A stretch of 42,046 bases of DNA, taken from positions 1 to 42,046 of the forward strand of contig CAMJGE010000017.1 in NCBI GenBank assembly GCA_946405145.1, in the 5' to 3' direction. Both the position numbers and the translations under genes were made by a program. Below the pieces are notes generated by a model. It was not told the DNA's origin. It saw nothing but the letters and a program-made list of their open reading frames with translations, and searched no databases. Shown here one piece after another: positions 1 to 42,046 of the stretch (position 1 is its first letter; each line of letters starts with the position of its first letter). Source of the DNA: an uncultured Prevotella sp. GTDB lineage: Bacteria; Bacteroidota; Bacteroidia; Bacteroidales; Bacteroidaceae.

Positions 1-16
1 TAAGAATTCGATTCAT
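1..16 (-). CDS. 5' end of a second SusC-like TonB-dependent transporter (partial)
   Basis: Only the first five codons (M-N-R-I-L) are inside the window; the gene runs off the left edge. The five codons and the upstream leader match the start of the complete SusC gene at 8500, which begins with the same residues. The identification rests on that match alone. If correct, a second SusC/SusD operon is transcribed leftward from here. Confidence 0.6.
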
Positions 17-66
17 ACTTTAATGAGGTTTAATTGTTCATACTTAAGTATTAACAGGAACTTGTA
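1..66 (-). repeat. SusC start and leader, copy A
   Basis: Positions 1-55 are identical to 8485-8539, and the match continues with few differences to about 66. It covers the first codons of a SusC-like gene and about 50 bp of 5' leader. The leader holds a 12-bp perfect palindrome, ATACTTAAGTAT, at 40-51. Identity of noncoding leader next to a start codon suggests recent duplication or a conserved regulatory or translational leader. Confidence 0.8.
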
Positions 67-398
67 AATAATTAAGAATACCTCAAACAACCTCTAAGAA
101 TTACAAAAGCCTAGTATTCATGGTTATAACATATCAGATAATGAAGGAGACATTGTCAGATATTAAGAACTGGCAAAATCGCATTTTACTGATTTTAAAG
201 CGATATATGGTCCCCCAAAAATCTCTTTTATATCCATGACAGGTAGTACGTTTCAAAAATAATAAATCATGACAGGATAAGGTCGATATGGGAAAATGAC
301 AATAAACAAGAGAGTCGTGTAGTTAACACAACTATCTTAAAAAAATTTTCTTTACAACTCAAATAGCCTTTATGAAACAAGTGCTGCAGTTGATTTAT
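17..398. other. Noncoding leader and intergenic region upstream of the left SusC-like gene
   Basis: No convincing ORF is visible. The first 50 bp are the shared SusC leader. A leftward TATTTTTG -7-like box (complement of 254-261) has no matching -33 box. The rest is AT-rich, and I recognise nothing else in it. Confidence 0.5.
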
Positions 399-563
399 TT
401 ATAAAAACCTTCTCTTAAACCATAGCGCAAAGACAGGATCGGTCACATAAAGCTGACGCAATTCGGAATAAACTAGATCGCGTTCGATAAGAGCATCACG
501 AAGACGCACTATGTTGGACGGACTACCCAAATCAAACAAAGAACGGACGCGCTTTTCGTTGAA
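399..563 (-). pseudogene. C-terminal remnant of an AAA+ ATPase (ATPase_2/PF01637-like)
   Basis: About 54 codons resemble the extreme C terminus of Bacteroidetes AAA+ ATPases: a winged-helix-like stretch with GSPSNIVRLRDALIERDLVY followed by DPVFALWFKRRF before the stop. The open frame continues upstream to 629, but that part reads through a repeated hairpin (598-630) and looks noncoding. No Walker motifs remain, so this is a decayed fragment rather than a small gene. The family assignment comes from remembered pattern only. Confidence 0.6.
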
Positions 564-597
564 GCCAGAATGAATCCTCAATAAGTGCTTTAAGCAC

Positions 598-630
598 AAA
601 AAAAGGTGCCGAGCCTCGCGACTCAGCACT
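598..630 (-). terminator. Hairpin repeat, second copy of the SusD terminator
   Basis: Positions 599-629 are identical to 3228-3258. Read leftward it forms an 8-bp stem (GTGCTGAG with CTCGGCAC, one G-U pair) followed by seven T. No leftward gene directly precedes it; the neighbouring ATPase runs rightward. It therefore looks like a displaced or duplicated terminator and marks the left border of the ATPase-Fic segment. Confidence 0.6.
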
Positions 631-647
631 CTTTATTGGGGTCTTCA

Positions 648-738
648 ATTCGGAATTTATTGTAATTTTACAGAAAAATCGGAATAAAACTTTGTTGTAT
701 TCGGAATTTATTGTAAATTTGCAGAAAAATCGGAATAA
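648..738 (+). repeat. Tandem repeat around the ATPase promoter
   Basis: Two copies of a unit of about 40 bp start at 648 and 699 (period 51) and differ at only a few positions. Each begins ATTCGGAATTTATTGTAA and ends AAAAATCGGAATAA, so the heptamer TCGGAAT occurs four times, at 650, 679, 701 and 730 (spacings 29, 22, 29). The array spans the -33 region to the start codon, a layout expected for autoregulatory operators. Confidence 0.8.
691..722 (+). promoter_or_regulatory. Bacteroidetes-type promoter of the ATPase gene
   Basis: TTTG at 691-694, a 19-bp spacer and TAAATTTG at 714-721 match the Bacteroidetes consensus TTTG-N19-TAnnTTTG exactly. Transcription should start near 728, about 12 nt before the ATG at 740. 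This rules out the longer frame beginning at 692. The earlier repeat copy has a decayed version of the -7 box. Confidence 0.8.
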
Positions 739-739
739 C

Positions 740-1993
740 ATGGCTCAATACATTCAACGCGAGACTTATCTCCAACAGCTCATCGACAGGATGGATAATG
801 GAGAAATAAAGATTGTCACTGGTCCCAGACGATCAGGTAAATCATGGCTTTTGAATAGGATTTTCAAAGATTACCTTCTATCAAAAGGAGTACCAGAAGA
901 GAATATTATCATCGTCTCATTTGATATGGATGATGAGGAAAATGGTGACCTGACTGATCGTAAGACACTGAAATCCTACCTATATAGCCGTATCGCATCA
1001 GAACATTTGCCATATTATGTCATTCTCGACGAGATTCAGGAGGTAGATGGTTTTGAGAAGTTGGTAAATGGCCTTAACGCAAAAGATAACATTGATGTTT
1101 ATATTACCGGCAGCAATTCTCATTTTCTGTCATCCGATATAAACACCATATTTCGCGGACGCGGTGATGAGATAAGGGTTTATCCTTTATCATTCAGGGA
1201 ATTTTGCACTGACCGCAATGAGCCTGATAGTGAACTCTGGAAAGAGTACTATACATACGGTGGTATGCCAGGGCTTTTGAAACAGCATACACCTGAACAA
1301 AAGGTAGCCTATCTGCAGCGTCTATGGAATAAAACCTATCTTGACGATGTTATAGAGCGCCATCATGTAAAGAACCGTGAGGCTTTGTCGGCTCTTGCTG
1401 ATGCTCTTTGTTCGTCTGTGGGTTCATTGACTAATCCCAATCGAGTCAGCAACATTTTGAAGAGTATTCAGAAAGTAAAAATCGATCCTGATACTGTAGC
1501 CAGGTATATCGGTTATCTTGAGGAGGCTTTTCTTTTTGAAGGTGCATCACGGTTTAACATCAAGGGGAACAAATACTACGAAAGCATTAAGAAATATTAT
1601 GTGGCCGATGTTGGCCTTAGAAATGCCAAACTCAATTTCCGGCAACAGGAAGTTACACATATCATGGAGAATGTGATCTATAACGAGCTTCGTATGCGCG
1701 GATTTACTGTGGATGTGGGGGTGATTGAAACGCGCGAGATGAGAAATGGAAAGATGGAGTATATTCAATACGAGGTAGATTTCATTGCAAACAATGGCAC
1801 TGATAAGTATTACATCCAATCGGCTTTTGCCCTGGATTCTGAAGAAAAGAAGCAACAGGAGTTGAAATCTCTCCTAAAGATTGATGATAGTTTTAGAAAG
1901 ATAGTTATTGTAGGAAACGATATTGCAGAATACACTGATGATAAAGGAATCCGCTACATTGGCCTCTTCCAGTTCCTAAAACAGAAGATATGA
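740..1993 (+). CDS. ATP-binding protein, AAA_14/DUF4143 family
   Basis: This 417-residue protein has a Walker A motif (GPRRSGKS, residues 28-35), a Walker B motif (YVILDEIQ, 93-100), and a C-terminal half of DUF4143 type ending in a nuclease-like fold region (YEVDFIAN, then a QSAFAL stretch). Such ATPases are common in Bacteroidales; their function is not established. The ATG at 740 is preferred because the promoter overlaps the upstream ATG at 692. The gene stands alone, converges on the Fic gene, and has tandem repeats around its promoter. A paralogous type of ATPase lies at 19475-20662. Family assignment is confident, cellular role unknown. Confidence 0.85.
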   Translation: MAQYIQRETYLQQLIDRMDNGEIKIVTGPRRSGKSWLLNRIFKDYLLSKGVPEENIIIVSFDMDDEENGDLTDRKTLKSYLYSRIASEHLPYYVILDEIQEVDGFEKLVNGLNAKDNIDVYITGSNSHFLSSDINTIFRGRGDEIRVYPLSFREFCTDRNEPDSELWKEYYTYGGMPGLLKQHTPEQKVAYLQRLWNKTYLDDVIERHHVKNREALSALADALCSSVGSLTNPNRVSNILKSIQKVKIDPDTVARYIGYLEEAFLFEGASRFNIKGNKYYESIKKYYVADVGLRNAKLNFRQQEVTHIMENVIYNELRMRGFTVDVGVIETREMRNGKMEYIQYEVDFIANNGTDKYYIQSAFALDSEEKKQQELKSLLKIDDSFRKIVIVGNDIAEYTDDKGIRYIGLFQFLKQKI

Positions 1994-2040
1994 TTAATTA
2001 GCAACTCTATCGCACGTTGAAGGGCCTGCGGATAGAATTG

Positions 2041-3075
2041 CTAAAAATACTCTTTTACCGCGAACTCAAACTGGTCTATGAATATCTGTTTAAAGGCATA
2101 CAGATTATTTTGCTCGTAGAAGATAAGCATAGCTTTTTTATAGTCAATAGAATCTACGGATCGAAAACTCAACGGGCAATAGCCATTGGCTATCAGTATA
2201 GCATTGCTGGTGATTCGGGCAGTTCGCTTGTTGCCATCAGAGAACGCCTGGATATATGACAGAAGCACAAGTGTCAGCAATGCCTTTTCGAAGATGTTTT
2301 CCTTGCCGTTTATCAAGTTACAAGTATCATGCATGGCTTCACGAATCTGGAACTCATTATCCAATGGATGGTAGTTGGTGCCTGTGATTCCTACACGACG
2401 ATGGCGTATGCCTCTATCTACTGACAGTTCCTTTGTCAGCAACTGATGGATGTCCTCGATATGGCTGACCGTCAGGGTCTGCAAATAATCGGGATTGTCA
2501 AGAATGAACCGTAAGGCATCCTTGTGATTAAGCAGCATAACGGCTTCTTCCTTGGTCTTGCCATCGGCAGTCTTACTCTCCCGAAGCAGGCGTTCAGTTT
2601 CTAACAGAGAATAGGTGTTGCCCTCTATTTGGGACGATTTCCAACTGAGGTCAATGCCCAAACGTTCCATCTCCTTGCGGTATTCGTTCTCGGTCATCTC
2701 GTTCACATGCTGACGGAACTCTGCTTGTAACTCTTGGAGACGTGCATCCTCTTCAGCTGTAAAAAGACTGACGGCAGGCAGTTGTTCTCGAATCAACTCA
2801 AAGTTAAAGGATGTTTGCACTTGACGCTCATCTAAATCAAGTGCAAAATAAGTATCCAGATTGAGTGGCATCAGCAGATGAGCCTGAGCCGATAGTCTAT
2901 AACGAGTGGCACGAGCTTTACCCTCAACGATAACATCACCTTGCTGGACACCTGCTGCAATAAGGCGCTTCAAAGTGGCATCGCTACCATTGAAAGCGAT
3001 TCCTTTTGCTATTTCATCGCGTGAAGACAGTGGATGATAATGCAGAAATTGTAGAATCTCTCTTGATATATCCAT
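2041..3075 (-). CDS. Fic family protein with degenerate active-site motif
   Basis: Residue numbers count from a GTG one codon upstream (3078); the ATG at 3075 gives 344 residues. Residues 1-65 look like a winged helix, an N-terminal domain shared by many Fic proteins. SSQIEGN at 148-154 fits the class II inhibitory motif [ST]xxxE[GN]. The Fic core at 277-285 reads QAFSDGNKR where the canonical motif is HxFx[DE]GNxR, so the catalytic His is Gln (codon complement of 2248-2250). Fic enzymes transfer AMP or similar groups to hydroxyl side chains, and the His is normally the base, so this copy may be inactive or altered. It has its own promoter with an inverted repeat upstream and converges on the ATPase gene. 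Confidence 0.85.
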   Translation of the reverse strand: MDISREILQFLHYHPLSSRDEIAKGIAFNGSDATLKRLIAAGVQQGDVIVEGKARATRYRLSAQAHLLMPLNLDTYFALDLDERQVQTSFNFELIREQLPAVSLFTAEEDARLQELQAEFRQHVNEMTENEYRKEMERLGIDLSWKSSQIEGNTYSLLETERLLRESKTADGKTKEEAVMLLNHKDALRFILDNPDYLQTLTVSHIEDIHQLLTKELSVDRGIRHRRVGITGTNYHPLDNEFQIREAMHDTCNLINGKENIFEKALLTLVLLSYIQAFSDGNKRTARITSNAILIANGYCPLSFRSVDSIDYKKAMLIFYEQNNLYAFKQIFIDQFEFAVKEYF

Positions 3076-3096
3076 CACTCAGAACTTAGAATCGGT

Positions 3097-3105
3097 GCAA
3101 ATATA
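3097..3105 (-). promoter_or_regulatory. -7 box of the fic gene
   Basis: The complement reads TATATTTGC, matching TAnnTTTGC, about 20 bp upstream of the start codon. No good -33 box is visible; that region is occupied by one arm of an inverted repeat. Confidence 0.55.
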
Positions 3106-3122
3106 ACGATTATTCTTCATTT

Positions 3123-3175
3123 ATCGGCTCATTTCATACTTAAAAATGCATAAATCACACAAATTATGAGCCGAT
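3123..3175. promoter_or_regulatory. Inverted repeat upstream of fic, possible operator
   Basis: ATCGGCTCAT (3123-3132) and ATGAGCCGAT (3166-3175) are perfect 10-bp inverted arms 33 bp apart. The proximal arm lies where the -33 element of the fic promoter should be. Because the Fic protein has a winged-helix-like N terminus, autoregulation is plausible but inferred. Confidence 0.5.
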
Positions 3176-3227
3176 TCACCCCGAAAACATAGCAAATAAC
3201 TCATCCTTGGTTTTCTATTTTTGCATC

Positions 3228-3259
3228 AAAAAAGGTGCCGAGCCTCGCGACTCAGCACC
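3228..3259 (-). terminator. Intrinsic terminator of the susC-susD operon
   Basis: Read leftward: GGTGCTGAG, an 8-nt loop, CTCGGCACC, then six T. The 9-bp stem has one G-U pair. It lies 44 bp after the susD stop codon. A 31-bp identical copy is found at 599-629. Confidence 0.8.
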
Positions 3260-3303
3260 TCCACTCATGGAAACCAAAGCTTTGGTTTTAAAAGAACTTG
3301 TTA

Positions 3304-5235
3304 TTACTTACCAACGTATGCATCGTTCTGGTCACAGAGTTTGTTTCTCAGCAACTCATCAGATGGGATAGGCATATCCATCTTGCGTTCATCGTATGTG
3401 AATGTACGAGGTGTCCAAGGATAGTTTCTCATTGATTTATAATCACTTGCATGGTTATCAATGGGGTAGTTGTGCTCGATATGGTCGGCCATATAACCAG
3501 ACTTCTGCATATCAGGACGCAGACACCACTCTGAGTTGAACTCCTTACGACGCTCCTCGTTTACAGCTACCTTCCAGACAGGAGAGGTGAAACCCTTCTT
3601 GGCCTTCAGTGAAGTGTAGTACTCCTTAGCATCAGGTACTGCAACCTTTCCTGTGTTCAGAGGAAGTGGATAGGTGGTAAACTGCTTCTCACCGTAGTTA
3701 GTAGCAATTTCATTGTAGTGTACCAAGTATCTAGTAAAGTCGAAGTCGGGTTCCAAATTACCGAATGCACGGTCACGCAGCTCATTAATTAATCCCCATG
3801 CCTCAGCATTGTCTTCACCCTGGGTCTCAAACAGACATTCAGCAAGGTCGAGCATCACGTTTGGCAGACGCTTCCAATAAATAGATATTGGAGCCCAAGG
3901 ACCATAACCCCAAGAGTTTCCACTAGCTCTTGCTGTACGCCATAACTTAGTGGTCCAGATTGAAGGAGCGGGCTCACCATTCGCTAAGCAGTGATATTGT
4001 GGTGACTGAGCAAGAGGCGACATTTTTCCATCTGGGTTGTATTTACCCAGTTTCTCCTGAAGATAAGGATTATAGCCATAGTTGGGTGCTGTTGTGTCCA
4101 CGATCTTCCAAGGGTCTTCGATTTCCTTGATACGCCCCTCAGTCTTATTACCATCGTCATCTAACATCTCGCCGTATTCCCAGCATTTTACAAGACCAGT
4201 TGCACATGAAGCATCACGGCGCTTGTCGCCCTTCTCATAGCAAGAGTACCATTCCCAAGACAGGAATTCTGTTCCCCAGCCACCGTTTTCTGTACATCCA
4301 ACAAACCACTTCAGCATCATGAAGGCTGTACGGTTTTGATATTGGTTCCAGTCATCACCCTGGTCTAATACCTCAGCCCAAATACACTCAGGATTCCATG
4401 CACCAGCGGGATCCCAGTTGGCAGCGAAGCAAGGATTCAGTTTATACGGACCTTCATTCAGAATTTGTCGGTAAACAGTAATAGCCTTGTTAAGCATTTC
4501 AGACTTAGTCTCGGGGCAACGGTAAGCCTTCCACATGTAGGCATCACCAAGGAATGCTAATGCCATACCCTTGGTAGCACGACCATACTGTCCGTCCATG
4601 GGCTTCCAGTCAAGTAGTTTAGCTGCATTCTCCAAGTCCTCGATGATGAAGTCCCACATCTCTGCGTAGTCCTTTGCACGCTCCTTTTCAGGGTTGGTTG
4701 TGTATGTTTCACCCGTACGCAGCATGGGCACACGTCCGAAAGTCTGAGCCAACCATGTGTAGAAGAATGCACGGCAGGCACGAGCCTCACCTTCCAACGT
4801 ACTCTTTACACTCGGAGTCAAGTTCTCAGCTTTCTCCAAACCCTCTAGGAAAGTATTACAACGTGACAGACCATGATAGGCATGGTTCCAGCCCTTATTC
4901 AACTCAGCGTTGTCAGCTGTCCACGACTGTGTCAGGAAGTCTTTGTCCCAACCAGTAGCCTGGGTATCCATTGTGGGGTGGCAACCTGTGAACAGATTCG
5001 GCTTCAGACCCCATTCTCCATCGGTATTCTGTCCACCATCTTCATTATTGTTAGGCAGCATCATATCGTAGATACCCGTCATACCCTTCTTGGCATTCTC
5101 GTCATTCTCGAACATAGCGTCCCCTGCGACCAATGTGTATTGGGGTACATCCAAGAACTTTTCATTGTTACATGATGTCAAAGCACCGAGGCTTAAGAGA
5201 CCAGCAACGATAAATATCTTATTCATTTTTTCCAT
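3304..5235 (-). CDS. SusD/RagB family outer-membrane lipoprotein
   Basis: This 643-residue protein has a lipoprotein signal peptide ending in the lipobox LTSC (Cys about residue 22) and a SusD-like N terminus (EKFLDVPQYT, then GDAMFENDENAKKGMTGIYD). The C-terminal region contains YPLP and NEERRKEF, typical of the family. SusD proteins are cell-surface lids on SusC transporters that help bind glycans or peptides. It starts 22 bp after the susC stop and is followed by a terminator, so the operon is only susC-susD. No glycosidase or sensor gene accompanies it, so the substrate cannot be inferred. The start could also be the ATG three codons downstream. Confidence 0.95.
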   Translation of the reverse strand: MEKMNKIFIVAGLLSLGALTSCNNEKFLDVPQYTLVAGDAMFENDENAKKGMTGIYDMMLPNNNEDGGQNTDGEWGLKPNLFTGCHPTMDTQATGWDKDFLTQSWTADNAELNKGWNHAYHGLSRCNTFLEGLEKAENLTPSVKSTLEGEARACRAFFYTWLAQTFGRVPMLRTGETYTTNPEKERAKDYAEMWDFIIEDLENAAKLLDWKPMDGQYGRATKGMALAFLGDAYMWKAYRCPETKSEMLNKAITVYRQILNEGPYKLNPCFAANWDPAGAWNPECIWAEVLDQGDDWNQYQNRTAFMMLKWFVGCTENGGWGTEFLSWEWYSCYEKGDKRRDASCATGLVKCWEYGEMLDDDGNKTEGRIKEIEDPWKIVDTTAPNYGYNPYLQEKLGKYNPDGKMSPLAQSPQYHCLANGEPAPSIWTTKLWRTARASGNSWGYGPWAPISIYWKRLPNVMLDLAECLFETQGEDNAEAWGLINELRDRAFGNLEPDFDFTRYLVHYNEIATNYGEKQFTTYPLPLNTGKVAVPDAKEYYTSLKAKKGFTSPVWKVAVNEERRKEFNSEWCLRPDMQKSGYMADHIEHNYPIDNHASDYKSMRNYPWTPRTFTYDERKMDMPIPSDELLRNKLCDQNDAYVGK

Positions 5236-5257
5236 AATTGCTTTACTATTTTAATGT

Positions 5258-8200
5258 TTAGAATGTTACATTCAGACCCATCATGAAGGTACGAGGCATC
5301 GGGTAACGACCGGTGTCAAGACCTGTGCAGAGCACACTACCCTGACCAACTTCAGGATCACCATACTTAGCATAGCCAGAGATTAATGCCAGATTCTGGA
5401 CAGAGACATAGACGCGTGCACGCTCGATTGTAAGCTTCTGTGAGAATGACTTCGGCAGTGTGTAGCCAACCTGGATGTTAGAGATACGGAGGAAGTCACC
5501 ATTCTTCACCCACTTGTCGCTGACACGCATATTGTAGTTCTCATCGATAATTGAAAGACGTGAGAGAGTACCTCCTGGGTTCTGCGGGCTCCAGATATCA
5601 TCATAGCTATCCTGCAGAATTGCGGGGAATGTCTGGTCATCAGAGCAGAAGACATTGCTCAAACGCATGGCTGAGTAAGAGAGGATCTTCTGACCTAAGA
5701 CGCCGTACATATACAAACTGAAATCCCAGTCCTTATAGGTGGCATTCAGGTTCAGACCGTAGTTGAACTTCGGGAAACCGTCACCCAGGATGGTCATATC
5801 CTGTTCGTTGATTACGCCATTGCCGTCCAAATCTCTGAACTTATAGTCACCAGCTTTTGCCTTTGGTTGCAGACCAGAGTCACGAGCTGCTGCAGCCTCT
5901 GCTTCTGTCTGGAAGATGCCCTCTACCTGCCATCCGTAGAATGAACCGATAGACTCGCCTTCCATACTCATAGAGTGGTTACCCCAGTGGAAACCTGCTG
6001 CTGCTCCTACAGCACCTACGTTAGAACCGTCATTAGTAGAACCGTCGTTGGTATATGGCAGCGGAGCACCCATCTTCTTCACCTTGTTCTTCAGGGTTGA
6101 ACCGTTCAGCGTAGCACCGATAGTCCAGTCCTTGTTGAGACGCTTGTTATAAGTTACGTTGAACTCAAGACCTCTATTCTCAATCTCACCATAGTTAGTG
6201 TAAACACTTGAATAACCGGTAGAAGGACGTACAGACTGGTTCAGCAGCAGATCCTTCGTGGTACGAATGAAGTAGTCGAGGGTTACGTTCAAGTCACCGT
6301 TCAACAGGCCGAAGTCAAGACCAAAGTTCAACTGCTCGTTGGTCTCCCATTTCAGACCAGTATCAACCAGCGGTGCATAAAGACCAGTATGCTTGAAACG
6401 ATTACCATGCAGACCAGCCTGGGCAGGATCTGAATAGAAATTATAAGAAATACCACTTGAGCTTAAGGCTGCAATGGCGCGGCTAGAGAGGTTACCAGCA
6501 TTACCAGTCTGACCCCAACCTGCACGGAGTTTCAGGTTGCTGATCCACTCCACATTCTTCATGAACGGCTCCTCAGAGATACGCCATGCAATGGCAGCTG
6601 ACGGGAAAGTACCCCAACGGTTAGAAGCTGCGAAATTAGAAGAACCATCACGACGGACAGTACCCGTAATGATATAACGATCCAACAGGTTATAAACCAA
6701 ACGACCATAGTAAGAAATGGTACGTGTTTCAGCGTGGAAATTACCATTACCAGTCTTCAGGTCATCCTGCAAACCAAGAGTGGTATCACGGTTGTCCTTA
6801 GAGACGAAGTCAGTTGCACTAGCACCAACGTAAGAACCCCAAGACTTGCTGACGGAGTTACCGATCATAGCGGTGATGTCATGAATCTCGTTGTTCCACT
6901 TCCAGGTCAGATAGGTCTCAACACCCATGCTGCTGCCTTGATTCTGGTTCAGGTTGAACTGATAGCGGTTCTCACTCAAGATGGGAATTGAAGTCCATAC
7001 ACCGTTTACTAGGTTATAACGCTCTCTTCCACCAGTGAAGGAGTCATAGTCTGATCCCCAATGAGTGTAAGAACCGATAGAGTGGAGGTTGAAGCCATAA
7101 CCGAAGTTGATGTCAGCGAATGCGCTGACAGAAGTGCGGTTGCTGCGGCTCTTACCTGCCTGTTCCATCTGAGAAGCATACATATTAGAAGAGTTCATCG
7201 TGTTTCCTTCCCAACCATCAGCAGTATCCCACATTCCAGAACCGAAAGTTCCATCAGGATTTACCAGGTTGACGTTAACCAAATTTCCAGAAGTCGGGTC
7301 AATATAGTCAAGCGTGGGAGTCATGTAGGCGAGGTCACGATGAGATGACAGGTTACCGTTGTTGTTGAAACCGGCATTTGAGCCATGGGACTCAGAATGA
7401 ACATAGTTCATGTCACCACCAATCTTCAACCACTTGTTTGCCTGTACAGTGACATTTGCGCGGGCTGAAAGACGGTTGTAGTTTGAGTTCACGATCAGAC
7501 CGTCGTTGTTCAGATAGCCTACAGAGAAGCTATATTGTGCCTTCTCGTTACCACCACTGGCAGAAATACCATACTGCTGCTTGATGGCTGCACGTGTCAG
7601 CTCATCCTGCCAGTCGATATAGTTACGCTTACCATCATAAGACTCGTTCCAAACGGGGTTTACGAGCACGTTACCATCGTTGGCGCGAGCCGTACGGATG
7701 ATTCCTGCAAGGGTGTCGAGACCTACAACTTTCAATTTGTAAGGAAGGGTCTGAACACCGAAGTCAGCAGTAACTTGAATATTAACCTTACCCTGTGCAC
7801 CATGCTTGGTGGTGATCATCACTACACCGTTGGCACCAGCGGCACCGTAGATAGCGGTTGCAGAGGCATCCTTTAATACCTCGATACGCTCGATGTCACC
7901 AGGATTCAGGAAACTGGCATCTGTACCAACCTGTACACCATCTACAACGTACAGAGGATCGGCATTACCAGTAATGGTAGCGATACCACGGATACGAACG
8001 GTAGCACGACCGTCAGGAGAACCATCCTGCTGAGTCACGATTACACCAGCAGCAGCACCCTGCAGGGCCTGTGCGATGTTAACTGGAGCGCGTTTCATCA
8101 TGGCCTCACGGTCAACAGTTGCAACAGAACCAGAGATATCGCTCTTCTTCATGGTACCATAACCTACAACCACGATGTCGTTCAGGGTGGTGTTGTCTTC

Positions 8201-8500
8201 CTTCAGGACAACAGTCAGGTCGCTTTGACCGGCAACTCTTACATCCTGAGTTACATAGCCCACATAAGAAATGGTCAGTGTGGCATTGGAGGCAGCCTGA
8301 ACAGAGAACTTACCGTCGAAGTCGGTAATAGAACCTGCATTGGTACCTTTTACTTTCACAGTCGCACCGATGATCGGTTCGCCTGCTTCATCATTCACTG
8401 TTCCCTTTACAACGTTCTGAGCCAGTGCTCCCATAGGGAACAAACAGAGCAGGAACAGAGTTACTAATGGCTTTTGCAGCGATTTAAGAATTCGATTCAT
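5258..8500 (-). CDS. SusC/RagA family TonB-dependent outer-membrane transporter
   Basis: The 1080-residue protein has a signal peptide (cleavage near ALAQ, about residue 28), an N-terminal carboxypeptidase-regulatory-like beta-sandwich (VVKGTVNDEAGEPIIGATVKV), a TonB box region (NDIVVVGYG), a plug domain (PLYVVDGV, DIERIEVLKDASATAIYG, ANGVVMITTK) and a beta-barrel ending in aromatic F (MGLNVTF). Length and motif order are standard for SusC. It imports a substrate captured with SusD, using TonB energy. It is first in a two-gene operon, and its leader is duplicated at the left edge of the window. Confidence 0.97.
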   Translation of the reverse strand: MNRILKSLQKPLVTLFLLCLFPMGALAQNVVKGTVNDEAGEPIIGATVKVKGTNAGSITDFDGKFSVQAASNATLTISYVGYVTQDVRVAGQSDLTVVLKEDNTTLNDIVVVGYGTMKKSDISGSVATVDREAMMKRAPVNIAQALQGAAAGVIVTQQDGSPDGRATVRIRGIATITGNADPLYVVDGVQVGTDASFLNPGDIERIEVLKDASATAIYGAAGANGVVMITTKHGAQGKVNIQVTADFGVQTLPYKLKVVGLDTLAGIIRTARANDGNVLVNPVWNESYDGKRNYIDWQDELTRAAIKQQYGISASGGNEKAQYSFSVGYLNNDGLIVNSNYNRLSARANVTVQANKWLKIGGDMNYVHSESHGSNAGFNNNGNLSSHRDLAYMTPTLDYIDPTSGNLVNVNLVNPDGTFGSGMWDTADGWEGNTMNSSNMYASQMEQAGKSRSNRTSVSAFADINFGYGFNLHSIGSYTHWGSDYDSFTGGRERYNLVNGVWTSIPILSENRYQFNLNQNQGSSMGVETYLTWKWNNEIHDITAMIGNSVSKSWGSYVGASATDFVSKDNRDTTLGLQDDLKTGNGNFHAETRTISYYGRLVYNLLDRYIITGTVRRDGSSNFAASNRWGTFPSAAIAWRISEEPFMKNVEWISNLKLRAGWGQTGNAGNLSSRAIAALSSSGISYNFYSDPAQAGLHGNRFKHTGLYAPLVDTGLKWETNEQLNFGLDFGLLNGDLNVTLDYFIRTTKDLLLNQSVRPSTGYSSVYTNYGEIENRGLEFNVTYNKRLNKDWTIGATLNGSTLKNKVKKMGAPLPYTNDGSTNDGSNVGAVGAAAGFHWGNHSMSMEGESIGSFYGWQVEGIFQTEAEAAAARDSGLQPKAKAGDYKFRDLDGNGVINEQDMTILGDGFPKFNYGLNLNATYKDWDFSLYMYGVLGQKILSYSAMRLSNVFCSDDQTFPAILQDSYDDIWSPQNPGGTLSRLSIIDENYNMRVSDKWVKNGDFLRISNIQVGYTLPKSFSQKLTIERARVYVSVQNLALISGYAKYGDPEVGQGSVLCTGLDTGRYPMPRTFMMGLNVTF

Positions 8501-8550
8501 ACTTTAATGAGGTTTAATTGTTCATACTTAAGTATTAACTGGAACCTGTA
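8485..8550 (-). repeat. SusC start and leader, copy B
   Basis: This is the partner of 1-66, with 55 bp identical. It includes the palindrome ATACTTAAGTAT at 8524-8535, about 25 bp before the start codon. The remaining intergenic stretch to 8796 is AT-rich; a TATATTTTGC on the leftward strand at 8675-8684 resembles a -7 box but is one base too long, so I call no promoter. Confidence 0.8.
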
Positions 8551-8796
8551 AAAATATCATCAAGTATTCGAAATTCTTAAAAATGCCTTTAAATTATATG
8601 CTATTTGTGTTTATGTATTGGTTGTGTTGTTAAATAAAATCGCTCTATTTTTCCGATGCTTTCCAACTTTTCTATGCAAAATATACCCTTTTCCTTTTCT
8701 GATATAAGCAGAAAAAGAGGCTGTTTTCTTAATCGTAAATCTTTACAGAAGATGTTGTTCGGATGTGCTGTTTTAGAAACGAAAAGCACACGCAAA

Positions 8797-9909
8797 CTAA
8801 AAAACGGTCAGAGCCTGAATCAGTGCATCAATTTCCTGGCGGCTCATGCCGTGAGAGAGCAGATAGCTGGAGAACGCTTTTGCGTAGTCAACATCCGGAA
8901 GTTGCGCCTCGTCATTAATGCCGGCATAATACATCAGGCACGGGTTGAGTTTCAGCGACAATAATGTGTTGCATACATCACGGTCTTTTTCCGGATTGAC
9001 GCCATAATAGTTGCCATAGGTAATCAGATAGTCGGTTACAATCTCCTCATATGTTGCGCCGCATAATCCCTCCAGCAGTGCGCACACATATCCGGTACGA
9101 TCTTTTCCCTCAATGCAATGCACGACATAGGGGGCAGGGCGCGACGACAGTTCCTTGAGAGCCGCAATCAGTTGTTCGTTATAGTCATCTGCCGTAGGGT
9201 CTGCCTTCAGCGGGCACAATATCACATTGCCAGCATTCCAAAGTGTACGGCTGTAGGTAGGCATGTCGTAGGTCAGCATTTTCTCCTCTGTGTCGGCAAG
9301 GTTAAGCACCGTCGTAACCTTTTCGCTTTCCAGATATTCCGATACATAGTAGGCGCGGTTGATTTCGTTAGAGAACGGCGTTGAACTTCGGTACAACACG
9401 CCGCTTGCAATGTTACCAGCCTTTACGGCGCGAGCATTGGCAAACTCAGTATCGGTGAGGCCTGAATAGTCGTTGCGGTCGTTGGAGTATGTCATGCTCA
9501 TGGCTGTTTGCACGTCGAGGCAACCACCCTTCTCCTTCATCCTGACGGTAACGGCATGCCCCACGAGGTCTCTCAGTTCCGGGGGCAATCCGGTGTTGCT
9601 GGCTGTAAAACAGATGCTGGGATAGGTGGGATAAGCCACGAGCAGGTATTCTCCGCCATGCGTGTAGTAGCCGTCATAATAAGGCACAACGAAGGTATTG
9701 TCGTCAAGGGTGAGGCTGATGAGGTCGCCGAGCGTGAATCCAGCCTTCTCCATGTCTGCTTCCGTAAGATCCAACATGGCACCGTCGTACTCGTTATACA
9801 TAGAGATGATGCCTTTCAGCATCGGCTCTTCGCCGGTATTGTTACCATTAGAGCAAGAGGTAACAAGGATCAGTAAACATACAAAGAGGACTGATTGTAA
9901 TTTGGTCAT
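8797..9909 (-). CDS. Lipoprotein tyrosine-protein phosphatase (Y_phosphatase3-like)
   Basis: The protein has 370 residues. The lipobox VTSC (Cys 19) suggests a membrane-anchored, probably extracytoplasmic protein. The catalytic loop is HCIEGKDRTG (264-273) with Cys265 and Arg271, the CX5R motif of cysteine-based phosphatases; GVLYRSS (170-176) and VLNLADTEEK (201-210) are typical of the tyrosine/serine phosphatase family PF13350. Residues 40-130 form an extra N-terminal domain seen in Bacteroidetes homologues, whose role I do not know. It follows the threonine aldolase gene by 3 bp, so the two are probably co-transcribed; no functional link is apparent. Confidence 0.88.
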   Translation of the reverse strand: MTKLQSVLFVCLLILVTSCSNGNNTGEEPMLKGIISMYNEYDGAMLDLTEADMEKAGFTLGDLISLTLDDNTFVVPYYDGYYTHGGEYLLVAYPTYPSICFTASNTGLPPELRDLVGHAVTVRMKEKGGCLDVQTAMSMTYSNDRNDYSGLTDTEFANARAVKAGNIASGVLYRSSTPFSNEINRAYYVSEYLESEKVTTVLNLADTEEKMLTYDMPTYSRTLWNAGNVILCPLKADPTADDYNEQLIAALKELSSRPAPYVVHCIEGKDRTGYVCALLEGLCGATYEEIVTDYLITYGNYYGVNPEKDRDVCNTLLSLKLNPCLMYYAGINDEAQLPDVDYAKAFSSYLLSHGMSRQEIDALIQALTVF

Positions 9910-9912
9910 AAA

Positions 9913-10944
9913 TTATGCAAATAGGATCTGTTCCAGTTCATCGAGTTCGGCATCGGTGGTGGCCCAGCTGGTGACGAAACGGCAGATGGTGTGATGACGG
10001 TCGGTTTGTCCGAAGTGGGTAAAATGTACTTGTTGGCTCAGGCGCTCTGCCTGCTCATTATCCATAATGACGAACTGCTGGTTGGTGGGGGAATCCACCA
10101 GGAACTCAAAGCCTTTGCGGATGAAGAGGGCCTTCATGCGCATGGCAGTCTTGATGGCTTGTTCGGAGAGCTTGAAGTAGAGGTTGTCGGTGAAAAGGGC
10201 TTCAAACTGCAGACCGATCAGGGCGCCCTTGGCAATCACGGCGCCATGCTGCTTCTGAATAGAGAAGAAATGCTTGTGGGCATTCTGATGGGTGAAGACC
10301 ACTGCCTCGCCGCAGAGCGCACCAATCTTGGTGCCGCCGATGTAGAAGACATCACAGTGGCGCGCCAGGTAGGGTAGGGTGATATCATTGCCTTCAGCCA
10401 TCAGGCCATAGCCGAGACGGGCACCGTCGATATAAAGCGGTATTTGGTAACGCTGGCAGACCTGATAGATGTCGTTGAGCTCACGGGCAGAATAAAGCGT
10501 ACCCAACTCGGTGGGGAAGGTGATATATACCAGTCCCGGATGGACGGCGTGATCCTTGTTTCCGTCGTGCATATAGTCGTCGAGGTATTTGTCGAGCACT
10601 GCCGCCTCCATCTTTCCATTGGTATCGGGGAGGGTGATGATCTTATGCTCGGTAAACTCTACCGCTCCTGCCTCGTGGACATTGATATGACCACTGCCCA
10701 CACAGATGACGCCCTCGTACTGATAGAGCATCGAGTCGATGGTGGTGGCGTTGGTCTGGGTGCCGCCGGTGAGGAAGAAAATCTGGGCATCGGGCAGCCC
10801 GCAAGCCTCACGGATGCGGTCCTTGGCACGCTCACTGAATTCGTCGAAACCGTAGGGCGTGGGTTTGGCATTGTTGTATTTCACCAGGTTGTCGAGCACC
10901 TGCTGACAAGCCCCGTTATTATAGTCACATTCGAATGAAATCAT
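9913..10944 (-). CDS. Low-specificity threonine aldolase (PLP-dependent beta-eliminating lyase family)
   Basis: The 343-residue protein has a fold-type I PLP enzyme layout: FLTGGTQTN near 57-65, YIDGARLGYG at 171-180 with the Asp that contacts the pyridine nitrogen, and YIGGTKIGALCGE at 201-213 with Lys206 as the likely Schiff-base lysine. Threonine aldolases cleave threonine or allo-threonine to glycine and acetaldehyde in the cytoplasm. Length fits the family. It is the first gene of a two-gene leftward unit, with its own -7 box and divergent from the DUF3089 gene. The closest alternatives are other beta-eliminating lyases of the same fold. Confidence 0.88.
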   Translation of the reverse strand: MISFECDYNNGACQQVLDNLVKYNNAKPTPYGFDEFSERAKDRIREACGLPDAQIFFLTGGTQTNATTIDSMLYQYEGVICVGSGHINVHEAGAVEFTEHKIITLPDTNGKMEAAVLDKYLDDYMHDGNKDHAVHPGLVYITFPTELGTLYSARELNDIYQVCQRYQIPLYIDGARLGYGLMAEGNDITLPYLARHCDVFYIGGTKIGALCGEAVVFTHQNAHKHFFSIQKQHGAVIAKGALIGLQFEALFTDNLYFKLSEQAIKTAMRMKALFIRKGFEFLVDSPTNQQFVIMDNEQAERLSQQVHFTHFGQTDRHHTICRFVTSWATTDAELDELEQILFA

Positions 10945-10967
10945 GATCGTTTTGTCTTATTTTGGCT

Positions 10968-10976
10968 GCAAAGATA
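10968..10976 (-). promoter_or_regulatory. -7 box of the threonine aldolase gene
   Basis: The complement reads TATCTTTGC, a perfect TAnnTTTGC, 24 bp upstream of the ATG at 10944. The -33 box is not well matched at the usual spacing. It is divergent from the promoter at 10997-11028. Confidence 0.65.
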
Positions 10977-10996
10977 ATCATTTTCAGCCATTTTAC

Positions 10997-11028
10997 TTGC
11001 AAACATCAGACAATTTTTGTACATTTGC
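10997..11028 (+). promoter_or_regulatory. Promoter of the DUF3089 gene
   Basis: TTG at 10997-10999, a 20-bp spacer and TACATTTGC at 11020-11028 fit the Bacteroidetes consensus. It covers the ATG at 11017, so the next in-frame ATG at 11050 is the likely start. Confidence 0.7.
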
Positions 11029-11049
11029 AGCCTAATTCCATCTTTTCTG

Positions 11050-12027
11050 ATGATGAATAGTTTGAGATATAGTTTTCTGACACTGGTTTTGATAGGGCTG
11101 ACATTGATGCTCTCTTCGTGGGATGACGAAGAGCGTCGTGCCATCGTCGGCCCACTTCCACCAGTGCCTGACTATGCTGATTCTACCCAGTGGTTCATTG
11201 TCGATCGAGGTGGCGAGGCTGACCTCTTCTATGTGATCTCTACCGAGACAGGCGACCACATGCAGGACGGTGACACCTGTCACTTGGCTGACACCTACGA
11301 TGAGACGCTGCGCAAGAAGATGCTGAAGGAGATGGTGGCGGTCGATTCGTTTTACTCCGGAAAACGCCTAAACTATTTCTCACCGTATTATCGTCAGGTG
11401 TCGATACAGTCGTGGATGACGCCTGAACTGGCGTTTGTCCGTCTAGACGTGTCAATTGAAGATATCAAGAGCAGTTGGCAGTATTATATCCAACATCTGA
11501 ACCACGGACGTCCTTTTATCCTTGCCGGTTACAGTCAGGGGGGACGTGGTATGTTCGATGTGCTGGCAGAGATGCCCGACAGTATCAGAGAACGTATGGT
11601 GGCAGCCTATGTCATCGGCTACAGGGTGTCGCAGGAAGACCTGGATTCCAACCTCCATATCCGACTGGCGCAGGGCGCGACGGACACGGGTGTGCTCATC
11701 GGCTTTAACTCCGTAAAATCTCCGGAGTGTACACAGGCTTTCAGCGAAGGGACGGTGGCATGCATCAATCCTGTGAACTGGCGTACCGACAGTGTCAGTA
11801 CCCCGTTTGTGCTCTATGGACGTCGGGGGAACGATACGCTCTCTGTGCACTGTGATACGGAGAGTCACCAACTGATTGTGGAGGGCTATACCAAGCATCG
11901 TATCATGCCCCTGATCGGTATACCTGGCAACTATCATAATATGGAACTGAAGTTCTATTATCCGTATGTGCGGAAGAACATGGCTGACCGTGTGGCGGCT
12001 TTCCTGGCGAAGAAAAAAGAAGAGTGA
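11050..12027 (+). CDS. DUF3089 family alpha/beta hydrolase, exported
   Basis: The predicted protein has 325 residues. The N terminus (about 5-23) is hydrophobic and signal-like but reads LSSWDD where relatives often have a lipobox Cys, so it is probably secreted or membrane-anchored rather than lipidated. GYSQGG at 160-165 is the nucleophile elbow with Ser162, preceded by FILA. VIGY and the C-terminal HNME stretch are consistent with the DUF3089 (PF11288) lipase-like family. The substrate is unknown. The gene is monocistronic, and its last codons form one arm of a bidirectional terminator shared with argF'. Confidence 0.8.
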   Translation: MMNSLRYSFLTLVLIGLTLMLSSWDDEERRAIVGPLPPVPDYADSTQWFIVDRGGEADLFYVISTETGDHMQDGDTCHLADTYDETLRKKMLKEMVAVDSFYSGKRLNYFSPYYRQVSIQSWMTPELAFVRLDVSIEDIKSSWQYYIQHLNHGRPFILAGYSQGGRGMFDVLAEMPDSIRERMVAAYVIGYRVSQEDLDSNLHIRLAQGATDTGVLIGFNSVKSPECTQAFSEGTVACINPVNWRTDSVSTPFVLYGRRGNDTLSVHCDTESHQLIVEGYTKHRIMPLIGIPGNYHNMELKFYYPYVRKNMADRVAAFLAKKKEE

Positions 12028-12048
12028 GGTGGTTGCCTCACTCTTCTT
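12017..12048. terminator. Bidirectional terminator between the DUF3089 gene and argF'
   Basis: AAGAAGAGTGAGG (12017-12029) and its perfect complement at 12036-12048 form a 13-bp stem with a 6-nt loop. A T-rich stretch follows on the plus strand and a six-T run follows on the minus strand. The left arm overlaps the stop codon of the DUF3089 gene, and the argF' stop is 6 bp away, so one hairpin serves two convergent genes. Confidence 0.9.
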
Positions 12049-12053
12049 ATTAT

Positions 12054-13016
12054 TTATAGGGCTTCGAGCATGCGCTTGATGACTACCGAACAGCTGATCT
12101 CACGGTTGGCAGCCTCGGGGATGACAATAGAGTTGGGGGACTCGATGACATCATCGGTGACGATGAGGTTGCGGCGTACGGGCAGACAATGCATGAACTT
12201 ACCATTGTTGGTCCATGACATGTGGTCTGTATCAACGGTCCATGACATATCCTTGGAGGTGATCTTACCGTAGTCAGCCGGATTGGTCACACCGGGGTTA
12301 CTCCAGTTCTTGGCATAGATGAAGTCAGCGCCCTCGAAGGCTTTCTTCTGATCATATTCCACACGGGCATTGCCAATGAATTGCGGGTCGAGCTCATAGC
12401 CTTCGGGATGGGTGATGACGAAATCCACATCAGCTGCGTTCATCCACTGGGCGAAACTGTTGGGCACAGCCTGTGGCAAAGCACGGCAGTGAGGCGCCCA
12501 GGTCAGCACGACCTTCGGACGCTTTACCGTCTTGTACTCCTCGATGGTGATGAGGTCGGCAAAGGCTTGCAGAGGGTGTACGGTGGCTGTCTCCATCGCA
12601 AAAACGGGGCGACCGGAGTATTTGATAAACTGCTGCAGCACGGTCTCTGCATAGTCGTACTCACGGTCGGTCAGACCAGCAAAGCTGCGTACACCAATCA
12701 GGTCGCAGTAACAGCCCATTACAGGGATGGCCTCCAACAGGTGTTCACTCTTGTCGCCGTCCATGATCACACCACGCTCGGTCTCCAGCTTCCAGGCACC
12801 GGCATTCACATCGAGAACGATGACATTCATGCCCAGGTTCATGGCCGCCTTCTGAGTGCTGAGACGGGTGCGCAGACTATTGTTGAAGAAGATCATCATC
12901 AGGGTCTTGTTCTTACCCAGGTGCTGATACTTATAACGGTCGTTTTTGATTTCTTGTGCTTCGGCGAGTGCTTTCTCCAGCGGGCCGATATCTTCTACAT
13001 TGATAAATGTCTTCAT
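12054..13016 (-). CDS. argF': N-succinylornithine carbamoyltransferase (ArgF')
   Basis: The 320-residue protein closely resembles the Bacteroides fragilis succinylornithine carbamoyltransferase as I remember it. SLRTRLST (47-54) is the carbamoyl phosphate loop and HCLPVRR lies in the C-terminal domain. It converts N-succinylornithine plus carbamoyl phosphate to N-succinylcitrulline. Residue 90 (MDGDKSEHLL) is Ser; published work places the acetyl/succinyl switch here (Pro90 in B. fragilis, Glu92 in Xanthomonas acetylornithine enzyme, where Glu to Ser converts to succinyl specificity). Ser90 therefore predicts succinylornithine use. It is the last gene of the leftward block, 38 bp after proA, with a purine-rich repeat in the gap. 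Confidence 0.93.
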   Translation of the reverse strand: MKTFINVEDIGPLEKALAEAQEIKNDRYKYQHLGKNKTLMMIFFNNSLRTRLSTQKAAMNLGMNVIVLDVNAGAWKLETERGVIMDGDKSEHLLEAIPVMGCYCDLIGVRSFAGLTDREYDYAETVLQQFIKYSGRPVFAMETATVHPLQAFADLITIEEYKTVKRPKVVLTWAPHCRALPQAVPNSFAQWMNAADVDFVITHPEGYELDPQFIGNARVEYDQKKAFEGADFIYAKNWSNPGVTNPADYGKITSKDMSWTVDTDHMSWTNNGKFMHCLPVRRNLIVTDDVIESPNSIVIPEAANREISCSVVIKRMLEAL

Positions 13017-13057
13017 ATATTTTTTACCATTTTACTTTTTTCCCTTTTTACCTTTTA
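13017..13057 (-). repeat. Purine-rich intergenic repeat before argF'
   Basis: On the leftward strand the gap reads as imperfect tandem AAAAGGTA/AAAAAGTA-type units ending just before the argF' ATG, and the proA stop TAA lies at its start. The same repeat type fills the gaps at 16717-16760, 17316-17344 and 40846-40913. Confidence 0.7.
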
Positions 13058-14296
13058 AGGACGTGTTTGTCCTTCGCCTTCGATGAGCCATTTGTAGGTG
13101 CAGATCTCCTCAAGTGCCATCGGACCTCGGGGGCCGAGTTTCTGGGTGCTGATGCCAATCTCTGCACCCAGACCGAACTGGGCACCATCGGTGAATGAGG
13201 TCGGCGCATTCCAATAGACGCAGGCGGCATCGACATGTGCCTGGAACTTGCGGGCTGTGGCTTCGTTCATGGTGACGATGGCCTCGCTGTGACCACTGCC
13301 GTTCTCGTCGATATGCGCCAGAGCCTCTTCGAGCGATCCCACCGTCTTGATGGCGAGCTTATAGTCCATAAACTCCGTGCCGAAACTGTCGGTTGTGGCA
13401 GGCTCCAGATAGGGGTATTTGCCGTCAAGGGCGGCATAAGCCTGCTCGTCGGCATAGATGATCACGTTTTTATCGGCTAGGGGAGAAACTAGATCTCCTA
13501 GGTCTCCAAGGCGGCCTTGGTGAACAAGCAAGCAATCCAGCGCATTGCAGACACTCACGCGGCGGGTCTTGGCATTGTTGATGATGGCGCGGCCCATCTC
13601 CAGGTCACCGTCCTTATCGAAATAGGTGTTTACCACACCGGCACCTGTCTCGATAACGGGGATACGGGCAGTGTCGCGTACAAAGTCGATGAGCTTCCTG
13701 CCGCCGCGTGGAATGCAGAGGTCAACATAGCCAACAGCATTCAGCATCTCACCCGTTGCCTCGTGGGTGGCTGGCAACAGGGCTACTACATCCTTTGAAA
13801 CACCGTACTGTTCGAGTATCTCATGGATCAGTGCCACCTCCTCACGGTTGGAACAATCGGCATCCTTGCCGCCTTTCAGCACGCAGGCGTTACCGCTCTT
13901 GAAACAGAGCGAGAACACATCGAACGTCACATTCGGACGCGCCTCGTAGATCATGCCGATCACACCGAAGGGTACACTGACACGACAGAGACGCAGACCG
14001 TTGGGTAAGGTCTTCTGTTTGGTGATATGGCCTAGGGGCGTAGGCAGGGTGGCTACGTTACGCATGTCACTGGCGATACCCTCCAATCGGCTCTCTGTCA
14101 GTTGCAGACGGTCGTAAAGAGGGTTCGACTGCTCCATCTTCGCCAGATCCTGGGCGTTGGCTTTGAGGATGCGCTCCTGCTGGGCTAAGATAGCGTCGGC
14201 AACGGCATTCAGGATGTCGTTGCGCTGGGTGTCGGTCAATAGTGCCAGACTCTTGCTGGCGCGCTTGACTCTCTCAAATGTTTCTTTCAGTTGCAT
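13055..14296 (-). CDS. proA: Glutamate-5-semialdehyde dehydrogenase (gamma-glutamyl phosphate reductase)
   Basis: This 413-residue aldehyde dehydrogenase-fold protein carries the ProA signatures [17 protein letters not shown] (108-124), [10 protein letters not shown] and [10 protein letters not shown] with Cys250 as the likely catalytic cysteine, and near the C terminus [19 protein letters not shown]. It makes glutamate-5-semialdehyde from gamma-glutamyl phosphate using NADPH, the second step of proline synthesis. It overlaps the end of proB by 23 nt, suggesting translational coupling of two enzymes that pass a labile intermediate. Length is normal. Confidence 0.96.
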
Positions 14297-15062
14297 ATAT
14301 TAAAAATTCGGTGTGCGGCGTTTGGGCAGCTTGTTCTATCAGATCCACGAGGATGTTCTCCCGTTCGCCATTGGCGATGATCACACGGATACCTGCCTGT
14401 GACACCTTGCTGGCGGTGGTGTATTTCGAATGCATGCCACCACGTCCGAAGGCGCTCTTCTCGGGTTGGATATACTCACTGAGGTCTCGACCCGGTGCCA
14501 CCTCCTTGATGAGCTGTGCTTCCGGATCGTCGGGGTGACGGTCGTAGATGCCGTCGATGTTCGACAAGAGGATGAGTGTGTCTGCTTCCATCATCTGAGC
14601 GATGAGGCCAGAGAGCTCGTCATTATCGGTGAACATCAGCTCAGTGACGCTCACGGTATCGTTCTCGTTGACGATAGGCAGTACATCGTTCTCCAGCATC
14701 ACCGTCATACAGGCACGCTGGTTGCGGTACTGTTCGCCAGGCTCAAAGTTCTCCTTCATCGTCAGCACCTGTCCCACATGGATACCGAACTCACGGAACA
14801 GATCGTAGTACAGTCCGACGAGCTTAACCTGTCCGACGGCGGAAAAGAGCTGTCGCTGCTCCACGGAGTCGAGCGAGTGGTCAACCTTCAACTCGCCTCG
14901 CCCTGAGGCCATGGCGCCTGACGATACGAGAATGATCTCATAGCCCTGTTTCCTAAGCCAGGCAATCTGATCGACGAGGGCCGACATACGGGTCACGTCG
15001 AGTTTCCCGTCTTCACGTGTCAGCACGTTAGACCCAACCTTAATAACTATCCTTTTTCTCAT
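14274..15062 (-). CDS. proB: Glutamate 5-kinase (no PUA domain)
   Basis: The 262-residue amino acid kinase starts [27 protein letters not shown], the NENDTVSV loop, [28 protein letters not shown] and [20 protein letters not shown] are all present. It phosphorylates glutamate to start proline synthesis. E. coli ProB is about 367 residues with a C-terminal PUA domain; this one ends after the kinase domain. The ATG at 15062 is chosen over one at 15119 because the kinase fold begins there. It overlaps the upstream acyl-CoA synthetase gene and the downstream proA gene, each by 23 nt. Confidence 0.95.
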
Positions 15063-16716
15063 CCTTCTTTCTGATTTCCACACGACGGATCTTTCCGCTG
15101 ATGGTCTTCGGCAGTTCATCGACGAACTCGATGATACGTGGGTATTTGTAAGGTGCAGTCACCTTCTTTACGTGCTGCTGCAGTTCCTTGATGAGATCCT
15201 CACCAGCCTTGTCCTTCCACTCCTTGCCGAGTACGACGGTGGCCTTTACCACCATGCCGCGGATATCGTCGGGCACACCAGTGATAGCACACTCCACCAC
15301 AGCGGGATGTGTCATCAGCGCACTCTCCACCTCGAACGGACCGATGCGGTAGCCGGAGCTCTTGATCACATCGTCGATACGACCTTCGAACCAGTAGTAG
15401 CCGTCCTCATCGCGCCAAGCCATGTCGCCTGTGTGATAGAGACCGTCGTGCCAGGCTTCGCGGGTGAGTTCAGGATCACGGTAGTACTCCTTGAACAGAC
15501 CGATGGGCTTGCGGTCGCCTACACGTACCACGATCTCACCTTTCTCACCATCCTCACAGGGTGTGCCGTCAGCACGGATCAGGTCGATGTCGTACTGGGC
15601 ATTGGGGATACCCATTGAACCAGGTTTCGGTTCCATCCAGGGGAAGGTACCTAAGGTCATGGTGGTCTCTGTCTGTCCGAAACCCTCCATCATCTTGATG
15701 CCGGTCTTCTCGTAGAACTTATCGAAGACTGCAGGGTTCAGTGCCTCACCTGCCGTGCAGCAGTACTCAAGACTTGAGAGGTCGTATTTGCTCAGATCCT
15801 CGCGGATCATGAATCGGTAGATGGTAGGAGGTGCACAGAAACTTGTCACCTTGTATTTCTCAATCTGGCGCAACAGCGTGTCGGCATTGAACTTCTCATG
15901 GTCGAAGACAAACACCGTAGCGCCGGCGAACCACTGGCCATAGAACTTACCCCATACAGCCTTACCCCAACCGGTATCAGCCACCGTCAGGTGGAGGGAA
16001 CCCTCGTGGAGGTTATGCCAGAACACACCTGTGGAAAGATGGCCCATGGCGTAGAGGTAGTCGTGAGCCACCATCTTGGGCTCACCACTGGTGCCACTGG
16101 TGAAGTACATCAGCATGGTGTCGTCGTTGCTGTTCACGAAGGCAGGTTTCTCGAACTTGGGGGCTTGCTTCCACTCTGCCTGCCAGTCGTGGAATCCCTC
16201 AGGGATGGGCTTGCCGTGATCGGTGATGGTGATATACTGTTTCACCGTAGGACTCTCTGACATGGCAGCCTGAATCTGGCTTACCACATAAGGATCATCT
16301 ACACAGATGATGGCCTTCACCGAGGCACGGGTATTGCGATAGATAATATCCTTCTTTGTCAACATGTGGGTGGCAGGAATTACGACGGCACCGATCTTAT
16401 GCAATGCCAGCATCACCACCCACCACTCATAGCGGCGCTTCAGGATCAGCATCACGGGGTCGTTCTTACCAATACCTAATGACATCAGATAGGAGGCTGC
16501 CTGATCGGTCTGCTCTTTCAGTTCACCATAGGTGGTACGGATCTCCTCACCCTGATCGTTAGTCCAGAGGATGGCAAGTTTCTCAGGTGCCTCCTCAGCC
16601 CACGCATCCATCACGTCGTAGGCGAAGTTGAAGTTCTCAGGGATGATGAACTCCAGGTTTTTGTTATAATCCTCTACAGACGTAAACTTCGTCTGCTTCA
16701 AAAATCTTTCTATCAT
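15040..16716 (-). CDS. AMP-dependent acyl-CoA synthetase (MACS-like)
   Basis: The 558-residue adenylate-forming enzyme has the ATP-binding loop TSGTSGEPKM (206-215), the acyl/AMP site region EGFGQTETTM, the hinge region GDMAWRDEDGYYWFEGRIDDVIKSSGYRIGPFEVE with the usual Asp and Arg, and a C-terminal PKTISGKIRR with the adenylation lysine (about 542). It activates a carboxylic acid, probably short or medium chain, to its CoA thioester in the cytoplasm; the substrate cannot be read from sequence. It lies between an XRE-cupin regulator gene and proB in the arginine/proline block; this pair is, to my knowledge, often adjacent in Bacteroidales. It overlaps proB by 23 nt. Confidence 0.92.
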   Translation of the reverse strand: MIERFLKQTKFTSVEDYNKNLEFIIPENFNFAYDVMDAWAEEAPEKLAILWTNDQGEEIRTTYGELKEQTDQAASYLMSLGIGKNDPVMLILKRRYEWWVVMLALHKIGAVVIPATHMLTKKDIIYRNTRASVKAIICVDDPYVVSQIQAAMSESPTVKQYITITDHGKPIPEGFHDWQAEWKQAPKFEKPAFVNSNDDTMLMYFTSGTSGEPKMVAHDYLYAMGHLSTGVFWHNLHEGSLHLTVADTGWGKAVWGKFYGQWFAGATVFVFDHEKFNADTLLRQIEKYKVTSFCAPPTIYRFMIREDLSKYDLSSLEYCCTAGEALNPAVFDKFYEKTGIKMMEGFGQTETTMTLGTFPWMEPKPGSMGIPNAQYDIDLIRADGTPCEDGEKGEIVVRVGDRKPIGLFKEYYRDPELTREAWHDGLYHTGDMAWRDEDGYYWFEGRIDDVIKSSGYRIGPFEVESALMTHPAVVECAITGVPDDIRGMVVKATVVLGKEWKDKAGEDLIKELQQHVKKVTAPYKYPRIIEFVDELPKTISGKIRRVEIRKKDEKKDSY

Positions 16717-16760
16717 TTTTTACCTTTTTACCTTTTTACTTTTTTACCTTTTTACCTTTA
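16717..16760 (-). repeat. Purine-rich intergenic repeat before the acyl-CoA synthetase gene
   Basis: About five leftward units of the form GGTAAAAA or AGTAAAAA fill the whole spacer. The stop codon TAA of the XRE-cupin gene (16758-16760) lies within the first unit, and the last runs into the ATG at 16716. The register varies by one base between units, as in decaying or slippage-prone simple repeats. Confidence 0.8.
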
Positions 16761-17315
16761 CTCGACTGTAAAGGCGAGGAATTTCACGGGTTTGTCACCT
16801 ACGGCGAGCATGCCGTGGGGCTTGGTGGAGTCGAAATAGATGGAGTCACCCTCTTCGAGTACCATCGTCTTACCGCCGATATACAGCTCCATCTTTCCTT
16901 CGAGCACCATATTGAACTCCTGACCCGGGTGCGTGTTCTTATAGATCGTGTGAGCTTCGGGCTTAGGCTCTACGGTGACGATGAACACATCGGCCTTATG
17001 GTTGACAAAGCCGCCTACCAGACTCTGGTACTTGTAAGCCTTGGTACGCTCGATAGACATGCCCTGTCCCTTGCGTGTCACGTAGTAGGACTTCATATGG
17101 GGAGCCTCGGCGAAGATCAGCTCTTCTGTCGATACCCCGTATTTCTTCGCAATCTTCATGAGGTTAGAGATGGTGATATCCAATTCACCAGCCTCGATCT
17201 TCTCGTATTTCTCTGAGCTGATGCCAATGGTGTCAGCCATCTCGCTCACTGGGATGTCGAGCACGTCGCGCAGTCCCTTTAGGCGCTCGCCTATTTGTTT
17301 CAGTTGTTCGTCCAT
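16758..17315 (-). CDS. XRE-family regulator with C-terminal cupin domain
   Basis: The 185-residue protein has a helix-turn-helix XRE domain (about 5-66; IGERLKGLRDVLDIPVSEMADTIGIS, then EAGELDITISNLMKIAKKYGVS) and a cupin_2 domain (about 105-182; HPGQEFNMVLEGKMELYIGG, EEGDSIYFDSTKPHGM) that probably binds a small ligand or metal. Such proteins usually control an adjacent metabolic gene, here the acyl-CoA synthetase 41 bp downstream. The effector is unknown. It sits between proC and the synthetase gene with repeat-filled spacers on both sides. Confidence 0.92.
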   Translation of the reverse strand: MDEQLKQIGERLKGLRDVLDIPVSEMADTIGISSEKYEKIEAGELDITISNLMKIAKKYGVSTEELIFAEAPHMKSYYVTRKGQGMSIERTKAYKYQSLVGGFVNHKADVFIVTVEPKPEAHTIYKNTHPGQEFNMVLEGKMELYIGGKTMVLEEGDSIYFDSTKPHGMLAVGDKPVKFLAFTVE

Positions 17316-17344
17316 ATCTTTATTGTTTTTACTTTTTACCTTTA
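17316..17344 (-). repeat. Short purine-rich intergenic repeat before the XRE-cupin gene
   Basis: Leftward, the proC stop TAA is followed directly by AGGTAAAAAGTAAAAA and then an A-rich run to the ATG. It is a shorter member of the repeat type at 16717-16760 and 40846-40913. Confidence 0.65.
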
Positions 17345-18121
17345 TTTTGCGCCTGCTTTTAAGCCACGGATGACAGCGGAGGTGAAGCCGGCATGCTCCA
17401 TCTCGTTGAGACCCTTGATGGTTACACCACCAGGTGTCGTCACCAGGTCGATGGCTGCTTCGGGATGCATGCCGCTGGCCTCCAGCAGCTCTACGGCACC
17501 CTTCATCGTCTGCATCACAATCTTCTTGGCATCATCGGCCTTGAAACCCAGTTCTACACCACCTTCACTGGCAGCACGGATATACCGCATGGCGTAGGCA
17601 ATGCCACAGCTGGCAAGTGTTGTGCCGGCTGCCAGATGCTGCTCGTCGGTGAGGAGGGTATGTCCCATCTCATCGAAGAGGTTGACGACTGTCTGTGTCT
17701 CTGCCTCTGAAGCATCGACAGGCACAATGAAGGTCATCGAGGCCATCTCGGCAATAGCGATGTTAGGGATCACCAGGAACAGCGGTGGGCACTGTTCGCC
17801 CAACCACTCCTTGATGTTGGCTGAGGGCACGCCTGCTGCAATCACGATGAGGAGTTGTTTCTTAGGATTCAGTTCAGGGCGTATGTCTTTCAGCACACGC
17901 TCTACCAGCCAGGGCTTCACGACAACGCACACGATGTCGGCACCATTGGCAGCTAACTTGTTGTCGGTCGTTACGCTCACGCCAGTCTTTGCAAACTTAT
18001 CTACAACCGCCTGTGAGGGATCGCTCACGGTGATATCCTCGTTCTTAAACTGTTGCCCTTTGATGAGGCCTTCTACGGTGGCGCCACCCATGGCACCAGC
18101 ACCAATCACTGCTATTTTCAT
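17342..18121 (-). CDS. proC: Pyrroline-5-carboxylate reductase
   Basis: The 259-residue protein begins MKIAVIGAGAMGGA, a Rossmann NAD(P)-binding motif (GAGAMG, 7-12). VVKPWLVERVL, PNIAIAEMASMTF and the C-terminal signature region LDLVTTPGGVTIKGLNEMEHAG-like (here DLVTTPGGVTIKGLNEME) identify ProC. It reduces pyrroline-5-carboxylate to proline. Its start overlaps the argD stop by 4 nt, indicating coupling. With proA and proB in the same block, the complete proline pathway from glutamate is encoded here. Confidence 0.96.
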   Translation of the reverse strand: MKIAVIGAGAMGGATVEGLIKGQQFKNEDITVSDPSQAVVDKFAKTGVSVTTDNKLAANGADIVCVVVKPWLVERVLKDIRPELNPKKQLLIVIAAGVPSANIKEWLGEQCPPLFLVIPNIAIAEMASMTFIVPVDASEAETQTVVNLFDEMGHTLLTDEQHLAAGTTLASCGIAYAMRYIRAASEGGVELGFKADDAKKIVMQTMKGAVELLEASGMHPEAAIDLVTTPGGVTIKGLNEMEHAGFTSAVIRGLKAGAK

Positions 18122-19251
18122 AATGTCTTCTTTAAACGGTTCATAAAGTCATCGGCATCCTGCCTGGTCAGACAGAGTGGTGGCAGGAGACGCAAAATGT
18201 TGGTGCCGGCGCAACCTGTAAAGCAGTGCTCCTGGTAGATGAGTGGCTGGCGCACATCCTTATGGGGGATGTCGAGGTCGATGCCGATCATCAAGCCACG
18301 TCCGCGCACATCAGTGATATGTGGCTCCGTCTTTTGTAATTCCTTCAACTGGGCAATCAGGTATTCACCCACCTCATGGGCGTTCTCTACCAAGTGCTCA
18401 GACTCGAACACGTCGAGCACAGCCAAGGCGGCTGCACAAGCCAGATGGTTGCCACCAAAGGTAGTACCCAACTGTCCATAAACGGGCTTGAACTCCGGGG
18501 CTATCAGCACACCGCCCATCGGGAAGCCATTGGCGATGCCCTTGGCAACGGTGATGATATCAGGACGGATGTCCAGCCACTGGTGGGCGAAGAACTTTCC
18601 GCTTCGTCCGTAGCCACACTGGATCTCGTCGCAGATCAGGATGGTGCCGTGTTTCTTGCAGGCGGCAGCCAGTCCCTGTGCGAACTCTGGTGTGGCGAGT
18701 TTGATACCACCCACACCCTGGATGCACTCCAGGATGACAGCACACACATCGCCCTTTGCCAATTCTGCCTCCCAGGCTGGCAGGTCGTTCATCGGCAGAT
18801 AGGTCACGTGACTGTTGTCATTGATCGGGGCGATGATCTTCGGATTGTTCGTCACCTCCACAGCTAATGAGGTACGTCCGTGGAAAGCCTTCTCACAGGA
18901 GAGCACACGGGTGCGCCCGTTGGTGAAGGAAGCGAGTTTCAAGGCATTCTCGTTAGCCTCGGCACCGCTGTTGATGAGAAACAGTTGGTAGTCGTCGTAG
19001 CCACTGATCTTACCTAAGCGCTCTGCCAACTGCTGCTGGAGTTTATTGATCACAGAATTGGAGTAAAAACCTATCTTCTGCAGTTGTTCAGTCACTTTCT
19101 CAATGTAGTGGGGATGTGAATGGCCGATGGAGATCACAGCATGACCACCATAAAGGTCGAGATACTCCTGTCCTTTGTCATCCCATACCTTACAACCCTT
19201 GCCCTTCACAATGTTGACATCGAAGAGCGGATATACGTCGAATAGCTTCAT
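18118..19251 (-). CDS. argD: Acetylornithine/succinylornithine aminotransferase
   Basis: The 377-residue class III aminotransferase has LFLINSGAEANENALKLA (90-107), FHGRTSLAVEVT, ILICDEIQCGYGRSGKFFAHQ (205-224) and ITVAKGIANGFPMGG with Lys237 as the PLP lysine. It converts the N-acylated glutamate semialdehyde to N-acylornithine; given the succinyl-type ArgF', the acyl group is probably succinyl. It is the first gene of the left half of the split arginine block and has its own -7 box. In relatives it would directly follow argC, which here ends about 19.4 kb away. Confidence 0.94.
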   Translation of the reverse strand: MKLFDVYPLFDVNIVKGKGCKVWDDKGQEYLDLYGGHAVISIGHSHPHYIEKVTEQLQKIGFYSNSVINKLQQQLAERLGKISGYDDYQLFLINSGAEANENALKLASFTNGRTRVLSCEKAFHGRTSLAVEVTNNPKIIAPINDNSHVTYLPMNDLPAWEAELAKGDVCAVILECIQGVGGIKLATPEFAQGLAAACKKHGTILICDEIQCGYGRSGKFFAHQWLDIRPDIITVAKGIANGFPMGGVLIAPEFKPVYGQLGTTFGGNHLACAAALAVLDVFESEHLVENAHEVGEYLIAQLKELQKTEPHITDVRGRGLMIGIDLDIPHKDVRQPLIYQEHCFTGCAGTNILRLLPPLCLTRQDADDFMNRLKKTL

Positions 19252-19278
19252 ATGCGTTCCTTAATAAAAAAATCGGTT

Positions 19279-19287
19279 GCAAAGATA
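19279..19287 (-). promoter_or_regulatory. -7 box of the argD operon
   Basis: The complement reads TATCTTTGC, a perfect TAnnTTTGC, 28 bp before the argD ATG. No TTTG is present at the -33 position; that region carries the inverted repeat 19300-19319. It gives the separated argD half its own transcription start. Confidence 0.65.
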
Positions 19288-19299
19288 CGGCAAAATATT

Positions 19300-19319
19300 G
19301 AATAAACGCCACTTTATTC
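19300..19319. promoter_or_regulatory. Inverted repeat at the argD promoter, possible ArgR operator
   Basis: GAATAAA (19300-19306) and TTTATTC (19313-19319) are perfect inverted arms with 6 bp between. It lies just upstream of the argD -7 box, a position suited to repression. The same string TGAATAAA occurs on the leftward strand just upstream of argR (within 42023-42032) and resembles half of an ARG box. Assignment to ArgR is inference. Confidence 0.4.
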
Positions 19320-19382
19320 TATCTTTTTGCATAAAAAACGCTTTTCATGATATTTTTCTGCAAGTTTATACATAGTCCTCAT
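19314..19382 (-). CDS. Possible small ORF of 22 codons upstream of argD
   Basis: An ATG at 19382 opens a 22-residue basic frame (starting MRTMYKLAEKYHEKRF) ending at TAA 19314-19316. It begins 6 bp after the second TTCCC-GGGAA palindrome, an arrangement like that of the ATPase gene at 740, where repeats run up to the start codon. It could be the 5' stub of a lost repeat-controlled gene or chance. I do not recognise it. It ends before the argD promoter, so it is not an argD leader peptide. Confidence 0.25.
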   Translation of the reverse strand: MRTMYKLAEKYHEKRFLCKKIE

Positions 19383-19388
19383 GTTTTG

Positions 19389-19425
19389 TTCCCAGTGAGG
19401 GAATATTTGATTCCCAGTATGGGAA
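19389..19425. repeat. Two TTCCC-GGGAA palindromes 22 bp apart
   Basis: TTCCCAGTGAGGGAA (19389-19403) and TTCCCAGTATGGGAA (19411-19425) have the same palindromic arms and a 22-bp period, so both would face one side of the helix. They look like paired protein-binding sites. They lie downstream of the ATPase gene and upstream of the small ORF and argD. Confidence 0.7.
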
Positions 19426-19428
19426 TAA

Positions 19429-19460
19429 TTTGGGGCTTTAATGTTAGGTTTCACCCCAAA
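19429..19460 (-). terminator. Weak hairpin after the ATPase gene
   Basis: TTTGGGG (19429-19435) and CCCCAAA (19454-19460) could pair across an 18-nt loop, 14 bp after the ATPase stop. Read leftward it is followed by TTATT rather than a T-run, so termination is uncertain. Confidence 0.3.
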
Positions 19461-19474
19461 GTGGCGATTTCATT

Positions 19475-20662
19475 TTAGAAAATCAGCCTGCCAATATCCC
19501 ATTTAAGGAAGTCTTCTATGGGAATACCACCAGACCCAACAACAAGCGAATGAACAGGATGGAATTGCTGGCCAAACAACGGAAGACCGTTATTGCTAGT
19601 TCGTCGTCCACTTTTAACCTCTATAGCAATGAGTTGTTTATCGTAGTCTATGACAAAATCCACCTCGTCGTCTTTCTCTCGCCAGAAATAGAGTTTGTAG
19701 TCATACTCGTCTGCCTGATTCAGCAGATGCGCTCCTACAGCACTCTCCACCCAGCGTCCCCATAGATGAGGCGTTGTAAATGCTTTATTAAAAGTTACAC
19801 CACTCTGTACTGAGAAGAGTGCTGTATTGTAAACCATTAGCTTAGGTACGGAATTATACTTGCGTGCATTGTCTGTCGCATATTTCTGCAGACCACATAG
19901 AAGTCGAGACTCATCGAGAGTGGTAAGATAACTCGCTAACGTCGTCACATTGCCAGCATCCTGTAGTTGTCCCAACATCTTGTTCAGCGACAGCTCTTTG
20001 CTGGAATAAGCACATCCCAGTTCAAACAATTGCTTCATCAAGGCTGGTTTATAGATAATTTTCGTCCTCAGCACGTCTTTCTCTATTGCAGGAGCAACAA
20101 TGCTGTCCTTGATATATCTGCGCCATCTGCGTTCATCGTTAATATATGTGGCTCCTCCAGGATATCCACCAAAAAAGATATATTGGTCAATATCCATATC
20201 GAATGCCTCATGCATTTCTGCATAGCTCCAATGTGGCATTCTGATTAGTTCGTACCTACCAGCTAGCGATTCTGTAAGACCATCTTTCAATAGTAGCCTG
20301 GATGAGCCAAGGATAACCACTTTCATATTGAGGTCCTTGAACGTATCTTCATCCCATTCTTTCTTCACGGCCTCGCTCCAGTTGTCTATTTTGTGCACCT
20401 CATCAATCACAAGCAGATATTCCTTTGCTTGTGCCACCTTCATGCGAGCGCGTGCCGTAGCCCACATCTCATCAATCCAAGCCGTGTTGGTGTGGTCAAT
20501 ATTGTCAGCACTAACCAGCATATAGGGAATGTCTGTTTCCTGAAGCACCTGCTTCACCATAGTGGATTTGCCTACCTGACGAGGACCAGAGATAACCTGT
20601 ATCTTGTTTCTCTGCTCTGAGATTCTTGATTTTAATTCTTGAAATTGTGACCTTTTAAACAT
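19475..20662 (-). CDS. ATP-binding protein, AAA_14/DUF4143 family
   Basis: This 395-residue protein has a Walker A motif (GPRQVGKS, 26-33), a Walker B motif (LLVIDEVH, 83-90), the SSRLLL sensor-like segment and a DUF4143 C-terminal half (WGRWVESAVGAHLL, FWREKDDEVDFVID, IAIEVKSGRR). EVDF and EVKSG resemble a PD-(D/E)XK-like remnant typical of the family. Function is not established. The ATG at 20662 is chosen because a promoter (20682-20714) covers the longer frame starting at 20713. Four 22-bp repeats lie directly upstream. It is at the left border of the pilus island, next to the argD half of the arginine block. Confidence 0.87.
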   Translation of the reverse strand: MFKRSQFQELKSRISEQRNKIQVISGPRQVGKSTMVKQVLQETDIPYMLVSADNIDHTNTAWIDEMWATARARMKVAQAKEYLLVIDEVHKIDNWSEAVKKEWDEDTFKDLNMKVVILGSSRLLLKDGLTESLAGRYELIRMPHWSYAEMHEAFDMDIDQYIFFGGYPGGATYINDERRWRRYIKDSIVAPAIEKDVLRTKIIYKPALMKQLFELGCAYSSKELSLNKMLGQLQDAGNVTTLASYLTTLDESRLLCGLQKYATDNARKYNSVPKLMVYNTALFSVQSGVTFNKAFTTPHLWGRWVESAVGAHLLNQADEYDYKLYFWREKDDEVDFVIDYDKQLIAIEVKSGRRTSNNGLPLFGQQFHPVHSLVVGSGGIPIEDFLKWDIGRLIF

Positions 20663-20681
20663 AACTATTTGATTTTCCGCT

Positions 20682-20714
20682 GCAAAGATAAGCAAAATTC
20701 TCAAATCTTCCAAA
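20682..20714 (-). promoter_or_regulatory. Promoter of the second ATPase gene
   Basis: The complement carries TTTG at 20711-20714, a 20-bp spacer and TATCTTTGC at 20682-20690, an almost perfect Bacteroidetes promoter. The first 22-bp repeat lies between and over these boxes. Confidence 0.75.
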
Positions 20715-20781
20715 TAAAATTCTCAGATCTTTCAAACAAAATTCTCAAATCTCATAATCAAAATTCTCAAATTTGACAGAA
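20694..20781. repeat. Four 22-bp tandem repeats upstream of the ATPase
   Basis: Units start at 20694, 20716, 20738 and 20760, exactly 22 bp apart. The conserved core is AAAATTCTCAAATCT (second unit CAGATCT, fourth CAAATTT), with variable last 7 bp. Two helical turns per unit would place all cores on one face. The first unit overlaps the spacer of the ATPase promoter, suggesting cooperative repression, perhaps by the ATPase itself or a partner. Confidence 0.85.
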
Positions 20782-20812
20782 ATGCTAGCTCTTTTAGGGA
20801 CAAAGTACAAAC

Positions 20813-20847
20813 AAAAAGCACTCCAGTAGTAGGTAAACTGGAGTGCT
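20813..20847 (-). terminator. Intrinsic terminator of the pilus operon
   Basis: Leftward AGCACTCCAG, an 11-nt loop and CTGGAGTGCT form a perfect 10-bp stem followed by a T-run (complement of 20813-20817). It lies 48 bp after the stop of the last fimbrillin-like gene. Confidence 0.85.
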
Positions 20848-20894
20848 GCCGATGTGCATTAGCACGATATAGCCAAGGCGTTAGGTTGTGTAAG

Positions 20895-22853
20895 TTAGGG
20901 ATCAATTGTCAGGTTTGTACTAACTGAGTAAATATAAGAGAGATTGACATCACCTTCTTTAGATATTGTCTTGTTATTGCCATTCAGAGTAAATTGCGCT
21001 GGTATATTACCAGAATTCCATGTTTCAGCTGAAACAGTGAAATTATCAGATACACGGTATTTACTGCCATCTATATTATAGACATTGTTAAGTAATGTGG
21101 CTAATTCTGTCTGGCTATCGATGGTGGCATCAAATATGTTTGCTGCAGCCATTGTATTACTATTATTGCTGGAATGATTGCCTATAGTGTTTGCAGCAGT
21201 TGTGGGCCATGAGTTGCTGTAGGCACGAAGCTGGTGGGTTTCAGCATCAGGCTTTCCATAAACTATATTCTTAAATTTATCGGCCTCCTGCAAAAGTGTG
21301 ATACCATAATTGAAGGTGTTGCCAGACACGCGGCCTACTGCCTTACCTACGATACCACCGCCTACGCCAGTTCCATCCACTCTGGCATTTGCAGTACAAT
21401 TTTCAATTACAGGCATACTGCCGTTGTCAGAATGATAAACAGATTCCTTTGCGATGCCTCCCACAACATCACTTGTACCAGAAACAGGCAGGTTGGAGGT
21501 ACAGGTCGAAATGGTGCCAGAATTAGTTACCACCAGTCCAGCTTTTGTTGCCTTGGCTGTAGAGGTGCGATTCACAGTGATGTTTTGGATGGTGCCACGA
21601 TTGGTTTCTGCGATAGCCGCATCCACAGTTCCATCGCCACCCACACTGATGGTTCCACCCACCAACTTGCCTCCTACACCGATGGTGGAGAAGATGCGAT
21701 GAGTAGTGGTGAAGGTCTTGTCGTTCATCTTCATCGTGCAGTTCAGTGGTTGAGATGTCCAAGCTACACCATCCTCCAAGTTGATACTCTCTGTGATGTT
21801 AGCGATATTTCCTGCTTTGTTGTTCTCTGAAGTAAGGAAGGTTAAAAGGGCTGCACGTGTACCAATATCTGTTGTGGTTCCAATCTGCCCCTCGCTATCC
21901 ACAGTTGCAGGAATGTCTGTAACATCCCAATTAGTTACTTGTGCTGCCATTTTAACTTGGTAAATGTTGCCATCGCTACCTCGACTTAAGGTTGCCGTGA
22001 TGGTCAGATGTTGACCTGCGGAGAGGTTGTATTTGCCATCATTATTGTCATTGCTGGCAGAGAATGTGAATACCTGATTCGACAACTTGATTTCAGCGAT
22101 AGTTTTTGCATAGGTCTGGTAAGCGTATGGCTCCACAATCGCTGTATATTGCGTTGTGCTTACACCAGAAGCATCATCATAGTCAATAGTTGTATTTGTT
22201 GCCCAAGGCGAGATTTCTAAGTTTGAGGTACCATAACTATAAATCTTCGCTTCAAGATAATTTGTATTTGCCAAGTCGTCACGACTTACACCCTCACCAG
22301 CTTTCAGAATAACTGTGATGCGTGAACGTAAGTGTTTCAAGTAGAGACGTATCTTTTTGCTGTCAGGAGGAGACACTCCATCAGTTTCATTAGCAGCCTT
22401 CCAATTCTTGGAAGTACGATAATTTAAGGCTTCTATATTATCTGCTGTCGATGCAATGGCTCCATAACCAAGCAGCTTATCCTCTGCGAAAAATTTTGTT
22501 TGAATTGTTTGATCTGTTGCTAATGTTGCTGAGCCAGCTGTCGCCTTAAAGCCATAAGCATTGATGTTATCTGGCCAATAGAGTTGTAAGCCGGATGCAA
22601 CAGGGGCAACCACAGCAGATTGATACATCTCATAAGTAAATGTATAGTATGCTAAGGCATCATGATAATCGCTCACATCCGTTCTCGTCATAGCTCTACC
22701 AGACAAGTAGGGCGCGAACAATACAGGATCGCCAGGTTTGATCTCATCATCAGCAACTGATGAGGTCAAATCCTCGCTACACCCTGTCATCGCCAACGCC
22801 AAGCAGAGCAGCCATATGATTCGTGTAAATCTATATTCTTTCATCTCATTCAT
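20895..22853 (-). CDS. Fimbrillin-like lipoprotein with C-terminal beta-helix, candidate pilus tip adhesin
   Basis: This 652-residue protein has a lipobox (MTGC, Cys25), an AMTRTDV motif with Arg57 as candidate maturation site, one fimbrillin module (about 40-315, with LYLKHLRSRITVIL and VTNWD, Trp309) and then glycine-rich repeats (about 355-520; VGGKLVGGTISVGG, NRGTIQNITV, VVGGIAKES, GVGGGIVGKAVGRVSG) that resemble GLUG-type beta-helix repeats. It is last in the operon and overlaps the preceding gene by 8 nt. A fimbrillin stalk domain plus a different C-terminal domain suits a tip or adhesin subunit; that role is inferred. The ATG three codons downstream is an alternative start. Confidence 0.8.
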   Translation of the reverse strand: MNEMKEYRFTRIIWLLCLALAMTGCSEDLTSSVADDEIKPGDPVLFAPYLSGRAMTRTDVSDYHDALAYYTFTYEMYQSAVVAPVASGLQLYWPDNINAYGFKATAGSATLATDQTIQTKFFAEDKLLGYGAIASTADNIEALNYRTSKNWKAANETDGVSPPDSKKIRLYLKHLRSRITVILKAGEGVSRDDLANTNYLEAKIYSYGTSNLEISPWATNTTIDYDDASGVSTTQYTAIVEPYAYQTYAKTIAEIKLSNQVFTFSASNDNNDGKYNLSAGQHLTITATLSRGSDGNIYQVKMAAQVTNWDVTDIPATVDSEGQIGTTTDIGTRAALLTFLTSENNKAGNIANITESINLEDGVAWTSQPLNCTMKMNDKTFTTTHRIFSTIGVGGKLVGGTISVGGDGTVDAAIAETNRGTIQNITVNRTSTAKATKAGLVVTNSGTISTCTSNLPVSGTSDVVGGIAKESVYHSDNGSMPVIENCTANARVDGTGVGGGIVGKAVGRVSGNTFNYGITLLQEADKFKNIVYGKPDAETHQLRAYSNSWPTTAANTIGNHSSNNSNTMAAANIFDATIDSQTELATLLNNVYNIDGSKYRVSDNFTVSAETWNSGNIPAQFTLNGNNKTISKEGDVNLSYIYSVSTNLTIDP

Positions 22854-23958
22854 TATTCAATGGCCAGTTTGTTATCGTTACGTCAGCAAGTCGCACCAGC
22901 TCTGATTGCGCTCTGTCAGCCACCTGACCTCGAGCAGCTGCTGGTGTCGTGTTGCTAATTTCCAGATTATAGACATATTGCTTACCACTTGCCAGATCTC
23001 TTTGTGCTGCTTCCGTAATCTCAAAAGTCGCTGTATGTGTACTCCAAGTGATACGGATTGCTCTCAGATGTCCAAAGGCAATGGCGTTAAAAGATTTCAG
23101 ATAGCCAGTAGCAGGTGATGCCATCGCGAACATATCGAAAGACGTGCCCCATTTGTTGACTGCTAACTGCTCATCAGTGTAAGTATCGAGATTAATAGTA
23201 TTGCCCGTAGTGGCTGTAATCGTTCCATCAGTATTCAACTTGGTATAGACATTGCCTTCTGTCGATACGCCCAGCAGCTCCACTTTCGTAATCTGCTCAG
23301 CTGTGATGTTAGTTGAATTACTTGTCGCATTCTTCAGGTTGACCTGTATCAGTGAGAACTGGTGTTGGAAGTTCAGTGTTACGCTGTTATTGGCAGGGGT
23401 GCCATCAGAGGGATCCTGAATATCCACAGCACGGATGGGGTCTGGCTGATCTGTGATTGATGCTTTCGTTCCTTTGGTGAGGTCGTAAGTGTTGTGTCCT
23501 GCATCAGACGTACTTTGATAGATTATCTGTGAAGTCGTTGATTTCAGTGCGTGGTTATTTGCGATGGCGACGAAAGCGTGGTTTAAGCGGTTCTGCCAAT
23601 AGAAGGGCGTACCAGCAGCAGAAAAGGCTTCATTCTTATAGGTGGCATTGCCTGCATCATCGCTCACCTCAAGCCAGGCTTTGGTGATCTTACCATCCGT
23701 CAGGTCGAAAGCACTATAATTATTATCGTTTTTATTAGAATGATAATACATCGTGCATACGAAATGACTCCATTTTGCCATTGGTGATGAGGTTGGTGTC
23801 CTTGTGATGGCTTTATCTTGAAGCCCCACTGAGAAGAGTATTGGGGTGCCTACAGGGTCATAGTCATCATGACTGTTACCTGTCGTGATGTCATCGCCTG
23901 AGCAGCTTGCCAGCCACAGCACGAAGCCTAAATACAATATGTTTTTTATCTTCAACAC
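22846..23958 (-). CDS. Fimbrillin-like lipoprotein, single module
   Basis: The 370-residue protein has a lipobox (LASC, Cys19), PILFSVGL, then KAITRTPT with Arg53 as candidate protease site. LNFQHQFSLIQVNLK is the conserved module core, and GKQYVYNLEI with VTITNW (Trp365) ends the module. It matches the Mfa-like fimbrillin pattern with one module, unlike the four two-module proteins encoded upstream. The start codon appears to be GTG at 23958, as no in-frame ATG is nearby and a stop lies just upstream. It is probably a minor structural subunit. Confidence 0.82.
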   Translation of the reverse strand: MLKIKNILYLGFVLWLASCSGDDITTGNSHDDYDPVGTPILFSVGLQDKAITRTPTSSPMAKWSHFVCTMYYHSNKNDNNYSAFDLTDGKITKAWLEVSDDAGNATYKNEAFSAAGTPFYWQNRLNHAFVAIANNHALKSTTSQIIYQSTSDAGHNTYDLTKGTKASITDQPDPIRAVDIQDPSDGTPANNSVTLNFQHQFSLIQVNLKNATSNSTNITAEQITKVELLGVSTEGNVYTKLNTDGTITATTGNTINLDTYTDEQLAVNKWGTSFDMFAMASPATGYLKSFNAIAFGHLRAIRITWSTHTATFEITEAAQRDLASGKQYVYNLEISNTTPAAARGQVADRAQSELVRLADVTITNWPLNNE

Positions 23959-23996
23959 GTCAATTCTTCATTTTGATGTTTGTATCCACTTAGCAC

Positions 23997-26147
23997 TTAC
24001 CACTCCAACGTCGCAGTGCCGCTACCAGCCACAGCATCCCAGTCCTTCACAAGTACATGCGCCAGAACCCTCTCCTTCTCAATATGGATGGTGTAGGTGT
24101 AGTTCTTGCCTCTCTCCCAAGCTGTGATTTTATTAGAACTTCCATCTACCACACAGTCTTTGAGTGGGATGCTATAGACAGCATTATCATAGTTTGGCAA
24201 CGTAATGACTACCTTGGCATTTTCATCAAAGGTTTGAGGAATCACGAAAAGGTTCGTGATAGGATAAACCTGAGCAGGGATAGCAGAAGAAGCACCTGCA
24301 GCGGTAGTATTCTTTGTTCCACCAGTGATGTTGCCAGTCTCGATAGAGATGGTTCCATCTGTATAAAGATTGGTGATAGCTATGGTGGCATCAGTGAGAT
24401 TAACCTTCGCATTAGTTGGTAGCACAGTTGCATCATCAGTCGTTTCAAGATTGAAAGTCACCTTACTCATTGCATGCTCAAAGGCGATAGGTACACCTCC
24501 CTTACGTGGTGGAATTGCTGCACTACGTGCATATACTGTCTCAGAATATCCTTTATGTTTAGGAGTTGTTCCCCAAAGAATATCGTTTGCAGCTGTGGTT
24601 CCTTGCGATACAGCAGTTCCTTTATCAGAATCGTATGTTCCTACAGAAGAAATATTATTTACGATGTTTGGTGCACTTCCTGTACTACTATTGAACTTTG
24701 CTAACGCGCGGAAATAGTAGTTGTCATTTATATTAGGCCAATAGATAGCAGGATTGTTATTCCATTGGTCATTTGCAGGATCATCGTAGTTTTGGAACGT
24801 TGAGACAGTCGCAAAAACGTATGCAGTATTCGTGCGTTCAGCAGGTGTGTCATAGCTATTGTTATGGACAACTCTGAATAGACAGAACGATGAACCTGCT
24901 GTAAAGTGATTCTTATCAACTGCGACAACATTAACGTCAGTAATACCGGAAACAGCTTCATCATCCATAATCAAATTCGTATCATCATCATTAAGTACTA
25001 TCTTTCCCTCTCCGCTGGCATTTACATCAGTCCAACCAGTCAGAGTGGCGTGAGCCTGAACTGCTGATTTCTTGATATTGACATCAAGATGATAGTGCTT
25101 GCCTGGTTGAGTGATAACGTAATGAGTTCCTTCGCCGCCACCTATCTGATTATCACCAGAATGACCTGAGCCCCAATGGCTATTATCCAGCATATCGCTG
25201 GTGATATTTAGAGTGTAGTCGTTCCTATGGGCATTTGTGATATCCAATAGCTTCTGCCCTTCTAATAGCTTTGTTCCTGGGGCGACAATAGCATAGTAAG
25301 TACGTACTAATGCATTTCCACTAGGATAAGGTTCGCCAGCATACATCCTGACATTTTTAATATTGCCAGCAGTTTCTTGTATTAGTGGAAAAAAAGCAGC
25401 AGGAGTTGAAGGTGTCCATTGTGTTACAGTGTTCATACTATTCAATGTGAGAATAGTTGATTCCAACGGATTGGTGGATGCAATAAAGCCATCTTGTGCA
25501 GTCACTGTAACTGATATCTGGCTCATGGCGTGGGAGAAAGCAAGGTTCAATGTGCTGTGATCTGCATCATGTGAAGCTCCGTGAGAATATGTTGCTTTAT
25601 TAATTTCTGGAGCCCAAAGAAGATCGGCATTCTGGACCTTAGTCTCTGAAGTTTGATCTATATAATCATTCGTAAAAGTTCCAATTTTCCAGCCTAAGAC
25701 ACCTGTTGATTCTGTTAGAGATGTCTTATTATTTGTCTCTCCACCATTGAAGCAATAGGCATATAGAGAATGCAACCCATGTCCTTCTGTTCTCACATCT
25801 GTAGTAGCATCGTTTGAGTTGCTGAAATCATCCCAATAGGAATCAGAAGTGAAGCTAGAACCATTATATGTAATGGTGACAAACTTTTTGGCATATTCAG
25901 CATCTACTACGGAAAAACTGCCTAGTGATCCTCCATTCGTATGGCGAACGTATGCTTTCAGCTGATCTCCATTGGCGAATGTTGAGCCTGAGGCTCTGGT
26001 TTGGGCGCGGCCTGTGCTGAGGGTGGCGTTTATCAGCAAGGGAGTCTTTTCCTCGCTTGTCTGCGTGTTGGAAAGGTCTGCTTCCTTAGCGCATCCTGCC
26101 AGAAGCAGAACCAAACTGATATATAATAATCTTCTTTTCTTCATCAT
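23997..26147 (-). CDS. Two-module fimbrillin-like lipoprotein
   Basis: The 716-residue protein has a lipobox (LAGC, Cys19) and GRAQTRASG (Arg51). Module 1 has LAFSHAMSQISVTV and ends GKHYHLDVNIKKSAVQAHAT with Trp372; module 2 has IAFEHAMSKVTFNLETT and ends GKNYTYTIHIEKERVLAHV with Trp703. Spacing of the two end tryptophans is about 330 residues, as in its operon neighbours, showing internal duplication. It ends LEW, an aromatic C terminus. It probably is an accessory or main pilin; the gap to the previous gene is 22 bp. Confidence 0.82.
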   Translation of the reverse strand: MMKKRRLLYISLVLLLAGCAKEADLSNTQTSEEKTPLLINATLSTGRAQTRASGSTFANGDQLKAYVRHTNGGSLGSFSVVDAEYAKKFVTITYNGSSFTSDSYWDDFSNSNDATTDVRTEGHGLHSLYAYCFNGGETNNKTSLTESTGVLGWKIGTFTNDYIDQTSETKVQNADLLWAPEINKATYSHGASHDADHSTLNLAFSHAMSQISVTVTAQDGFIASTNPLESTILTLNSMNTVTQWTPSTPAAFFPLIQETAGNIKNVRMYAGEPYPSGNALVRTYYAIVAPGTKLLEGQKLLDITNAHRNDYTLNITSDMLDNSHWGSGHSGDNQIGGGEGTHYVITQPGKHYHLDVNIKKSAVQAHATLTGWTDVNASGEGKIVLNDDDTNLIMDDEAVSGITDVNVVAVDKNHFTAGSSFCLFRVVHNNSYDTPAERTNTAYVFATVSTFQNYDDPANDQWNNNPAIYWPNINDNYYFRALAKFNSSTGSAPNIVNNISSVGTYDSDKGTAVSQGTTAANDILWGTTPKHKGYSETVYARSAAIPPRKGGVPIAFEHAMSKVTFNLETTDDATVLPTNAKVNLTDATIAITNLYTDGTISIETGNITGGTKNTTAAGASSAIPAQVYPITNLFVIPQTFDENAKVVITLPNYDNAVYSIPLKDCVVDGSSNKITAWERGKNYTYTIHIEKERVLAHVLVKDWDAVAGSGTATLEW

Positions 26148-26169
26148 TTACCTTTAGCTTAAAAGTTAA

Positions 26170-28311
26170 TCAGAACCATATATCTTGAGTTGCATTAACA
26201 GTAGTCCAATTGGCCAGAGAGGCAGTTACCTGAACTTTGGTTTTGGACAACAATAATTTATACTTATAATGTTTGCCACTTACCCATGCGCCATCTGGAG
26301 CTACTAGAGTCGAAGAGCCCTGTTGGAGTATGGGGTTTATATCCGCTTCATAAATGTCATCTATTGTATTCGTATCGCCATCATGATATATCGTGATACG
26401 GAACTTGACATTTGTAGCTGCCAGAGGATTGTTACTGTCGTATGTCAGCGCTTGAGGTATAATAGCACTTAAACGTTTGTTGGCATAGTTCTCAACAGTA
26501 TTGTCTGTAATAGGATCTAATGTGTAGTTTGCCACAGCATCCGCATTTGTAAAAATCGCTCCTCTGTCTCCAAGTTTTATATAACCTGTGTTATGAACAT
26601 TGATAAGTTCCACTTTAGCGTTTGTCAAAGTAACGGCATCGTTCAGAGTGTTGTCTGTGGTTGTGAGTTCTACTTCAACCTGAGACATCATATATCGGAA
26701 ATTTAGTGTGATTGTTCCCTCTGTTGCGCAGATACCACCACTATAAAGGTATGTTTTAGTATGACCTGGCTCAGAATTTGTACACTGAATTCCTTCTGCT
26801 ATTTCAGGACGGGCAATCTGAAGGTCTGAGGGGAATTGTCCACTTACATATTTCTCATTCTTTACCTTTATAACCTGATAGTCTGTTGTACTATGCGTAA
26901 TCTTTTCAACACGTGGGCTGGAAAGTATGCCATCACCAGCATTAGTCACGGTTTGAGGCCATACACCACGGAACTGATAATGAGTTTTGTGATCTGGCCA
27001 ATAGAGTTGTGGTGTCATCGTCCAGTCATCGCCAGACTTAGTGATAGCGCTTTCTTGCGCATAGAAATTGTTGTCGAATAATGATGCAGGAGAACTACTG
27101 TATCCACTGTTTAAAGATGTGCTGCTGCGATATAAACTAAAGGTTTCATCGCCGAGAGCTACAGCTGGTGTTCCATAACTACCAGATATGTTGATTACAG
27201 GAGCAACTTGAGCTGCTGATACATCTGTCCAGTTGGTGACTGTTGCCGTTATTGAGATATCAGTTTGATGAACTAAGACGTTGATGATATAGTTTTTGCC
27301 AGCTTTCGTTTTATAGTCAGTATCTCCTGCAGTATACATGGCAGCACGAATATTTTGTGCTTTGATATAATAGATATTATCTGCAACCTTGATTCTTACG
27401 ATAATATCATTATCATAGGCAAACTGGTTGCCAGGAATGACTAAGGCTTCTTTTGTGATGTTATAGCCCGTTGTTGCTGATGATGCCTGCCACATAGTGA
27501 TAACACTGGCATTGCCTTGTGAAGAAACTTTACCATCTGTAATGTTGATAGTACCAGTGGTGTAAGCCCATGCATGTGTAGTAACATCGCCCTCATCTCC
27601 TGTGAGTTTTACTTCTGGAGTAGCGCTTCCAAAGGTTCCTCCAAAACCATTGCCTGCTTTTAGGTTAACAGTAATTTTGCTAAGGGCATGGGTGAATTCT
27701 AATTGCTCTGGAGATGTATGATTGGCAAACTTATAGGTATTTTCACCTTTTACATTATTAGAAATCAGCAAGTCTTTATCAGCAGGAGTATTCCCAGATG
27801 AAGTTTGGTCTGTTGGCAATGTCCATTGGAACGCTGTCCAATCTGCATTAGCGTCTAATAATCCGTTAACTCCTGCAAGCGTTGGTGTTGTCTTGTTATC
27901 TACAGCAGCGCCATAGATAGTTAATCCTTCTGTGCGACCAGTTGTTGCATTGTCAGGATCGGCAGAACCATATTCATCCCAATAGCGCACAGGGCTACAG
28001 GTTAAGGGATTTATCTTGGAGCCAGATGAAGTTTCTGCTCCTACTGTAGCAGTAGTGGTCTGAATAACAGTTCCTGTGCCATGATTCGTCCATGTGCCAC
28101 TAATCTGAAGAGCGAGTTGTGTGTTCTGAGTGAGAGCCTGGTGGGAATCTGTGAACTCGGTTCGCGTGGTGGCCTTGGAGGGGCTCTCTACGATACCTGC
28201 GGAGAGCTCGATGGGGCCGTTGGTGTGATCAGAGGTCTGAATGCGCTCCTCACTGCTACAGGCGATGAGGAAGGCCAACGACGCTATATATAAATAATGT
28301 ATATGTTTCAT
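26170..28311 (-). CDS. Two-module fimbrillin-like lipoprotein
   Basis: The 713-residue protein has a lipobox (LIAC, Cys18), PIELSAGI and KATTRTEF (Arg50). Module 1 has LEFTHALSKITVNLK and ends GKNYIINVLV with VTNW (Trp361); module 2 has LNFRYMMSQVEVELTTT and ends GKHYKYKLLLSK with LANW (Trp702). The ATG at 28311, 5 bp after the stop of the preceding gene, is preferred to an ATG at 28362 inside that gene, because the signal peptide starts at MKHIHYLYIA. The protein ends in DIWF. Confidence 0.82.
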   Translation of the reverse strand: MKHIHYLYIASLAFLIACSSEERIQTSDHTNGPIELSAGIVESPSKATTRTEFTDSHQALTQNTQLALQISGTWTNHGTGTVIQTTTATVGAETSSGSKINPLTCSPVRYWDEYGSADPDNATTGRTEGLTIYGAAVDNKTTPTLAGVNGLLDANADWTAFQWTLPTDQTSSGNTPADKDLLISNNVKGENTYKFANHTSPEQLEFTHALSKITVNLKAGNGFGGTFGSATPEVKLTGDEGDVTTHAWAYTTGTINITDGKVSSQGNASVITMWQASSATTGYNITKEALVIPGNQFAYDNDIIVRIKVADNIYYIKAQNIRAAMYTAGDTDYKTKAGKNYIINVLVHQTDISITATVTNWTDVSAAQVAPVINISGSYGTPAVALGDETFSLYRSSTSLNSGYSSSPASLFDNNFYAQESAITKSGDDWTMTPQLYWPDHKTHYQFRGVWPQTVTNAGDGILSSPRVEKITHSTTDYQVIKVKNEKYVSGQFPSDLQIARPEIAEGIQCTNSEPGHTKTYLYSGGICATEGTITLNFRYMMSQVEVELTTTDNTLNDAVTLTNAKVELINVHNTGYIKLGDRGAIFTNADAVANYTLDPITDNTVENYANKRLSAIIPQALTYDSNNPLAATNVKFRITIYHDGDTNTIDDIYEADINPILQQGSSTLVAPDGAWVSGKHYKYKLLLSKTKVQVTASLANWTTVNATQDIWF

Positions 28312-28316
28312 ACGCT

Positions 28317-30500
28317 TTATTGTATTTGAATCTCTTCTTGTGTTGCTGTTACTGTTCCCCAATTTGCTATTGTGGCAGAAATTTTCTCAATACCTGTCTT
28401 CTTCAGTTTGAAGGTGTAGGTATATTTGAAGTTGGGGTACCAAGCATTTATCGTGTATATGCCACTTCCTGAAGATGTTTCTGTATATGGATTTGTGATG
28501 GCGGAATTGGTGACAGCTGCAGTCCTTTCGGGCATGGTTATTTTGTACTGGTTGTTGTCTGTTGTGGTAATTGTTAGCACGACTCCTGCCAGCGACTGGG
28601 GTACAAAGCCGTAGTTCAATTGATATGTGCTACTTACCAAAGATACTGTTCCACCAGCAGCTCCTTGGGTTCCCGTTGGTGTGATCAGACCATTGCCCAT
28701 TTTTACAGTTCCAGTGGGATAGATGTTGCTTAGTGATATTTGGGCATTAGCCAAATTCACAGCATCTGCTCCATCTGTCGTGGTGAGCTGGAAGGTTACA
28801 TCGCTCATCATGTGGAATATCTGTAGGGTGATGGCTTCAGATGTTGGGCCGATAGCTTTGTATATCTGATGGTTTGTACCAGATTCATTGTCAAAGCCAG
28901 ATGTGGTACTATATGTCAGGGTTCCAGTTGTGGTATTGAAAGGCGCTCCCCAACAAACATCAGTAAAGGGCGCAATTGCACCTGTCAGAGAGATATAATC
29001 ACCATTCTCAGCATCTGTCGTTACAGGGTGATCTATAGGCATTACTGTTCTGAAGTGATAGTATGTTCTGTTGTCTGGCCAGTACCAAGGCGTAGTGCCA
29101 CCAGCTTCAATGGCAGTATAGACACCTGCTGTAGAATTCTCTGTCAGAGTCGCCTTGTTTGCAGCATAACCTGTTGCCCAATTGTAATCTACAAAATTAT
29201 CAATGATGGATCCAGCATCGGATGCTTTTCTATATAAGTTGAAACCAGGATTCGCACCTGTCAGATGTGTACCATCCAATAGCGAAACAGAGATTCTTGC
29301 ATTGGTGGGTGTTATCTCGTCAGCAGTAGCTGTTTCCCAATCCACCACTGAAGCAGAGAGTTTGTCTATGCCCTTCTTGGATACTGTCAGGGTGAAGATG
29401 TAGTGCACACCTGGGCGCATCTTCGTGTCTGTTGTCAAAGCAGAAGTGGAGTTTGATCCTACTGTTTTGCCAGAAAGTGCTGCAGCTAGATCACTCTTTT
29501 TGATATGATACTTGTTGTTGTCGATGGTGAAATAGACTTCATTTGTAAGCTCACTGGTTAGCGCTGATCCAGGAAGCATCAGGCAGGTCAAGACGTATGA
29601 ATAACCAGCAGTAACATCTGCTTCAGTATGTGTATCTGCTAACAAAGAAATGTCGGCAGTTCCAACAGATGAGAAATCTCCAGACGAGATATCTAATGTT
29701 CCAGATGAGTTGAAGCCTTTTAGAATGATATTCTCACTAGTTGGGTTAGCAAAAGCAAATGGATCAGAGCCGAATCCGTCTCCTTTTTTTATCTTAAAGG
29801 TCACTTTCGTCAGGGCATGATGGAATATCAATCGTTTCGACGTAAACTTGTTAAGGGTTCCATCGAAAGCGATGCGATTGTCAGAAGAATGGTTGGAGAC
29901 ATTATTGCTAAAGCAAAGGTCCTGAGCTGTGAGGAAGGCAGTATTCTGAGAAGCGGATGAAGATGTACCTGCTAAAGGCCAAGCAATAGTGGGATTGATA
30001 ACTGTTGTAGGCCAGGTATAATCATTTTGATTATAGGTGGCTGAGCCTCCTATCGTCAGGGCTGTGCTTGAACCTAGGACGCAAGCCGAATAGACAGATA
30101 CCTTAGAATCACGCGAATAGCTGTCTTCCCAATAGCGCTCATAGCCGCTGGCAAATGACACATTTTGACTACTGGCAGCAACTGTGCCGATGGTACGAGA
30201 GTACTTGGGGGCTTTCGTGTTGTCTGTAGGGTAGTCTGGGTGCTCACTCTTCATCACCATATAGAGACTGGTAGCAGAACTGAATGCTGATGCAGCATTT
30301 CCATAGGGGCTATCAGTGGTGATAGTTCGTGTCAGAGCACGAGGGGTCGTGGGATCCTCGCCTACGATTCCTACCGTCAGCTCAATGGGCGTCTTGCTCT
30401 GGTTGACAGGATCTACAGACAACGAATCGCTGGAGTTGCATGCAGAGAGTGTCAGCAGGCAGACTGCCCAAAGCGGTAGATATTTGTTTGTCTTCAACAT
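28317..30500 (-). CDS. Two-module fimbrillin-like lipoprotein
   Basis: The 727-residue protein has a lipobox (LSAC, Cys21), PIELTVGI and RALTRTIT (Arg58). Module 1 has LIFHHALTKVTFKIK and ends HYIFTLTVSKKGIDKLSA with VVDW (Trp388); module 2 has LQIFHMMSDVTFQLTTT and ends YTFKLKKTGIEKISA with IANW (Trp714). It is clearly paralogous to the 789-residue product of the preceding gene: ERYWEDSYSRDSKVSVY, ILKGFNSSGTLDIS and LMLPGSALTSE all have close counterparts there. This indicates tandem gene duplication within the operon. Confidence 0.83.
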   Translation of the reverse strand: MLKTNKYLPLWAVCLLTLSACNSSDSLSVDPVNQSKTPIELTVGIVGEDPTTPRALTRTITTDSPYGNAASAFSSATSLYMVMKSEHPDYPTDNTKAPKYSRTIGTVAASSQNVSFASGYERYWEDSYSRDSKVSVYSACVLGSSTALTIGGSATYNQNDYTWPTTVINPTIAWPLAGTSSSASQNTAFLTAQDLCFSNNVSNHSSDNRIAFDGTLNKFTSKRLIFHHALTKVTFKIKKGDGFGSDPFAFANPTSENIILKGFNSSGTLDISSGDFSSVGTADISLLADTHTEADVTAGYSYVLTCLMLPGSALTSELTNEVYFTIDNNKYHIKKSDLAAALSGKTVGSNSTSALTTDTKMRPGVHYIFTLTVSKKGIDKLSASVVDWETATADEITPTNARISVSLLDGTHLTGANPGFNLYRKASDAGSIIDNFVDYNWATGYAANKATLTENSTAGVYTAIEAGGTTPWYWPDNRTYYHFRTVMPIDHPVTTDAENGDYISLTGAIAPFTDVCWGAPFNTTTGTLTYSTTSGFDNESGTNHQIYKAIGPTSEAITLQIFHMMSDVTFQLTTTDGADAVNLANAQISLSNIYPTGTVKMGNGLITPTGTQGAAGGTVSLVSSTYQLNYGFVPQSLAGVVLTITTTDNNQYKITMPERTAAVTNSAITNPYTETSSGSGIYTINAWYPNFKYTYTFKLKKTGIEKISATIANWGTVTATQEEIQIQ

Positions 30501-30531
30501 ATTCTAATATTTGAGTCGTTTATTCCAACTG

Positions 30532-32901
30532 TTAATTCTCGAGAGAAATAGTACCCAGGTCGCCTTCTACGCTTTCCCAAGATAGCACTGCTGCCGTGAT
30601 GTTTGAGACACCAGCCTGCTTGAGGGTAACGGTGTAGTTGTAGGTGTAGTGGGGATACCAGGAGGTAATGCTATAAAGAGAGCCTGATGACAGGGTATAA
30701 GGATTGACCAGATTTGTGGTAGTTACCGTTGCCGTGCATGTGCTCAGGTCTTTTACGAGATATTGGTTGCCATCTGGTGTTGTGATGCGAAGGCCGATCG
30801 TGCCTGAAGAAGCTCCTGTACCCCAAGAAAGTGCCTGAGGAACGATTCCGAAGGAACTGCCTGTAACTTGAGCTGGAGTAGTGCCAGATTCAGCAGTGTA
30901 GGTGCCATTAGTGAAAGTAGCAGCTGCCGTCCTGCTTGTGCTGGTTGTTGAAACAGCACCTGTGCCCATCAGCACCTTGCCATCAGGCAGGAAGTTTAGG
31001 ACTTCGACTTTTGTCAACTGTTGGCCTTCTGGCTTGGTGCTATCGAAAAGCGTCACCTTGTCTGAGCTTGTTGTGGTCTTCACATTCACGAAGATCTGGC
31101 TGGTCATGTGGAAGAGTAGCATGTTGATTTGGCTATTGGTGGCGCCAAGGGCTGGTGAAATTTGGTGCGTAGGAGATTCCCCTGTGCCTGTATTATCAAA
31201 GCCAGTTGCGGTAGTATAAGTCAGCTTCGCAGAAGATTCAATATTCTTAAATGGTGCGCCCCAGACGTAATCCCTATAGCTACTTCCTGTAATAGTGCCT
31301 GATGTGATGGCAAAGTAATCGCCATTCGTGGCATCAGTCGTGATGTTGGCATGACCACTGGCACTTTCTCCAGTTCCTGCTGCGCGGAAATGGTAGTAAG
31401 TCAGGTTGTTGGGCCAGAACCAATCAGTGGTCTTCCAATGGTCTGTATCGTAACTCTTGGTAGCATAGGTGCTTGAATAGCCTGTTGTCCAATCATAGTT
31501 GGCAGTTGTTGTACCTGTGATGTAATCTGTGGTAGTCTTCCCCGCGCGATATAGATCGAACTTGGCTCCTTCTGTTGACCCCAGCTTTGTACCACGATCC
31601 TCGAAGGTGAAGGTGCAATAGACATTATTGGGCGTTGCGTCCGAAGAGTTGACTGTTTCCCAGTCGAGGATGGCAGCTGTGACATTTTCGATACCCTTCT
31701 TAGAGACAACAAGGTTGATGACATAGTGCTTGTTGGCCTCAGTAGTCGTGAAGGTGCTGACGTTATCACGGATCGCATTAGCAATCTGAGTACCTGTAAC
31801 ATAATACTTGGCGTTGTCGATCTCAAATTCAATCACATTGGCTGTTGTCGAAAGGAGATTCGTGCCAGGCAGGACGTAGGCTTCGAGCTGACGAGTGGTT
31901 TGTGCAGCAATAGATGCAGTCACCTCATCCAACAGGGTGATATTGGCTGAGGTCGTCTCAGACCAAGCGCCATTGCTGACATCCAGTTTACCGCTAGTGG
32001 GGAAGCCTTTGAGGGTGATGTTCTGAGTCGCAGCATCGTTATCTTTTGTCCATGCGAAATCTGTGGCTGAGGCGTTGTTGAATCCAGAGCCTTCTTTCAA
32101 TACGATCGTGAGCCACGAGAGGGCGTGCTTGAAGGCGAGATGTCCCTTGTCGAACTGGCCTACGGTGACTGAAGCGTCACTAGGATCCTTGGATTGCCAG
32201 ATCATCCGGCCTAATTGCATGCTTTTTGCCCAGGCGGATCCATCCCATGTCTGACGATAACAGCCTTTATTGACTGTTTCTGCGGATCTGATATTGTTGC
32301 TGTAAACCAGATCTTCCTTAGAGCGGGTGGTGGCATCCTGAGTGGTAGAAACTTGCCAATCAATCTTGGTATTTTCTGTAGCCACTGTGTACCAGCCAGG
32401 GGAAACGGTTGTGGGACTTGCCTGATCGAGCATGTTGTCAGCAATAATATTATCTGTAACACTCTTATTCGGCACAGCTACTGCATAGACGGTCAGTTTG
32501 GAGTCTCTGCCAAAGGCATCATCCCAGTAACGCTCCTGACCAGCAGCATAGGTGAGATGGGAGTGGGTGCCTGCCAGACCATAACCTGTATTGCAGGCAT
32601 CAGCAACAGTGGTCTCAGCACTGGCTGTAGCCACAACTTGGGCGAAACGGACATCTGTGGCAGCGGCACCTTGGGCCTTGATGCGCATCACGACCTTGGT
32701 GTTGGCAGTGAATCCTGAACGGGTCATGGCACGGGTTGACATCGCGCTACCCTCCTGTGAGAAGGCTATCAGCGTCTTGTCACCTTCAGGTGTAGGTGTT
32801 GTTCCTGAGGAGGTGGACGAGGCCTCGTCAGAGCATGCCATCAAGGCCACAAGTGCAAGGGCTGTCAATGTGTAGTTGAGATATTTCTTCATATCTGTCA
32901 T
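30532..32901 (-). CDS. Two-module fimbrillin-like lipoprotein (largest subunit)
   Basis: The 789-residue protein has a lipobox (LMAC, Cys23) and two possible cleavage sites, STRAMTRSGF (Arg57, Arg61). Module 1 has LAFKHALSWLTIVLK and ends KHYVINLVVSKKGIENVTA with ILDW (Trp414); module 2 has MLLFHMTSQIFVNV and ends NYTVTLKQAGVSNITA with VLSW (Trp775). It is a paralogue of the next gene's product. The second ATG (32892, MKKYLNYTLT) may be the true start. Size and position suggest a structural subunit of the fibre, by inference. Confidence 0.83.
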   Translation of the reverse strand: MTDMKKYLNYTLTALALVALMACSDEASSTSSGTTPTPEGDKTLIAFSQEGSAMSTRAMTRSGFTANTKVVMRIKAQGAAATDVRFAQVVATASAETTVADACNTGYGLAGTHSHLTYAAGQERYWDDAFGRDSKLTVYAVAVPNKSVTDNIIADNMLDQASPTTVSPGWYTVATENTKIDWQVSTTQDATTRSKEDLVYSNNIRSAETVNKGCYRQTWDGSAWAKSMQLGRMIWQSKDPSDASVTVGQFDKGHLAFKHALSWLTIVLKEGSGFNNASATDFAWTKDNDAATQNITLKGFPTSGKLDVSNGAWSETTSANITLLDEVTASIAAQTTRQLEAYVLPGTNLLSTTANVIEFEIDNAKYYVTGTQIANAIRDNVSTFTTTEANKHYVINLVVSKKGIENVTAAILDWETVNSSDATPNNVYCTFTFEDRGTKLGSTEGAKFDLYRAGKTTTDYITGTTTANYDWTTGYSSTYATKSYDTDHWKTTDWFWPNNLTYYHFRAAGTGESASGHANITTDATNGDYFAITSGTITGSSYRDYVWGAPFKNIESSAKLTYTTATGFDNTGTGESPTHQISPALGATNSQINMLLFHMTSQIFVNVKTTTSSDKVTLFDSTKPEGQQLTKVEVLNFLPDGKVLMGTGAVSTTSTSRTAAATFTNGTYTAESGTTPAQVTGSSFGIVPQALSWGTGASSGTIGLRITTPDGNQYLVKDLSTCTATVTTTNLVNPYTLSSGSLYSITSWYPHYTYNYTVTLKQAGVSNITAAVLSWESVEGDLGTISLEN

Positions 32902-32904
32902 TTT

Positions 32905-34062
32905 TTAGAGTTCTATGGGGATATCTGTGGTCTGCACCTCGTCCCAAGGCAGTATCTCACAGGTCTCGAGTACGATCTCGTGGCCGTGGATGTTGGGGAT
33001 GCGCAGGAAATAAACATATCGTTTCTCTGGTTCCCATGTGAACAGGTCGCCTGAGGCTTCCGACTTGTTGAGGCTGAGCAACTTGTCATAATTGAACGTC
33101 TCTTCATGGTTATCTCCGTCGATTGTCGTAATCTGAAGCTTTATGCGGATCTTCAGATCCTCGTGTGGAATCTGCTGCAGATAGTCAGGACAGAGGTCGA
33201 TAGCATCTTCATGACGCAAGTGCTGACGGAGGTCTATAGGCACCAGCGTGTTGTTGTCGTCAGGCTCCTGATACAAACCATGCTTCAGAAGTACGAATTC
33301 ATCAGAGGTGGTATCGCCAGAGAAGGTGCCATTGAGGAGTCCCTGCGCGGTGGTAGCCGTATAGGTCTTGCTCTCAGAGATAAAACCTGTCTTCACAACG
33401 GAAATGGTGAGGGTGTCGATCTGTGCCACATAGGCAGGATCAGTGGGCTGGGGATCGTCGAGGTAAATACGGAAACCTACTTTCGAGATGAGGTGATGGA
33501 AAGGCATCTTCACTTCACTGATGTCCACATCCTGACGGCTGACCTGGGCCACCACACAAGGTTCGCTTTCAGCTGGCGTGAGGTTATAGACTTCGTTGAA
33601 GTAAGTCTGAGCCTTGAAAGGTTTGGCAGGGACATTGATGGTGATCTTGTCAGCTTCGATGGTGGCACCTTCGAGATAGGGTGATACGGCATGGAACTCA
33701 TAGGGGAAAGCGCTCAGGTCCCAATAGCGCTGAATCTGAGAGCCGATACCCACATAGTCCCATTTAGAGGTGACGGCATTGTACGCCACCTTGTAGCCAT
33801 CCATGACGTTCTGCTGGGTTGTGTTGCCAAAGTTCTTCCAGACACCCACCTTGAAGTCGGTGTAGAAGGTTTCCAGCGACGCACTGCGGGTGGTAGCGAC
33901 AGGGGAGGAACCGAATACCATGGGCTGGCCATTGTCAGCAGCAGGTTTCTCTGGCTCTTCCACCACAACCACAGGCTTCTCAGGCAACGTGTCGTTGGAG
34001 GAGGAGCAGGCTGCGATGAACAGGGCTACTGCAAGGGGCCATATGTGACGATAGTGATACAT
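32905..34062 (-). CDS. Fimbrillin-like lipoprotein, single module
   Basis: The 385-residue protein has a lipobox (IAAC, Cys19), a proline/valine-rich linker (EKPVVVVEEPEKPAADNG), MVFGSSPVATTRSASLETF with Arg59, and the core MPFHHLISKVGFRIY (186-200). The C-terminal part ends EKRYVYFLRIPNI and ILPWDEV, the module-end pattern. It resembles the product of the preceding 478-residue gene in the linker and in the TRS/AxSLET stretch. It is 3 bp downstream of that gene's stop, so tightly co-transcribed. Confidence 0.8.
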   Translation of the reverse strand: MYHYRHIWPLAVALFIAACSSSNDTLPEKPVVVVEEPEKPAADNGQPMVFGSSPVATTRSASLETFYTDFKVGVWKNFGNTTQQNVMDGYKVAYNAVTSKWDYVGIGSQIQRYWDLSAFPYEFHAVSPYLEGATIEADKITINVPAKPFKAQTYFNEVYNLTPAESEPCVVAQVSRQDVDISEVKMPFHHLISKVGFRIYLDDPQPTDPAYVAQIDTLTISVVKTGFISESKTYTATTAQGLLNGTFSGDTTSDEFVLLKHGLYQEPDDNNTLVPIDLRQHLRHEDAIDLCPDYLQQIPHEDLKIRIKLQITTIDGDNHEETFNYDKLLSLNKSEASGDLFTWEPEKRYVYFLRIPNIHGHEIVLETCEILPWDEVQTTDIPIEL

Positions 34063-34065
34063 TTC

Positions 34066-35502
34066 TTATTTGACAAAATATTCTGATGAATTCTCTGTGT
34101 AATCTCCAAGGGTGGCAGCATCGAAGACGATCGGGGAGAGTGTCTGGTCTGTGATCTTAAAGGTATAGACATACCTCATATTGGGTTGCCAGACGGTGAT
34201 AGGGGTGGGCTGAGAGGGCGTCTCAGCAGTGGCTGACACGATGATGCCAAAGGCTGGCACATGGACAGCGGCATCATTGACGGTGATCACTTCCTTGTTG
34301 TCCTCCGCAATGAGACGATAGGAGATGTGGAAGGTGAAGCCTGTTGCGCTGGTGTCCGGCTGGGCCACAGGATAGTAGATCGTGGGCGAATAGCTGTATT
34401 CCTGCGTGCCAGTGGCTGTCTTCTCCTGGATGACCTGATGCGTGGTCGTACCAAGCCCTGCAAAATCCGTGAGGTTGGATGGTACCAGACTGGCTGTGGA
34501 CAGGTCGGCCTGTGGAATCTTGAATATCAGGGGACGCTGAACGGCTGTGCTGCCAGTCCAGTTGGGGGTGTAGGTGGGAGCGGCCGTGGCCTCGGCAAAG
34601 GTGATGGTGGCTCCCTGGGTGGTATAGTAACTGCCTTTGGTGTAGGCAGTCTCTGATTTGATGGCTGGCTCTGCCTGGATGCCCTTCGCTGAAGAGGAGA
34701 GGTCGGTCATCTCCACTTTGTAACCTGGTATGTCCTCATAGAAGCGGATGAAGAGTTGGGCGCCCATATGCCTGAAGGGAACGGTGACGGTAGCCAGGTT
34801 GGCATTCGTGGCCTGAACGCCTGCATACATGAACTCGGACAGGGAACGGTCGAAGGTCAGATAGGCGGAGTCGAGCGGCTCATCATACCCGTCACGGATG
34901 GTGGAGGCCCCTGCAAATGTCATGGTGCTGGTAGTGGCGCCCTTGGTGAAGGTGACATCTGCGTCGTAAGGCGCATAGCAATAGAAGTTGGTCTTGTCAT
35001 AGGCACGATCCCAATACTGGAGGGCCTGGGTGGGATTGGCCGACATATAGGCGGTCTGGTCTGCCTTATAGAACCCAGCCGTTCCGCTGTAGGTGTATTC
35101 CGTCTTACCCAGTTTCTCGTAGAACCAAGGGGAGGCCTTTCCTAGTGTGATGTCTGCCGTACTGGCCCAGGTGGTGGCTCCCGTCTTGTCATAGCCTATG
35201 GACAGACCATCGGAATAGCCCACAAGGTAGTTGTTCATCTGCTCGACATCAGCCTGGCTTTTCAAACTCTGGACCGCCCATGCCCAGACGCCAAAGTTAT
35301 AGTGTCTGAGGGTTTCCAGACTGACTGCGCGGGTGATGTTCTGTTTATGGACACTAAAGCCGATGGGCACCTGGGTCTCCTGTATGACGACAACGGGCTC
35401 CTTCACCACGTCGTCCTTGCTGCAGCTCAGCAGAACTGTGGCAACGGCTAACGCGATGATGTAGCCTCTCGTGATCGTTCTTATGTCTATCTTCTTACTC
35501 AT
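34066..35502 (-). CDS. Fimbrillin-like lipoprotein, single module
   Basis: The 478-residue protein has a lipobox (LLSC, Cys27), a linker KEPVVVIQETQVPIGFSVHKQN, then ITRAVSLETLRHYNFGVW with Arg58 as candidate cleavage site. The core is VPFRHMGAQLFIRFYED, and the end NMRYVYTFKITDQTLSPIVFD fits the module end. It aligns in pattern with the next gene's product. As second gene of the operon after the DUF5119-like gene it may be an anchor-proximal or main subunit; which one is undetermined. Confidence 0.8.
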   Translation of the reverse strand: MSKKIDIRTITRGYIIALAVATVLLSCSKDDVVKEPVVVIQETQVPIGFSVHKQNITRAVSLETLRHYNFGVWAWAVQSLKSQADVEQMNNYLVGYSDGLSIGYDKTGATTWASTADITLGKASPWFYEKLGKTEYTYSGTAGFYKADQTAYMSANPTQALQYWDRAYDKTNFYCYAPYDADVTFTKGATTSTMTFAGASTIRDGYDEPLDSAYLTFDRSLSEFMYAGVQATNANLATVTVPFRHMGAQLFIRFYEDIPGYKVEMTDLSSSAKGIQAEPAIKSETAYTKGSYYTTQGATITFAEATAAPTYTPNWTGSTAVQRPLIFKIPQADLSTASLVPSNLTDFAGLGTTTHQVIQEKTATGTQEYSYSPTIYYPVAQPDTSATGFTFHISYRLIAEDNKEVITVNDAAVHVPAFGIIVSATAETPSQPTPITVWQPNMRYVYTFKITDQTLSPIVFDAATLGDYTENSSEYFVK

Positions 35503-35517
35503 GAATTTGCTTGCTGT

Positions 35518-36693
35518 TTAAAAACCACCCTCCCAGATGACATCGTCGTAGTCCTCGACAGTGGGGATGAACAGACTGCCAGAGGTGGGCAGGGGCTCGT
35601 CTGGCTTCTCGGGATCGTCAGGATCGACAGGCTTGGGGGGATCGGGCTCCTCCACCTCTCCACAATCGATGGTGAGGGTGATGACGCCACCTTGCGTCTG
35701 CTCCTGAAGCTGATCAGTGACCTCGACGGCAAAGGTCTTCACGGCTCCGTTGTCGAAGACGAGATCGAAGAGGAGATGGTTGGACAAGTCGCTCCTTCCG
35801 TCGCAGAGGCCAAAGGTGTTGAACTTCCCACCGATGATGTCGCACTTCTTACCATCATACTCCTTGTCGTGTTCCATGGTGGTGGTGAGATAGACGACGG
35901 TGGGGGTGGAATTGGTGAGACCTGTCATCAAATCCTTGGCACTGGCCATGCCTGAGATGGCACCGTTGCCATTAACATCCTTGATGCGTCCGTCGTTGTT
36001 GAGTAACACGATCTGGATCAGATATGTATAGACCACAGGACGCAGACTGCTCTTGATCACCTTGCTATAGGTGTTCGTCTTTTCATCGTAGATGTAGTCG
36101 CTCGGATTGTTGGAGATATATACTTCTTTGGTGTAGGCCGAATAGAATACTTCTGGCTGATTCTTTATGCCGATGATACCATCTGTCTCAATTAGCTCAT
36201 CAGCATCAATCAGACTCAAGACAGCACGCGTCAGTCCTTTTGTCCCTGTGGTGGTGGCTATCACTGCATCTTTATCCTCCTGGATCACCACGACCTGGGA
36301 ACCATCTTCCGACTCAATCTCACTCCAAAACAGGAGGTCGTAATAGCCAAAGTGGAAGCGGCTCTGGAAACTGGTGCCAATGATAGAGAAGGCTTCTACA
36401 TCTGTATGGGGTGCTTCAGGATTCTCGCCGTTGTAGTAACGGCGTACTTGGAATTCGTTTGGCGCCTCGAAAGTTGGAGTCTCCCACGTGGGATCAAGTG
36501 GGGTGTCCCATCCGAAATCCCAGTCGGTGGATACTTCAGTCTCTATCGCCATCTCCAGCTCCATCTGTATGGTGGGCTCCTCTTTCAGGGGCGTCACATC
36601 AGGCGACGACTCTGAGCAACATGAAACCAGTTGCAGAGAGAGAAACATTACTATTGTATGGGCGATAAGCGCAAAGTATAGTTTCTTTTCCAT
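35518..36693 (-). CDS. DUF5119-like lipoprotein, first gene of the pilus operon
   Basis: The 391-residue protein has a signal peptide and lipobox (LVSC or VSCC, about residue 20), no TR cleavage motif, and no fimbrillin core. The middle (RRYYNGENPEAPHTDVEAFSI, FHFGYYDLLFWSEIE) recalls DUF5119 proteins of Bacteroidetes surface-structure clusters; this is from memory. A Pro/Asp-rich linker (about 348-370) precedes a short tail. The ATG at 36693 is chosen because the -7 box (36734-36742) overlaps the longer frame. Lacking the maturation site, it may be the membrane anchor of the pilus, as FimB/Mfa2 are in Porphyromonas; this is inference. Confidence 0.65.
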   Translation of the reverse strand: MEKKLYFALIAHTIVMFLSLQLVSCCSESSPDVTPLKEEPTIQMELEMAIETEVSTDWDFGWDTPLDPTWETPTFEAPNEFQVRRYYNGENPEAPHTDVEAFSIIGTSFQSRFHFGYYDLLFWSEIESEDGSQVVVIQEDKDAVIATTTGTKGLTRAVLSLIDADELIETDGIIGIKNQPEVFYSAYTKEVYISNNPSDYIYDEKTNTYSKVIKSSLRPVVYTYLIQIVLLNNDGRIKDVNGNGAISGMASAKDLMTGLTNSTPTVVYLTTTMEHDKEYDGKKCDIIGGKFNTFGLCDGRSDLSNHLLFDLVFDNGAVKTFAVEVTDQLQEQTQGGVITLTIDCGEVEEPDPPKPVDPDDPEKPDEPLPTSGSLFIPTVEDYDDVIWEGGF

Positions 36694-36733
36694 GTTTACT
36701 ATATTAGTAATCATTCCTATCATCTTTTCAATT

Positions 36734-36742
36734 GCAAAAATA
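36734..36742 (-). promoter_or_regulatory. -7 box of the pilus operon
   Basis: The complement reads TATTTTTGC, matching TAnnTTTGC, about 40 bp before the ATG at 36693. The -33 region has no TTTG at the right distance, which fits a promoter that needs an activator. Operator-like repeats lie directly upstream. No other -7 box was noticed in the short gaps of the nine-gene operon. Confidence 0.65.
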
Positions 36743-36763
36743 GAAAGAAATATGAGATAAGGG

Positions 36764-36813
36764 TTTGCAAATGGTAACAAATGACTAACGTTTTGCAAAT
36801 TGTTAGTCGATTG
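36764..36813. promoter_or_regulatory. Predicted operator of the Kelch-AraC regulator at the pilus promoter
   Basis: Positions 36783-36813 match 38613-38643 with two differences in 31. Arms GACTAAC and GTTAGTC flank a centre containing TTTGCAAA. A partial extra site, TTTGCAAATGGTAA, lies at 36764-36777, 28 bp from the equivalent part of the main site and next to the -33 region. The main site ends 40 bp upstream of the -7 box. Confidence 0.65.
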
Positions 36814-38550
36814 CTATTCTTCTGTTTTTGTCTGGGAAGATTGCTGTTTTTTCCAATCGCCTGGCGTCTGACCTGTTAAAGCCCTGAATGTACGGAAGAA
36901 AGAGGTGTCATTCGCAAAGCCGGAATCGATACCAATGGCGTTTGCTTTCTGATCGGGGTATTTCAGCATCAGTTGCTTGGCGTATTCGATGCGATAGCCA
37001 TTAACATACTGTGTGAAGTTGCAGCCTTTGATGAGGTTTACGCATGCAGAGATGTTGTTTCGATGCGTACCTATTTGTTTGGCTAAGGCTGATACCGTGA
37101 GATCGCTGTTGAGGAACTGCTTTTCTTCAACTACCAGATGGTGGATGCGTTGCATGAGTTCTGCATTGGCAGCTTCCTTGGGGTCAGGTGTCTTAGGCGT
37201 TTCGTCCTCTTTCTCAACCGTCTGCTCCTGCTTGGGCTGTCTGTAAAAGAGGTAGATACAGATAATGGCAACTGCCAACAAGAGGATGCTGCCTAACAAC
37301 CAGGGGACTGGACTGAGGAATGAGGTGGCAACGAACTCGTCACTACCGAAATGGAATAGGAATACGTGAGCCAGTGGGTAGAAATTGTGGCTGGGATTCT
37401 CTTTCTTCCCAGTGCCGCCCGTCAACAGCAGATTGCCTTGAGGGGTGATCAGTGGTGAGGCATCGACAAACTCTGGGATTGGGTCGGTATAATAGAGCGT
37501 GACGGGGCAGGGCTTGCCTTCTGCCATAGGACTATAGTCGATGCACAGGATGTATATATGGCTGCTGGTCTGATGAATGGAATCGTTGCCCATGATGTAT
37601 CCTTTCTGAGCCTTTCGATCCACAAGAATCTGGGAATAATAGATAATGGTGTTCTCCTGAAACTTCGTGGGGATGGGACCGGTGGTAGGTACTAATGAGA
37701 ACTTTATGCCATCGGCTTTGGCTATGGCCAACTGTCCCTCTTTGTTCTTCACAGGAAAGAGGTAGGAGTAGATGCCTTTTGCTTCGTCGCCGATAAAACT
37801 GTCGTCGTTGTGGATAGAGATGTGGAGATGGGTCGGTTTCCAGGTCTCGAAAAGTGGGTCGGTGAATGGTTCGCCTTTCAGGCGATCGACGATAATGGTG
37901 TCGAAATCATTGCCTTTATAACCCTGTCCGCCGAAGATGATCACATCATCAGGGGCGATACGGAACACGTTCGTTAAGGTGCGCTGTTGCGATACCTTTT
38001 TGACGTTGGTAAACGTTATGTCGCCATCGTAGATCTCAATGGCATCCTCGTGATACCAGTTGCCTGTAATCACCACCTTTCCATGATCCAATTCTACCTG
38101 GGTATGCGAGGCGCGCTTGGTGTCCAGACAGCCAAAACCGTCGAAGGTGTGGGTCTTCGGATCGTACATTTCCACCTCGTGACTCTGTCCGATGCCTAAG
38201 CCTCTCTCAAAACCACCACTCAGTAAGACCTTGCCTGATTTCAGGATCAGGGCCGAACCTGCATCGTGGGTATAGACCATATCCATCTGGTGCCAGGCGC
38301 CGTCCTTGAAATATTCTGCTGTGCGGGTGGGGACAAAACCTGAAGTGTGTCCACCAAAGACAGTAATCTCGCCGTTCACGCATAAAGTATGGTGGCCTGA
38401 ACGGGGTGTGTTCAGACTGGGTAATTGCTCATGAACGATCTTAACAGTCGGACAGACCGCTTGTTGCTGTCTGTCTGTGCTACCTTTCTGCGCCAACACG
38501 TTTAGTGGTGCAAAAAGACAGAGGAATGCGATGATGGCTATTCGGTTCAT
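36814..38550 (-). CDS. Membrane-spanning Kelch-propeller AraC-family transcription regulator
   Basis: The 578-residue protein has a signal peptide (1-20, cleavage after VLAQ), a periplasmic Kelch-type propeller (about 40-400; repeated GHHTLCVNGEITVFGGH, AGSALILKSGKVLLSGGF, DDVIIFGGQGY, GNLLLTGGTG), one transmembrane helix (about 414-436), an acidic linker and a C-terminal AraC DNA-binding domain (about 480-570; DLTVSALAKQIGTHRNNIS, then SGFANDTSFFRTFRALTGQTPGDW). It resembles a hybrid two-component sensor without kinase and receiver: the signal would pass directly through one membrane helix. It lies directly upstream of the pilus operon in the same direction, and shared palindromes stand before both promoters, so activation of the pilus genes and autoregulation are likely. 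The ligand is unknown. Confidence 0.88.
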   Translation of the reverse strand: MNRIAIIAFLCLFAPLNVLAQKGSTDRQQQAVCPTVKIVHEQLPSLNTPRSGHHTLCVNGEITVFGGHTSGFVPTRTAEYFKDGAWHQMDMVYTHDAGSALILKSGKVLLSGGFERGLGIGQSHEVEMYDPKTHTFDGFGCLDTKRASHTQVELDHGKVVITGNWYHEDAIEIYDGDITFTNVKKVSQQRTLTNVFRIAPDDVIIFGGQGYKGNDFDTIIVDRLKGEPFTDPLFETWKPTHLHISIHNDDSFIGDEAKGIYSYLFPVKNKEGQLAIAKADGIKFSLVPTTGPIPTKFQENTIIYYSQILVDRKAQKGYIMGNDSIHQTSSHIYILCIDYSPMAEGKPCPVTLYYTDPIPEFVDASPLITPQGNLLLTGGTGKKENPSHNFYPLAHVFLFHFGSDEFVATSFLSPVPWLLGSILLLAVAIICIYLFYRQPKQEQTVEKEDETPKTPDPKEAANAELMQRIHHLVVEEKQFLNSDLTVSALAKQIGTHRNNISACVNLIKGCNFTQYVNGYRIEYAKQLMLKYPDQKANAIGIDSGFANDTSFFRTFRALTGQTPGDWKKQQSSQTKTEE

Positions 38551-38562
38551 TCTTTGTTGGCT

Positions 38563-38571
38563 GCAAAGGTA
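38563..38571 (-). promoter_or_regulatory. -7 box of the Kelch-AraC gene
   Basis: The complement reads TACCTTTGC, a perfect TAnnTTTGC, 12 bp from the ATG at 38550. The expected transcript has a very short leader. The -33 position has no TTTG, as at the pilus promoter. Confidence 0.65.
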
Positions 38572-38608
38572 CTAAAAAGCAAAGGATGGAACAGTCATTG
38601 CGTAAAGG

Positions 38609-38642
38609 AATCGACTAACAATTTGCAAATTGTTAGTCGATT
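38609..38642. promoter_or_regulatory. 34-bp perfect palindrome, predicted operator upstream of the Kelch-AraC gene
   Basis: A perfect palindrome without central mismatch: arms AATCGACTAACAATTTG and complement. Its end common to both copies lies 41 bp upstream of the -7 box, against 40 bp for the copy at the pilus promoter. It also follows the argC stop by 6 bp, so it could fold as a hairpin in the argC transcript, but no T-run follows. Confidence 0.7.
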
Positions 38643-38648
38643 GGTTGT

Positions 38649-39614
38649 TTAAAAAGCGGATGCTTTCAGACGAAGACCAGTCGTTTCATCGAGACCAAAC
38701 ATGAGGTTCATGTTCTGGACTGCCTGACCTACGGCACCCTTCAACAAGTTGTCGATACAGGAGGTGATCAGCAGTTTGTTGCCATACTTCTCGACATGTA
38801 CCAGCGCCTTGTTGGTATTCACCACCTGCTTCAGATCTATTGGCTTGTCGCAATAGTGGGTGAAGGCTGCTCCCTCGTAGAAGTCCTTATAGACCTCAAT
38901 CACATCCTCTACAGGGGCTGGTGTCTTGACAACGGCGGTACAGAAGATGCCACGGGCAAAGTCACCACGATAGGGGATGAAGTCGATGTCGGCATCAAGA
39001 TAACCCTGTACCTGTTTCAGCGACTGACGGATCTCAGCAATGTGCTGATGCTGGAAGGGCTTATAGATGCTCAGGTTGTTGTTGCGCCAGGAGAAGTGGG
39101 TGGTGGCGCCGGGTTTCTGACCGGCACCGGTGGAACCTGTGATAGCATTGACGGCGACATCCTCTTTCAGCAAGTTCAGATGGGCGGCGGGCAACAGTGC
39201 CACTTGGATACAGGTGGCAAAGCAGCCAGGGTTAGCCACATGCTGTGCTTTCTGGATCGCCTCCTTGTTGATCTCGGGCAGACCATAGACATAGTCGTGG
39301 TCGCCTTTGATGCGGAAGTCCTGTGCCAGGTCGATGATCTTGACGGTCTCAGGAATGGTGTGCTCCTTGAGGAAAGCCTCGCTCTTGCCGTGACCGAAGC
39401 AGAAGAAGACAACATCCACCTGGTCGAAAGGCATCTCATCGGTGAACTTCAGGTCTGTCTCACCGATCAGTCCTTCGTGGACATCGCTGACAAGATTGCC
39501 GGCATTGCTTTCTGAGTTGGCAAAGACAATCTCTGCCTCTGGATGGTTGAGCAACAGGCGGATCAGTTCTCCACCTGTATAGCCTGCTGCTCCAAGAATT
39601 CCAATTCTAATCAT
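38649..39614 (-). CDS. argC: N-acetyl/N-succinyl-gamma-glutamyl-phosphate reductase
   Basis: The 321-residue protein starts MIRIGILGAAGYTGGELIRLL, a Rossmann NADP motif. NPGCFATCIQVALLPA contains the catalytic Cys131. It reduces N-acyl-glutamyl phosphate to the semialdehyde, the step just before ArgD. The ATG at 39614 is chosen because the frame's extension to 39752 overlaps argG and precedes the Rossmann start. The gap to argG is 28 bp. It is the last gene of the right half of the split arginine block; directly after its stop begins the palindrome and the pilus island. Confidence 0.95.
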   Translation of the reverse strand: MIRIGILGAAGYTGGELIRLLLNHPEAEIVFANSESNAGNLVSDVHEGLIGETDLKFTDEMPFDQVDVVFFCFGHGKSEAFLKEHTIPETVKIIDLAQDFRIKGDHDYVYGLPEINKEAIQKAQHVANPGCFATCIQVALLPAAHLNLLKEDVAVNAITGSTGAGQKPGATTHFSWRNNNLSIYKPFQHQHIAEIRQSLKQVQGYLDADIDFIPYRGDFARGIFCTAVVKTPAPVEDVIEVYKDFYEGAAFTHYCDKPIDLKQVVNTNKALVHVEKYGNKLLITSCIDNLLKGAVGQAVQNMNLMFGLDETTGLRLKASAF

Positions 39615-39642
39615 ATAAGTCCTGTAGTCCGTTGCTAATATA

Positions 39643-40845
39643 TTATCTCTTCTCGTCCTTATGTATACCATAGTAAACGCGCAGTGGGGTAGAGCTGACC
39701 TTGATGAAGCCCTTTGCCTCGTCGGCGGTCCAACCTGTCTGCGTCTCACCATATTCGCCCAGCTTCGACTTGGTGAGGTCGTTGGCAGAGTCGATGCCTA
39801 CGGTCTCGAATCCGTAAGGACGGAGCTTCAGGATAGAAGTACCGGTGACGTTACGCTGTGAAGAGGTGAGCATCGCCTCGATATCGGGCATCACAGGCTC
39901 CAGGTACTGACTCTCGTGGAGGAACATGCCATACCAGTTGGCTACCTGATCCTTCCAATACTGCTGCCACTTGGAGAGGGTTGACTTCTCCAGCAGGCGG
40001 TGTGCCTCGATGATGAGTTTGGGGGCGGCGGCCTCGAAGCCTACACGACCCTTGATGCCGATGATCGTATCGCCTACGTTAGCGTCGCGACCGATGGCAT
40101 AACTGGCGCCAATCTCTTCAATCTTCTGGATGGCCTTCACCTTATCGTCGAACTGCTCACCATTGACAGCTACAATCTCACCCTTGTCGAAGGTAATCTT
40201 CAGGGTGGCCTCTTTCTCGGGAGCAGTGACATGTTTCAGATAGGCATCCTCGGGCAGTCCCTGGGTGGGATCCAAGAGCTCACCGCCACAGATGCTGGTA
40301 CCCCAGATACCTACGTTATAGCTGTATTTCAGTTTAGTGAAGTCTGCAAAGAATCCGTGCTCATTCAGATAGTCAACCTCTTCCTTACGGGTTAACTTCT
40401 TATCACGTGTCAGGGTGATAATCTCCACACCAGGAGCCATCACGAGGAAGGTCATATCGAAACGGATCTGATCGTTACCGGCACCTGTGGAGCCGTGGGC
40501 GATGGCATCGGCGCCTATCTCCTTGGCGTAGCGGGCAATGGCGATGGCCTGGAAGATACGTTCGCTCGATACAGAGATAGGGTAGCAGTTGTTACGGAGC
40601 ACATTACCGAAGATCATGTACTTCAGTGACTTCTCGTAATACTCGTGAGTGACATCAAGAGTCACATAGGCCTTTGCGCCCAACTTATAAGCGTTCTCCT
40701 CGTTTTTCTTCAACTGTTCCTCACTGAATCCGCCTGTATTGGCGCATGCAGCATATACATCCCAGCCATCCTGGGCCAACTTCATCACGGTGTAGCTGGT
40801 GTCAAGTCCACCAGAAAATGCTACTACAACTTTCTTATTTGCCAT
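39643..40845 (-). CDS. argG: Argininosuccinate synthase
   Basis: The 400-residue protein starts MANKKVVVAFSGGLDTSY with the ATP-pyrophosphatase loop (about 9-17). AHGSTGAGNDQIRFD and GIWGTSICGGELLDPTQGLPEDAY are further conserved segments. It joins citrulline and aspartate with ATP hydrolysis to AMP. Length is normal. It follows the GNAT gene across a 55-bp spacer filled with a purine-rich repeat, and precedes argC by 28 bp. Confidence 0.96.
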   Translation of the reverse strand: MANKKVVVAFSGGLDTSYTVMKLAQDGWDVYAACANTGGFSEEQLKKNEENAYKLGAKAYVTLDVTHEYYEKSLKYMIFGNVLRNNCYPISVSSERIFQAIAIARYAKEIGADAIAHGSTGAGNDQIRFDMTFLVMAPGVEIITLTRDKKLTRKEEVDYLNEHGFFADFTKLKYSYNVGIWGTSICGGELLDPTQGLPEDAYLKHVTAPEKEATLKITFDKGEIVAVNGEQFDDKVKAIQKIEEIGASYAIGRDANVGDTIIGIKGRVGFEAAAPKLIIEAHRLLEKSTLSKWQQYWKDQVANWYGMFLHESQYLEPVMPDIEAMLTSSQRNVTGTSILKLRPYGFETVGIDSANDLTKSKLGEYGETQTGWTADEAKGFIKVSSTPLRVYYGIHKDEKR

Positions 40846-40913
40846 ATCTATTTTACTTTTTTACCTTTTTACTTTTTTACCTTTTTACCCTTTTACCTTT
40901 TTACCCTTTTACC
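40846..40913 (-). repeat. Long purine-rich intergenic repeat before argG
   Basis: Leftward about nine units of GGTAAAAA, AGTAAAAA or GGGTAAAA type run from the last codons of the GNAT gene to just before the argG ATG. The GNAT stop TAA (40901-40903) and its final Val-Lys-Gly codons are part of the repeat. This is the longest of four such arrays in the arginine/proline block. Confidence 0.85.
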
Positions 40914-41515
40914 TCTCCATCTATGAGCCGGATGCGCTCAAGAACCTCATCGGGAATCTTGGCGGGCAGATGCTCTGTCGGGTCATAGAGCATGGCTGTG
41001 CAGATACAGTATTTACGACCTGTACGGTGCAATACATCCACATTTACACATCCTTCGCAGCCTTTCCAGAAAGCCTCGTCTTCAGTCAGGTCGGCGAAAG
41101 TGACGGGCTGGTAGCCCAGTGAGGTGTTCATAGCCATGACAGCGGCACCACTCGTCAGAGAGAATATCTTGGCATGTGGCCAGCGGGTGCGGGCGAGGGT
41201 GAAGGTCATGTCCTTGATTCGCTTCGCTACGTGATGACCACGGAAGTCAGGATGTACGATCAGACCAGAGGTGGTGACATATTGCTGATTCTCCCAAGTC
41301 TCGATATAACTGAAACCGGCAAAACGGCCATCCTTTGTCAGGGCGATGACCGCCTTGGCTTCCATCATCTTCTTGGCCAGATATTCGTGGGTTCTTTTTG
41401 CAATACCAGTGCCGCGTACTTTGGCTGCCTCAGCGATGGTATCTAGAATGGTATCCACATACACTTCGTGCTGCGGCCCTGCCACTAAGACTTCAATGTC
41501 TATTTCTTGTTCCAT
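40901..41515 (-). CDS. GNAT acyltransferase, probable N-succinylglutamate synthase
   Basis: The 204-residue GNAT protein has the CoA-binding segment VHPDFRGHHVAKRIKD (about 87-102) and a C-terminal part with CEGC and CIC cysteine pairs. In Bacteroides thetaiotaomicron a GNAT gene in the same arg cluster (BT3761, from memory) was shown genetically to supply N-succinylglutamate synthase activity, the first arginine step. Position between argR and argG and the succinyl-type ArgF' support the same role here. The last three residues come from the purine-rich repeat. Classical argA/argJ are not seen in the window. Confidence 0.75.
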   Translation of the reverse strand: MEQEIDIEVLVAGPQHEVYVDTILDTIAEAAKVRGTGIAKRTHEYLAKKMMEAKAVIALTKDGRFAGFSYIETWENQQYVTTSGLIVHPDFRGHHVAKRIKDMTFTLARTRWPHAKIFSLTSGAAVMAMNTSLGYQPVTFADLTEDEAFWKGCEGCVNVDVLHRTGRKYCICTAMLYDPTEHLPAKIPDEVLERIRLIDGEVKG

Positions 41516-41540
41516 AATGATTATTATCAGAAAATCGTCT

Positions 41541-42017
41541 TTACTTCATGTTTGGTACTACATCGCTCAGTGCATCGATGACCTCTTGGTGCTTGATGCC
41601 TTCCTTAATAACGATGAAGATCGTGTCGTCACCAGCGATTGTACCTAATATCTCGGGGATATCACTGTTGTCGATGTTCCATGCGATGGAACTGGCATAG
41701 CCGGGACGTGTCTTGATGATTCCTAAATTACCGGAGAAGTTGATGCTGATAAAGCCTGGCACCTTCAGCATCTCACGGATGCTGTTGGGCGTGCTCACAC
41801 GCTTATACATCGTCTCGTTAGGTAATACATACACGTAATTGCCGCTCATCGAGGCGGCTTTAGCCACTTTCAATTGCTTTAAGTCGCGACTCAGGGTGGC
41901 CTGGGTCAGCTTGAAACCTTCTTTCTGCAAGGCGGTCAGTAACTCGTCCTGACTTCCCAGCTGCTGGCTTGAGATGATAAGTCTCAGCGCTTCTAATCTA
42001 TTGTTTTTAACTTTCAT
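41541..42017 (-). CDS. argR: Arginine repressor
   Basis: The 158-residue protein has an N-terminal winged helix (about 1-65; RLEALRLIISSQQLGSQDELLTALQKEG, recognition helix TQATLSRDLKQL at 38-49) and a C-terminal arginine-binding and hexamer domain with the signature ILGTIAGDDTIFIVI (123-137). It senses arginine and controls arginine genes. It is the first gene of the right half of the block, 25 bp before the GNAT gene. Only 29 bp of upstream sequence are in the window; they contain TTTATTCA, the complement of a TGAATAAA half-site also found at argD. Confidence 0.95.
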   Translation of the reverse strand: MKVKNNRLEALRLIISSQQLGSQDELLTALQKEGFKLTQATLSRDLKQLKVAKAASMSGNYVYVLPNETMYKRVSTPNSIREMLKVPGFISINFSGNLGIIKTRPGYASSIAWNIDNSDIPEILGTIAGDDTIFIVIKEGIKHQEVIDALSDVVPNMK

Positions 42018-42046
42018 GCAGTATATTTATTCAAAAGTCGGGTGCA

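Follow-up and report, generated by a model that had tools for sequence, protein, structure and literature searches.

The 19.4 kb block that lies between argC and argD in the window, i.e. the whole stretch of 42,046 nucleotides that was analysed, occupies a site at which insertions recur in Prevotella-type bacteria. Taken together, the comparisons below make it likely that its operon has been exchanged by recombination in the flanks, and that the operon is under predicted activation via an inverted repeat placed 53–54 bp before -7 boxes. The window is the entire contig C17 of a draft genome of 2.74 Mb that is 85% complete.

Gene content of the argC–argD interval

The order proposed in an earlier sequence-only reading of this DNA was supported by gene calls and Pfam, which place argR, a GNAT gene, argG and argC at one side of the block, and it also held at the opposite side, where argD, proC, an XRE-cupin gene, a gene for an AMP-binding acyl-CoA synthetase, proB, proA and argF are found. 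The arg/pro genes and all of the island genes are on the minus strand, and the 19.4 kb that part argC from argD include a regulator gene, nine genes for fimbrillin-type lipoproteins and an ATPase gene, again as that reading had stated. The start of argC was set at the first Met within the argC homology. The genes and repeats are:

38649..39614, minus strand, argC, left-hand border gene, with Pfam semialdehyde dehydrogenase domains
36814..38550, minus strand, regulator gene encoding a signal peptide, Kelch beta-propeller, one transmembrane helix and AraC-type HTH (Pfam)
35518..36714, minus strand, f1, lead gene, lipoprotein with a weak DUF5119 match (22.8 against a cut-off of 27)
34066..35502, minus strand, f2, lipoprotein with Mfa_like_1 just under the cut-off (25.1 against 27 bits)
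32905..34062, minus strand, f3, Mfa_like_1 fimbrillin
30532..32901, minus strand, f4, Mfa_like_1 fimbrillin
28317..30500, minus strand, f5, Mfa_like_1 fimbrillin
26170..28362, minus strand, f6, Mfa_like_1 fimbrillin
23997..26147, minus strand, f7, Mfa_like_1 fimbrillin
22846..23958, minus strand, f8, Mfa_like_1 fimbrillin
20895..22853, minus strand, f9, lipoprotein without a Pfam match
20694..20768, minus strand, four GAGAATTTT repeats with 22-bp spacing, upstream of the ATPase gene
19475..20662, minus strand, AAA_14/DUF4143 ATPase gene
18118..19251, minus strand, argD, right-hand border gene

A lipobox was recognised in all nine lipoprotein products, the N-termini being judged by eye, and the true start of f6 is probably an inner ATG. 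Mfa_like_1 was above the Pfam cut-off in six of the nine lipoproteins and just below it in one. The Mfa2/FimB-type anchor family, which we take to be PF08842, gave no Pfam match in the island proteins, and it is possible that the pilus operon encodes a diverged anchor of this type. The nine lipoproteins would build a surface fibre. Rfam and tRNA scans of the window gave no matches.

GC3 was 0.57–0.70 in the flanking arg/pro genes. The island, for which a comparison with the flanks had been proposed, was found to be divided in this respect, with f4–f9 and the ATPase gene deviating (0.35–0.52) and f1–f3 and the regulator gene resembling the flanks (0.59–0.68). As f1–f3 and the regulator gene do not deviate, GC content was not accepted as evidence that the block is foreign.

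Kelch-TM-AraC regulator and predicted operator sites

The regulator has 578 residues, and its predicted model (pLDDT 86.6) includes a beta-propeller (35–400), a helix (416–436) and an AraC-type domain from 457 onwards. The best PDB matches of the model were Kelch propellers. Pfam identified Kelch and HTH_18 only in this protein, with no histidine kinase or receiver domains, and the NCBIfam scan returned only HTH matches below the cut-off. The family is large: of 7997 candidates scored, 1687 were homologues with E no higher than 1e-20. The propeller would act as a sensor on the periplasmic side, and the HTH, as a dimer, would activate the pilus operon.

The elements located upstream of the regulator gene and of the pilus operon are:

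38609..38642, either strand, 34-bp perfect palindrome, predicted operator 1 (core 38612–38639)
38564..38571, minus strand, -7 box of the regulator gene, TACCTTTG, 54 bp from the centre of operator 1
36782..36809, either strand, predicted operator 2, an imperfect copy of the palindrome upstream of the pilus operon
36735..36742, minus strand, -7 box of the pilus operon, TATTTTTG, 53 bp from the centre of operator 2

The 34-bp perfect palindrome at 38609–38642, which had been reported as one border of the island, is real. However, it is not a border, as a second copy lies within the island and each copy keeps a set distance from a promoter. The dyad GACTnnC...GnnAGTC, with half-sites 19–20 bp apart, occurs twice, ahead of the regulator gene and ahead of the operon, and a search of the genome of origin allowing up to 2 mismatches located these two places only (control, 0). 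As the palindrome is repeated before the pilus operon and lies at a fixed distance from both promoters, it is predicted from the sequence to be the operator of the Kelch-TM-AraC regulator. The spacing from operator to -7 box fits an activator, which is the role predicted for this protein.

The same spacing was examined at 45 regulator loci, several of which are near-copies of one another. The dyad score at -7 boxes formed a sharp peak at 53–55 bp, where dyads of 8/10 or better were present at 20 loci and missing from 25, and the signal disappeared at all other spacings (0, 0, 0, 0 and 1 of 45 loci at five of these; 0 in 20 shuffles). With a stricter motif, all 17 matches beside regulator genes were 51–56 bp before a -7 box. 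In many species, the palindrome follows the regulator gene and precedes the payload promoter. Across 200 genomes, 31 exact motif sites were found, 20 of them no more than 300 bp from a listed regulator gene and 11 with no listed regulator gene nearby, and a backwards control pattern gave 10 matches. Covariation of the operator core with the HTH sequence was not supported, as 913 of 1000 permutations were as good.

It is highly improbable that the palindrome serves to terminate transcription of the arg operon instead of acting as an operator. It lies directly past argC, can pair with itself and, in G035 and G022, precedes a stretch of T, all of which would suit a terminator. However, its recurrence inside the island, the 17 of 17 matches at a set distance from a -7 box, the loss of the dyad signal at other spacings and its place between regulator gene and payload promoter in many species all speak against termination, and the terminator was rejected, like the border, on the recurrence and the fixed distance from the -7 boxes. 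The predicted operator also offers a regulator-operator pair that can be tested, relevant to a large family of AraC regulators in the membrane, and the spacing rule allows their targets to be predicted.

The argC–argD site across the genus

In a sample of 200 genomes of the genus, the matches listed gave 117 argC–argD pairs on the same contig and strand, window included. The two genes were separated by no more than 300 bp in 81 of these pairs, by 300–1000 bp in 11 and by more than 1 kb in 25 (window included), though most of the genomes are drafts, argC or argD is often at a contig end, and single cases may be misassembly. Also among the matches listed, argD was reversed in four further cases. 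Gaps of more than 1 kb were present in 15 of the 40 listed pairs with argC identity of at least 82%, and in 10 of the 77 below 82%. Outside the genus, argD was found no more than 450 bp past argC in 10 of 12 genomes having both, the others being one gap of 1.4 kb and one reverse order.

As most relatives, and most of the genomes sampled outside the genus, have argC next to argD, which is what the sequence-only reading had stated for Bacteroidales, the adjacency is ancestral and the block is an insertion. The empty sites that it suggested looking for were found, for example in G031 and G122. However, an island at this place is not peculiar to this genome, as 25 pairs in the genus, the window included, are widely separated, with contents that differ. 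Neighbouring pairs in the same operon served as the hotspot control, and at 39 loci of the first relatives gaps of more than 1 kb were found in 8 of 28 argC–argD intervals versus 0 of 138 for six other operon pairs (Fisher p 2.6e-7). The closest argC genes in the named collection, from rumen-type Prevotella and Xylanibacter assemblies, were 93% identical, and near relatives at 92–93% argC identity have empty sites.

The contents of the filled gaps were identified by Pfam as Big_2, BACON and an esterase-like protein in G020, BspA leucine-rich repeats and a PIG-L protein in G022, HU-HIG and a dockerin-type protein in G018, a C10 peptidase with leucine-rich repeats in G006, CotH in G044, glutamine synthetase in G023, SusC/SusD proteins in G151, an Eco57I-type restriction protein in G142, redoxin proteins in G188 and G182, and CBM48 in G218. 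In the gap of G135, Pfam showed a protein that bears a type IX sorting tail. By a crude rule, many gap proteins carry signal peptides or lipoboxes, and the contents are not all surface proteins. A block-wise copy of the window island elsewhere was rejected, as none was found in 398 genomes with 2 candidates scored per genome, a depth at which some copies may have been missed; what matched at the DNA level was the regulator, the ATPase, or short segments of the operon at 64–75% identity.

Of the 25 gaps of more than 1 kb, 10 have a regulator gene next to argC, as do two further relatives, G311 and G288. At the search threshold, the other 15 separated pairs had no regulator gene directly after argC. 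In G018 and G020 the regulator gene begins 5–8 bp past argC without a -7 box, an arrangement that would link the control of surface genes with arginine supply.

The borders of the insertion could be placed using the empty sites:

38644..38648, minus strand, ACAAC directly past the argC stop, argC-side border, common to the empty sites G031 and G122
19280..19335, minus strand, argD promoter block (TTTATGCAAAAAG ... TATCTTTG), argD-side border, common to empty sites

In G031 and G122 the argC stop is followed by AACAAC and 3 bases, then by TTTATGCAAAAAG, a TAnnTTTG box and argD. The window retains ACAAC past argC, and TTTATGCAAAAAG and the box ahead of argD. The borders are thus sharp, as had been claimed, but they lie at ACAAC and the argD promoter block and not at the palindrome. 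A -7 box precedes argD in 6 of 15 closely related empty sites, and argD, which was said to have gained or kept such a box, has therefore kept its promoter. When the argD side of filled sites was inspected by eye, a box was found near argD in 24 of 25, the exception being G229. The gap before this promoter would be a place where an insert leaves argD unsilenced, and the site would tolerate insertion because argD has its own promoter.

Probable route of exchange and relation to known systems

The closest relatives found were G311 (argC 97%, argD 98%) and G288 (argC 95%, argD 96%), which carry islands of 50.0 kb and 9.7 kb, respectively, at the same place. In each, the DNA matches the window over argC, the regulator gene, the two operators and the two promoters, as far as the start codon of f1, the lead gene, and stops matching at:

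36704..36704, minus strand, end of the DNA match to both G311 and G288, within the opening codons of the lead gene

The match resumes at 20889 in G311, where the ATPase gene and its upstream repeats (to about 20889) are also found at the argD end, and at 19373, before the argD promoter, in G288. Between the match ends, each relative carries a six-gene lipoprotein operon. These two operons match each other at 45–84% gene by gene, and match the window proteins at best at 38% over 58 residues. The fimbrillin block being at this place in most close relatives had been named as evidence against an island; this applies by half, as G311 and G288 do have a fimbrillin operon there, but a different one. 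In G311, phage-like genes (minor tail, DUF2586), accompanied by a reverse transcriptase, are located between the operon and the ATPase gene, and in G288 the regulator is broken into three frames.

G218 carries a piece of argC (residues 249–325) past the payload, towards argD, and G022 a shorter one (283–309, E 4e-5). Such C-terminal remnants were present at 2 of the 88 loci examined, and none was found in the window. They look as if an incoming argC with its cargo had joined into the old argC. Distance correlations were 0.40 for argC–argD, 0.50 for argG–argC, 0.64 for argD–proC and 0.81 for argG–proC, in a test that mixes genes of unequal rate on a 54-genome sample enriched for filled sites. 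Because of the argC remnants, the weaker correlations of argC and argD and the missing recombinase, homologous recombination in the flanking genes is favoured, and it is probably by this route that the contents are exchanged. Incoming DNA would arrive with argC or argD sequence and replace the prior occupant, and the block, consisting of the regulator gene and the nine-gene operon, would likely be exchanged as a unit. A bolder proposal is that argC–argD is a genus-wide socket for surface genes, at which the resident regulator, its inverted-repeat operator and the first lead-gene codons form the dock and whole pilus or adhesin operons are swapped by a single crossover, already under control on arrival; this is possible but rather doubtful.

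It is very unlikely that the block is a site-specific mobile element integrating after argC. Its borders are sharp to a few bases at the argC side and the argD promoter, and phage-like genes are present in the gap of G311, as might be expected of such an element, but no integrase or transposase family was found by Pfam among the 11 island proteins, the ATPase giving a weak TniB match under the cut-off, and a mobile element was rejected as no recombinase family was found. In addition, no shared end repeats were seen at the window island, the contents and end genes vary between species, and the swap in G311 and G288 begins inside the lead gene and not at the island end. A single entry of the regulator and operon in an ancestor, followed by vertical divergence and loss, is improbable, though less so, and is addressed by a tree of 45 regulators. 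The arg-site copies in this tree are somewhat clustered, with 8 site changes versus a mean of 11.3 after shuffling (a count this low arose in 4 of 500 shuffles), G022, G218, G198 and G035 form a single clade of such copies, and the same regulator is in the same place in both closest relatives. However, the 13 arg-site copies are scattered over several places in the tree, and well-supported branches force at least 4 site changes, indicating that the site was entered more than once, or was left and re-entered, with some local inheritance. The regulator at the site in G020 (argC 94%) is merely 44–46% identical, an 85% copy in G025 is on a contig without argC, the payload families differ altogether between species, and near relatives at 92–93% argC identity have empty sites. 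A single ancient insertion was therefore rejected by the regulator tree as the whole story.

With repeated exchange through the flanking genes as the preferred reading, the argC–argD interval is a fixed address where uncultured rumen and gut relatives of Prevotella change surface genes, and pilus types should be readable from metagenomes by walking from argC. In the literature covered, outside which most subscription journals lie, no report of the argC–argD site or of the regulator-operator pair was found.

The capsule loci of pneumococcus are exchanged between conserved flanking genes. The site described here resembles them in that a surface locus would be swapped via recombination in the flanks, but here the regulator, operator and start codon stay in place, and what changes is just the operon that follows them.

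With the fimbrillin (type V) pilus operons known from Bacteroidales, for example mfa of Porphyromonas (PMC5954841), the window shares a row of lipoproteins with Mfa_like_1 domains. It differs in that there are nine genes, of which several contain more than one Mfa_like_1 stretch, in having no matched Mfa2-type anchor family, and in that the set is under a Kelch-AraC regulator and within an arg operon.

For the SusR-like and HTCS regulators of Bacteroides, PMC3878776 describes operators that are direct repeats with long spacers. The window regulator resembles both in being a membrane-spanning sensor with a periplasmic part and a DNA-binding part inside, and in that the regulator genes adjoin their targets, and it has the AraC-type HTH in common with HTCS. 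However, it differs from HTCS in having a Kelch propeller as the sensor and no histidine kinase or receiver domain, and from both groups in that its predicted operator is an inverted repeat with half-sites 19–20 bp apart.

Hotspots of horizontal gene transfer that lack an integrase and turn over via recombination in the core genes beside them have been described (Oliveira et al. 2017, PMC5635113). The argC–argD site is similar in that the same two core genes surround differing contents and no integrase was found, and the distance correlations and the two argC remnants point towards raised recombination in its flanking genes. However, that study was made within species, whereas the argC–argD site recurs across species of the genus, and here one regulator family is found at one end in 10 of the 25 filled sites and in two more relatives.

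ATPase gene and repeats on the argD side

The AAA_14/DUF4143 ATPase gene is accompanied by four upstream GAGAATTTT repeats at a spacing of 22 bp. The features concerned are as follows.

19475-20889: AAA_14/DUF4143 gene with the upstream GAGAATTTT repeats
19389-19425: pair of TTCCCnnnnnGGGAA units in the ATPase gene-argD interval
692-1993, plus strand: further AAA_14/DUF4143 gene

DNA relatives of 19475-20889 were found at 76-85% in other genomes, and in two of these (G094 and G220) they are located on contigs that do not carry argC. Seven loci of these relatives were checked, and GAGAATTTT copies were present at a distance of 22 bp in five and of 44 bp in a sixth. On this sequence comparison, the gene and its repeats are a separate unit in their own right. 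No GAGAATTTT repeats were found in the vicinity of the second AAA_14/DUF4143 gene.

The argC-argD gap in G311

In G311, one of the two closest relatives found, the first-read TTCCCnnnnnGGGAA unit is retained and the second only partly. The argC-argD gap of this genome (L290, L296 and L297) also includes phage-like genes, for a minor tail protein and DUF2586, together with genes that encode a reverse transcriptase and a BACON protein, and this set is possibly a diversity-generating element.

argC and the regulator gene in relatives

The argC match is interrupted near residue 110 in some genomes (e.g. G019, G040, G041 and G002), which suggests a protein insertion at this position. G094 and G186 each have two argC copies, on different contigs, and either duplication or contamination may account for these.

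The regulator gene of G288, the other closest relative, is broken into three reading frames (L292:1424-3062), which may reflect either decay or an assembly error. In G018 and G020 (L093 and L092), the regulator gene starts 5-8 bp past argC and is not preceded by a -7 box of its own, thus it is probably co-transcribed with the arginine genes.
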